The notes under the pieces are model-generated. The model saw only the letters and a program-made list of their open reading frames with translations, had not been told where the DNA came from and ran no database searches. From Lucinisca nassula (taxonomy: Eukaryota; Mollusca; Bivalvia; Lucinida; Lucinidae): DNA of 64,000 nt. The position numbers were made by a program, and so were the translations under genes. The stretch is from the NCBI GenBank assembly GCA_963580285.1, contig OY757023.1:132092027-132156026 (forward strand), given 5' to 3'. Below, one piece after another: positions 1 through 64,000 of this stretch; within the stretch, counting starts at the first letter, position 1; each line of letters begins with the position of its first letter.

Positions 1-913
1 ACCAACCAACATTACCTTGAATTAGATCTCTCTAATTCTCAATAAGCCTTTACGTTGGAGCCGTCATAGAATCTGAGGCCTGACCCACCGGCGTGCAATT
101 AAAGAGGGAAGCAAAGTTGCCAACCGTGATTGGGTTAACTACCATGCATGCAGTCTGTCGTATAATATCCATGTTGTACCCAATCTTTTTATATCGAAGA
201 ATGATTTTACGAAATTGGGTACTGAAGTCATTGCGGTTATATATTTTTCTGAATTTAAATACTAAGTCACCATAAAATTCGGGTTCCGATAGACCTTGTT
301 GCAGAAGAGATTTAAGTCCAATATTGAATTTTGAAATTAAATCAGAATGGCGTCTATAAAATTTTGAAAAGGCTTTGCGTAGTTTATGGTACCGATAACC
401 CTGATTAAGGAGTTTAGCCGTTAATAATTTATTACGAGTGTTGAAGTCAGTTACATGACTACACACTCTAGCAAATCGAATTAATTGCGAAATATAAACG
501 CCATAGGATGGCGCACGAGGAACATCACCATCCAAAAAAGGAAAATTTACAATCTCAAAATCAAAGTCATCGCGTTTATCATAAATTTTGCACGAAACAA
601 ATCCATCTACAATAGATAGATGTAAATCCAAAAACGGGGCCTCGGTATCAGAAGAATTTGCCCTATTTAACTGAAGTTCTAGGGGGTAAATCTGACTGAT
701 CAAACCATCAAAATAGGTATTATCAATATTTAATAAATCATCTAAATATCTAGAAGTAGAGCTAAAAGCTTCAATAATTTCAGATTGGTTATCAATGGAA
801 AGCGACAAAATGAAGTCTCTTTCATAACAATACAAGAACAGATCAGCCACAAGAGGTGCGCAATTAGTACCCATCGGAATACCCACAATTTGTCTAAATA
901 ACTTAGTACCGAA
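1..913 (-). pseudogene. 5'-truncated reverse-transcriptase retroelement, RT palm fragment
   Basis: Reading frame 886-50 (about 278 residues) is the C-terminal half of a reverse transcriptase; recognisable sequence starts near 913 (FGTKLFRQIV) just after a stop at 922-920. Visible motifs, numbered from the GTG at 886: GIPMGTNCAP at residues 2-11, the catalytic YLDD at 47-50, FLDLHLS near 85, then a basic region with FYRRHSDLI. The upstream palm motif carrying the first catalytic aspartate is missing, so the product cannot be active. The frame ends with SDSMTAPT and a stop at 50; bases 1-49 are its 3' flank. The first 135 bases are nearly identical, inverted, to 4447-4581, so two copies of the same 3' end lie in opposite orientation. 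It sits directly downstream of, and on the same strand as, a broken LINE, with the junction at about 913-916. The RT family is not certain; a Penelope-like element is my guess from memory of the GIPMGTNCAP type. Confidence 0.75.
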
Positions 914-1510
914 ACCTTTTTAATGGGGATTTTGTAGTTCGTTTTTTTAAACATATTCCCTCAATGACTTACGATTTGAAGGTTGAAAGTCGCCGCGCTT
1001 TAGCCCAAAGGCTACTGCTTCTGTAGTTGGACTTTTGCAGAACTTATTTAAAGTATGTTTGCGTTTTTGGATAGTTTCTTTACAATCATTATTAAACAAA
1101 TGCTTGTTTTTCTTAATATTTGTGGAGGTTTTTTGCATGCATTGTTCTGATAGTTTAATAAGCCACTCTGTGAAATCAGATGATTCCTTATAGTGATCAA
1201 TTGACAACTCTTCTTCGCATAAACTATAGAATAACACCAAATTGGCTCTAATATTTTTCTATTTCGGAGTACAGTCCGCATCTGGTTCGTTTACGTTCAC
1301 AATTATAACAAAGACGTGATCGTTTACCCACTGACCATCAGAGACGGGCCAACCATAATCTAAGAAGAGAGATGGTTGACATAAAGAGAGATCTAAAGAA
1401 GACACATGGCCTGCTGCAGGGTGAAGATAAGTATTAGATTTGTCATTCATCAAGCAAAGATCGTTCTTTCCAATAAAATCTTCAATGAATTTTCCTCTGT
1501 TGTTAACTTT
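914..1510 (-). pseudogene. LINE ORF2 fragment: end of endonuclease domain and EN-RT linker
   Basis: On the minus strand this begins with NNRGKFIEDF (1510 downward), then NDKSNTYLHPA and SSLDLSLCQPSLFLDYGW, then NDHVFVII, the degenerate form of the conserved GSDHFPI end of the apurinic-type endonuclease of CR1/Jockey-like LINEs. After a frame change near 1250 the linker follows: LCEEEL, then a segment with two acidic/Cys positions and QKRKHTLNKFCKSPTTE, then REYV, a stop, and NYKIPIKKV ending near 914. In the family this linker leads into the RT domain; here an unrelated RT element takes over at about 913. Its N-terminal partner is at 3818-4260 on the same strand, separated by an inserted element. 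Function lost: frameshifts, a stop and no RT. Confidence 0.75.
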
Positions 1511-1800
1511 CCAATTGTTAACTTTCCCTTCCTGAGCAGTAATATCCCTTCTGCACCAGCATATGGAGTTTTAGTTTCACAGTTAATCCGTTATGCAAGA
1601 GCCTGTTCCAAGTATCAGGACTAAATGGAACGCGGGATGGTGCTCACTACCAGGTTGTTATGTCAGGGGTATAAACACCAAACTGGTAGCAATACTAAAG
1701 AATTTCTATGGGAGGCACCATGATCCTGTTGCTCCGTACAATGTGTCCATTTCCAGAATTATTTCTGATGTGTTTGCCAAAGGAAAGCCACAGGAAAATA
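1511..1800 (+). pseudogene. Reverse-transcriptase C-terminal remnant
   Basis: The frame reads IVNFPFLSSNIPSAPAYGV, then SQLIRYARACSKYQD and a stop at 1621-1623; the same frame continues with VLTTRLLCQGYKHQ, then a one-base shift leads to LVAILKNFYGRHHD and ISRIISDVF. This matches the region after the YxDD box in the RT at 50-886, where the equivalent stretches are IVNFPFLDGDVPRAPSYGV and SQLIRFARVCS, so it is the same broad RT type but a different copy or subfamily. It lacks all catalytic motifs because of 5' truncation and carries one stop and one frameshift. It is the coding remnant of the inserted element 1511-3817. Confidence 0.7.
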
Positions 1801-1863
1801 GAAGTGGAGGCAATGATCAGAGACATCAAAAAGAAAGAACACAAACATGAAACAACCGACCTA

Positions 1864-1986
1864 ATGGAAACACCAATAGCAGAAAGCAAAAACGACAGTT
1901 ACTTTCCCACAAAATGGCCAATAGGCTATCCAAAATTAAATAATATAAGCGACACAAACACCCAAAGACAAACCATAACAAACTAG
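1864..1986 (-). repeat. Block A fragment (reverse sense)
   Basis: Contains CACAAAATGGCCAAT and AATATAAGCGAC, the reverse complement of sequence near 4890-4970 and 6170-6230. Continues, after an interruption by the tandem repeat at 2040-2815, at 2829. On the plus strand it also has an open frame with AESK, YF, TKWPI and YPK that recurs with substitutions at 8429-8560, but two copies are too few to call it coding. Confidence 0.5.
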
Positions 1987-2039
1987 AAATGCGTCCATAG
2001 GACACGGATGGCCCCGCCTGAAAATATATCCATGTTCGT

Positions 2040-2815
2040 ATTAATCCATATCAAGTTATTGACAGTGTTTAAGTTTTGGACCCTTCTTTCACATTTGACC
2101 TCCAAGTATGACCTTGACCTTGGAGGTAAGGACCTTGGTTTTGTGTGAGGCAGATTGTCACATGATAGCCAACATGTCTGTCAATCTGCCAAGTTATTTC
2201 AAAATCCATCCAGAACTAAAAAGAGTTATTGACTGCGTTTAAGTTTCGGACCTTGTTTTGACCTCTGACCTCTAAGTATGACCTTGACATTGGAGGTACG
2301 GGCCGGGCTTTTGCACGTGACACATTGTCTCATTATGGTGAGCATTTCTTCAAAGTTATTTCAAAATCCACCCCAAAATAAGAAATTTATTTACTGCGTT
2401 TAAGTTTCGGACCCTTTTTTGACATTTGACCCATAAGTATGACCTTGACCTTGGAGGTACGGACCTGCGTTTTGCACGTGACACATCGTCTTATGATGGT
2501 TAATATTTCGCCAAAATAATTTCAAAAGCCATCCAGAAATAAGAAAGTTATTGACTGCGTTTAAGTTTCTGTTACTTTTTTTACCTTTGACCTCTAAGTA
2601 TGACCTTAACCTTGGAGGTACGGACCTGGGTTTTGCATGTAACACATCGTAACACATCGTCTTTTGATGTTCAACATTTCTACAAACTAATTCCAAAATC
2701 CATCTAGAAATAAGAAAGTTATTGACTGCGTTTAAGTTTCGGACGAACGAACGGACGGACGGACGAACGAACGGACAAACGAACAGCGGCAACGCTATAT
2801 GCCCTTCCACCATTC
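2040..2815. repeat. Degenerate ~165-bp tandem repeat with GGAC-rich tail
   Basis: Four to five imperfect units, each with GTTATTGACTGCGTTTAAG, then TGACCTTGACCTTGGAGG, then TTTTGCACGTGACACAT; unit starts fall near 2051, 2224, 2388, 2547 and 2718. The last unit runs into (GGAC/GAAC)n at 2743-2780 and a CCATTCTGCAAATGGCGGTGG motif. This architecture is common in mollusc repeats as I recall. It interrupts block A, so it inserted later. Confidence 0.75.
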
Positions 2816-2828
2816 TGCAAATGGCGGT

Positions 2829-3075
2829 GGATTAAAATAAACCGCAACATAAGATCCGCCTTGGAACGGTCAGCGGAAACGAATTCTACCTGGGGCTTAA
2901 ATCGATTTTACGTGGCCACAATACTCGCTCTTACTTCCGTCGCGATTTAGACAAATAATTAGTTCAGTCCGCATCAAGGCCTCCTAACTCAACAGTGCCA
3001 CGTGTCCGTTCACACAAATAATCAAACAACCACAGAGATGAAACAAGGGTGAGGACTCGACAGCAAAAAAAACAC
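2829..3075 (-). repeat. Block A fragment (reverse sense), second part
   Basis: Reverse complement of the segments around 4640-4880 and 5890-6130: shared words include GGCTTAAATCGATTTTACG, CTTACTTCCGTCGCGATTTA and GTGAGGACTCGACAGCA. It is the continuation of 1864-1986 across the tandem-repeat insertion. Confidence 0.65.
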
Positions 3076-3817
3076 TGCAATACTTCCAAAATCTCGACAT
3101 ACCCTTCCCGGCATTTTTGCATAAGAATTTATATTCTGATTCCCACTTTCACCCCACTGGGTGACCTAATAGTGCTATAAATATCTTGTTTATCTTCTTA
3201 TAGAAGATTCTCGAAAAGTGAGTCACAGATTAATTTCATTTTTGTAAAGAAGTTGTTTGCAAGGAAAAGTACTTCAGAACCTTTCAGAAAGTTCAGGTTT
3301 GCATTAGTTTTAGAAAATTACATCATCTAAATCCACAGCCCCGTGGAACATTGTAGAGAAATCTTATGGTCTATAAAAGAACTTGATTTTTCTCATAGAG
3401 TCAGACTTTTGAGTCTGAAATTTGGGATTTTAAGAAAAGTTATTTCTGAATTCTTTGTTCGATTGTTAAAAGATTTTATATTTCATTTCGGACTGTGAAT
3501 TCTGTGGGATCAAAGAAAATAGATTCATTCAGGATATTTCATAGCAGAGCTAAGTACGTTTAATTTTCTTACTTCTACGGGTTAAAGAAAACTTGAAAAT
3601 AAATTTTAATAAATTTTTCCAAAAGGCTTGTTTGCTTTTTCTTTCTGCTACGCCTGGCTCGTAACACTTCGTTCAGATCGATAGGCATGGTGGGCGAAGC
3701 TTGCTTACGAAGTAATGCTTACTATCCGTGGACGCCTGATTACACTTTTCTGGAGTCCATGTCTGTTGATGTGAACATTGACATTTGCAATCTGTATATA
3801 CTACGACCTAAACTACT
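3076..3817. other. 3' part of the inserted element, non-coding
   Basis: AT-rich, no recognisable frame on either strand. Includes AATAAA at 3599-3604 within a T/A-rich stretch. Ends at the target duplication at 3818-3830. I see no gene here. Confidence 0.4.
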
Positions 3818-4260
3818 TGTTGTTATCTTTACAACCCCATAGAATGTTATGGCCACTGAAGTCACCTACTAAAAATATGGCAATGGAAGTTGATCTAGCA
3901 ATGGTTCGAGACATTCTGTCTCTAAAGAATATGAAGGTAGTATATATATAGTAAATTGTATTTTTTTTATCTAGAGAAACCTATACTTCTACAGCTTGTA
4001 GTTATGTTTTCTTTTTATCTCTCTTTGTGGTAAACACGATTTAACAAAACTTGAACCGCCATGCCGTCAGATGGTTTTTTTACCATCAGAACAGAAATAG
4101 AAATACGCATTGAAACCCCTGATATCAAAGTTGTCATCAGTTTTAAATAAAAGTATCTTGCAAACAAACAACTGATGTGTTTAATAAAGAAGAATGTAAA
4201 AATAGTTCAGTAAAATTCGATTTAATTTGATCTAAGACCTCGACAATTCCATTGTATCAT
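3818..4260 (-). pseudogene. LINE ORF2 fragment: N-terminal endonuclease domain
   Basis: An ATG at 4260-4258 opens with MIQWNCRGLRSN, the typical first strand of the LINE apurinic-type endonuclease. After frame changes come SVVCLQDTF (the LQE/D catalytic motif region), GFQ, then SLETECLEPLLDQLPLP, and after another one-base shift IFLVGDFSGHNILWGCKD (3878 downward), which carries the GDFN/S-H-N catalytic signature. The domain nicks target DNA to prime reverse transcription in intact elements. It is broken at GCKD by the 1511-3817 insertion and continues at 1510-1259. Several frameshifts and stops show it is dead. The combination of ORF1 with C2HC knuckles upstream and this endonuclease points to a CR1/Jockey-like LINE. 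Confidence 0.75.
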
Positions 4261-4436
4261 TTTGTGCTTTGGGTCCATTTTATGGCGATATATGTACATG
4301 ATTAGAACTAATACGTCGTTAATAATTTCTTCCTTTGAGGTGGGGATTCTTTCAATTTCTTCCCCTTGCGAGGACTGGTTGGAGCATCCTGATCATCCAA
4401 GAATTCATCATTGTCCTCGTCAAGAGGCATTTGCCT
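4261..4436. other. Unassigned stretch between LINE ORF2 start and the next insertion
   Basis: No motif recognised on either strand; on the minus strand it would be the spacer upstream of LINE ORF2. Confidence 0.3.
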
Positions 4437-5240
4437 ACAATGCAATACCCAATCACGGTTGGCAACTTTGCTTCCCTCTTTAATTGCACGCCGGTGGGTC
4501 AGGCCTCAGATTCTATGACGGCTCCAACGTAAAGGCTTATTGAGAATTAGAGAGATCTAATTCAAGGTAGTGTTGGTTGGTGCCTGATGCTCTGTCTCTG
4601 GTCGGGCCCATCGGAGTCAAACTGTTGGTTTTCTTTTGATCCAGCATTTCAGTGGTTTCTTGCTGTCGAGTCCTCACCGTTGTCTCACCTCTGTGGTTCT
4701 TTGATTTTTGTGTTCACGGAGATGTTGCACTGATGATTTAGGAGGCCTTCGTGCGGACTGAACAAATTATTTGTCTAAATCGCGACGGAAGTAAGGGCGA
4801 GGATTGTGGCCACTTAAAATCGATTTAAGCCCCCCAGTGGAAATCATTCCACTGACCGTTCCAAGGCGGTTCTTCTGTGGCGGTTTATTTATTGTGTTGT
4901 TTGTTACTTACTGTGTGTATCACTTGTGTCTTTTTATTTTGGATGGCCATATGGCCATTTTGTGGGAAAGTAACTGTCCTTATGGCCTTCCTTTGTTTAG
5001 GTTTCCGTTATGGTCTGGTCGCTTAATGTTTGTGTTGCTTTCCCTTTGGTGTCTTAGTTGGGTGGAGTAAGTTAATTGTATCGATTCCTGATCTTTGTTT
5101 TACTTCTACTTTGACCGGATATTCCGATCCCATATTGGTTCGACCTTAGTCGGATTTCTCTTTTACACGCGACACCGACCTCAGCTCAGTCGCTGTCGAC
5201 CGATCCGGAGCAACCTGGATTGCACCATTTGACCATTTGA
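4437..5240 (+). mobile_element. 3' end of an RT element followed by block A
   Basis: Plus-strand frame to 4532 ends NPITVGNFASLFNCTP and SDSMTAPT, the same C-terminus as the RT at 50-138. The DNA 4447-4581 is a near-perfect inverted copy of 1-135. It is followed by block A in forward sense (4583-5095), whose sequence recurs at 5826-6330 and, reversed, at 1864-1986 and 2829-3075. The element lies between LINE ORF1 and ORF2 remnants, so it is another insertion into the LINE. The downstream boundary is not sharp. Confidence 0.6.
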
Positions 5241-5299
5241 CAAATTGATTCAAGTTTGTGGTGCTGGAGTATATTTACTCCATGCACCAGATTTTTTTC

Positions 5300-5765
5300 A
5301 GTTCGGCAATGTACGATTCCGCAGTCCGTGTTGCACAGTGTGTGGATTTAACACCAGCACCCTATGTGATGCTGGCATAACTGGTAGTTGCTGTTGTATA
5401 TCGCTCTTCAACATTTTTCGTACTTCTAAGAAAGTTATCGACCTATGGTATTTGATAATGAGTATTTCTTTTCTTTTTTCATGCGCGACAATCTCGAGAG
5501 AAAACAACATGTTTGCCACCACAATTGACACATTTGACCGCATTCTGATAGTTGTGGCTGATACTGACATGTTTTTCTTCACCACATTTTGGACAGAGTT
5601 GTTTCTTCTGACACCTGCTTTCGTGATGGTCAAAGACCTGACAATTGTAAAATTTGAGAGGGTTTGGTATATATACCTCTACGGGAACAGAATAATATGC
5701 TACTTTTGATTTTCTTGGGCAGAACTGGTGTATCAAATGTCAAAACTTAGGTACGTTTTTGGCTT
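5300..5765 (-). pseudogene. LINE ORF1 (gag-like) C-terminal half with zinc knuckles
   Basis: Minus strand: LTFDTPVLPKKI, then after a shift KVAYYSVPVEVYIPNPL, then knuckles NCQVFDHHESRC (first Cys replaced by Phe-Tyr), CPKCGEEKH and CVNCGGKHVVFSRDC (C-x2-C-x3-H-x6-C), then after a shift near 5480 EKRKEILIIKYHRSITFLEV. This order, with a VPVEVYIPNPL lead-in and an EKEIxxIK helix after the last knuckle, is the hallmark of nucleic-acid-binding ORF1 proteins of CR1/Jockey-type LINEs, which package the element RNA. At least two frameshifts make it a pseudogene. It lies upstream of the endonuclease remnant on the same strand. The hydrophobic plus-strand frame over the same bases is an antisense shadow. 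Confidence 0.8.
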
Positions 5766-5769
5766 TAAA

Positions 5770-6330
5770 ACACCACTTCTGCGTAAAGGCTAACTGAGAC
5801 TTTAAGAGATCCGATTCAATGTGATGTTGGTTTGTGCCTGATGCTCAGTCTCTGGTTGGGCCCATCGGAGTCTAACTGTTGGTTTTCTTTTGCTCCGGTA
5901 TTTCAGTGGTTTCTTGATGTCGAGTCCTCACCGTTGACTCTGTGGTTGTTTGATTTTTTGTGTTCTCGGAGATGTTGCTCTGATGAGTTAGGATGCCTTC
6001 ATGCGCACTATTTGTCTTAATCGCGAGGGAAGTAAGGGCGAGGCTTGTGGCCGCGTAAAATCGATTTAAGCCATCCAGTGGAATTCGTTTCACTGACCGT
6101 TCCAATGCGGTTCTTCTGTCGTGGTTTATTTTTGTTATGGTTTGTATTTGAGTATTTGTATCGCTTATATTATTTTTTTGATAGCCAATTGGTCATTTTG
6201 TTGGAAAGTAACTGTCCTTTTGGCTTTCCGCTATTGATGCTTCCATTAGGGTTTGTTGTTTCATTTTTAAGTTTCTTTCCCTTTGGTGTTTCTGATTGGA
6301 GCTGTGGGTTAACTGTTTCAATTCCTGATC
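5770..6330 (+). repeat. Block A copy inserted into LINE ORF1
   Basis: About 500 bp similar to 4560-5095: TGCCTGATGCTC, GGGCCCATCGGAGTC, GAGTCCTCACCG, AAATCGATTTAAGCC, CACTGACCGTTCCAA and GAAAGTAACTGTCC in the same order, ending near GATTCCTGATC. It separates the two halves of the LINE ORF1. Both this and the 4560-5095 copy keep a plus-strand frame beginning MWP-KIDLS-PVE; the opposite strand is partly open too, so coding is undecided. Confidence 0.65.
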
Positions 6331-6339
6331 AATGCCGTC

Positions 6340-6770
6340 ATTTCTATTCTACGCACTTTGATGTTACGTACACGAATGACGCCTTCGTCTCTCAAGTTGG
6401 CAATGATCTCTGCATCGCTGCAAGGACTCAGCTCTGGGCTGCGGTTGACACTTTTACATGAATTAGGTGTGTTGTGCAGCGATACTGTTGCGTCGAGATT
6501 GAACCTGCTGTTCTCTGTCGACTTTTAAGAGGAAACTGATGCTTTTTGGATGTCCGGCAATGGAAACTATTCTTTTTATATGGGAAAGGGCGATAATTTT
6601 GACACAGTGCGTATATCTTCAGCTGCTGTCATGACCAAGGAGCGTGGAAAATTCAAAGACTTTGGTACTGCAGACTGCTGACTAGACTGTTGATTAGGCT
6701 GCTGACTGGATTTGATCCGATTCGGACGAATCCTCGTCATTTTTACGTTTGATTGTGTTGCGGTTATTAG
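6340..6770 (-). pseudogene. LINE ORF1 (gag-like) N-terminal half
   Basis: Minus strand from about 6760: KRKNDEDSSESDQIQS (acidic/Ser-rich N-terminus), then FPRSLVMTAAEDIRTVSKL, LSPFPI, KRIVSIAGHPKSISFL, then after shifts DAEIIANLRDEGVIRV and KVRR. In family members this region (KLSPF, IAG-PKS, LRDEGV) precedes VPVEVYIPNPL and the zinc knuckles, which are found at 5765-5300; the gap is filled by a block A insertion. Multiple stops and shifts. Assignment rests on motif order rather than one continuous frame. Confidence 0.65.
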
Positions 6771-6968
6771 TTATGTGCTTCCCCATTAAGAAAGCTTTAA
6801 TGTTTGTCCCAAGTGCTCTCCGCCATCCTTGGAGCCCAACAATTGAAAAGCATAATGGGGTGGTTATCCAACTCGCAGGTGTTAGAGATACTCGTGAGAA
6901 CTACTCGCATAAACAAAAAGCCTACACGATTGGTCGGTTTGGTCATCGCCTTCTGGAGATATTTTTGT

Positions 6969-7250
6969 TTGTTTGATTTGAGGTTTAACGTCCCCGTCAA
7001 CACTGTAAAGGTCTTTTTGGAGACGTTGCTTCCAATTCTGTGGGACTCTTACCCGACATTGAGATGAAATGACATCTCAAGCCCTGTCGCCCAATGAAAC
7101 CAATAGCAAGGACGGTCCGCCTCGCACCGCGGTTCCTGGACAGGCTTAGATCCGCTAAGCGGTTTACCAGTACTAGTTTGCGGGCCGGATTCAGCTCTGC
7201 GTGGAAGCATCATGCAGCCCATATATTTCTTCAAGCCCCCAATGGCGGGG
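6969..7250 (-). mobile_element. SINE-1 copy (GACGTTAAACCTC-tail family)
   Basis: Reads backwards from CCCCGCCATTGGGGG-like 5' sequence through CTGCATGATGCTTCCACGC, GGTAAACCGCTTAGCGG, GGTTTCATTGGGCGACAGGG, CAACACTGTAAAGG and GACGGGGACGTTAAACCTC to a CAAACAAACAAA tail at 6968. Full-length form is about 290-305 bp. No clear target duplication here. Other copies in the window prove it is a retroposon. Confidence 0.75.
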
Positions 7251-7670
7251 GCCGTAGGCCATGAAGTATGAAAAGGAAAATAAGACTAGATGTAAAGGAA
7301 TAGTTTGTCGCAGCTTAATCAAGCTGGTCAGTGATATTCACATTGACAACAGCAACATAGGTTCGGTAGTATAATTTTATGTAAGATTGGGACGACTTTT
7401 AAATATTCTTCTCAATAAACCCTTATCAGGGCTACCTCTATATCATGCTTTTACCAATTGTTTTCGAGTAAAGTTAATGCGCAAGTAAATCGAGGGTTAC
7501 AATTTAAGTTTTGATGATTTCGGACATTAGATATTTCCTTCAAGTTACCCGACTTTGGTTTTTAACGTATGCATGACCAAAATCCTAAAAGCTAGAAAAC
7601 GGTTAAGGTATCATTACGATAGCACAAACCTTAAACTACGATTGCGTCTTTTAAAGTTTATATATAAATT
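7251..7670. other. No recognised content
   Basis: About 420 bp of AT-rich sequence without a motif, frame or repeat that I can identify. Confidence 0.4.
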
Positions 7671-7800
7671 TTGTTTGTTTGGATTGGAGTTTAACGGCCC
7701 AGTCAACACTATTTAGGTCATTTTTGAGCCGGTCAGTTTACCTATCCACACTTTCCTGGGCAGGCTTATACGTAAGCGGTTAACCAGTACAGTGCACATT
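7671..7800 (-). mobile_element. SINE-1 fragment, internally deleted
   Basis: TTGTTTGTTT tail, then GAGTTTAACGGCCCAGTCAACAC and AGGTCATTTTTGAG, then a jump to CTGGGCAGGCTTA and AAGCGGTTAACCAGTAC. The middle (FATTGGGCGACAGGG region in other copies) is missing. Confidence 0.6.
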
Positions 7801-7931
7801 CTTTCGCCAGAAACTGACAACTGCCCTTCTTGAATCAGCGGAAGGGAGAGAATGACCGTAGAAAAGATTTCATGATCAATCTCCACGAAAGAATGTTGCC
7901 GACCCCGGCGGGAGTCGAACCCTTATAGATA

Positions 7932-7944
7932 AATAATAATAATG

Positions 7945-8000
<56 letters not shown>

Positions 8001-8001
8001 C
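7932..8001. repeat. (AAT)n microsatellite
   Basis: About 23 trinucleotide units, one GAT interruption near 7942. A box-B-like word (GGGTTCGACTCCCGCC on the minus strand, 7903-7921) lies beside it, suggesting a decayed tRNA-derived repeat. Confidence 0.9.
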
Positions 8002-8123
8002 GACCTTATTTATAGAGGGTAACACATTTTGTAAACTAGTACTAATCTTCCACGTGGCCCTCTTTTCCTTGGTAGAATTCAGTACTACGCAATGCGGATA
8101 AAGTCTCTTGCTCAATGAAATAA

Positions 8124-8202
8124 TGCTTGCCGCTCTTGGGGATCGAATCCGGTACCTCTCGATCTCGAGTACGATACTTTACCATTGCACCATAGCGCTC
8201 CA
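8124..8202 (-). mobile_element. tRNA-derived sequence (SINE head or tRNA pseudogene)
   Basis: On the minus strand: box A TGGTGCAATGG and box B GGATTCGATCC at tRNA-like spacing, within a 79-bp segment starting TGGAGCGCTA. The acceptor stem does not pair well (GGAGCGC against AGCGGCA), so a functional tRNA is unlikely; an internal Pol III promoter of a SINE is the simpler reading. Confidence 0.55.
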
Positions 8203-8428
8203 CAAGACTTTTGACTTTTCAACTTACACTGTGCTCGTTGATTCACTTCCTTGATAGAAGTCGCGTTTTCATATGCCGAATAATCAAAGTTATTTTTAAA
8301 AAAGTAATGCTTTTTAATTTTTATTAAACAGAAATGCCAGCAATTAAATGGAATCGATTCAATCTACCACCATCTCCATTAGAGACAACAAAGAAAAGAT
8401 TGAATGTATAAGAAATAACTAGACTGTA

Positions 8429-8560
8429 ATGGAAACATCACTAGCGGAAAGCAAAAAGGGCAGATACTTTAACACAAAATGGCCAATTGTTTATCCAAAA
8501 CAAAAGAATATAAGCGATGTAAACATTCAAAGAGGCAGTATAACAAGAATTGGTCCCCCT
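8429..8560 (-). repeat. Block A fragment (reverse sense)
   Basis: About 70 percent similar to 1864-1986: ACAAAATGGCCAAT, TATCCAAAA, AATATAAGCGA and CATTCAAAG in the same order. It shares a plus-strand frame with that copy (AESK, TKWPI, YPK, NISD). Confidence 0.5.
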
Positions 8561-8700
8561 CGATTTTTTTTATATGCCAAACACAACACAAATTTTAATT
8601 GCATCTTCAGTACGACTGTTGTCTGAGGCAAAATATCGACAGTATGTATGAATTTGAGCATCCTGTCCATCCTATTGGTGTCCCGCCAAAACTTGAGGCC

Positions 8701-8821
8701 CTTATAACTCGCTTTTGTGTATTGCGATTGAGCTGAAATTTTGCATGCTGCTAGTAGACCTCAGTGCCTAGTGGCTTGCAAAATTTCGTGCCGCTACGAA
8801 GCGTATCTTGTGAGTTATAAG
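8701..8821. repeat. Nested dyad symmetry inside each satellite unit
   Basis: Outer arms CTTATAACTC (8701-8710) and GAGTTATAAG (8812-8821), inner arms GAAATTTTGCA (8735-8745) and TGCAAAATTTC (8777-8787). All four arms are perfect complements. Given for the first unit; present in every unit at 800-bp steps. Confidence 0.8.
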
Positions 8822-11800
8822 CCTTCAAACTTCGAGGAAATTAAAGTTTGTGCCTATTTTGCGGGAATACGAAATAAGATACAGAGGTGCAGTATGTATC
8901 CTTCAACAGGCATTTATGTGCCCTACCATCGTGCAAAATCCCGGTAACACTGGGGCACGAGAAAGTGCCGAAATAAAGGACTCTTTTTTACATTGAGGGC
9001 TATGGGAAAAATGAAGAAAACGCCGCTACTCAGCCTAGAGGGCGAATACAATAGCAATGTTTACACCGTTAGTCCGTCCCAATAAAGTACGCCCTCGGGC
9101 CAAATTACAGATCGCTGCGTACAATAGAGGCCAAGAAAATTGACTTAGAAATTTTGGTGGGCGGCGTGTTGTGGGTACGAGAATCTCATTTTGGTCACTT
9201 TCACGTAGAAGCATGAAAATGGTGCCAAAACGTGCCCATGCGTGTCCAACCAACTCATGAATATTGGAAAATTGTTTCTCTCAAATAGTTTTGGAGATAT
9301 AAGGGTCCAAAGTTAAAGGAAATTGACCTTTCAAGGGCCATAACTCGAAACTCAATGAAGGAAGACAACTCCCATTTTACCCCATGGCACTTGGGTTAAG
9401 GGCGCATCATTTGGCACCAATTATAGGCCGATATCATGAAGTCACCTTTGCACCATTTAGGCACTATCATCCTATTGGTGTCCCGCCAAAACTTGAGGCC
9501 CTTATAACTCGCTTTTGTGTATTGCGATTGAGCTGAAATTTTGCATGCTGCTAGTAGACCTCAGTGCCTAGTGGCTTGCAAAATTTCGTGCCGCTACGAA
9601 GCGTATCTTGTGAGTTATAAGCCTTCAAACTTCGAGGAAATTAAAGTTTGTGCCTATTTTGCGGGAATACGAAATAAGATACAGAGGTGCAGTATGTATC
9701 CTTCAACAGGCATTTATGTGCCCTACCATCGTGCAAAATCCCGGTAACACTGGGGCACGAGAAAGTGCCGAAATAAAGGACTCTTTTTTACATTGAGGGC
9801 TATGGGAAAAATGAAGAAAACGCCGCTACTCAGCCTAGAGGGCGAATACAATAGCAATGTTTACACCGTTAGTCCGTCCCAATAAAGTACGCCCTCGGGC
9901 CAAATTACAGATCGCTGCGTACAATAGAGGCCAAGAAAATTGACTTAGAAATTTTGGTGGGCGGCGTGTTGTGGGTACGAGAATCTCATTTTGGTCACTT
10001 TCACGTAGAAGCATGAAAATGGTGCCAAAACGTGCCCATGCGTGTCCAACCAACTCATGAATATTGGAAAATTGTTTCTCTCAAATAGTTTTGGAGATAT
10101 AAGGGTCCAAAGTTAAAGGAAATTGACCTTTCAAGGGCCATAACTCGAAACTCAATGAAGGAAGACAACTCCCATTTTACCCCATGGCACTTGGGTTAAG
10201 GGCGCATCATTTGGCACCAATTATAGGCCGATATCATGAAGTCACCTTTGCACCATTTAGGCACTATCATCCTATTGGTGTCCCGCCAAAACTTGAGGCC
10301 CTTATAACTCGCTTTTGTGTATTGCGATTGAGCTGAAATTTTGCATGCTGCTAGTAGACCTCAGTGCCTAGTGGCTTGCAAAATTTCGTGCCGCTACGAA
10401 GCGTATCTTGTGAGTTATAAGCCTTCAAACTTCGAGGAAATTAAAGTTTGTGCCTATTTTGCGGGAATACGAAATAAGATACAGAGGTGCAGTATGTATC
10501 CTTCAACAGGCATTTATGTGCCCTACCATCGTGCAAAATCCCGGTAACACTGGGGCACGAGAAAGTGCCGAAATAAAGGACTCTTTTTTACATTGAGGGC
10601 TATGGGAAAAATGAAGAAAACGCCGCTACTCAGCCTAGAGGGCGAATACAATAGCAATGTTTACACCGTTAGTCCGTCCCAATAAAGTACGCCCTCGGGC
10701 CAAATTACAGATCGCTGCGTACAATAGAGGCCAAGAAAATTGACTTAGAAATTTTGGTGGGCGGCGTGTTGTGGGTACGAGAATCTCATTTTGGTCACTT
10801 TCACGTAGAAGCATGAAAATGGTGCCAAAACGTGCCCATGCGTGTCCAACCAACTCATGAATATTGGAAAATTGTTTCTCTCAAATAGTTTTGGAGATAT
10901 AAGGGTCCAAAGTTAAAGGAAATTGACCTTTCAAGGGCCATAACTCGAAACTCAATGAAGGAAGACAACTCCCATTTTACCCCATGGCACTTGGGTTAAG
11001 GGCGCATCATTTGGCACCAATTATAGGCCGATATCATGAAGTCACCTTTGCACCATTTAGGCACTATCATCCTATTGGTGTCCCGCCAAAACTTGAGGCC
11101 CTTATAACTCGCTTTTGTGTATTGCGATTGAGCTGAAATTTTGCATGCTGCTAGTAGACCTCAGTGCCTAGTGGCTTGCAAAATTTCGTGCCGCTACGAA
11201 GCGTATCTTGTGAGTTATAAGCCTTCAAACTTCGAGGAAATTAAAGTTTGTGCCTATTTTGCGGGAATACGAAATAAGATACAGAGGTGCAGTATGTATC
11301 CTTCAACAGGCATTTATGTGCCCTACCATCGTGCAAAATCCCGGTAACACTGGGGCACGAGAAAGTGCCGAAATAAAGGACTCTTTTTTACATTGAGGGC
11401 TATGGGAAAAATGAAGAAAACGCCGCTACTCAGCCTAGAGGGCGAATACAATAGCAATGTTTACACCGTTAGTCCGTCCCAATAAAGTACGCCCTCGGGC
11501 CAAATTACAGATCGCTGCGTACAATAGAGGCCAAGAAAATTGACTTAGAAATTTTGGTGGGCGGCGTGTTGTGGGTACGAGAATCTCATTTTGGTCACTT
11601 TCACGTAGAAGCATGAAAATGGTGTCAAAACGTGCCCATGCGTGTCCAACCAACTCATGAATATTGGAAAATTGTTTCTCTCAAATAGTTTTGGAGATAT
11701 AAGGGTCCAAAGTTAAAGGAAATTGACCTTTCAAGGGCCATAACTCGAAACTCAATGAAGGAAGACAACTCCCATTTTACCCCATGGCACTTGGGTTAAG

Positions 11801-14800
11801 GGCGCATCATTTGGCACCAATTATAGGCCGATATCATGAAGTCACCTTTGCACCATTTAGGCACTATCATCCTATTGGTGTCCCGCCAAAACTTGAGGCC
11901 CTTATAACTCGCTTTTGTGTATTGCGATTGAGCTGAAATTTTGCATGCTGCTAGTAGACCTCAGTGCATAGTGGCTTGCAAAATTTCGTGCCGCTACGAA
12001 GCGTATCTTGTGAGTTATAAGCCTTCAAACTTCGAGGAAATTAAAGTTTGTGCCTATTTTGCGGGAATACGAAATAAGATACAGAGGTGCAGTATGTATC
12101 CTTCAACAGGCATTTATGTGCCCTACCATCGTGCAAAATCCCGGTAACACTGGGGCACGAGAAAGTGCCGAAATAAAGGACTCTTTTTTACATTGAGGGC
12201 TATGGGAAAAATGAAGAAAACGCCGCTACTCAGCCTAGAGGGCGAATACAATAGCAATGTTTACACCGTTAGTCCGTCCCAATAAAGTACGCCCTCGGGC
12301 CAAATTACAGATCGCTGCGTACAATAGAGGCCAAGAAAATTGACTTAGAAATTTTGGTGGGCGGCGTGTTGTGGGTACGAGAATCTCATTTTGGTCACTT
12401 TCACGTAGAAGCATGAAAATGGTGCCAAAACGTGCCCATGCGTGTCCAACCAACTCATGAATATTGGAAAATTGTTTCTCTCAAATAGTTTTGGAGATAT
12501 AAGGGTCCAAAGTTAAAGGAAATTGACCTTTCAAGGGCCATAACTCGAAACTCAATGAAGGAAGACAACTCCCATTTTACCCCATGGCACTTGGGTTAAG
12601 GGCGCATCATTTGGCACCAATTATAGGCCGATATCATGAAGTCACCTTTGCACCATTTAGGCACTATCATCCTATTGGTGTCCCGCCAAAACTTGAGGCC
12701 CTTATAACTCGCTTTTGTGTATTGCGATTGAGCTGAAATTTTGCATGCTGCTAGTAGACCTCAGTGCCTAGTGGCTTGCAAAATTTCGTGCCGCTACGAA
12801 GCGTATCTTGTGAGTTATAAGCCTTCAAACTTCGAGGAAATTAAAGTTTGTGCCTATTTTGCGGGAATACGAAATAAGATACAGAGGTGCAGTATGTATC
12901 CTTCAACAGGCATTTATGTGCCCTACCATCGTGCAAAATCCCGGTAACACTGGGGCACGAGAAAGTGCCGAAATAAAGGACTCTTTTTTACATTGAGGGC
13001 TATGGGAAAAATGAAGAAAACGCCGCTACTCAGCCTAGAGGGCGAATACAATAGCAATGTTTACACCGTTAGTCCGTCCCAATAAAGTACGCCCTCGGGC
13101 CAAATTACAGATCGCTGCGTACAATAGAGGCCAAGAAAATTGACTTAGAAATTTTGGTGGGCGGCGTGTTGTGGGTACGAGAATCTCATTTTGGTCACTT
13201 TCACGTAGAAGCATGAAAATGGTGCCAAAACGTGCCCATGCGTGTCCAACCAACTCATGAATATTGGAAAATTGTTTCTCTCAAATAGTTTTGGAGATAT
13301 AAGGGTCCAAAGTTAAAGGAAATTGACCTTTCAAGGGCCATAACTCGAAACTCAATGAAGGAAGACAACTCCCATTTTACCCCATGGCACTTGGGTTAAG
13401 GGCGCATCATTTGGCACCAATTATAGGCCGATATCATGAAGTCACCTTTGCACCATTTAGGCACTATCATCCTATTGGTGTCCCGCCAAAACTTGAGGCC
13501 CTTATAACTCGCTTTTGTGTATTGCGATTGAGCTGAAATTTTGCATGCTGCTAGTAGACCTCAGTGCCTAGTGGCTTGCAAAATTTCGTGCCGCTACGAA
13601 GCGTATCTTGTGAGTTATAAGCCTTCAAACTTCGAGGAAATTAAAGTTTGTGCCTATTTTGCGGGAATACGAAATAAGATACAGAGGTGCAGTATGTATC
13701 CTTCAACAGGCATTTATGTGCCCTACCATCGTGCAAAATCCCGGTAACACTGGGGCACGAGAAAGTGCCGAAATAAAGGACTCTTTTTTACATTGAGGGC
13801 TATGGGAAAAATGAAGAAAACGCCGCTACTCAGCCTAGAGGGCGAATACAATAGCAATGTTTACACCGTTAGTCCGTCCCAATAAAGTACGCCCTCGGGC
13901 CAAATTACAGATCGCTGCGTACAATAGAGGCCAAGAAAATTGACTTAGAAATTTTGGTGGGCGGCGTGTTGTGGGTACGAGAATCTCATTTTGGTCACTT
14001 TCACGTAGAAGCATGAAAATGGTGCCAAAACGTGCCCATGCGTGTCCAACCAACTCATGAATATTGGAAAATTGTTTCTCTCAAATAGTTTTGGAGATAT
14101 AAGGGTCCAAAGTTAAAGGAAATTGACCTTTCAAGGGCCATAACTCGAAACTCAATGAAGGAAGACAACTCCCATTTTACCCCATGGCACTTGGGTTAAG
14201 GGCGCATCATTTGGCACCAATTATAGGCCGATATCATGAAGTCACCTTTGCACCATTTAGGCACTATCATCCTATTGGTGTCCCGCCAAAACTTGAGGCC
14301 CTTATAACTCGCTTTTGTGTATTGCGATTGAGCTGAAATTTTGCATGCTGCTAGTAGACCTCAGTGCCTAGTGGCTTGCAAAATTTCGTGCCGCTACGAA
14401 GCGTATCTTGTGAGTTATAAGCCTTCAAACTTCGAGGAAATTAAAGTTTGTGCCTATTTTGCGGGAATACGAAATAAGATACAGAGGTGCAGTATGTATC
14501 CTTCAACAGGCATTTATGTGCCCTACCATCGTGCAAAATCCCGGTAACACTGGGGCACGAGAAAGTGCCGAAATAAAGGACTCTTTTTTACATTGAGGGC
14601 TATGGGAAAAATGAAGAAAACGCCGCTACTCAGCCTAGAGGGCGAATACAATAGCAATGTTTACACCGTTAGTCCGTCCCAATAAAGTACGCCCTCGGGC
14701 CAAATTACAGATCGCTGCGTACAATAGAGGCCAAGAAAATTGACTTAGAAATTTTGGTGGGCGGCGTGTTGTGGGTACGAGAATCTCATTTTGGTCACTT

Positions 14801-17800
14801 TCACGTAGAAGCATGAAAATGGTGTCAAAACGTGCCCATGCGTGTCCAACCAACTCATGAATATTGGAAAATTGTTTCTCTCAAATAGTTTTGGAGATAT
14901 AAGGGTCCAAAGTTAAAGGAAATTGACCTTTCAAGGGCCATAACTCGAAACTCAATGAAGGAAGACAACTCCCATTTTACCCCATGGCACTTGGGTTAAG
15001 GGCGCATCATTTGGCACCAATTATAGGCCGATATCATGAAGTCACCTTTGCACCATTTAGGCACTATCATCCTATTGGTGTCCCGCCAAAACTTGAGGCC
15101 CTTATAACTCGCTTTTGTGTATTGCGATTGAGCTGAAATTTTGCATGCTGCTAGTAGACCTCAGTGCATAGTGGCTTGCAAAATTTCGTGCCGCTACGAA
15201 GCGTATCTTGTGAGTTATAAGCCTTCAAACTTCGAGGAAATTAAAGTTTGTGCCTATTTTGCGGGAATACGAAATAAGATACAGAGGTGCAGTATGTATC
15301 CTTCAACAGGCATTTATGTGCCCTACCATCGTGCAAAATCCCGGTAACACTGGGGCACGAGAAAGTGCCGAAATAAAGGACTCTTTTTTACATTGAGGGC
15401 TATGGGAAAAATGAAGAAAACGCCGCTACTCAGCCTAGAGGGCGAATACAATAGCAATGTTTACACCGTTAGTCCGTCCCAATAAAGTACGCCCTCGGGC
15501 CAAATTACAGATCGCTGCGTACAATAGAGGCCAAGAAAATTGACTTAGAAATTTTGGTGGGCGGCGTGTTGTGGGTACGAGAATCTCATTTTGGTCACTT
15601 TCACGTAGAAGCATGAAAATGGTGCCAAAACGTGCCCATGCGTGTCCAACCAACTCATGAATATTGGAAAATTGTTTCTCTCAAATAGTTTTGGAGATAT
15701 AAGGGTCCAAAGTTAAAGGAAATTGACCTTTCAAGGGCCATAACTCGAAACTCAATGAAGGAAGACAACTCCCATTTTACCCCATGGCACTTGGGTTAAG
15801 GGCGCATCATTTGGCACCAATTATAGGCCGATATCATGAAGTCACCTTTGCACCATTTAGGCACTATCATCCTATTGGTGTCCCGCCAAAACTTGAGGCC
15901 CTTATAACTCGCTTTTGTGTATTGCGATTGAGCTGAAATTTTGCATGCTGCTAGTAGACCTCAGTGCCTAGTGGCTTGCAAAATTTCGTGCCGCTACGAA
16001 GCGTATCTTGTGAGTTATAAGCCTTCAAACTTCGAGGAAATTAAAGTTTGTGCCTATTTTGCGGGAATACGAAATAAGATACAGAGGTGCAGTATGTATC
16101 CTTCAACAGGCATTTATGTGCCCTACCATCGTGCAAAATCCCGGTAACACTGGGGCACGAGAAAGTGCCGAAATAAAGGACTCTTTTTTACATTGAGGGC
16201 TATGGGAAAAATGAAGAAAACGCCGCTACTCAGCCTAGAGGGCGAATACAATAGCAATGTTTACACCGTTAGTCCGTCCCAATAAAGTACGCCCTCGGGC
16301 CAAATTACAGATCGCTGCGTACAATAGAGGCCAAGAAAATTGACTTAGAAATTTTGGTGGGCGGCGTGTTGTGGGTACGAGAATCTCATTTTGGTCACTT
16401 TCACGTAGAAGCATGAAAATGGTGCCAAAACGTGCCCATGCGTGTCCAACCAACTCATGAATATTGGAAAATTGTTTCTCTCAAATAGTTTTGGAGATAT
16501 AAGGGTCCAAAGTTAAAGGAAATTGACCTTTCAAGGGCCATAACTCGAAACTCAATGAAGGAAGACAACTCCCATTTTACCCCATGGCACTTGGGTTAAG
16601 GGCGCATCATTTGGCACCAATTATAGGCCGATATCATGAAGTCACCTTTGCACCATTTAGGCACTATCATCCTATTGGTGTCCCGCCAAAACTTGAGGCC
16701 CTTATAACTCGCTTTTGTGTATTGCGATTGAGCTGAAATTTTGCATGCTGCTAGTAGACCTCAGTGCCTAGTGGCTTGCAAAATTTCGTGCCGCTACGAA
16801 GCGTATCTTGTGAGTTATAAGCCTTCAAACTTCGAGGAAATTAAAGTTTGTGCCTATTTTGCGGGAATACGAAATAAGATACAGAGGTGCAGTATGTATC
16901 CTTCAACAGGCATTTATGTGCCCTACCATCGTGCAAAATCCCGGTAACACTGGGGCACGAGAAAGTGCCGAAATAAAGGACTCTTTTTTACATTGAGGGC
17001 TATGGGAAAAATGAAGAAAACGCCGCTACTCAGCCTAGAGGGCGAATACAATAGCAATGTTTACACCGTTAGTCCGTCCCAATAAAGTACGCCCTCGGGC
17101 CAAATTACAGATCGCTGCGTACAATAGAGGCCAAGAAAATTGACTTAGAAATTTTGGTGGGCGGCGTGTTGTGGGTACGAGAATCTCATTTTGGTCACTT
17201 TCACGTAGAAGCATGAAAATGGTGCCAAAACGTGCCCATGCGTGTCCAACCAACTCATGAATATTGGAAAATTGTTTCTCTCAAATAGTTTTGGAGATAT
17301 AAGGGTCCAAAGTTAAAGGAAATTGACCTTTCAAGGGCCATAACTCGAAACTCAATGAAGGAAGACAACTCCCATTTTACCCCATGGCACTTGGGTTAAG
17401 GGCGCATCATTTGGCACCAATTATAGGCCGATATCATGAAGTCACCTTTGCACCATTTAGGCACTATCATCCTATTGGTGTCCCGCCAAAACTTGAGGCC
17501 CTTATAACTCGCTTTTGTGTATTGCGATTGAGCTGAAATTTTGCATGCTGCTAGTAGACCTCAGTGCCTAGTGGCTTGCAAAATTTCGTGCCGCTACGAA
17601 GCGTATCTTGTGAGTTATAAGCCTTCAAACTTCGAGGAAATTAAAGTTTGTGCCTATTTTGCGGGAATACGAAATAAGATACAGAGGTGCAGTATGTATC
17701 CTTCAACAGGCATTTATGTGCCCTACCATCGTGCAAAATCCCGGTAACACTGGGGCACGAGAAAGTGCCGAAATAAAGGACTCTTTTTTACATTGAGGGC

Positions 17801-20800
17801 TATGGGAAAAATGAAGAAAACGCCGCTACTCAGCCTAGAGGGCGAATACAATAGCAATGTTTACACCGTTAGTCCGTCCCAATAAAGTACGCCCTCGGGC
17901 CAAATTACAGATCGCTGCGTACAATAGAGGCCAAGAAAATTGACTTAGAAATTTTGGTGGGCGGCGTGTTGTGGGTACGAGAATCTCATTTTGGTCACTT
18001 TCACGTAGAAGCATGAAAATGGTGTCAAAACGTGCCCATGCGTGTCCAACCAACTCATGAATATTGGAAAATTGTTTCTCTCAAATAGTTTTGGAGATAT
18101 AAGGGTCCAAAGTTAAAGGAAATTGACCTTTCAAGGGCCATAACTCGAAACTCAATGAAGGAAGACAACTCCCATTTTACCCCATGGCACTTGGGTTAAG
18201 GGCGCATCATTTGGCACCAATTATAGGCCGATATCATGAAGTCACCTTTGCACCATTTAGGCACTATCATCCTATTGGTGTCCCGCCAAAACTTGAGGCC
18301 CTTATAACTCGCTTTTGTGTATTGCGATTGAGCTGAAATTTTGCATGCTGCTAGTAGACCTCAGTGCATAGTGGCTTGCAAAATTTCGTGCCGCTACGAA
18401 GCGTATCTTGTGAGTTATAAGCCTTCAAACTTCGAGGAAATTAAAGTTTGTGCCTATTTTGCGGGAATACGAAATAAGATACAGAGGTGCAGTATGTATC
18501 CTTCAACAGGCATTTATGTGCCCTACCATCGTGCAAAATCCCGGTAACACTGGGGCACGAGAAAGTGCCGAAATAAAGGACTCTTTTTTACATTGAGGGC
18601 TATGGGAAAAATGAAGAAAACGCCGCTACTCAGCCTAGAGGGCGAATACAATAGCAATGTTTACACCGTTAGTCCGTCCCAATAAAGTACGCCCTCGGGC
18701 CAAATTACAGATCGCTGCGTACAATAGAGGCCAAGAAAATTGACTTAGAAATTTTGGTGGGCGGCGTGTTGTGGGTACGAGAATCTCATTTTGGTCACTT
18801 TCACGTAGAAGCATGAAAATGGTGCCAAAACGTGCCCATGCGTGTCCAACCAACTCATGAATATTGGAAAATTGTTTCTCTCAAATAGTTTTGGAGATAT
18901 AAGGGTCCAAAGTTAAAGGAAATTGACCTTTCAAGGGCCATAACTCGAAACTCAATGAAGGAAGACAACTCCCATTTTACCCCATGGCACTTGGGTTAAG
19001 GGCGCATCATTTGGCACCAATTATAGGCCGATATCATGAAGTCACCTTTGCACCATTTAGGCACTATCATCCTATTGGTGTCCCGCCAAAACTTGAGGCC
19101 CTTATAACTCGCTTTTGTGTATTGCGATTGAGCTGAAATTTTGCATGCTGCTAGTAGACCTCAGTGCCTAGTGGCTTGCAAAATTTCGTGCCGCTACGAA
19201 GCGTATCTTGTGAGTTATAAGCCTTCAAACTTCGAGGAAATTAAAGTTTGTGCCTATTTTGCGGGAATACGAAATAAGATACAGAGGTGCAGTATGTATC
19301 CTTCAACAGGCATTTATGTGCCCTACCATCGTGCAAAATCCCGGTAACACTGGGGCACGAGAAAGTGCCGAAATAAAGGACTCTTTTTTACATTGAGGGC
19401 TATGGGAAAAATGAAGAAAACGCCGCTACTCAGCCTAGAGGGCGAATACAATAGCAATGTTTACACCGTTAGTCCGTCCCAATAAAGTACGCCCTCGGGC
19501 CAAATTACAGATCGCTGCGTACAATAGAGGCCAAGAAAATTGACTTAGAAATTTTGGTGGGCGGCGTGTTGTGGGTACGAGAATCTCATTTTGGTCACTT
19601 TCACGTAGAAGCATGAAAATGGTGCCAAAACGTGCCCATGCGTGTCCAACCAACTCATGAATATTGGAAAATTGTTTCTCTCAAATAGTTTTGGAGATAT
19701 AAGGGTCCAAAGTTAAAGGAAATTGACCTTTCAAGGGCCATAACTCGAAACTCAATGAAGGAAGACAACTCCCATTTTACCCCATGGCACTTGGGTTAAG
19801 GGCGCATCATTTGGCACCAATTATAGGCCGATATCATGAAGTCACCTTTGCACCATTTAGGCACTATCATCCTATTGGTGTCCCGCCAAAACTTGAGGCC
19901 CTTATAACTCGCTTTTGTGTATTGCGATTGAGCTGAAATTTTGCATGCTGCTAGTAGACCTCAGTGCCTAGTGGCTTGCAAAATTTCGTGCCGCTACGAA
20001 GCGTATCTTGTGAGTTATAAGCCTTCAAACTTCGAGGAAATTAAAGTTTGTGCCTATTTTGCGGGAATACGAAATAAGATACAGAGGTGCAGTATGTATC
20101 CTTCAACAGGCATTTATGTGCCCTACCATCGTGCAAAATCCCGGTAACACTGGGGCACGAGAAAGTGCCGAAATAAAGGACTCTTTTTTACATTGAGGGC
20201 TATGGGAAAAATGAAGAAAACGCCGCTACTCAGCCTAGAGGGCGAATACAATAGCAATGTTTACACCGTTAGTCCGTCCCAATAAAGTACGCCCTCGGGC
20301 CAAATTACAGATCGCTGCGTACAATAGAGGCCAAGAAAATTGACTTAGAAATTTTGGTGGGCGGCGTGTTGTGGGTACGAGAATCTCATTTTGGTCACTT
20401 TCACGTAGAAGCATGAAAATGGTGCCAAAACGTGCCCATGCGTGTCCAACCAACTCATGAATATTGGAAAATTGTTTCTCTCAAATAGTTTTGGAGATAT
20501 AAGGGTCCAAAGTTAAAGGAAATTGACCTTTCAAGGGCCATAACTCGAAACTCAATGAAGGAAGACAACTCCCATTTTACCCCATGGCACTTGGGTTAAG
20601 GGCGCATCATTTGGCACCAATTATAGGCCGATATCATGAAGTCACCTTTGCACCATTTAGGCACTATCATCCTATTGGTGTCCCGCCAAAACTTGAGGCC
20701 CTTATAACTCGCTTTTGTGTATTGCGATTGAGCTGAAATTTTGCATGCTGCTAGTAGACCTCAGTGCCTAGTGGCTTGCAAAATTTCGTGCCGCTACGAA

Positions 20801-23800
20801 GCGTATCTTGTGAGTTATAAGCCTTCAAACTTCGAGGAAATTAAAGTTTGTGCCTATTTTGCGGGAATACGAAATAAGATACAGAGGTGCAGTATGTATC
20901 CTTCAACAGGCATTTATGTGCCCTACCATCGTGCAAAATCCCGGTAACACTGGGGCACGAGAAAGTGCCGAAATAAAGGACTCTTTTTTACATTGAGGGC
21001 TATGGGAAAAATGAAGAAAACGCCGCTACTCAGCCTAGAGGGCGAATACAATAGCAATGTTTACACCGTTAGTCCGTCCCAATAAAGTACGCCCTCGGGC
21101 CAAATTACAGATCGCTGCGTACAATAGAGGCCAAGAAAATTGACTTAGAAATTTTGGTGGGCGGCGTGTTGTGGGTACGAGAATCTCATTTTGGTCACTT
21201 TCACGTAGAAGCATGAAAATGGTGCCAAAACGTGCCCATGCGTGTCCAACCAACTCATGAATATTGGAAAATTGTTTCTCTCAAATAGTTTTGGAGATAT
21301 AAGGGTCCAAAGTTAAAGGAAATTGACCTTTCAAGGGCCATAACTCGAAACTCAATGAAGGAAGACAACTCCCATTTTACCCCATGGCACTTGGGTTAAG
21401 GGCGCATCATTTGGCACCAATTATAGGCCGATATCATGAAGTCACCTTTGCACCATTTAGGCACTATCATCCTATTGGTGTCCCGCCAAAACTTGAGGCC
21501 CTTATAACTCGCTTTTGTGTATTGCGATTGAGCTGAAATTTTGCATGCTGCTAGTAGACCTCAGTGCCTAGTGGCTTGCAAAATTTCGTGCCGCTACGAA
21601 GCGTATCTTGTGAGTTATAAGCCTTCAAACTTCGAGGAAATTAAAGTTTGTGCCTATTTTGCGGGAATACGAAATAAGATACAGAGGTGCAGTATGTATC
21701 CTTCAACAGGCATTTATGTGCCCTACCATCGTGCAAAATCCCGGTAACACTGGGGCACGAGAAAGTGCCGAAATAAAGGACTCTTTTTTACATTGAGGGC
21801 TATGGGAAAAATGAAGAAAACGCCGCTACTCAGCCTAGAGGGCGAATACAATAGCAATGTTTACACCGTTAGTCCGTCCCAATAAAGTACGCCCTCGGGC
21901 CAAATTACAGATCGCTGCGTACAATAGAGGCCAAGAAAATTGACTTAGAAATTTTGGTGGGCGGCGTGTTGTGGGTACGAGAATCTCATTTTGGTCACTT
22001 TCACGTAGAAGCATGAAAATGGTGTCAAAACGTGCCCATGCGTGTCCAACCAACTCATGAATATTGGAAAATTGTTTCTCTCAAATAGTTTTGGAGATAT
22101 AAGGGTCCAAAGTTAAAGGAAATTGACCTTTCAAGGGCCATAACTCGAAACTCAATGAAGGAAGACAACTCCCATTTTACCCCATGGCACTTGGGTTAAG
22201 GGCGCATCATTTGGCACCAATTATAGGCCGATATCATGAAGTCACCTTTGCACCATTTAGGCACTATCATCCTATTGGTGTCCCGCCAAAACTTGAGGCC
22301 CTTATAACTCGCTTTTGTGTATTGCGATTGAGCTGAAATTTTGCATGCTGCTAGTAGACCTCAGTGCATAGTGGCTTGCAAAATTTCGTGCCGCTACGAA
22401 GCGTATCTTGTGAGTTATAAGCCTTCAAACTTCGAGGAAATTAAAGTTTGTGCCTATTTTGCGGGAATACGAAATAAGATACAGAGGTGCAGTATGTATC
22501 CTTCAACAGGCATTTATGTGCCCTACCATCGTGCAAAATCCCGGTAACACTGGGGCACGAGAAAGTGCCGAAATAAAGGACTCTTTTTTACATTGAGGGC
22601 TATGGGAAAAATGAAGAAAACGCCGCTACTCAGCCTAGAGGGCGAATACAATAGCAATGTTTACACCGTTAGTCCGTCCCAATAAAGTACGCCCTCGGGC
22701 CAAATTACAGATCGCTGCGTACAATAGAGGCCAAGAAAATTGACTTAGAAATTTTGGTGGGCGGCGTGTTGTGGGTACGAGAATCTCATTTTGGTCACTT
22801 TCACGTAGAAGCATGAAAATGGTGCCAAAACGTGCCCATGCGTGTCCAACCAACTCATGAATATTGGAAAATTGTTTCTCTCAAATAGTTTTGGAGATAT
22901 AAGGGTCCAAAGTTAAAGGAAATTGACCTTTCAAGGGCCATAACTCGAAACTCAATGAAGGAAGACAACTCCCATTTTACCCCATGGCACTTGGGTTAAG
23001 GGCGCATCATTTGGCACCAATTATAGGCCGATATCATGAAGTCACCTTTGCACCATTTAGGCACTATCATCCTATTGGTGTCCCGCCAAAACTTGAGGCC
23101 CTTATAACTCGCTTTTGTGTATTGCGATTGAGCTGAAATTTTGCATGCTGCTAGTAGACCTCAGTGCCTAGTGGCTTGCAAAATTTCGTGCCGCTACGAA
23201 GCGTATCTTGTGAGTTATAAGCCTTCAAACTTCGAGGAAATTAAAGTTTGTGCCTATTTTGCGGGAATACGAAATAAGATACAGAGGTGCAGTATGTATC
23301 CTTCAACAGGCATTTATGTGCCCTACCATCGTGCAAAATCCCGGTAACACTGGGGCACGAGAAAGTGCCGAAATAAAGGACTCTTTTTTACATTGAGGGC
23401 TATGGGAAAAATGAAGAAAACGCCGCTACTCAGCCTAGAGGGCGAATACAATAGCAATGTTTACACCGTTAGTCCGTCCCAATAAAGTACGCCCTCGGGC
23501 CAAATTACAGATCGCTGCGTACAATAGAGGCCAAGAAAATTGACTTAGAAATTTTGGTGGGCGGCGTGTTGTGGGTACGAGAATCTCATTTTGGTCACTT
23601 TCACGTAGAAGCATGAAAATGGTGCCAAAACGTGCCCATGCGTGTCCAACCAACTCATGAATATTGGAAAATTGTTTCTCTCAAATAGTTTTGGAGATAT
23701 AAGGGTCCAAAGTTAAAGGAAATTGACCTTTCAAGGGCCATAACTCGAAACTCAATGAAGGAAGACAACTCCCATTTTACCCCATGGCACTTGGGTTAAG

Positions 23801-26800
23801 GGCGCATCATTTGGCACCAATTATAGGCCGATATCATGAAGTCACCTTTGCACCATTTAGGCACTATCATCCTATTGGTGTCCCGCCAAAACTTGAGGCC
23901 CTTATAACTCGCTTTTGTGTATTGCGATTGAGCTGAAATTTTGCATGCTGCTAGTAGACCTCAGTGCCTAGTGGCTTGCAAAATTTCGTGCCGCTACGAA
24001 GCGTATCTTGTGAGTTATAAGCCTTCAAACTTCGAGGAAATTAAAGTTTGTGCCTATTTTGCGGGAATACGAAATAAGATACAGAGGTGCAGTATGTATC
24101 CTTCAACAGGCATTTATGTGCCCTACCATCGTGCAAAATCCCGGTAACACTGGGGCACGAGAAAGTGCCGAAATAAAGGACTCTTTTTTACATTGAGGGC
24201 TATGGGAAAAATGAAGAAAACGCCGCTACTCAGCCTAGAGGGCGAATACAATAGCAATGTTTACACCGTTAGTCCGTCCCAATAAAGTACGCCCTCGGGC
24301 CAAATTACAGATCGCTGCGTACAATAGAGGCCAAGAAAATTGACTTAGAAATTTTGGTGGGCGGCGTGTTGTGGGTACGAGAATCTCATTTTGGTCACTT
24401 TCACGTAGAAGCATGAAAATGGTGCCAAAACGTGCCCATGCGTGTCCAACCAACTCATGAATATTGGAAAATTGTTTCTCTCAAATAGTTTTGGAGATAT
24501 AAGGGTCCAAAGTTAAAGGAAATTGACCTTTCAAGGGCCATAACTCGAAACTCAATGAAGGAAGACAACTCCCATTTTACCCCATGGCACTTGGGTTAAG
24601 GGCGCATCATTTGGCACCAATTATAGGCCGATATCATGAAGTCACCTTTGCACCATTTAGGCACTATCATCCTATTGGTGTCCCGCCAAAACTTGAGGCC
24701 CTTATAACTCGCTTTTGTGTATTGCGATTGAGCTGAAATTTTGCATGCTGCTAGTAGACCTCAGTGCCTAGTGGCTTGCAAAATTTCGTGCCGCTACGAA
24801 GCGTATCTTGTGAGTTATAAGCCTTCAAACTTCGAGGAAATTAAAGTTTGTGCCTATTTTGCGGGAATACGAAATAAGATACAGAGGTGCAGTATGTATC
24901 CTTCAACAGGCATTTATGTGCCCTACCATCGTGCAAAATCCCGGTAACACTGGGGCACGAGAAAGTGCCGAAATAAAGGACTCTTTTTTACATTGAGGGC
25001 TATGGGAAAAATGAAGAAAACGCCGCTACTCAGCCTAGAGGGCGAATACAATAGCAATGTTTACACCGTTAGTCCGTCCCAATAAAGTACGCCCTCGGGC
25101 CAAATTACAGATCGCTGCGTACAATAGAGGCCAAGAAAATTGACTTAGAAATTTTGGTGGGCGGCGTGTTGTGGGTACGAGAATCTCATTTTGGTCACTT
25201 TCACGTAGAAGCATGAAAATGGTGCCAAAACGTGCCCATGCGTGTCCAACCAACTCATGAATATTGGAAAATTGTTTCTCTCAAATAGTTTTGGAGATAT
25301 AAGGGTCCAAAGTTAAAGGAAATTGACCTTTCAAGGGCCATAACTCGAAACTCAATGAAGGAAGACAACTCCCATTTTACCCCATGGCACTTGGGTTAAG
25401 GGCGCATCATTTGGCACCAATTATAGGCCGATATCATGAAGTCACCTTTGCACCATTTAGGCACTATCATCCTATTGGTGTCCCGCCAAAACTTGAGGCC
25501 CTTATAACTCGCTTTTGTGTATTGCGATTGAGCTGAAATTTTGCATGCTGCTAGTAGACCTCAGTGCCTAGTGGCTTGCAAAATTTCGTGCCGCTACGAA
25601 GCGTATCTTGTGAGTTATAAGCCTTCAAACTTCGAGGAAATTAAAGTTTGTGCCTATTTTGCGGGAATACGAAATAAGATACAGAGGTGCAGTATGTATC
25701 CTTCAACAGGCATTTATGTGCCCTACCATCGTGCAAAATCCCGGTAACACTGGGGCACGAGAAAGTGCCGAAATAAAGGACTCTTTTTTACATTGAGGGC
25801 TATGGGAAAAATGAAGAAAACGCCGCTACTCAGCCTAGAGGGCGAATACAATAGCAATGTTTACACCGTTAGTCCGTCCCAATAAAGTACGCCCTCGGGC
25901 CAAATTACAGATCGCTGCGTACAATAGAGGCCAAGAAAATTGACTTAGAAATTTTGGTGGGCGGCGTGTTGTGGGTACGAGAATCTCATTTTGGTCACTT
26001 TCACGTAGAAGCATGAAAATGGTGTCAAAACGTGCCCATGCGTGTCCAACCAACTCATGAATATTGGAAAATTGTTTCTCTCAAATAGTTTTGGAGATAT
26101 AAGGGTCCAAAGTTAAAGGAAATTGACCTTTCAAGGGCCATAACTCGAAACTCAATGAAGGAAGACAACTCCCATTTTACCCCATGGCACTTGGGTTAAG
26201 GGCGCATCATTTGGCACCAATTATAGGCCGATATCATGAAGTCACCTTTGCACCATTTAGGCACTATCATCCTATTGGTGTCCCGCCAAAACTTGAGGCC
26301 CTTATAACTCGCTTTTGTGTATTGCGATTGAGCTGAAATTTTGCATGCTGCTAGTAGACCTCAGTGCATAGTGGCTTGCAAAATTTCGTGCCGCTACGAA
26401 GCGTATCTTGTGAGTTATAAGCCTTCAAACTTCGAGGAAATTAAAGTTTGTGCCTATTTTGCGGGAATACGAAATAAGATACAGAGGTGCAGTATGTATC
26501 CTTCAACAGGCATTTATGTGCCCTACCATCGTGCAAAATCCCGGTAACACTGGGGCACGAGAAAGTGCCGAAATAAAGGACTCTTTTTTACATTGAGGGC
26601 TATGGGAAAAATGAAGAAAACGCCGCTACTCAGCCTAGAGGGCGAATACAATAGCAATGTTTACACCGTTAGTCCGTCCCAATAAAGTACGCCCTCGGGC
26701 CAAATTACAGATCGCTGCGTACAATAGAGGCCAAGAAAATTGACTTAGAAATTTTGGTGGGCGGCGTGTTGTGGGTACGAGAATCTCATTTTGGTCACTT

Positions 26801-29800
26801 TCACGTAGAAGCATGAAAATGGTGCCAAAACGTGCCCATGCGTGTCCAACCAACTCATGAATATTGGAAAATTGTTTCTCTCAAATAGTTTTGGAGATAT
26901 AAGGGTCCAAAGTTAAAGGAAATTGACCTTTCAAGGGCCATAACTCGAAACTCAATGAAGGAAGACAACTCCCATTTTACCCCATGGCACTTGGGTTAAG
27001 GGCGCATCATTTGGCACCAATTATAGGCCGATATCATGAAGTCACCTTTGCACCATTTAGGCACTATCATCCTATTGGTGTCCCGCCAAAACTTGAGGCC
27101 CTTATAACTCGCTTTTGTGTATTGCGATTGAGCTGAAATTTTGCATGCTGCTAGTAGACCTCAGTGCCTAGTGGCTTGCAAAATTTCGTGCCGCTACGAA
27201 GCGTATCTTGTGAGTTATAAGCCTTCAAACTTCGAGGAAATTAAAGTTTGTGCCTATTTTGCGGGAATACGAAATAAGATACAGAGGTGCAGTATGTATC
27301 CTTCAACAGGCATTTATGTGCCCTACCATCGTGCAAAATCCCGGTAACACTGGGGCACGAGAAAGTGCCGAAATAAAGGACTCTTTTTTACATTGAGGGC
27401 TATGGGAAAAATGAAGAAAACGCCGCTACTCAGCCTAGAGGGCGAATACAATAGCAATGTTTACACCGTTAGTCCGTCCCAATAAAGTACGCCCTCGGGC
27501 CAAATTACAGATCGCTGCGTACAATAGAGGCCAAGAAAATTGACTTAGAAATTTTGGTGGGCGGCGTGTTGTGGGTACGAGAATCTCATTTTGGTCACTT
27601 TCACGTAGAAGCATGAAAATGGTGCCAAAACGTGCCCATGCGTGTCCAACCAACTCATGAATATTGGAAAATTGTTTCTCTCAAATAGTTTTGGAGATAT
27701 AAGGGTCCAAAGTTAAAGGAAATTGACCTTTCAAGGGCCATAACTCGAAACTCAATGAAGGAAGACAACTCCCATTTTACCCCATGGCACTTGGGTTAAG
27801 GGCGCATCATTTGGCACCAATTATAGGCCGATATCATGAAGTCACCTTTGCACCATTTAGGCACTATCATCCTATTGGTGTCCCGCCAAAACTTGAGGCC
27901 CTTATAACTCGCTTTTGTGTATTGCGATTGAGCTGAAATTTTGCATGCTGCTAGTAGACCTCAGTGCCTAGTGGCTTGCAAAATTTCGTGCCGCTACGAA
28001 GCGTATCTTGTGAGTTATAAGCCTTCAAACTTCGAGGAAATTAAAGTTTGTGCCTATTTTGCGGGAATACGAAATAAGATACAGAGGTGCAGTATGTATC
28101 CTTCAACAGGCATTTATGTGCCCTACCATCGTGCAAAATCCCGGTAACACTGGGGCACGAGAAAGTGCCGAAATAAAGGACTCTTTTTTACATTGAGGGC
28201 TATGGGAAAAATGAAGAAAACGCCGCTACTCAGCCTAGAGGGCGAATACAATAGCAATGTTTACACCGTTAGTCCGTCCCAATAAAGTACGCCCTCGGGC
28301 CAAATTACAGATCGCTGCGTACAATAGAGGCCAAGAAAATTGACTTAGAAATTTTGGTGGGCGGCGTGTTGTGGGTACGAGAATCTCATTTTGGTCACTT
28401 TCACGTAGAAGCATGAAAATGGTGCCAAAACGTGCCCATGCGTGTCCAACCAACTCATGAATATTGGAAAATTGTTTCTCTCAAATAGTTTTGGAGATAT
28501 AAGGGTCCAAAGTTAAAGGAAATTGACCTTTCAAGGGCCATAACTCGAAACTCAATGAAGGAAGACAACTCCCATTTTACCCCATGGCACTTGGGTTAAG
28601 GGCGCATCATTTGGCACCAATTATAGGCCGATATCATGAAGTCACCTTTGCACCATTTAGGCACTATCATCCTATTGGTGTCCCGCCAAAACTTGAGGCC
28701 CTTATAACTCGCTTTTGTGTATTGCGATTGAGCTGAAATTTTGCATGCTGCTAGTAGACCTCAGTGCCTAGTGGCTTGCAAAATTTCGTGCCGCTACGAA
28801 GCGTATCTTGTGAGTTATAAGCCTTCAAACTTCGAGGAAATTAAAGTTTGTGCCTATTTTGCGGGAATACGAAATAAGATACAGAGGTGCAGTATGTATC
28901 CTTCAACAGGCATTTATGTGCCCTACCATCGTGCAAAATCCCGGTAACACTGGGGCACGAGAAAGTGCCGAAATAAAGGACTCTTTTTTACATTGAGGGC
29001 TATGGGAAAAATGAAGAAAACGCCGCTACTCAGCCTAGAGGGCGAATACAATAGCAATGTTTACACCGTTAGTCCGTCCCAATAAAGTACGCCCTCGGGC
29101 CAAATTACAGATCGCTGCGTACAATAGAGGCCAAGAAAATTGACTTAGAAATTTTGGTGGGCGGCGTGTTGTGGGTACGAGAATCTCATTTTGGTCACTT
29201 TCACGTAGAAGCATGAAAATGGTGTCAAAACGTGCCCATGCGTGTCCAACCAACTCATGAATATTGGAAAATTGTTTCTCTCAAATAGTTTTGGAGATAT
29301 AAGGGTCCAAAGTTAAAGGAAATTGACCTTTCAAGGGCCATAACTCGAAACTCAATGAAGGAAGACAACTCCCATTTTACCCCATGGCACTTGGGTTAAG
29401 GGCGCATCATTTGGCACCAATTATAGGCCGATATCATGAAGTCACCTTTGCACCATTTAGGCACTATCATCCTATTGGTGTCCCGCCAAAACTTGAGGCC
29501 CTTATAACTCGCTTTTGTGTATTGCGATTGAGCTGAAATTTTGCATGCTGCTAGTAGACCTCAGTGCATAGTGGCTTGCAAAATTTCGTGCCGCTACGAA
29601 GCGTATCTTGTGAGTTATAAGCCTTCAAACTTCGAGGAAATTAAAGTTTGTGCCTATTTTGCGGGAATACGAAATAAGATACAGAGGTGCAGTATGTATC
29701 CTTCAACAGGCATTTATGTGCCCTACCATCGTGCAAAATCCCGGTAACACTGGGGCACGAGAAAGTGCCGAAATAAAGGACTCTTTTTTACATTGAGGGC

Positions 29801-32249
29801 TATGGGAAAAATGAAGAAAACGCCGCTACTCAGCCTAGAGGGCGAATACAATAGCAATGTTTACACCGTTAGTCCGTCCCAATAAAGTACGCCCTCGGGC
29901 CAAATTACAGATCGCTGCGTACAATAGAGGCCAAGAAAATTGACTTAGAAATTTTGGTGGGCGGCGTGTTGTGGGTACGAGAATCTCATTTTGGTCACTT
30001 TCACGTAGAAGCATGAAAATGGTGCCAAAACGTGCCCATGCGTGTCCAACCAACTCATGAATATTGGAAAATTGTTTCTCTCAAATAGTTTTGGAGATAT
30101 AAGGGTCCAAAGTTAAAGGAAATTGACCTTTCAAGGGCCATAACTCGAAACTCAATGAAGGAAGACAACTCCCATTTTACCCCATGGCACTTGGGTTAAG
30201 GGCGCATCATTTGGCACCAATTATAGGCCGATATCATGAAGTCACCTTTGCACCATTTAGGCACTATCATCCTATTGGTGTCCCGCCAAAACTTGAGGCC
30301 CTTATAACTCGCTTTTGTGTATTGCGATTGAGCTGAAATTTTGCATGCTGCTAGTAGACCTCAGTGCCTAGTGGCTTGCAAAATTTCGTGCCGCTACGAA
30401 GCGTATCTTGTGAGTTATAAGCCTTCAAACTTCGAGGAAATTAAAGTTTGTGCCTATTTTGCGGGAATACGAAATAAGATACAGAGGTGCAGTATGTATC
30501 CTTCAACAGGCATTTATGTGCCCTACCATCGTGCAAAATCCCGGTAACACTGGGGCACGAGAAAGTGCCGAAATAAAGGACTCTTTTTTACATTGAGGGC
30601 TATGGGAAAAATGAAGAAAACGCCGCTACTCAGCCTAGAGGGCGAATACAATAGCAATGTTTACACCGTTAGTCCGTCCCAATAAAGTACGCCCTCGGGC
30701 CAAATTACAGATCGCTGCGTACAATAGAGGCCAAGAAAATTGACTTAGAAATTTTGGTGGGCGGCGTGTTGTGGGTACGAGAATCTCATTTTGGTCACTT
30801 TCACGTAGAAGCATGAAAATGGTGCCAAAACGTGCCCATGCGTGTCCAACCAACTCATGAATATTGGAAAATTGTTTCTCTCAAATAGTTTTGGAGATAT
30901 AAGGGTCCAAAGTTAAAGGAAATTGACCTTTCAAGGGCCATAACTCGAAACTCAATGAAGGAAGACAACTCCCATTTTACCCCATGGCACTTGGGTTAAG
31001 GGCGCATCATTTGGCACCAATTATAGGCCGATATCATGAAGTCACCTTTGCACCATTTAGGCACTATCATCCTATTGGTGTCCCGCCAAAACTTGAGGCC
31101 CTTATAACTCGCTTTTGTGTATTGCGATTGAGCTGAAATTTTGCATGCTGCTAGTAGACCTCAGTGCCTAGTGGCTTGCAGAATTTCGTGCCGCTACGAA
31201 GCGTATCTTGTGAGTTATAAGCCTTCAAACTTCGAGGAAATTAAAGTTTGTGCCTATTTTGCGGGAATACGAAATAAGATACAGAGGTGCAGTATGTATC
31301 CTTCAACAGGCATTTATGTGCCCTACCATCGTGCAAAATCCCGGTAACACTGGGGCACGAGAAAGTGCCGAAATAAAGGACTCTTTTTTACATTGAGGGC
31401 TATGGGAAAAATGAAGAAAACGCCGCTACTCAGCCTAGAGGGCGAATACAATAGCAATGTTTACACCGTTAGTCCGTCCCAATAAAGTACGCCCTCGGGC
31501 CAAATTACAGATCGCTGCGTACAATAGAGGCCAAGAAAATTGACTTAGAAATTTTGGTGGGCGGCGTGTTGTGGGTACGAGAATCTCATTTTGGTCACTT
31601 TCACGTAGAAGCATGAAAATGGTGCCAAAACGTGCCCATGCGTGTCCAACCAACTCATGAATATTGGAAAATTGTTTCTCTCAAATAGTTTTGGAGATAT
31701 AAGGGTCCAAAGTTAAAGGAAATTGACCTTTCAAGGGCCATAACTCGAAACTCAATGAAGGAAGACAACTCCCATTTTACCCCATGGCACTTGGGTTAAG
31801 GGCGCATCATTTGGCACCAATTATAGGCCGATATCATGAAGTCACCTTTGCACCATTTAGGCACTATCATCCTATTGGTGTCCCGCCAAAACTTGAGGCC
31901 CTTATAACTCGCTTTTGTGTATTGCGATTGAGCTGAAATTTTGCATGCTGCTAGTAGACCTCAGTGCCTAGTGGCTTGCAAAATTTCGTGCCGCTACGAA
32001 GCGTATCTTGTGAGTTATAAGCCTTCAAACTTCGAGGAAATTAAAGTTTGTGCCTATTTTGCGGGAATACGAAATAAGATACAGAGGTGCAGTATGTATC
32101 CTTCAACAGGCATTTATGTGCCCTACCATCGTGCAAAATCCCGGTAACACTGGGGCACGAGAAAGTGCCGAAATAAAGGACTCTTTTTTACATTGAGGGC
32201 TATGGGAAAAATGAAGAAAACGCCGCTACTCAGCCTAGAGGGCGAATAC

Positions 32250-32253
32250 AATA
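32250..32253. other. Target-site duplication AATA, left
   Basis: Satellite sequence reads GAATACAATAGCAATG without the insert. Left flank ends AATA at 32250-32253 and the right flank starts AATA at 59730-59733, the largest duplication compatible with symmetric element ends. Confidence 0.8.
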
Positions 32254-32396
32254 AACTCATTGCCAAATAAAAGGCAATTTTGCCATTCGATGGTCTTTTC
32301 AGTCGCTTTTTGGCCATATTTCATGCTAAAAATGCTAGTGTTCGTCAACTGTTAGTGTTCGAAAACATGTAAAAACAGCCTTCGCTACGGACAAAC

Positions 32397-35210
32397 ATCG
32401 GAATATTCCGATGATAATCGGAATATTCCGATGATATATTTTGAAAATTGAAGCAGGATAAAGAAAAAAACAAGAATAAATGTCACTTTTAATGATACAA
32501 AAAGACAGCAATACATATCAACCAAATATTCTCTTTCGGAATATTCCGATGATGTGACATCAAATCTTTCCTCATCGGAATGTTCCGATATCAGGTCTTG
32601 ACTCTGATCAGAACTAATTATGACTGTGAAATGACTTTTTCAGAGTCATGATCTGGTATCGGAACATTTCGATCCTCATCGGAATGTTCCGATATCAGGT
32701 CTTGACTCTGATCAGAACTAACTATGACTGAAATGATTTTTGCAGAGTCAAGATCTGTTATCAGAACATTCCGATGATGTAGGCAGCAAACATTTCATCA
32801 TCGGAATGTTCCGATACAAGGTCTAGCTCAACTCTGATCAGAACCAACTCTGACTGTGACATAACTATTGCAGTCAAGATCTTTCGGAATATTCCGATGA
32901 TGTGATACAAATCGGAATGTTCCGATATCAGGTCTTGACTCTGATCAGAACTAACTGACTGTGAAATGACTTTTGCAGAGTCAAGATCTGGTATCGGAAC
33001 ATTCCGATGAGGAAGTAGCAAATCTTTCAAAATCGGAATATTCCGATACAGGATCTTGAATCTGGTCAAAACTAACAATGATTGTAAAATACCTTTAGCA
33101 GAGTCAAGATCTAGTATCGGAACATTCCGATGATGTAGCAGCAAACCTTTCATCATCGGAATGTTCCGATACCAGATTTGGCATCTGCTAGAACTAACAC
33201 TTATTAAAATAACTTTTGCAGAATCAAGATCTGGTATCGGAACATTCCGATGATCTAAGCAGCAAACATTTCATCATTAGAAAGTTCAGATACCAGATCT
33301 TGAATCTGATCAGAACTAATGCGGATTTTAAAATACCTTTTGCAGAGGCAAGATTGGTATCGGAACATTCCGATGAGGTAGCAGCAAATCTTTCAACATC
33401 AGAATGTTCCGATACAGGATCTTGAATCTGGTCAGAACTAACAATGAATGTAAAATACCTTTAGCAGAGTCAAGATCTAGTATCAGAACATTCCGATGAT
33501 GTAGCAGCAAACCTTTCATTGTCGGAATGTTCCGATACCAGATTGAACTAACACTTTATAAAATAACATTTGCAGAGTCAAGATCTGGTATCGGAACAAT
33601 CCGATGATCTAAGCAGCAAACATTTCATCATAGGAAAGTTCAGATACCAGATCTTGAATCTGATCAGAACTAATGCTGATTTTAAAATACCTTTTGCAGA
33701 GGCAAGATTGGTATCCGAACATTCCGATGAGGTAGCAGCAAAGCTTTCAACATCGGAACGTTCCGATACAGGATCCTGAATCTGGTCAGAACTAACAATG
33801 ATTGTAAAATACCTTTAGCAGAGTCAAGATCTAGTATCGTAACATTCCGATGATGTAGCAGCAAACCTTTCATCATCGGAATGTTCCGATACCAGATTGA
33901 ACTAACACTGTTTATAAAATAACATTTGCAGAGTCAAGATCTGGTGTCGGAACATTCCGATGATCTAAGCAGCAAACATTTCATCACTGGAATGTTCAGA
34001 TACCAGATCTTGAATTTGATCAGAATCCACTGACTGTACAATAACTTGTTCAGAGTCAAGATCTTGTATCGGAACATTCCGATGATGTAGACAGCAAGTT
34101 GATCAGAACTAACACTGATTGTAAAATAACTTTTGCAGAGTCAAGATCTGGTATCGGAACATTCCGATGATGTAGGCAGCTAACTTTTCATCATCGGAAT
34201 GTTCCGATACCGGATCTGGAATCGGATCAGAACTAATACTTATTGTAAAATAACTTTTGCAGAGTCATGAAATGGTATTGGAACATTCCTATGATGTACA
34301 TGTAGGGGGCAAACCTTTCATCATCGGAATGTTCCGATACCAGATCTTGCATCTGATTAGAACTTACAATGATTGTTAAATAACTTTTGCTGAGTCAAGA
34401 TCTGGTATAGGAACATTCCGATGATCTAGGCAGCAAACCTTTCATCATCAGAATGTTCCAATACCAGATCTTGAATTTGATCAGAATCCACTGATTTTAC
34501 AATAACTTGTTCAGAGTCAAGATCTCGGATCGGAACCTTCCGATGATGTAGACAGCAGGTTGATCAGAACTAACACTGATTGTAAAATACCTTTTGCAGA
34601 GGCAAGATCTGGTATGGAAACAACTGATGTAGACAGCAAATTGATCAGAACTAACACTGATTGTAAAATAACTTTTGAAGAGTCAAGATCTAGTATCTGA
34701 ACATTCCAATGATGTAGGAAGCAAACCTCTCATCATCGGAAGTTCCGATACCAAATCTTGCAGCTGACAGAAAACGTTTGCAAACGGTTTCAGAACTTTG
34801 GGGTTGAGACACACTGATGAAGATTAAATATCAGAAAAGGCCTCTGTGTCACTAAATTTGGTATAGTTATGCATTATTTGCATAGTCAAGAAATGGTATC
34901 AGAACATTCCGATGATGTAGGCAGCAAACCTTTCATCATAGGAATCTTCCGATACTAGATCTTGAATTTGATCAGAACCCATAGATTGTACAATAACTTT
35001 TGCAGAGACAGGATCTGGTATCAGAACATTCTGATGATGTAGGCGGCAAACCTTTCATCATCAGAATGTTCTGATACCAGATCTTAAATGCGATCAGAAA
35101 ACTGATTGTAAGATAACTTTTTCAGAGTCAATATCTGGTATCAGAACACGCCAATGATGTAGCCAGCAAACCTTTCATCATCGAAATGTTCCGATACCAC
35201 ATCTTGCATC
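32397..35210. repeat. Stem-loop array, left arm
   Basis: About 23 imperfect units of roughly 120 bp. Each has a hairpin whose arms contain TCGGAACATTCCGATGATG and its complement around a loop such as TAGCAGCAAACCTTT, followed by a second inverted pair AGATCTTGACTCTG and CAGAGTCAAGATCT around an AT-rich loop (TGTAAAATAACTTTTG). Thus the whole array is alternating hairpins. Outermost sites are perfect: CATCGGAATATTCCGATG at 32397-32414. Units decay towards the inside (34600-35200). Confidence 0.9.
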
Positions 35211-35218
35211 TCTGATAA

Positions 35219-35305
35219 GACTTTCGGTTGAGTCTTTAAAGCCGAGGTCCCGTCTCCGTATCCTTAGCTGTTGGTGGGATGTAAAACTCAAACACTCACT
35301 CACTC
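35219..35305 (+). mobile_element. SINE-2 tail in left arm
   Basis: AGACTTTCGG, GAGTCTTTAAAGCCGAGG, TTAGCTGTTGGTGGGA and a CACTCACTCACTC end: the 3' half of the tRNA-derived SINE seen whole at 42267-42428. The head is missing. Mirrored at 55945-56034, so it was already present before the arms became mirror copies, or was copied by arm homogenisation. Confidence 0.8.
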
Positions 35306-35507
35306 AGAACTCTTGATATTAAAATATTTTTTGCAGGGTTAAGATCAAATCTGACTTGGTGACCTAGCTTTTGATCTGATATGACCCATATTCAAACTTG
35401 ATCACAGTATGATCAAGTCAAAATATTCTGGTAAAGTGTCATGGAGATTGAGGTAAATATGTTGCCTATACAGCCGGAGTGGACAAGGTTACAATGAAAT
35501 TAAAACC

Positions 35508-35860
35508 TAGTGACCTGACTTTTGATCTTAGGGAAACCATATTCCAATGCGATCGAGATACCTTTATTTCACAACCATTCTGGTATAGTTTCATGACAAC
35601 TAAAGCAAAACTATGCCCTGTAGAGGGTGAAACGGGTTTCAAAATAGTTTGACCTGTGAGTAATCTCCCTGCTTGCATAAAAGCATATGGCTGTGAGAAG
35701 TTTACTCAAGGAACATTTCTATAAAAAAATTGTCAAAGTATTTCCAATGACTTGGCAGTAAATGCAATTTTCCCCCATTGTAAGTTGTGGGAACTCTTAG
35801 TTGCCATAGCAACCAAACTAATGAGCCAAATTTCATAAAAACATAAACACATTTCTATTA
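35508..35860 (+). repeat. Dispersed repeat, copy 1 (direct repeat with 38333-38690)
   Basis: Starts TAGTGACCTGACTTTTGATC and runs through CATTCTGGTATAGTTTCATG, CCTGTAGAGGGTGAAA and CAACCAAACTAATGAGCCAAA. A second copy in the same orientation lies at 38333-38690 and a related one at 41640-41995. It is also present inverted in the right arm at 55400-55755. Confidence 0.75.
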
Positions 35861-36298
35861 AAGTTTTGTCAAAATGTCTGCAAAAGCTTGGCAGTTAATG
35901 CCATTTTTCGATTTACCTCACTGAGGCAATTTTAATAAGTATCCACAATGCCAGTAACGAATCATGAAGAATAGAACATTTTTATCACTACTCTAATGGA
36001 AACCATGTAATTTTGTTCCAGTCAGGTTTAGATGTCAATATAAGCAATTAAACTAAATAAATATATAAATAAATGGTGAATAGGTGTCAGCAACAGCAGC
36101 ACTAATTTAAGATCACAAGCTGTCTTGTACTGGCATGTCACTGTTGAGTTGTGCTCTACCGCTGTTCATCTCTCTCCGTCTCTGACTACCCTTCATCTTA
36201 GGTTGTAATACACGTCACTGGGCTGATTGGCCACCCCATTACAACAGTCAGTTTTGGACTGTGGCTACTTAATGGCATTTCCTCTGTATTAATAGCTC

Positions 36299-36628
36299 TC
36301 ATCTGGCACCTGTACTATACTGATGACTGTTGACCCAAAGCAGGAAAGGTTGCAATGTGTGCAGGCTGTTTAATTCAACTGTATGTCTCTGTCCAAATGA
36401 AAGACAAGTTTTCCTTTGATGGTTTGATGTGACACAGTTCGAATAGATACATTTATTATTCGTCATTACCTCCTCCCTCATGCGTCGACAAAAATGCATA
36501 TGAGTGAATGACATTGTATTCATAACTGTTAATTTCCACCCTCCAATTCCAGTGGGATAACAGGGAAGCTTGTCCTGAAGATCATAACACACCCACACTG
36601 TACCAAGAGACCCCTTTAATAACTGCAT
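36299..36628 (-). other. 109-codon open frame in left arm, unknown
   Basis: Open frame beginning MQLLKGSLGTVWV and ending HQYSTGAR. The mirror frame at 54623-54952 differs at two residues (FTHMHFCRR versus FSHMHFCRH). I do not recognise the protein; no zinc-finger, DDE or nuclease signature is visible. Because whole arms are near identical, its preservation does not show selection. A neighbouring 68-codon frame lies at 36740-36946, also mirrored. Most likely non-coding. Confidence 0.2.
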
Positions 36629-36879
36629 ATAATTATATTCCTCTTGCAGTCATGATTTTGGAATCGGCCATCAGATTTGAACAGAGTACATGCACACGTG
36701 TACAGGATGTGATACAAATCTGAAAAAGAACAAGAAATATTAAATAACAGGATGTGTTTGTGAAACACTGATGCCCCCGGACAGCATGTTAAATATGAAA
36801 GCAGTATCACTAAGCAATTGAAAGGTATGGCCAATGTTCATCTTAAACAAGAGATGTCGCATGACAGCATAGCTCGTCT

Positions 36880-38297
36880 GTTTCAGGCCTTCAAGATATA
36901 AGGTAAAACTATATATATGGAACATTGAAATATAGATCACACTCACCTACATATATTTTGAGGTCAATCATCAGGTCACATGGAACATATATTCCAGATA
37001 TTACATTTCAGAATCAAATTGTGTCTGAATTATAAGGCTAATCATTGAACCATGAAAATAGGTCACACTGACCTAGATATATTTCTATGTCAATCATCTG
37101 GTCACATGAAATTAAATATCTAGATATGAAGGTTCTACATCCAATAGTATTCAAGATATAAGTCAAAGTCACTGAACCATGTAAGATAGGTCAAACTGAC
37201 CTAGATATATTTTGAGGTCAATCATCTGGTTGCATTGATGTAATAGCCTAGGTATAACATTTCGTTATCAAAATATTATTCAAGACAATTGGCAAAATCA
37301 CTGAACCATGAAATATAGGTCACAATGACCTAGATATATTTTGAGGTCAATCAGCAGGTCACATGGAACTAATAATCAAAGTATGATATTTCTTTATCAA
37401 ATAGTATTCAAGATAATCTAGGCAAAATCAGTGAACCATGAGATATAGGTCACACTGACCTAGATATTTCCGCCCCCGCCCATAGGGGCTTGAAGAAATA
37501 TATGGGCTGCATGATACTTCCACGCAGAGCTGAATCCGGCCTGCACACTAATACTGGTAAACCGCTTAGAGGATCTAAGCCTGTCCAGGAACCACGGTGC
37601 GAGGCGGACCATCCATGCTAATAAACCCTATTGGTTTCATTGGGCGACAGGGCTTGAGATGAAATTTCATCTCAATGTCGGGTAAAAGTCCCACAAAATT
37701 GGAAGCAATGTCTCCAAAATGACCTTTACAGTGTTGACGGGGACGTTAAACCTCAAATCAAACAAACAAACAAACACTGACCTAGATATATTTGGTGGTC
37801 AATTATCAGGTCACATGGAACTAATAATCGAGGCATGACCTTTCTCCTTTGAATAGTATTCAAGATAATAGGCAAAGTCACAGAACCATGAAATATAGGT
37901 CACAGTGACCTAGATATATTTTGAGGTCAATCTTGTGGGGTCTCGAGGCACTAATATCAAAGGTATGACATTTTTCCAACAAATAGTCTTCAAGATATAA
38001 GGCAAAACCTCTGAACCATGAAATATAGGTCACAGTGACCTAGATATATTTGGAGTCCAATCATGGGGTCACATGGTACTAATATCATAGGTATGACATT
38101 TCTCCAACAAATAGTCTTCAAGATATAGGGCAAAATCACTCGACCATGAAATATATGTCACAGTGACCTAGATATATTTTGAGGTCAATTGTGGGGTCAC
38201 ATGGTACTAATATTTCAGGTTTGACATTTCTCCAACATATAGTCTTCAAGATATAAGGCAATATCACTGGACCGTGAAATGTAGGTCACCATGACCT
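36880..38297. repeat. ~125-bp tandem repeat, left arm
   Basis: About nine degenerate units with AGGTCACAGTGACCTAGATAT, then TTTTGAGGTCAAT, GGTCACATGG, TATGACATTTCTCC, AGTATTCAAGATA and AATCACTGAACCATGAAAT. The word GGTCACAGTGACC is itself a palindrome and resembles paired nuclear-receptor half sites (AGGTCA), an inference only. Interrupted by a SINE-1 at 37468-37773. Confidence 0.85.
37468..37773 (+). mobile_element. SINE-1, full length, 16-bp target duplication
   Basis: 306 bp from CCGCCCCCGCCCATAGGGG region to a (CAAA)n tail. Flanked by ACACTGACCTAGATAT at 37452-37467 and 37774-37789. The host sequence is the arm's tandem repeat; the mirror position in the right arm lacks the SINE. Target duplication and simple tail show retroposition. 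Confidence 0.9.
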
Positions 38298-38332
38298 TCA
38301 CCCTTTTACACTTGAACCAATGTCACAGTGCC

Positions 38333-38690
38333 ACCTAGTGACCTGACTTTTGATCTGAGGGAACCCATACTCCAATGTGATCGAGATACCTTTATTTTAC
38401 AACCATTCTGGTATAGTTTCATGACAACTAAAGCAAAACTATGCCCTGTAGAGGGTGAAAAGGTTTAAAAATAGTTTGACCTGTCAGCAAACCCCCTGTT
38501 GGCATAAAAGCATAGGGCTGTGAGAAGTTTACTCAAGGAACATTTCTATAAAAAACAAATTGTCAAAGTACTTCCAATGACTTGGCAGCAAATGCAATTT
38601 CCCCCAATTATAAGTTGTGGGAACTCTTAAGTTGCCATAGCAACCAAACTAATGAGCCAAATTCCATAAAAAGCATAAACTTTCAAGCCC
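38333..38690 (+). repeat. Dispersed repeat, copy 2
   Basis: About 90 percent similar to 35508-35860 by eye, in the same orientation. It continues into CATAAACTTTCAAGCC, GGATGCTACAGAT and GGCAACTGCCTATCC, also seen at 41390-41470 and 41835-41960. Confidence 0.75.
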
Positions 38691-38965
38691 CAAGCCAAAG
38701 GATGCTACAGATGAAATTTGGGCCCAATCTGCTCTGTGGCTTCGGTGGAGATGTTAAATATGTTGGCGCCAGAGGACTTAGGGCAACTGCCTATCCTTTT
38801 TAAAGCTTGCTATATGGTAAGCTTAAAACACAAAACCTAATGAGGCAAATAAGGTGAATATTTTCATAAGAGTCTCAGCCTCAGAGCACATGGTTTCTGA
38901 GGAGATAATTTTTTGAGTATTTTTTTCTATTGTTTTGCACTTTGGTTTCCATGGCAACCAATAAA
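38691..38965 (+). repeat. Host repeat interrupted by the core-repeat element, 5' side
   Basis: GGTGAATATTTTC, TCTCAGCCTCAGAGCA, TTTCTGAGGAGAT and TTCCATGGCAACCAATA are repeated uninterrupted at 41535-41635, which therefore shows the empty-site form of this sequence. Confidence 0.7.
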
Positions 38966-41337
38966 AACAAGAGGGCCCAGAGGGCCCTGAATCACTCACC
39001 TGAAAATTAGTGTCCCCAGTACATTCTAGGCCCAAGGGCTATAATTTGAACAAACTTGGTAATGGTTCACTAGATGAAGCATCATACCAAATATCAAAGA
39101 CCTGGGCCTTCTGGTTTCAGACAAGAAGATTTTTAAAGGTTTTCCCTATATAAGCCTATGAAAAACCAAAAGGTCCCCGGGTAGGGGCATTTTTGGCCAC
39201 AGGGCTATAATTTGATCAATCTAGATGAAGCTTCACATCAAATACCAAAGATCTGGGCCTTGTGGATTCAGAGAAGTAGAGTTTTGCAAGATTTTCCATG
39301 TATAAGCCTATGTAAAACCAAAGGCCCCAGGGGTGGGGGCATTTTTGGCCCCAGGGCTATAATTTGAACAATCTTGGTAGAGGTCCGTTAAGTTGAAACT
39401 TCATATCAAATAGCATAGAGCAGGGCCTTGTGGTATCAGAAGAAGAATTTTAAATATTTTCCCGAATTAAGCCTATGAAGAACCAAAGGGTCCCCGGGTG
39501 GGGGCATTTTTGTTCCTAGGGCTATAATTTGAACAATCTTGATAGAAGTCCAATAGATGAAGCTTCACACCAAATATCTAAGACCTTGGCCTTGCAGTTT
39601 CTGAGAAGAAGGTTTTTTTTTAAGATTTTCCCTAAGTAAAACAAAAGGCCCCCGGGCGGGGGCATTTTTGGCCCCCGGGCTATAATTTAAGCAATCTTGG
39701 TAGCGGTCCATTAGATTAAGCTTCACACCAAATATCAATGACCTGGGCCTTTTGGTTTCAGAGAAGAAAGTTTTAAAGATTTCCCCTATATAAGCTTAGG
39801 TAAAACCAAAGGCCCCCGTGGCGGGGGCATTTTTGGCCCCAAGGCTTTAATTTGAACAATCTTAGTAGAGGTCCACCAGGTTAAGCTTCACACAAAATAT
39901 TAAAGACCTGGGATTGTGGTTTCAGGGAAGAAGATTTTTTAATGATTTTCCCTATATAAGCCTATGTAGAATCACAGGCTCCCGGGGCGGGGGCTTTTTG
40001 GCCCCCAGGGCTACAATTTGAACAATCTTGGTAGAGGTCCACTAGATGAAGCTTCACACCAAATATCAAAGATCTGGGCCTTGCGGTTTCAGGGAAGAAG
40101 ATTTTTAAAGATTTTCCCTAATTAAGCCTATGAAAAACCAAAGGGTCCTGGGGTGGGGGCATTTTTGGTCCTAGGGCTATAATTTGAACAATCTTGATAG
40201 AGGAACACTTTATAGATGAAGCTTCACACCAAATATCTAAGACCTTGGCCTTGCAGTTTCAGAGAAGAAGATTTTTTAATGATTTTCCCTATATAAGCCT
40301 ATGTAAAACCATAGGCCCCCGGGGCGGGGGCATTTTGGCCCCCAGGGCTATAATTTGAACAATCTTAGTAGAGGTCCACCAGGTAAAGCTTCAGACCAAA
40401 TATTAATGTCCTGGGCCTTGTGGTTTCAGAGAAGATTTTTTAATGATTTTCCCTATATAAGCCTTTATAAAACCAAAGGCCCCCGGGGTGGGGGCATTTT
40501 GGCCCCCAGGCCTATAATTTGAACAATCTTGGTAAAGGTCCACTAGATGAAGCTTCACACCAAATATCAAAGACCTGGGCCTTGCAGTTTTAGAGAAGAA
40601 GATTTTTAAAGATTTTCCCTGTATAAGCCTATGTAAAACCAAAGGCCCCCGGGGCGGGGGCATTTTTGGCCCCAGGGCTATAATTTGAACAATCTTAGTA
40701 TAGGTCCACCAGGTAAAGCTTCACACCAAATATTAAAGACTTGGGCCTTGTGGTTTCGGAGTAGAGGATTTTTTTTAATGATTTTCCCTATATAAGCCTA
40801 TGTAAAACCAAAGGCCCCCGGGGCAGGGGTATTTTGGCCCCCAGGGCTATAATTTTAACAATCTTGGTAGAGGTCCACTAGATAAAGCTTCACACCAAGT
40901 ATCAGAGAAGAAGATTTTTTAATGATTTTCGCTATATAAGCCTATGTAAAACCAAAGGCTCCCGGGGCGGGGGCATTTTGGCCCCCCAGGGCTATAATTT
41001 GAACAATCTTGGTAGAGATCCACTAGATGAAGCTTTATACCAAATATCGAAGACCTGGGCCTTGCGGTTTCAGAGAAGAAGATTTTTAAAGTTTTCGGTT
41101 AAAAAATCTATTTTTAGCTCCTGTGACCTAGATGTGCAACAGACCGAAACCATTTGAACAACTTTGAAAGGGGACCACCTAAGGATCATTCCTGTGAAGT
41201 TTGGTCAATATCCGATCAGTGGTTAAGGAGGAGATGTCATTTGAAGAAAAAGTTTACGAACACATGCACGCACGCAATGACGACGGACGAAAAGTGATCA
41301 CAAAAGCTCACCTTGTCACTACGTGACAGGTGAGCTA
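38966..41337 (+). mobile_element. 2.37-kb element with ~13 core tandem repeats and terminal hairpins
   Basis: Starts ACAAGAGGGCCCAGAGGGCC, in which AGGGCCC-AGA-GGGCCCT forms a hairpin, followed by ATCACTCACCTG. The body is about 13 units of roughly 165 bp, each with GGGGGCATTTTTGGCCCC, AGGGCTATAATTTGAACAAT, TAGAGGTCCACTAG, AAGCTTCACACCAAATAT, GACCTGGGCCTTG and TTCCCTATATAAGCCTATG. A unique 3' segment follows (41100-41337) with ACGACGGACGAAAAGTG and a terminal hairpin ending GTGAGCTAAT. Short ends plus internal tandem core recall non-autonomous Helitron/Helentron-type elements of bivalves (the pearl/CvA kind); that class is an inference. Minus-strand frames inside are repeat artefacts. Confidence 0.75.
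41306..41335 (+). repeat. 3'-terminal hairpin of the core-repeat element
   Basis: GCTCACCTtGTCAC pairs with GTGACAGGTGAGC around TAC; one bulged T. Followed by TAATA. Position at the very 3' end fits a Helitron-like terminator, though the CTRR end is not obvious. Confidence 0.7.
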
Positions 41338-42000
41338 ATAAGCAGTAGGCCTAAAATCATATGGAAGATAGAAGACTGCTGAAGGAACATTTCTATTGGG
41401 GCCAAGTGGCTTCAGAGATGTCATTTGAAAGTGTTGACGCCAGACGACGACGGACAACTGCCTATCCTATAAGCTCCCCTGGAGCCTTCCGCTCTGGTGA
41501 GCTAAAAAAAAAAAAAACCTGTAAAGGCAAATATGGTGAATATCTCCACAAACTCTCAGCCTAATAGAGCATTCAGTTTCTGAGGAGATGATTTTTTAAG
41601 TATTTTTTTTTCTATTTTGGTTTCCATGGCAACCAATAGAAATGAGCAGTAGGCCTAAAATCATATGGCAGATAGTAGATTGCCTAAGGAACATTTCTAT
41701 GAAAGTTTTGTCAAAACATCTGCAATGACTTGGCAGAAAAATGCTATTTTTCAATTTTCCCCATTACAAGTCTATGGAAACTCTAAGTAGCCATAGCAAC
41801 CAAACTAATGAGCCGATTTTCATAAAAAACACAAACTTTCAATCCCCTAGCCCAAGGATGCTACAGATAAAATTTGGGTCCAATCGGCCTAGTGGCTTCA
41901 GAGGAGATGTCGTTTGAAAGTGTCAACGACGCAGACGACGACGGACAATGTCCATACTATAAGCTCCCCCGGAGCCTTCGGCTCTGGTGAGCTAACAAGT
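41338..42000 (+). repeat. Two copies of a dispersed repeat ending in a hairpin and GTGAGCTAA
   Basis: AGCAGTAGGCCTAAAATCAT begins both segments (41340 and 41645). They end at 41465-41502 and 41960-41995 with AGCTCCCCTGGAGCC / AGCTCCCCCGGAGCC, a short loop and GGCTCTGGTGAGCTAA: an imperfect hairpin of about 14 bp. The second copy includes the 35508-type sequence (CAACCAAACTAATGAGCC). Confidence 0.7.
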
Positions 42001-42254
42001 AATCAACAAACTTTCAAGTCCACTGTTTAGCTTTGCATAAACAAATGTCTTGATGTTAAGAGTCTCTCTTCCAAGATTATGTATCCATTTTTCACATAAC
42101 TCTCTATTTTTCTTAGGTCAGGGATAGCAACACAGCTTATTCACAGTGCAGTATTTGGCCTTACAAGAATTTTTATTACAGTTCACTTTCACCTAAAGTT
42201 AAAATCCCAAAAATTGTTAGCTGTCAGTACATGAACTGTACAGTTTCCATGAGG
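42001..42254. other. No recognised content
   Basis: AT-rich; a short Cys-rich stretch is readable on the minus strand near 42120-42190 but without start, length or a known motif. Confidence 0.3.
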
Positions 42255-42266
42255 TCACTGCAGGAG

Positions 42267-42428
42267 ATAGAAGCCTCCGTGGTGTAGTGGTTACGCTACT
42301 CGCCTTGAAAACCAGGGATCGCAGGATCGATCCCGGGCTTCTCCAGACTTTCGGACGAGTCTTTAAACCGAGGTCCCATCTCTGTTTGACCTTAGCTGTT
42401 GGTGGGACGTAAAACTCAAAACACTCAC
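42267..42428 (+). mobile_element. SINE-2 (tRNA-derived), complete, 12-bp target duplication
   Basis: tRNA-like head AGCCTCCG with box A TGGTGTAGTGG at 42280-42290 and box B GGATCGATCCC at 42324-42334, then the body GACTTTCGGACGAGTC, TTTAAACCGAGG, TTAGCTGTTGGTGGGACG and a tail AAAACACTCACTCAC. Flanked by TCACTGCAGGAG at 42255-42266 and 42429-42440. Pol III transcription from the internal boxes and reverse transcription by a partner LINE are known for this class. Confidence 0.9.
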
Positions 42429-42440
42429 TCACTGCAGGAG

Positions 42441-42654
42441 TTATAATCTGTAAAAATGTTTGGCACCCTATAAACAACTTTGATGAGCCATTACAGTTAA
42501 TTAGAGAAACAGTTTAGGAGAAGAATACGATTTTATCATTCCTCAATGGTGTTATTGTAAAATTGATCCGAGAAAAAAAAAAGGTGGTCATGCACTTTAA
42601 AACCGGGAATTTCAGAGTTAAACGAAACAGTTTAAATCACAGTCTGACCACCCC
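42441..42654. other. No recognised content
   Basis: No motif or frame identified; includes AGAAAAAAAAAAGG at 42571-42584. Confidence 0.3.
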
Positions 42655-43040
42655 TGGCCATCGGGGCTTGAAGAAATAGATTGGGCATGATGCTTCCATG
42701 CAGAACTGAAACTGACGACAGATGAGTACTGGTAAACCGCTTAGAAGGATTAAGCCTGCCTAGGCAATGCGCTGGAAGTCAGATCGCCTATTGCATATAA
42801 GCCTTTTGATTTTATTGGGCAGCAGGGCTTGAGAAGTTGAGATGTCATTTCATAGGCAAAGCGGTTGGAGTCAGATCGCCCATTGCATAAGTAAGCCTTT
42901 TGATTTCATTAGGCAGCAGGGCATGAGATGTCATCTCATCTCAATGTCAGGTAAAAGTCCCACAAAATTGGAAGCAACTTCTCTAAAATGACCTAAATAG
43001 TGTTGACGGGAACATTAAACCTCAGTTCAAACGAATAAAA
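42655..43040 (+). mobile_element. SINE-1 copy with ~90-bp internal duplication
   Basis: CATCGGGGCTTGAAGAAATA, GATGCTTCCATGC, GGTAAACCGCTTAG, then the block GTCAGATCGCC to GGCAGCAGGGC appears twice (42778-42842 and 42860-42922), then GACGGGAACATTAAACCTC. Approximate flanking similarity AATCACAGTC and AATCACAATC may be a decayed target duplication. Confidence 0.7.
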
Positions 43041-43112
43041 TCACAATCCAAGACTATTTCTTTGACATACATGTACAATCAGAAACTATCGACCAGTACT
43101 CTCTGTGCTTTA

Positions 43113-43990
43113 TCGAACTTTATGTGTGAAAAAGTTCTTTCCTGGGTCTACACTGTTTCCCAATCCCAAACACATGATTCCAGTCTTGATTTTACAGATT
43201 ACTCTTACATACATGTGCGCAAACCTCCTAGTCCTCAGAGTTGAATAAATATTACACGGCTGTAGCTGGGTCGATTGCTGGGTCGATTGTCAATCGACCC
43301 AAAATTACTTGAGCAGAAAGCTCTTCAGTGCTCAAGTCCATATATGACCATCACCGACCCGTCGGAATTACTTCTTTTATAGAATATAGCCGCAGTGAGG
43401 TCAGATCGTTGCGTAAGAGGGTTATCTGGGCTTGGCAAATAGTGTAGGCCCAGTACTTTGATTATTGAACTTTATGTGTGGAAAAGCTCTGTCCTGTGTC
43501 TACAGTTTCCCAAACCCAACACATGATTCCAGTCCAGATTTTACAGATATAACTCTTACATACGCAAACCTCTGACCTCAGAGTTTCAGTGAGTGAGTGT
43601 TTAAGTTTTACGTCTCACTAACAGCTCAGGTCATACGGAGTTGGGACCTTGGTTTAAAGACTCATCCGAAAGTCTGGAGAAGCCCTGGATCAATCCTGCG
43701 ACCCATGGTTTATAAAGTGAGTAGCGTAACCACTGCGCCACAATGGCTTCTGGCGCCACAACGGCTTCTGGTCTGACCTCGGAGTTGAACAAATAACACG
43801 GCTATAGCTAGCTCAATTGTCAATCGACCCAAATTACTAAACAGAAAGCTCTTCAGTGCTCAAGTCCATGTGACCATCACCGACCCGTCGGAATTACTTT
43901 TTTAAAGAATATAGCTGCAGTGAGGTCAGCGTGTTGCATTAGAGGGTTATCTTGGTTTGGCAAACAGTGTTGACCCAGACCAGACGCCAC
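43113..43990 (+). repeat. ~350-bp tandem duplication, second copy carrying a SINE
   Basis: Copy 1 (43113-43455) and copy 2 (43467-43990, including SINE-2) share ACTTTATGTGTG, ACACATGATTCCAGTC, AATCGACCCAAA, AGCTCTTCAGTGCTCAAG and ACCCGTCGGAATTACT in the same order. Copy 1 is uninterrupted where copy 2 holds the SINE. Confidence 0.8.
43586..43771 (-). mobile_element. SINE-2, complete, 15-bp target duplication
   Basis: Reverse orientation: GTGAGTGAGTG tail, CTAACAGCT, CCTTGGTTTAAAGACTC, GAAAGTCTGGAGAAGCC, then box B region GGATCAATCCTGC and box A region GTAACCACTGCGCCA. Flanked by TCTGACCTCAGAGTT (43571-43585) and TCTGACCTCGGAGTT (43772-43786), one mismatch. The empty site is visible in copy 1 of the tandem duplication near 43225. 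Confidence 0.9.
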
Positions 43991-44005
43991 ATTCTGTGGC
44001 GTCTG
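43981..44005. repeat. Perfect 11-bp hairpin
   Basis: CAGACGCCACA, loop TTC, TGTGGCGTCTG. Followed by ATCAAGATCTTCACCATTTGC, which resembles the right side of the hairpin at 50541-50598 and the words at 48510-48530 and 48705-48725. Confidence 0.85.
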
Positions 44006-44395
44006 ATCAAGATCTTCACCATTTGCTTAACCCAGAATTTCAGGGTTAAATGAGAGTTTAAATCACAGTCCAGGTCTATTTCTTTGACATACACTCAGAG
44101 ACAATCCACTTGGGTCCCAGATGCAACAACTATATTCCAAGATTGGGCGAACAAGGCCCCTATATATGCTTTGTTTGTTTGATTTCACGAAAACACACCT
44201 ATATTATTTTGACCCCCTTGATCCCCACTTTTATATAGTAAAACTGGAGTTTGCAGGGGTAAACCTTATTTTTCTTATTTCTGCTCTAAAATATAGATTG
44301 TGGGTACTCGTTAGAACTCGTTATTTCATCCTTAAATTTACATTTTTTCGGCGATAAAGATTGCAATGTATTTGTATAGGCGTGTTTTTGTAATG
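44006..44395. other. Non-coding; contains a sequence paralogous to 47340-47860
   Basis: CCCCACTTTTATATAGTAAAAC (44223-44244 region) and TATAGATTGTGGGTACTCG are repeated at 47388 and 47709-47790. This is the uninterrupted version of the SINE-1 target at 47403. Confidence 0.6.
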
Positions 44396-44705
44396 TGAGG
44401 TTTAATGTCCCCGTCAACACTGTAAAGGTCATTTTGGAGATGTTGCTTCCAAATTAATTTTTGGGACTTTAACCCGACATTGGGATGAAATGACATCTCA
44501 AGCCCTGTTGCCCAATGAAACCAAAAGGGTTTATAAGCATTGAAAACATTTGTGCCACACCCCAAACCTGTTATCATGGTCAGAATTGACCGAAAACAGT
44601 ATCGGGAGAAGCAGATTATCAGTACTCATGTGCAGGTCAGTTTCAGCTCTGCATGGAACCATCATACAGCCATATCTATTTCTTCAAGCCCCGATGGGCG
44701 GGGGG
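44396..44705 (-). mobile_element. SINE-1, diverged
   Basis: TGAGGTTTAATGTCCCCG, ATTTTGGAGATGTTGCTTCC, ACATCTCAAGCCCTG, then a divergent middle, then CAGCTCTGCATGGAACCATC and TTCTTCAAGCCCCGATGGG. Frames overlapping this (for instance 44550-45053 plus) are not credible genes. Confidence 0.65.
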
Positions 44706-45388
44706 CGTCCCCTATATGCTCTATTTCACATCCTGAGGACACTGATGAAGATTTCGCCTCAGGAAACCAAGTGTTCTATTCGCCTTTTTACACTTGTAGC
44801 TATCGTTACGCGCGCACAACGGAGACTGATCAGACTGCGCCGGACTGAGTTTTTGCTGGGCGCACATGTAAATTGTAGGATATGTAATAACAAGAAACTC
44901 ACCTGCAAGGACATGGTTGTGCATTATTTTAGACTACTCCGCCTCGCAACCATTGTATATGATTTTGGCGTCTACATGTTACATTCTGAGTTTGTTCTAA
45001 TCGCATGTTTTACATGTGCAATAAACACCAAACAGCAATGCAATATTGTGTAGACTTAGTAGCCAACCTTTGAAGTTACGCGGCATTGAATAAACAAGGT
45101 CATACACAACACGGGAGTGTCCACTTTATCAGGGCATGGAGCAGGAAGAAAAGAAAAAAAATCCGTTTTATCTTTTTTATTTTTTTTTCGATTTATTTTT
45201 TTCCCTCTCTGGAACATTATAGAGAATAAGAAATGGTTTGATATTTTCCTAATTAGATACACCAAGGGATAGACAAACAGAAAAAAAACTCGAAGCAACC
45301 GTCTCTCCCCTTAAAACATAATGAAAGCTTCCAGTGTCTCGTGATAATATTTCTGACTGGGTCTAATTCGTCCGATAGGATAGATGGA
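44706..45388. other. No recognised gene
   Basis: A T-rich tract lies at 45160-45210 and a GAAAAGAAAAAAAA tract at 45148. Frames present have no known motif. Confidence 0.35.
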
Positions 45389-45904
45389 CTAGTGACGGGG
45401 TGCATACATTTACCGGAAAGCACCAAAATACCGGAAAGCAAACCAAAATACCGGAAAGCACATATAAATACCAAAAAGCACTTTGTACTTGTTTTTTTTC
45501 TGCGGAGGAACATGTTAAAAATGAAATTTTGGCCTATGTATTAGATTTTTATTAATAATTTTACCTAAAAATCAGAAATATGTATCCCCAATCCCCTAGG
45601 GTATTGTCAGAATGACATGCAAGTTTCAAGAATTACACGCTGCTATCTATATCTATCTTCATATACTGCAGCAACCGTTTGAGAGTGTTATGTGCAGTTT
45701 AAAGAACTTGAACCAGACGGTTCGGAATACATTCAGATTGGTTAAATAATGTCGTCTTGACGTTAGTTCAACATAGGGTGTCTATTTGGAGATCACCACC
45801 AAGTGACCATGTAAGGTTTACCAGGGTTTCCGAGCCGATCGTTTGAGTTGGCAAAAATGGGAGATCCAGGAGAAGATCGGGCATGACTTGTCTTTCACAC
45901 ATGT

Positions 45905-46085
45905 GTTTTGAGCGGGATGCGAACCACCAATTAAGCGAGTAGAACTCAGAGAAAAACCAAACAGAACTTGTCTCTTGTCACAAGTGAACTGAGTGTGTGT
46001 GTGTGGGGGGGGGGGGGGGGGGGGCACAGCGATGAGCGACCTTTTGAGAAAGAGTCAGGGCTCCTAACCACTAGGCCACCGAGAC
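45905..46085 (-). mobile_element. Split tRNA-like Pol III head inside the MITE
   Basis: Minus strand: box A TGGCCTAGTGG (46078-46068) in the context GTCTCGGTGGCCTAGTGG, and box B GGTTCGCATCC (45925-45915). They are about 140 bp apart because a C20 / (AC)n tract and other sequence lie between them. A SINE or tRNA pseudogene expanded by a microsatellite is the likely reading. Confidence 0.5.
45993..46024. repeat. (GT)n followed by G20
   Basis: (GT)6 then twenty G from 46005 to 46024. Length is liable to sequencing error. Confidence 0.9.
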
Positions 46086-46712
46086 ACGTTGAAAATAATT
46101 GAATAGGTACAATGCAATGACAATGGCATGTTAAAGTGATGTTACATGCTTAATAGAAGCAGTATTCATCTTTATTATAATGGAAAATACAGAGAAAAAA
46201 AAATCAAATTTTATCAAGTGTTTTATTCGTTTGCAAAGATAGTTCTTTGAATAAAGTATAAAAATCAGGAAGAAGGAACAACATACTTACAAATATCACA
46301 AGTTATAAGTCCAGAGAGCAACCATAATTGTTCCAGATATGTTACATATTGCATTTAAATACAATGTTTTCCTGTATATATAAGTGCTTTTTGGTATTTA
46401 TATGTGCTTTCCGGTATTTTGGTTTGCTTTCCGGTATTTTGGTGCTTTCCGGTAAATGTATGCACCGCTAGTGACGTTCATTCAGGGGAAAAATAATAAC
46501 ATCAAGAAAAAACCTTGGCGAATAATATCGATGATGTCTTGGCCCAACCATGGACTATGAACACAGTCGCCAACCCTGGAACCATTATTCTTGGGGACAT
46601 TTTTGGTGAGTTTCCCGATTCCGTGACTTTTACGTCCAACTTCACAGGGACTTGTAGCATTGGCCGTAGCATTTTTTTTTAAGAATTTGTCTAGGTATTC
46701 AGACTCGTCTAG

Positions 46713-47002
46713 TCCGCCCCCGCCCATAGGGGCTTGAAGAAATATATGGGCTGCATGATGCTTCCACGCAGAGGCGAATCCAGCCCGCTCACTAGACTAG
46801 TACTGCTAAACTGCTTAGAGGATCTAAGCCAGTCCTGGAACCGCGGTTTGAGGCTAATAAACCTAATTGGTTTCTTAAGGCGACAGGGCTTGAGATGTCA
46901 TTTCATCTCAATGTTGGGTAAAAGTCCCACAAAAATTGGTAGCAATGTCTCCAAAATGACCTTTACAGTGTTGACGGGGACATTAAACCTTAAATAAATA
47001 AA
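46713..47002 (+). mobile_element. SINE-1, full length, 13-bp target duplication
   Basis: CCGCCCCCGCCCATAGGGG start, GCATGATGCTTCCACGC, GGCGACAGGGCTTGAG, GACGGGGACATTAAACC, AAATAAATAAA tail. Flanked by CAGACTCGTCTAG at 46700-46712 and 47003-47015. Confidence 0.9.
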
Positions 47003-47221
47003 CAGACTCGTCTAGCTAGCTATAAGGTCATTTTGGGGCCCATTTTTGAGACGCTGGTCGTTTATTGGCTGATTGGTTTTGTCGCTCACTTTGTAACCCA
47101 AGGGTCGCTCTGGGCACTTGATTGGGTTTTTCTTTACAGATTTTTCTCCTGCAATTAGACTGAGTATCTGTACGGATTAAATATTCCTACCAATTACATG
47201 ATTACTGTGAAACATTGTTTT

Positions 47222-47340
47222 TTGAGGCTTAACGTCCCCGTCAACACTTAATTTAGGTCATTGTGGAGATGTTGCTTCCAATTTTGTGGGACTTTAACCG
47301 ACATTGAGATTAAATTACATCTCAAGCCCTGCCGCCCAGT
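47222..47340 (-). mobile_element. SINE-1 fragment (3' part)
   Basis: TGAGGCTTAACGTCCCCGTC, TGGAGATGTTGCTTCC and ACATCTCAAGCCCTGCCGCC; stops abruptly in a sequence paralogous to 44165. Confidence 0.65.
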
Positions 47341-47402
47341 CATCACGAAAACAAATCTATATTATTATTCTGACCCTCTTGAACCCCACTTTTATATAGT
47401 AA

Positions 47403-47708
47403 TTTGATTGATTGATTTGAGGTTTAACGTCCCCGTCAACCATGTAAAGGTCATTTTGGAGATGTTGCTTCCAATTTTGTGGGACTTTTACCCAACATTG
47501 AGATGAAATGACATCTCAAGCCCTGTCGCCCAATGAAACCAAAAGGGTTTATTAGCATGGTCGGTTTGCCTCGCACTGCAGTTCCTGGACTGGCTTAGAC
47601 CCACTAAGCGGTTTACCAGTACTAATATAGTGTGCCGGCCGGATTTACCTCTGCGTGGAAACATCATGCAACCCATATATTTCTTCAAGCCCCTATGGGT
47701 GGGGAGGA
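47403..47708 (-). mobile_element. SINE-1, full length, 13-bp target duplication and visible empty site
   Basis: Tail (TTTGATTGATTGA), GAGGTTTAACGTCCCCGTC, GCGGTTTACCAGTAC, TTCTTCAAGCCCCTATGGG. Flanked by TTTTATATAGTAA at 47390-47402 and 47709-47721. The paralogous sequence at 44228-44240 has a single TTTTATATAGTAA, the pre-insertion form. Confidence 0.9.
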
Positions 47709-47755
47709 TTTTATATAGTAAAACTGGGGTTTACAGTGGTAATTTTTATTTTTTT

Positions 47756-47855
47756 TTATTTCTGCTCGAAAATACATATTGTGGGTACTCGTTAGAAGCG
47801 CCTCGATAAGGCGGTTCTTAAGTGTACCCACGATCTATATTTTGAGCAGAAATAA
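47756..47855. repeat. 100-bp foldback hairpin
   Basis: Arms 47756-47788 and 47824-47855 (TTATTTCTGCTC, ATATTGTGGGTAC against GTACCCACGATCTATAT, GAGCAGAAATAA) pair with few mismatches; the loop holds a smaller stem (GCGCCT / AGGCG). Only one arm exists at the paralogous site near 44275. Confidence 0.75.
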
Positions 47856-48174
47856 GAAAAATATCACAATTGTTCATCTTAGATTTTTCGGTTTTTTTTT
47901 TTTTTTGGCAGAAAAGTTTAGAATGCATTTTTTAGGCGTGTTTTCGTAATGGAAACCAATAATGGCAATATGGTGGCATATAGATGCCTAGGGGTAGGTA
48001 CATGTATAATATATGAAATCTACTTGATTTTGTGAAGTCAGCCGTATTTAGCGAAATCAACACATAAAAACACAATTACAAAAACAGCCAAAAATTGTTC
48101 TTGCATATTGACTAAAATGTTAATATACATTTTATACATTTAGAGCCAAGTTTCATGAGAAAATATGAATATTT

Positions 48175-48600
48175 AGTATTTATAAAACATAAAATTGTAT
48201 TGTGGGAACACAATTCAACACATGTTCCGTTAGGAAACAGGAGCTCGATATAGGTTAAACCTTCATGACTGTATAACCAACATGAATGATTTATTCAATA
48301 ATAAAATAAATAAAAACATAACATTGAATAGTGGGTACCTACCCGTTAAAATGCATGTCCTGTTAGCAAACAGGAGCTCGAACATTCATGGAAGGGCCAA
48401 AATACCAACATAAATCGTTCAAAAAAAAAATACATATATATGATAAATAAATAAAAACATACAATTGTATGGTGGGTCTGAACCGTTGGAAAACATGCCC
48501 TGTAAGCAAACGGTGTAGACCCTGATCAGACGCAGGGTTATCGAAAGGGACATAAATTATATTGTGGGTACTTACCCGTTGAGTTTGAGAGCTATGAAAA
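48175..48600. repeat. Degenerate ~125-bp tandem repeat
   Basis: Three units with ATAAATAAAAACATA, ATTGTATGGTGGGT or close forms, CCGTTAGGAAACAGGAGCTCG / CCTGTTAGCAAACAGGAGC and CCCTGTAAGCAAACGG. 47856-48174 before it holds nothing I recognise. Confidence 0.6.
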
Positions 48601-48829
48601 ATTGTCCATCTGATAAGTTGGGAGTGGTCCATTTCCAAATTTAGTGGTATCAGGTTTGTTTTGTTTGTGATAAGTTTTACAAAAATGCATGTCCTTTAAC
48701 CCAGCAGTGTAGACCCTGATCAGATGCAGCGTTATTGAAAGGGTGGTAAAACCAAAATCAAGATACACAATCTTGAAAGGGCCATGAAACCAGATGCTCT
48801 GTTTGCCAATATCTCATAAAATGACCGCA

Positions 48830-49096
48830 ACATGATGCTTCCACGTAGAGCTGAATCTGGCCCACAAACTATAGTACTGGTATGTTTTTACCGCTTAGTG
48901 AATCTAAGCCAGTCCAGGAACCGCGTTGCGAGGCGGACAGTCCGTGCTAATAAACTCTATTGGTTTCATTGGGCGACAGGGCTTGAGATGTCATTTCATC
49001 TCGGTGTCTGTAAAAGTCCCACAAAATTGGAAGCAACATCTCCAAGATGACCTTTACAGTGTTGACGGGGACGTTAACCTCAAATCAACCAACCAA
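48830..49096 (+). mobile_element. SINE-1, 5'-truncated
   Basis: Begins ATGATGCTTCCACGTAGAGC without the usual C-rich start; ends GACGGGGACGTTAACCTC and a (CAAC)n tail. No target duplication found. Confidence 0.8.
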
Positions 49097-49164
49097 CCAT
49101 ATGGGTTAATAGTGAATATGGAAATAATCTTGACAGGGTTGTAAGACCTAAAACACAATAAAAA

Positions 49165-49330
49165 ATGTATAGGTCATTTTGGAAACGTTGCTTCCAATTT
49201 GGGACTTTTATTCGACATTGATATGAGATGACATCTCGACCCGTCGGCAAGTTAAACCAATAAGGTTCATTAAAATGGATGGGTCGACTCGCACAGCTTT
49301 GCCTGGGCAGGCTTAGATCCTCAAAGGCTT
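49165..49330 (-). mobile_element. SINE-1, diverged fragment
   Basis: AGGTCATTTTGGAAACGTTGC, GACTTTTATTCGACATTGA, GGGCAGGCTTAGATCC. Several indels relative to other copies. Confidence 0.6.
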
Positions 49331-49337
49331 GTCTGCA

Positions 49338-49770
49338 CTCTGTCTCATTAACAAATTGATTAATTTTTGTCAAAGTTGGTTCAATATATCATCACAACAT
49401 ACATGTACCGCAGATTTGGATAGAAATTGGTGAGCTTGACCTCATTTTCATTGTCACGGCCACCCTAAAACAGCCATTTTTGCGCCAAAAATGGCTTGTC
49501 TACACTCTATGTGTATCTCATTTATGAATTGATTGATTTTAGTCAAACTTGGTACAGTATATCATTACAACATACTACAGATTTGTTCAGATTTTGGTGA
49601 CCGTAACCTCATTTTCAAGTTACGAATTACGTCACAGGGAGCCCAAAACAGTCACTTTTCTGCACTCTATCTCATTAACGAATTGACTAAATTTCGTCAA
49701 ACTTTGTACAATATATCATTATACAACAAACTGCAGATTTGATTAGATTTTGGTGAACTTGAGGTCACAA
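49338..49770. repeat. ~165-bp tandem repeat, three units
   Basis: Each unit has CTGCACTCTGTCTCATTAAC, AATTGATT, GTCAAACTTGGTAC, ATATATCATTACAACATAC, CAGATTTG and TTTTGGTGA. Low-level similarity to the repeat at 2040-2815 in layout, not in sequence. Confidence 0.75.
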
Positions 49771-49907
49771 CCTTGAAAGTTGAACTCGCACAAGATATTG
49801 TCGTAAGGTACATTTGTGTGAAGTTATATTGAAATCGGTGAAGAAATGTAAGCGCTGGAGCGATGACAATGTTTTTCTAAAAATAGCCACAGTGACCTTG
49901 ACCTTTA

Positions 49908-49997
49908 GTCCGTGAAAAGTCTGACTCTTGATTTGACCTGCTCAGCCAGGTCATTGATGTATGCAAGAAAGAGAACTGGTCCAAAAAACTGAGCCAT
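49908..49997 (-). pseudogene. LINE reverse-transcriptase scrap
   Basis: Thirty codons on the minus strand: GPVLFLAYINDLAEQV, then KSRVRLFTD and a stop. In CR1/Jockey-like LINEs the motif G-x-LGPLLFLxYINDLP followed by VRLFADD is the RT fingers/palm boundary, so this is a fragment of that domain whose catalytic Asp pair is lost (TD then stop). Possibly from the same superfamily as the LINE at 914-6770. Confidence 0.75.
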
Positions 49998-50344
49998 GTT
50001 GTTGTTGTTTCGTAAAGCTCCACCGCTGACTTTTCAGGGGGGCACAGGTTGTTGACCTTGGTAGGACTTACCGCTTTCAGATAAAATTATTAGTCTATTA
50101 GTATTATTTGTGCTGCTGCTGTTTGTAAAAAAGTGCTATTGCTTATTTTCATGTACACAATCCTTTCGTCTCTAAACTGTTTACATGGGACGCCTGAGGA
50201 CACTGAGATACTAGCTGAACTTTCCCAGTTTATTACGACTACTTTTTTCAATTGTCCAAAAAGTCGTTAATCCATTTTAGAGTGACTCCTATAACGCCAT
50301 ATTGGTGCAATTTCAGAATGAGTTTTTTTTTTTTTTTTTAATTA

Positions 50345-50513
50345 GTTTTTAGCTCTCCTGTAGGAAGTGCATGGAGAGCTATTGTTGTCACCTCATTTGT
50401 GCACGTTTGCGTGTGCGTTCCCGTCACAATGTGTTAAAGTTTTTCAAATGCTTATATCTCAACAGTCACTCATCACAGAGCACTCATATTTGGAACATAA
50501 CCCTTGTCCTGCT
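50345..50513 (+). repeat. Dispersed repeat 5' segment
   Basis: AGCTCTCCTGTAGGAAGTGC, GGAGAGCTATTGTTGTCACC, GTGTTAAAGTTTTTCAAATG, CTCAACAGTCACTCATCACA. The last part recurs at 53388-53430 in the same orientation. Confidence 0.55.
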
Positions 50514-50540
50514 AATCCCGGATATGCCTTATCTCTGAAA

Positions 50541-50598
50541 CAATGTAGATCCAGATCAGATGGCTTCGGATGAAGCCATCTGATCAGGATCTACATTG
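50541..50598. repeat. 58-bp hairpin, 27-bp stem
   Basis: CAATGTAGATCC plus AGATCAGATGGCTTC, a GGAT loop, then the complement with one mismatch (T/A at the join). Related words TGTAGACCCTGATCAGA occur at 48511 and 48709, and ATCTTCACCATTTGC at 44012. Confidence 0.9.
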
Positions 50599-50994
50599 TT
50601 TGCCATTCAGATTATGAATTTGTTGCAATAATTTGCATCAAGTAATCTGATTGGTTGATAATCGGTAGTGGGTGTGGCATATATAACTAGAATACTGTCT
50701 ATGGCGTGCCATCGCAAATCCCCACGCTTTCTACAGAGGGGCCAAGTACCGAAAACCGCTCACCCTGGGCCCTAATTTGACTCCATGGTCAAAATATTAC
50801 CTGTATTATATTCTACTAATCATGCCCTTCAATTTCATATGCCACATGACTATGTTCCAAAAAACTTAAATTTTGACCCTTTGACCCCTCTCCCAGGGCC
50901 CCAATCTGACCCCAGGGTCAAAATTTTACTTGTAGTTTATTCTACCCATTATCCCCTTCGCATAGATATGCAACATGACTATGTTCTGAAAACA

Positions 50995-52180
50995 TAGGCT
51001 TATATAAAAATCTTATTCTCTGAAACTGCAAGGCCCAGGTCTTTGATATTTGGTATGAAGCTTCATTTTGAAGACCCCCACCAAGATTGTTCAAATTATA
51101 GCCCTGGGGCCAAAATGCCCCAGTACCGGGGCCCTTTGGTTTTACATAGACTTATATAAGGAAAATCCTGAATAATCTTCTTCTCTGAAACCACAAGGCC
51201 TAGGTCTTTGATATTTTGTATGAAGCTTCAGCTAGTGGACCTCTACCAAGATTTTCAAATTATAGCCCTGAGACCAAAAATGGCCCCGCCTCAGGGCCCT
51301 TTGGTTTTACATAGACTTATATAGGGAAAATCTTCAAAAATCTTCTTCTGTGAAACCACAAGGCCTAAGTCTTAGATATTTGGTGTGAAGTTTCATCTGG
51401 TGGACCTCTATCAAGGTTGTTCAAATTATAGCCCTGGGGCCAAAAATTCCCCCGTCCCGAGACCCTTTGGTTTTACATAGACTTACATAGGGAAATCTTT
51501 AAAAATCTTCTTCTCTGAAACTGCAAGGCCCATGTCTTTGATATTGGTATGGAGCTTCATCCAGTGGACCTCTACCAAGATTGTTCAAATTATAGCCCTC
51601 GGGCCACAAATGTCCCCGCCCCGGGGCCCTTTGGTTTCACATAGACTTATATAGAGATAATCTTTGAAAATCTTCTCTGAAACAGCAAGGCCCACTGGTC
51701 TTTGCTATTTGGTGTGAAGCTTCATCTAGTGGACCTCTATCAAGATTGTTTAAATTATAGCCCTGAGGCAAAAAATGCCTCCGCCCCGGGGCCATTTGGT
51801 TTTGCATAGGCTTATGTAGGGAATATCTTTAAAAAATATTTTTCTCTGAAACCGCAAGGCCCAGGTCTTTGCCCCTGCCCCGGGGCCATTTGGTTTTACA
51901 AAGCCTTATGTAAGGAATATCTTAAAAAAAATCTACTTCTCTGAAACCGCAAGGCCCAGGTCTTTGATATTTGGTGTGTAGCTTCATCTAGTGGACCTTT
52001 GCCAAGATTGTTCAAATTATAGCCTTTGTTGATATTTCGTATGAAGCTTCACCTTTTTAAACCTGCCTCAACATTATGCACATTATAACCCTGGGGTCCA
52101 TAATGGCCCTCCCTGAGGCCCACTTGTTACTCTATGGATCAGGTGAGCGATCCAGGGCCATCATGGCCCTCTTGTTTCAT
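50995..52180 (-). mobile_element. Core-repeat element, second copy, inverted
   Basis: About seven units of the 165-bp core in reverse (CAAGGCCCAGGTCTTTGATAT, AAGCTTCATCTAGTGGACC, CAAATTATAGCCCTGGGGCC), ending at 52140-52178 with AGGTGAGCGATCCAGGGCC and a hairpin AGGGCCA-TGA-TGGCCCT on the minus strand, the counterpart of the 38966 terminus. The hairpin 3' end seen at 41306 is missing. It is roughly mirror-placed to 38966-41337 but is shorter and does not belong to the giant arms. Confidence 0.75.
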
Positions 52181-52246
52181 AACTAAGTACATGTGCAAAG
52201 TTTGGCATCAAAACCTTCAAAATTGACTTTGTAATTGAATTTTATT

Positions 52247-52716
52247 GATATTTGACCTTTTGACCCCTCCCCAGGGCCCCTGGGGGCGGGGACAAAAAAA
52301 AATGTGCTCTTGCGCAAGCCATTCATGTAAGCAACTCGCATACCAAATTTGGTTAAATTCCAGCTAATGGTTTAGGAGGAGATAGCCGGACAGACAGGCG
52401 GACAGACAGACAGACAGACGGACAGACGGACGGAGGCGATTGCAATATCCCCACTTTTTTTTAAAAACGTGGGGATATTTGACCTTTTGACCCCTCCCCA
52501 GGGCCCCTGGGGGCGGGGACAAAAAAAAATGTGCTCTTGTGCAAGCCATTCATGTAAGCAACTCGCATACCAAATTTGGTTGAATTCCAGCTAATGGTTT
52601 AGGAGGAGATAGCCGGACAGACAGACGGACAGACAGATGGACAGACAGACAGACAGATGGACAGACGGACGGAGGCGATTGCAATATCCCCACTTTTTTT
52701 TAAAAACGTGGGGATA
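52247..52716 (+). repeat. 227/243-bp tandem duplication with (GACA)n and hairpins
   Basis: Copies 52247-52473 and 52474-52716: GATATTTGACCTTTTGACCC, GGGCCCCTGGGGGCGGGG, GGTTTAGGAGGAGATAGCC, (GGACAGAC)n, GGCGATTGCAATATCCCC. Both end in the stem TATCCCCAC...GTGGGGATA (52446-52477, 52685-52716). Confidence 0.85.
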
Positions 52717-52740
52717 AATATTCAGCAGGACAAGGGTTAA

Positions 52741-53279
52741 AGGTGCATTATTGAGCTACCGGGTCTCAATTTTTTTTCTGGTTTTTATCTTCAATGCATA
52801 CTCTTTTGTCATGTGTACACTTTTGGAGCCAAATACAGCTTCAGAAATTTGTGAAAATGGTTGTTTTCATTCGTGTTTACCCTTCGCTCTGAACATGTGT
52901 TCGGAATTTCTGTTCTAAAAATAAATCTGTCACTTTACACATACATGGCGACAGTAGCGTCTCTGAATGTCGTTACTTATGGCATGGTATTCAGCGTCAT
53001 ATTTCTTTCCGATTCAGGCATGGCCTAAGCAAACAAGGCCAAAAATGAACGTCACATGACGTCATATATGGGTATTCTATTTTTGTCACGAACTAAAAAT
53101 AGATCTAACTAGTGTTCGAAACCTAGTTATGGAATCCCTATCAAACTCGTTTGCCTGTCATCATAATTGTTTGCATTTTTGCATAAAATGCATTCATTTG
53201 TATTGTTTTAAAGAAAAATACCGGCTATATGTATTTTATTTTTGGAAGCATTTTTTCCAGATAGCTCAATAATGCACCT
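52741..53279. mobile_element. 539-bp MITE with 18-bp inverted ends and TTAA flanks
   Basis: AGGTGCATTATTGAGCTA at 52741-52758 is the exact inverse of the sequence ending at 53279, and TTAA flanks both ends (52737-52740, 53280-53283). TTAA targeting is known for piggyBac and Kolobok; the terminal AGG does not match the canonical piggyBac ends, so the superfamily is open. No transposase. Confidence 0.75.
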
Positions 53280-53283
53280 TTAA

Positions 53284-53509
53284 GTACCTGGGAGGGTCTT
53301 CTGATGTTCAAAGACAACAGACCCTTGGGTTCATGCCCCGGGGTGGGGCTAGGGGTCAAAATCTAGAACACCTCTGTAGAACCGTGTTAAAGTTTTTTAT
53401 TCTCAACAGACACTCATCACAAAGGATTCATATTTTACAACTTTGATACCCGGGCATGTATTCTGAGATTCCAAGACAACACACCCCTGGGTTCATGCCT
53501 GAGAGGATG
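53284..53509. repeat. Dispersed repeat continuing after the MITE
   Basis: GACCCTTGGGTTCATGCC and ACACCCCTGGGTTCATGCC repeated about 150 bp apart, and the CTCAACAGACACTCATCACA word shared with 50451. No gene. Confidence 0.45.
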
Positions 53510-54622
53510 TTTGACCTCAAAATATATCTAGGTTACTGTGGCATATATTTCGTGGTCCAGTGATTTCGCCTTATATCTTGAAGACTATTTGTTGGAGAAA
53601 TGTCATACCTATGATATTAATTAGTACCATGTGACCCCGTGATTGGACTCCAAATATACATGTATCTAGTCACTCTGACCTATATTTCATGGTTCAGTGG
53701 TTTTGCCTTATATCTTGAAGACTATTTGTTGGAGAAATGTCATATCTTTGATATTAGTGCCTCTTGACCCCATGATTGACCTCAAAATATATCTAGGCCA
53801 CTGTGACCTATATTTCATGGTTCTGTGACTTTGCCTATTATCTTGAATACTATTCAAAGGAGAAAGATCATGCCTGGATTATTAGTTCCATGTGACCCGA
53901 TAATTGACCACCAAATATATCTAAGTCACTGTGACCTATATTTCATGGTTCATTGATTTTGCCTATTATCTTGAATACTTTTTGATGGAGAAATGTCATA
54001 CCTGGAAAATTATTAGTTCAATGTGACCTATGATTGACCTCAAAATATATCTAGGTCAGTGTGACCTATACTTCATGGTTCAGTTTGACTTATATCTTGA
54101 ATACTATTGGATGGAGAAACTTTGTATCTAAATATTTAATTTCATGTGACCAGATGATTGACAGAGAAATATATCTAGGTCAGTGTGACCTATTTTCATG
54201 GTTCAATGATTAGCCTTATAATTCAGACACAATTTGATTCTGAAATGTAATATCTGGAATATATGTTCCATGTGACCTGATGATTGACCTCAAAATATAT
54301 GTAGGTGAGTGTGATCTATATTTCAATGTTCCATATATATAGTTTTACCTTATATCTTGAAGGCGTGAAACAGGCGAGCTATGCTGTCATGCGACATCTC
54401 TTGTTTAAGATGAACATTGGCCATACCTTTCAATTGCTTAGTGATACTGCTTTCATATTTAACATGCTGTCTGGGGGCATCAGTGTTTCACAAACACATC
54501 CTGTTATTTAATATTTCTTGTTCTATTTCAGATTTGTATCACATCCTGTAAACGTGTGCATGTACTCTGTTCAAATCTGATGGCCGATTCCAAAATCATG
54601 ACTGCAAGAGGAATATAATTAT

Positions 54623-54952
54623 ATGCAGTTATTAAAGGGGTCTCTTGGTACAGTGTGGGTGTGTTATGATCTTCAGGACAAGCTTCCCTGTTATCCCACT
54701 GGAATTGGAGGGTGGAAATTAACAGTTATGAATACAATGTCATTCTCTCATATGCATTTTTGTCGACACATGAGGGAGGAGGTAATGACGAATAATAAAT
54801 GTATCTATTCGAACTGTGTCACATCAAACCATCAAAGGAAAACTTGTCTTTCATTTGGACAGAGACATACAGTTGAATTAAACAGCCTGCACACATTGCA
54901 ACCTTTCCTGCTTTGGGTCAACAGTCATCAGTATAGTACAGGTGCCAGATGA
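54623..54952 (+). other. 109-codon open frame in right arm, unknown
   Basis: Mirror of 36628-36299, with a neighbouring mirrored 68-codon frame at 54305-54511. Begins MQLLKGSLGTVWV; two residue differences from the left copy. Not recognised; probably non-coding. Confidence 0.2.
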
Positions 54953-55944
54953 GAGCTATTAATACAGAGGAAATGCCATTAAGTAGCCACAGTCCAAAAC
55001 TGACTGTTGTAATGGGGTGGCCAATCAGCCCAGTGACGTGTATTACAACCTAAGATGAAGGGTAGTCAGAGACAGAGAGAGATGAACAGCGGTAGAGCAC
55101 AACTCAACAGTGACATGCCAGTACAAGACAGCTTGTGATCTTAAATTAGTGCTGCTGTTGCTGACACCTATTCACCATTTATTTATATATTTATTTAGTT
55201 TAATTGCTTATATTGACATCTAAACCTGACTGGAACAAAATTACATGGTTTCCATTAGAGTAGTGATAAAAATGTTCTATTCTTCATGATTCGTTACTGG
55301 CATTGTGGATACTTATTAAAATTGCCTCAGTGAGGTAAATCGAAAAATGGCATTAACTGCCAAGCTTTTGCAGACATTTTGACAAAACTTTAATAGAAAT
55401 GTGTTTATGTTTTTTATGAAATTTGGCTCATTAGTTTGGTTGCTATGGCAACTAAGAGTTCCCACAACTTACAATGGGGGAAAATTGCATTTACTGCCAA
55501 GTCATTGGAAACACTTTGACAATTTTTTTATAGAAATGTTCCTTGAGTAAACTTCTCACAGCCATATGCTTTTATGCAAGCAGGGAGATTACTCACAGGT
55601 CAAACTATTTTGAAACCCGTTTCACCCTCTACAGGGCATAGTTTTGCTTTAGTTGTCATGAAACTATACCAGAATGGTTGTGAAATAAAGGTATCTCGAT
55701 CGCATTGGAATATGGTTTCCCTAAGATCAAAAGTCAGGTCACTAGGTTTAATTTCATTGTAACCTTGTCCACTCCGGCTGTATAGGCAACATATTTACCT
55801 CAATCTCCATGACACTTTACCAGAATATTTTGACTTGATCATACTGTGATCAAGTTTGAATATGGGTCATATCAGATCAAAAGCTAGGTCACCAAGTCAG
55901 ATTTGATCTTAACCCTGCAAAAAATATTTTAATATCAAGAGTTC

Positions 55945-56034
55945 TGAGTGAGTGAGTGTTTGAGTTTTACATCCCACCAACAGCTAAGGATACGGAGACG
56001 GGACCTCGGCTTTAAAGACTCAACCGAAAGTCTT
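55945..56034 (-). mobile_element. SINE-2 tail in right arm
   Basis: Mirror of 35219-35305: GAGTGAGTGAGTG, CCCACCAACAGCTAAGGA, CCTCGGCTTTAAAGACTC, GAAAGTCT. Head missing in both arms, so the truncation predates arm duplication or homogenisation. Confidence 0.8.
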
Positions 56035-56047
56035 ATCAGAGATGCAA

Positions 56048-59000
56048 GATGTGGTATCGGAACATTTCGATGATGAAAGGTTTGCTGGCTACATCATTGG
56101 CGTGTTCTGATACCAGGTATTGACTCTGAAAAAGTTATCTTACAATCAGTTTTCTGATCGCATTTAAGATCTGGTATCAGAACATTCTGATGATGAAAGG
56201 TTTGCCGCCTACATCATCAGAATGTTCTGATACCAGATCCTGTCTCTGCAAAAGTTATTGTACAATCTATGGGTTCTGATCAAATTCAAGATCTAGTATC
56301 GGAAGATTCCTATGATGAAAGGTTTGCTGCCTACATCATCGGAATGTTCTGATACCATTTCTTGACTATGCAAATAATGCATAACTATACCAAATTTAGT
56401 GACACAGAGGCCTTTTCTGATATTTAATCTTCATCAGTGTGTCTCAACCCCAAAGTTCTGAAACCGTTTGCAAACGTTTTCTGTCAGCTGCAAGATTTGG
56501 TATCGGAACTTCCGATGATGAGAGGTTTGCTTCCTACATCATTGGAATGTTCAGATACTAGATCTTGACTCTTCAAAAGTTATTTTACAATCAGTGTTAG
56601 TTCTGATCAATTTGCTGTCTACATCAGTTGTTTCCATACCAGATCTTGCCTCTGCAAAAGGTATTTTACAATCAGTGTTAGTTCTGATCAACCTGCTGTC
56701 TACATCATCGGAAGGTTCCGATCCGAGATCTTGACTCTGAACAAGTTATTGTAAAATCAGTGGATTCTGATCAAATTCAAGATCTGGTATTGGAACATTC
56801 TGATGATGAAAGGTTTGCTGCCAAGATCATCGGAATGTTCCTATACCAGATCTTGACTCAGCAAAAGTTATTTAACAATCATTGTAAGTTCTAATCAGAT
56901 GCAAGATCTGGTATCGGAACATTCCGATGATGAAAGGTTTGCCCCCTACATGTACATCATAGGAATGTTCCAATACCATTTCATGACTCTGCAAAAGTTA
57001 TTTTACAATAAGTATTAGTTCTGATCTGATTCCAGATCCGGTATCGGAACATTCCGATGATGAAAAGTTAGCTGCCTACATCATCGGAATGTTCCGATAC
57101 CAGATCTTGACTCTGCAAAAGTTATTTTACAATCAGTGTTAGTTCTGATCAACTTGCTGTCTACATCATCGGAATGTTCCGATACAAGATCTTGACTCTG
57201 AACAAGTTATTGTACAGTCAGTGGATTCTGATCAAATTCAAGATCTGGTATCTGAACATTCCAATGATGAAATGTTTGCTGCTTAGAACATCGGAATGTT
57301 CCGATACCAGATCTTGACTCTGCAAATGTTATTTTATAAACAGTGTTAGTTCAATCTGGTATCGGAACATTCCGATGATGAAAGGTTTGCTGCTACATCA
57401 TCAGAATGTTCCGATACTAGATCTTGACTCTGCTAAAGGTATTTTACAATCATTGTTAGTTCTGACCAGATTCAGGATCCTGTATCGGAACGTTCCGATG
57501 TTGAAAGCTTTGCTGCTACCTCATCGGAATGTTCGGATACCAATCTTGCCTCTGCAAAAGGTATTTTAAAATCAGCATTAGTTCTGATCAGATTCAAGAT
57601 CTGGTATCTGAACTTTCCTATGATGAAATGTTTGCTGCTTAGATCATCGGATTGTTCCGATACCAGATCTTGACTCTGCAAATGTTATTTTATAAAGTGT
57701 TAGTTCAATCTGGTATCGGAACATTCCGACAATGAAAGGTTTGCTGCTACATCATCGGAATGTTCTGATACTAGATCTTGACTCTGCTAAAGGTATTTTA
57801 CATTCATTGTTAGTTCTGACCAGATTCAAGATCCTGTATCGGAACATTCTGATGTTGAAAGATTTGCTGCTACCTCATCGGAATGTTCCGATACCAATCT
57901 TGCCTCTGCAAAAGGTATTTTGAAATCCGCATTAGTTCTGATCAGATTCAAGATCTGGTATCTGAACTTTCCTATGATGAAATGTTTGCTGCTTAGATCA
58001 TCGGAATGTTCCGATACCAGATCTTGATTCTGCAAAAGTTATTTTAACAAGTGTTAGTTCTAGCAGATGCCAAATCTGGTATCGGAACATTCCGATGATG
58101 AAAGGTTTGCTGCTACATCATCGGAATGTTCCGATACTAGATCTTGACTCTGCTAAAGGTATTTTTTTACTATTTTACAATCATTGTTAGTTTTGACCAG
58201 ATTCAAGATCCTGTATCGGAATATTCCGATGTTGAAAGATTTGCTACTTCCTCATCGGAATGTTCCGATACCAGATCTTGACTCTGCAAAAGTCATTTCA
58301 CAGTCAGTTAGTTCTGATCAGAGTCAAGACCTGATATCGGAACATTCCGATTTGTATCACATCATTGGAATATTCCGAAAGATCTTGACTGCAATAGTTA
58401 TGTCACAGTCAGAGTTGGTTCTGATCAGAGTTAAGCTAGACCTTGTATCGGAACATTCCGATGATGAAAGGTTTGCTGCTACATCATCGGAATGTTCCGA
58501 TACTAGATCTTGACTCTGCTAAAGGTATTTTACAATCATTGTTAGTTCTGACCAGATTCAAGATCCTGTATCGGAACATTCTGATGTTGAAAGATTTGCT
58601 GCTACCTCATCGGAATGTTCCGATACCAATCTTGCCTCTGCAAAAGGTATTTTAAAATCAGCATTAGTTCTGATCAGATTCAAGATCTGGTATCTGAACT
58701 TTCTAATGATGAAATGTTTGCTGCTTAGATCATCGGAATGTTCCGATACCAGATCTTGATTCTGCAAAAGTTATTTTAATAAGTGTTAGTTCTAGCAGAT
58801 GCCAAATCTGGTACCGGAACATTCCGATGATGAAAGGTTTGCTGCTACATCATCGGAATGTTCCGATACTAGATCTTGACTCTGCTAAAGGTATTTTACA
58901 ATCATTGTTAGTTTTGACCAGATTCAAGATCCTGTATCGGAATATTCCGATGTTGAAAGATTTGCTACTTCCTCATCAGAATGTTCCGATACCAGATCTT

Positions 59001-59590
59001 GACTCTGCAAAAGTCATTTCACAGTCAGTTAGTTCTGATCAGAGTCAAGACCTGATATCGGAACATTCCGATTTGTATCACATCATCGGAATATTCCGAA
59101 AGATCTTGACTGCAATAGTTATGTCACAGTCAGAGATGGTTCTGATCAGAGTTAAGCTAGACCTTGTATCGGAACATTCCGATGATGAAATGTTTGCTGC
59201 CTACATCATCGGAATGTTCTGATAACAGATCTTGACTCTGCAAAAATCATTTCAGTCATAGTTAGTTCTGATCAGAGTCAAGACCTGATATCGGAACATT
59301 CCGATGAGGATCGAAATGTTCCGATACCAGATCATGACTCTGAAAAAGTCATTTCACAGTCATAATTAGTTCTGATCAGAGTCAAGACCTGATATCGGAA
59401 CATTCCGATGAGGAAAGATTTGATGTCACATCATCGGAATATTCCGAAAGAGAATATTTGGTTGATATGTATTGCTGTCTTTTTGTATCATTAAAAGTGA
59501 CATTTATTCTTGTTTTTTTCTTTATCCTGCTTCAATTTTCAAAATATATCATCGGAATATTCCGATTATCATCGGAATATTCCGATGTTT
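56048..59590. repeat. Stem-loop array, right arm
   Basis: About 30 units of roughly 120 bp built like the left array; contains at least one segmental duplication (58070-58450 resembles 58800-59170 closely), which explains its extra length. The outermost sites ATCGGAATATTCCGAT at 59550-59585 are perfect palindromes. Confidence 0.9.
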
Positions 59591-59729
59591 GTCCGTAACG
59601 AAGGCTGTTTTTACATGTTTTCGAACACTAACAGTTGACGAACACTAGCATTTTTAGCATGAAATATGGCCAAAAAGCGACTGAAAAGACCATCGAATGG
59701 CAAAATTGCCTTTTATTTGGCAATGAGTT

Positions 59730-62700
59730 AATAGCAATGTTTACACCGTTAGTCTGTCCCAATAAAGTACGCCCTCGGGCCAAATTACAGATCGCTGCGT
59801 ACAATAGAGGCCAAGAAAATTGACTTAGAAATTTTGGTGGGCGGCGTGTTGTGGGTACGAGAATCTCATTTTGGTCACTTTCACGTAGAAGCATGAAAAT
59901 GGTGCCAAAACGTGCCCATGCGTGTCCAACCAACTCATGAATATTGGAAAATTGTTTCTCTCAAATAGTTTTGGAGATATAAGGGTCCAAAGTTAAAGGA
60001 AATTGACCTTTCAAGGGCCATAACTCGAAACTCAATGAAGGAAGACAACTCCCATTTTACCCCATGGCACTTGGGTTAAGGGCGCATCATTTGGCACCAA
60101 TTATAGGCCGATATCATGAAGTCACCTTTGCACCATTTAGGCACTATCATCCTATTGGTGTCCCGCCAAAACTTGAGGCCCTTATAACTCGCTTTTGTGT
60201 ATTGCGATTGAGCTGAAATTTTGCATGCTGCTAGTAGACCTCAGTGCCTAGTGGCTTGCAAAATTTCGTGCCGCTACGAAGCGTATCTTGTGAGTTATAA
60301 GCCTTCAAACTTCGAGGAAATTAAAGTTTGTGCCTATTTTGCGGGAATACGAAATAAGATACAGAGGTGCAGTATGTATCCTTCAACAGGCATTTATGTG
60401 CCCTACCATCGTGCAAAATCCCGGTAACACTGGGGCACGAGAAAGTGCCGAAATAAAGGACTCTTTTTTACATTGAGGGCTATGGGAAAAATGAAGAAAA
60501 CGCCGCTACTCAGCCTAGAGGGCGAATACAATAGCAATGTTTACACCGTTAGTCCGTCCCAATAAAGTACGCCCTCGGGCCAAATTACAGATCGCTGCGT
60601 ACAATAGAGGCCAAGAAAATTGACTTAGAAATTTTGGTGGGCGGCGTGTTGTGGGTACGAGAATCTCATTTTGGTCACTTTCACGTAGAAGCATGAAAAT
60701 GGTGTCAAAACGTGCCCATGCGTGTCCAACCAACTCATGAATATTGGAAAATTGTTTCTCTCAAATAGTTTTGGAGATATAAGGGTCCAAAGTTAAAGGA
60801 AATTGACCTTTCAAGGGCCATAACTCGAAACTCAATGAAGGAAGACAACTCCCATTTTACCCCATGGCACTTGGGTTAAGGGCGCATCATTTGGCACCAA
60901 TTATAGGCCGATATCATGAAGTCACCTTTGCACCATTTAGGCACTATCATCCTATTGGTGTCCCGCCAAAACTTGAGGCCCTTATAACTCGCTTTTGTGT
61001 ATTGCGATTGAGCTGAAATTTTGCATGCTGCTAGTAGACCTCAGTGCCTAGTGGCTTGCAAAATTTCGTGCCGCTACGAAGCGTATCTTGTGAGTTATAA
61101 GCCTTCAAACTTCGAGGAAATTAAAGTTTGTGCCTATTTTGCGGGAATACGAAATAAGATACAGAGGTGCAGTATGTATCCTTCAACAGGCATTTATGTG
61201 CCCTACCATCGTGCAAAATCCCGGTAACACTGGGGCACGAGAAAGTGCCGAAATAAAGGACTCTTTTTTACATTGAGGGCTATGGGAAAAATGAAGAAAA
61301 CGCCGCTACTCAGCCTAGAGGGCGAATACAATAGCAATGTTTACACCGTTAGTCCGTCCCAATAAAGTACGCCCTCGGGCCAAATTACAGATCGCTGCGT
61401 ACAATAGAGGCCAAGAAAATTGACTTAGAAATTTTGGTGGGCGGCGTGTTGTGGGTACGAGAATCTCATTTTGGTCACTTTCACGTAGAAGCATGAAAAT
61501 GGTGCCAAAACGTGCCCATGCGTGTCCAACCAACTCATGAATATTGGAAAATTGTTTCTCTCAAATAGTTTTGGAGATATAAGGGTCCAAAGTTAAAGGA
61601 AATTGACCTTTCAAGGGCCATAACTCGAAACTCAATGAAGGAAGACAACTCCCATTTTACCCCATGGCACTTGGGTTAAGGGCGCATCATTTGGCACCAA
61701 TTATAGGCCGATATCATGAAGTCACCTTTGCACCATTTAGGCACTATCATCCTATTGGTGTCCCGCCAAAACTTGAGGCCCTTATAACTCGCTTTTGTGT
61801 ATTGCGATTGAGCTGAAATTTTGCATGCTGCTAGTAGACCTCAGTGCCTAGTGGCTTGCAAAATTTCGTGCCGCTACGAAGCGTATCTTGTGAGTTATAA
61901 GCCTTCAAACTTCGAGGAAATTAAAGTTTGTGCCTATTTTGCGGGAATACGAAATAAGATACAGAGGTGCAGTATGTATCCTTCAACAGGCATTTATGTG
62001 CCCTACCATCGTGCAAAATCCCGGTAACACTGGGGCACGAGAAAGTGCCGAAATAAAGGACTCTTTTTTACATTGAGGGCTATGGGAAAAATGAAGAAAA
62101 CGCCGCTACTCAGCCTAGAGGGCGAATACAATAGCAATGTTTACACCGTTAGTCCGTCCCAATAAAGTACGCCCTCGGGCCAAATTACAGATCGCTGCGT
62201 ACAATAGAGGCCAAGAAAATTGACTTAGAAATTTTGGTGGGCGGCGTGTTGTGGGTACGAGAATCTCATTTTGGTCACTTTCACGTAGAAGCATGAAAAT
62301 GGTGCCAAAACGTGCCCATGCGTGTCCAACCAACTCATGAATATTGGAAAATTGTTTCTCTCAAATAGTTTTGGAGATATAAGGGTCCAAAGTTAAAGGA
62401 AATTGACCTTTCAAGGGCCATAACTCGAAACTCAATGAAGGAAGACAACTCCCATTTTACCCCATGGCACTTGGGTTAAGGGCGCATCATTTGGCACCAA
62501 TTATAGGCCGATATCATGAAGTCACCTTTGCACCATTTAGGCACTATCATCCTATTGGTGTCCCGCCAAAACTTGAGGCCCTTATAACTCGCTTTTGTGT
62601 ATTGCGATTGAGCTGAAATTTTGCATGCTGCTAGTAGACCTCAGTGCCTAGTGGCTTGCAAAATTTCGTGCCGCTACGAAGCGTATCTTGTGAGTTATAA

Positions 62701-64000
62701 GCCTTCAAACTTCGAGGAAATTAAAGTTTGTGCCTATTTTGCGGGAATACGAAATAAGATACAGAGGTGCAGTATGTATCCTTCAACAGGCATTTATGTG
62801 CCCTACCATCGTGCAAAATCCCGGTAACACTGGGGCACGAGAAAGTGCCGAAATAAAGGACTCTTTTTTACATTGAGGGCTATGGGAAAAATGAAGAAAA
62901 CGCCGCTACTCAGCCTAGAGGGCGAATACAATAGCAATGTTTACACCGTTAGTCCGTCCCAATAAAGTACGCCCTCGGGCCAAATTACAGATCGCTGCGT
63001 ACAATAGAGGCCAAGAAAATTGACTTAGAAATTTTGGTGGGCGGCGTGTTGTGGGTACGAGAATCTCATTTTGGTCACTTTCACGTAGAAGCATGAAAAT
63101 GGTGCCAAAACGTGCCCATGCGTGTCCAACCAACTCATGAATATTGGAAAATTGTTTCTCTCAAATAGTTTTGGAGATATAAGGGTCCAAAGTTAAAGGA
63201 AATTGACCTTTCAAGGGCCATAACTCGAAACTCAATGAAGGAAGACAACTCCCATTTTACCCCATGGCACTTGGGTTAAGGGCGCATCATTTGGCACCAA
63301 TTATAGGCCGATATCATGAAGTCACCTTTGCACCATTTAGGCACTATCATCCTATTGGTGTCCCGCCAAAACTTGAGGCCCTTATAACTCGCTTTTGTGT
63401 ATTGCGATTGAGCTGAAATTTTGCATGCTGCTAGTAGACCTCAGTGCCTAGTGGCTTGCAAAATTTCGTGCCGCTACGAAGCGTATCTTGTGAGTTATGA
63501 GCCTTCAAACTTCGAGGAAATTAAAGTTTGTGCCTATTTTGCGGGAATACGAAATAAGATACAGAGGTGCAGTATGTATCCTTCAACAGGCATTTATGTG
63601 CCCTACCATCGTGCAAAATCCCGGTAACACTGGGGCACGAGAAAGTGCCGAAATAAAGGACTCTTTTTTACATTGAGGGCTATGGGAAAAATGAAGAAAA
63701 CGCCGCTACTCAGCCTAGAGGGCGAATACAATAGCAATGTTTACACCGTTAGTCCGTCCCAATAAAGTACGCCCTCGGGCCAAATTACAGATCGCTGCGT
63801 ACAATAGAGGCCAAGAAAATTGACTTAGAAATTTTGGTGGGCGGCGTGTTGTGGGTACGAGAATCTCATTTTGGTCACTTTCACGTAGAAGCATGAAAAT
63901 GGTGCCAAAACGTGCCCATGCGTGTCCAACCAACTCATGAATATTGGAAAATTGTTTCTCTCAAATAGTTTTGGAGATATAAGGGTCCAAAGTTAAAGGA
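59730..64000. repeat. 800-bp satellite array, right part (~5.3 units, continues past the window)
   Basis: Begins with the duplicated AATA and then GCAATGTTTACACCG, exactly where the left array stopped. The first partial unit has a private T at 59755. Unit starts at 60148, 60948, 61748, 62548 and 63348. One unit carries the C-to-T variant (60705) without its usual partner in the next unit. Confidence 0.97.

Follow-up and report, generated by a model that had tools for sequence, protein, structure and literature searches.

A probable giant non-autonomous DNA transposon with foldback architecture in a satellite array of the bivalve Lucinisca nassula

The closest described systems are foldback elements and large DNA transposons. 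Tetris, a foldback element of Drosophila virilis, has arms of up to 1,735 bp and duplications of 8-10 bp (PMC4079207). The arm repeats of Galileo, a Drosophila element of the P superfamily, were shown to hold additional transposase-binding sites (PMC3688188). Sola elements make 4-bp duplications, which are AT-rich in Sola2, and some described elements exceed 15 kb (PMC10741241, PMC3627910). The Sola2 duplications follow AWWT (ATAT, AAAT, ATTT) (PMC3627910), reported Sola inverted repeats run from 11 to 1124 bp (PMC10741241, PMC3627910), and Sola is present in bivalves (PMC10294476). Ginger1 and Ginger2 carry TGTNR at the 5' end (PMC2836005). Teratorn combines a piggyBac-like transposase with herpesvirus genes and has long inverted repeats (PMC6431247). 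According to a review, the efficiency of DNA transposition drops sharply once the cargo exceeds about 6 kb, although constructs of 100-200 kb have been mobilised artificially (PMC6431247).

The window analysed here, a 64,000-nucleotide stretch of contig OY757023.1, holds an element of foldback-like architecture. Its arms of 5-6 kb are mirrored tandem arrays, and multiple copies with target-site duplications exist in the genome. Like Tetris, the family has arms made of terminal, tandem-repeat and inner domains, a non-coding middle and no autonomous partner found (PMC4079207). Unlike Tetris, its arms measure 5.2-5.9 kb, its unit 23-27 kb and its duplication 4 bp; in unit size it greatly exceeds the foldback elements compared. 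Galileo shares the long, internally repetitive inverted ends; it differs in encoding a transposase and in having arms of little over 1 kb (PMC3688188). With Teratorn and other giant transposons the family shares the movement of tens of kilobases as one unit (PMC6431247), whereas no gene of the Teratorn kind was found in the scanned stretches. A giant foldback element of this layout was not found in the excerpts of open-access literature searched. The features of the element and its site are:

32254..59729, no strand assigned: whole element, 27,476 bp, delimited from ends, flanks and other copies
32250..32253, no strand assigned: target-site duplication AATA, left copy
59730..59733, no strand assigned: target-site duplication AATA, right copy
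8668..32253, plus strand: 800-bp satellite array left of the insert (monomer consensus, self-comparison)
59730..64000, plus strand: 800-bp satellite right of the insert, phase resumed (monomer consensus, self-comparison)
32254..32535, plus strand: left terminal domain, about 280 bp, single copy
32536..35211, plus strand: left array of about 122-bp units with the palindrome TCGGAANNTTCCGA
35212..37467, plus strand: left inner arm, a unique part and then an array of about 128-bp units from 36926
37774..50500, no strand assigned: core common to other copies, including an array of about 166-bp units at 39022-41095
45397..46467, no strand assigned: 1.07-kb nested insert private to the window copy, bordered by an 8-9-bp repeat and inverted at its ends
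53506..56036, minus strand: right inner arm, an array of about 128-bp units (53506-54325) and a unique part
56037..59447, minus strand: right array, mirror image of the left and somewhat longer
59448..59729, minus strand: right terminal domain, inverted copy

The element starts with AACTCATTGCC at 32254 and closes with GGCAATGAGTT at 59729. The span 32250-59733 given in the original prediction is the element plus both AATA copies; the element proper is 32254-59729. The same prediction called the ends exact inverted repeats. The outermost 382 bases pair with one mismatch, followed by a 1-bp gap, so near-perfect pairing stands and "exact" is slightly overstated. The AATA duplication and unbroken satellite phase that it described were both borne out. 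Monomers of 800 bp (29 to the left, 5 to the right, each with 0-1 differences from the consensus) stay in phase across the insert after one AATA is discounted, and in self-comparison the right satellite is 99.8-99.9% identical to the left array. The monomers of the left array are intact empty sites.

The left arm (32254-37467) is 5.2 kb long and the right arm (59729-53789) 5.9 kb. Their best long alignment is 96.8% identical over 4,970 columns, with the arrays of about 122-bp and about 128-bp units in mirror order across the two arms. Between them lies a centre of 16.3 kb (37468-53788), in which three stretches look like later inserts. The first, at about 37468-37773, is a dispersed 0.3-kb repeat. 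The 1.07-kb insert at 45397-46467 has no match in the four copies examined in full (4/4), and these four also lack the stretch at about 50500-53280, entirely or for the most part.

The terminal segment proved to be shared by many copies. In the 2.93-Gb assembly, a 24-bp end occurs 78 times (reversed control, 1). These ends make up 30 adjacent convergent pairs with spacings of 17-92 kb, leaving 18 of the 78 unpaired; the parts of one C7 unit are 1.1 Mb from each other. At least 21 of the 30 pairs enclose a near-full match to the core (40 candidates scored), and a second core probe and an arm probe match further copies (40 candidates scored each). A search with the 150-bp end yielded 87 candidates, 40 of which were scored. 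As expected, the 24-bp end is absent from prokaryote contigs. Ends and core make up a single unit that recurs in tens of copies.

Exact 4-bp duplications flank 25 of the 30 pairs, or 26 if one pair uses its outer end. Among 32 end combinations compared, 26 have an exact 4-bp duplication, never a longer one, and six lack a matching duplication; the 4-bp duplications that the original prediction suggested seeking at other copies do exist. Insertion takes place at a palindromic target rich in A and T (majority letters AC-WWWW-GT) and duplicates 4 bp of it. Of 52 positions adjoining the duplication, 31 carry C or G, compared with 25 among 260 neighbouring positions, the position having been chosen after looking. 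Because other copies carry these duplications with the same core between their ends, we conclude that the whole unit moves. This supports the original prediction of a cleanly inserted foldback-type element, which drew on the inverted ends, the in-phase satellite and the duplicated AATA.

Two copies bear directly on how the family spread. A sister copy at C17:130814302-130840717, 1.3 Mb from the window element, has its own duplication, AAAC, and is identical to the window copy over 2,103 probed bases (probes of 601, 701 and 801). A C22 copy sits at the same satellite base as the window insertion, in the opposite orientation. Two copies in one satellite family, some unpaired ends and the split C7 unit could be attributed to segmental duplication, satellite exchange or assembly joins instead of transposition. 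This reading is scarcely credible and largely refuted: unrelated flanking sequences carry exact 4-bp duplications in 26 of the 32 combinations, which rules out an assembly join or duplication, and satellite exchange is ruled out for the C22 copy, whose core runs opposite to the satellite and whose satellite flanks are only about 95% identical. The family copies with their duplications, the C17 sister and the C22 insertion therefore indicate recent transposition of the whole unit, not an assembly join. The window element very probably represents a recent insertion of a giant DNA transposon that is non-autonomous and built as a foldback.

No mobility gene had been visible in the element, and none emerged. 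The Pfam scan took in six frames of 34900-39101 and 41001-50702 and gave no match above cut-off; two matches fell below it in the window element (Pet100 and UPF0728). Four copies examined in full hold nested retroelements only and no transposase, nor was one found in 5 kb from the centre of a fifth. The core contains a 169-aa open reading frame for which no relative was found; its length was reached in 11 of 200 shuffles, and it is broken in all three copies aligning to it. The length of another 169-aa frame, within the tandem repeats of an arm array, was reached in only 1 of 200. A 30-aa reverse-transcriptase-like fragment (63-67%) occurs in the C12 and C4 copies, in a stretch matching window 49826-50500. 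It is a faint relic that counts against a wholly gene-free reading, but it is not a transposase. No RNA family reached the gathering threshold in 32000-60600.

How the unit is mobilised is a matter of inference, as no transposase was found in the copies examined. A DDE-type transposase supplied in trans would pair both ends, cut the target with a 4-bp stagger and move the unit as a whole, whose length without later inserts is about 23 kb; many copies subsequently grew through nested insertions. By analogy with the Galileo arm repeats, the arm palindromes may be extra transposase-binding sites. Conservation of the palindrome (0.0228 differences per site) does not exceed that of nine control words, which range from 0.018 to 0.038, so such a role gains no support from it.

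As for the source of the enzyme, our best single guess is Sola2, a tentative one to which the AT-rich duplication of 4 bp lends weak support. The family resembles Sola2 in always having a 4-bp duplication, AT-rich by majority. It differs from Sola in that only 7 of 26 duplications fit AWWT and the arms lie beyond the inverted-repeat lengths reported. No Sola transposase was seen in the Pfam-scanned frames (Pfam may hold no Sola model). A Mutator-type foldback element, as proposed for Tetris with its 8-10-bp duplication, does not fit duplications that are 4 bp and never longer in 26 of 26. Ginger1 and Ginger2 were rejected on their TGTNR end, since the element begins AACTC in the copies examined. 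The piggyBac type seen in Teratorn, with its TTAA target duplication, was also rejected (0/26 TTAA).

The native form could instead be a giant gene-bearing transposon, still autonomous at C3:95445623-95498331, at C6:102960012-103025667 or in an unassembled copy, with the window copy a gene-free relative whose centre was replaced. At the C3 and C6 sites the ends are exact and flanked by 4-bp duplications (ATCA and CAAA), and neither core probe nor the arm probe matched these copies among the 40 candidates scored per search, a number that makes these negatives weak. Nested insertions alone can account for lengths of 50 kb, and the four full copies and the fifth centre piece speak against a resident transposase; we consider this origin unlikely. 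The terminal sequence, proposed as a route to an autonomous relative, led to none with either the 24-mer or a 14-mer (90 places, 16 absent from the 24-mer list; reversed control, 5).

Neither search returned a convergent pair closer than 17.0 kb. A further reading is an obligately giant, gene-free transposon that never moves as less than about 20 kb since its palindrome-rich arms of 5-6 kb are required for mobilisation, that gives rise to no short deletion derivatives and whose enzyme lies outside the described superfamilies. If a short derivative had one end that was badly mutated, it would show up as one of the 18 unpaired ends, so derivatives of this kind may exist, and we regard the obligately giant form as rather doubtful. 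The lack of close pairs, together with the giant size and long inverted repeats, might also be what remains of a virus-like element that lost its genes, either one of the Polinton type or a Teratorn-like fusion. Polinton/Maverick elements make a 6-bp duplication and encode their own polymerase, integrase and capsid genes. With 4-bp duplications, none of them TTAA, and no polymerase, integrase or capsid domain in the scanned frames, the Polinton/Maverick assignment was rejected and a viral ancestry of either kind is very improbable.

On the preferred reading of a non-autonomous transposon, the family moved about 23-27 kb without a recognisable gene, recently, repeatedly and with exact ends. Two questions become testable with it: do repetitive arms aid the mobility of very long elements, and how does a giant that lacks genes encounter its enzyme? 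The two arms of one element differ by 0.5% in the window copy, 1.25% in C2 and 1.8-2.0% in C4, C9 and C12; arms compared between elements differ by 1.3-3.2%, and those of C12 and C4 pair crosswise at 1.3-1.5%. Since two elements retained distinct histories in their arms, identity between arms does not make a simple clock, and from these comparisons we claim neither gene conversion nor an age. Near-identical inverted arms at so many sites could seed rearrangements. With later inserts counted, the 30 paired copies add up to about 1.28 Mb.

The insert under study lies at 32254-59729 of the window (C17:132092027-132156026; C numbers denote contigs), and the assembly searched comprises 2.93 Gb in 696 contigs. 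An 800-bp satellite starts at 8668, breaks off after 32253 and is in phase again from 59730, bearing out the original prediction that satellite phase runs unbroken over the insert. The insert is 27,476 bp long, and the predicted AATA duplication is present on both flanks. Its ends had been called exact inverted repeats; the terminal 382 bases are indeed inverted copies, with one mismatch. The arms extend inward to 37467 (left) and 53789 (right). The features of this copy are:

Terminal domain, outermost arm module, 280 bp, inverted between the arms
Array of ~122-bp units, next module inward, 2.7 kb left and 3.4 kb right, mirrored
Unique part, then ~128-bp array, inner arm modules, in mirror order in the opposite arm
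45397-46467, nested insert of 1.07 kb, private to this copy, its inverted ends built from repeats of ~20 bp

The repeats in the inverted ends of the nested insert contain TACCGGAAAGCA. At its borders stands a direct repeat of 8-9 bp, CTAGTGAC(G). A 0.3-kb repeat at 37472-37770, also found all through the other copies, recurs near 6964-7252, 42651, 44383, 46716, 47403 and 48831, in some cases inverted.

The original prediction looked to other copies of the end, with 4-bp duplications, as its check, and both exist. The 24-bp end, with at most 2 mismatches, occurs at 78 places (70 exact), and its reversed control at 1. These ends form 30 adjacent convergent pairs spaced 17.0-92.3 kb (median 41.9 kb), leaving 18 of the 78 unpaired. 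Flanks were compared in 32 end combinations, namely the adjacent pairs, an outer C6 partner and two C7 ends. An exact 4-bp duplication, never longer, flanks 26 of the 32, against a chance expectation of about 0.5-1.3% of cases. Among adjacent pairs the figure is 25 of 30, or 26 if the C6 copy uses its outer end. No matching duplication was seen at C5:4.7M, C4:162.9M, C5:133M, the inner C6 end (which adjoins an assembly gap), the C7 ends or C10:5.78M. On C7, the first core probe matches close to a left end at 829381 and the second close to a right end at 1993943. These two ends are collinear, 1.16 Mb apart and flanked by unlike 4-mers; they represent either a unit that is split or chimeric or an error in scaffolding.

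The base beside the duplication is C (left) or G (right) in 31/52 cases versus 25/260 at neighbouring positions (P about 3e-14, for a position chosen after looking), and on both sides in 10/26. ATAT makes up 6 of the 26 duplications. Because of these neighbours and the duplication sequences, the target is roughly AC-WWWW-GT, a palindrome.

Whether the whole 27.5 kb moves had been left as a question. The entire unit moves, ends together with core. With 40 of its 2,088 candidates scored, the first core probe (window 43000-43600) gave 73 rows and at least 26 near-full matches at 87-100% identity. Adjacent pairs enclose 21 of the 26; another 4 are found at 10-26 kb distance from an unpaired end, and one (C6:10.32M) has no listed end nearby. 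The second core probe (40 of 7,264 scored) and the arm probe (40 of 600) match additional copies, in many of them both arms, among the matches listed. With inserts absent from other copies subtracted, the window unit would measure ~23.3 kb; of the copies that both core probes match, the smallest measures 24.5 kb.

Among the matches listed, the nearest relative is C17:130814302-130840717, in opposite orientation. It is identical across probes of 601, 701 and 801 bases. Its length falls 1.06 kb short of the window copy's, a difference close in size to the private insert, which it presumably lacks. Probe-identical and with its own duplication, AAAC, it indicates recent transposition. Another copy, C22:6158342-6200427, interrupts the 800-bp satellite at the same base and is turned round with respect to its monomers, which are ~95% identical to the window's. 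This insertion is independent and marks a preferred target, a hotspot within the satellite.

The prediction that no mobility gene is visible held in the frames scanned. A six-frame Pfam scan of 34900-39101 and 41001-50702 gave nothing above cut-offs. Core ORF lengths resemble those of shuffled sequence. A search with the longest, 169 aa, gave no relative, and it is disrupted in all 3 copies aligning to it. Substitutions against four fully read copies (C12:100.96M, C2:181.03M, C4:129.15M and C9:1.61M), judged by eye, follow no consistent codon-phase pattern. Nested retroelements account for some long ORFs in these copies: C4 holds a DIRS-like element with a tyrosine recombinase, while C9 and C2 carry LINE reverse transcriptases. 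As protein identity among the latter is at most 61%, these LINEs are separate insertions. In C12, further long ORFs consist of low-complexity repeats. Both C12 and C4 have a reverse-transcriptase-like fragment of 30 aa within the segment corresponding to window 49826-50500.

A transposase supplied in trans would act on the ends. Searched by itself, the 14-bp end gave 90 places. The 16 beyond the 24-mer list make no convergent pair, so this assembly search found no compact autonomous element with the exact end. Of the superfamilies checked, Sola2 fits best on duplication length and AT-richness, but its AWWT pattern matches just 7 of the 26 duplications. Ginger is ruled out by its end sequence and piggyBac by its target. 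The giant copies C3:95.4M and C6:102.96M, with exact ends and duplications, match neither core probe nor the arm probe among the matches listed, and are the likeliest candidate sites for a coding centre. Neither core probe matched the C4:76.3M and C10:5.78M pairs among the matches listed; a central 5-kb piece of the C4:76.3M copy holds diverged arm repeats and no ORF above 114 aa. Arm-array repeats there (L058:2257-3061, a piece from the middle of this 17-kb copy at C4:76.32M) are 74-81% identical to the window's, perhaps an older subfamily.

The window copy's two outer arms contain 23 and 30 instances of the palindrome TCGGAANNTTCCGA, and eight more arms hold 20-35 apiece; it is absent from the inner arms, core and satellite counted in the window. 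For Galileo, PMC3688188 reports arm repeats shown to serve as accessory binding sites. By analogy, the palindromes here could do the same; their conservation is not better than that of control words. Scaled up, the layout matches that of foldback elements such as Tetris (PMC4079207): the arms are ~3x longer, the unit measures 23-27 kb and the duplication has 4 bp rather than 8-10 bp. The repeats are molluscan in appearance.

Two sequence pieces from the C9 and C2 copies (L048:6702-8360 and L039:6642-8042) hold differing LINE reverse transcriptases, 51% identical in protein, that adjoin the same position of the 0.3-kb repeat, and this may reflect a LINE with a preferred target. Outside the element, a 289-aa open frame on the minus strand at window 50-919 may encode part of a reverse transcriptase.
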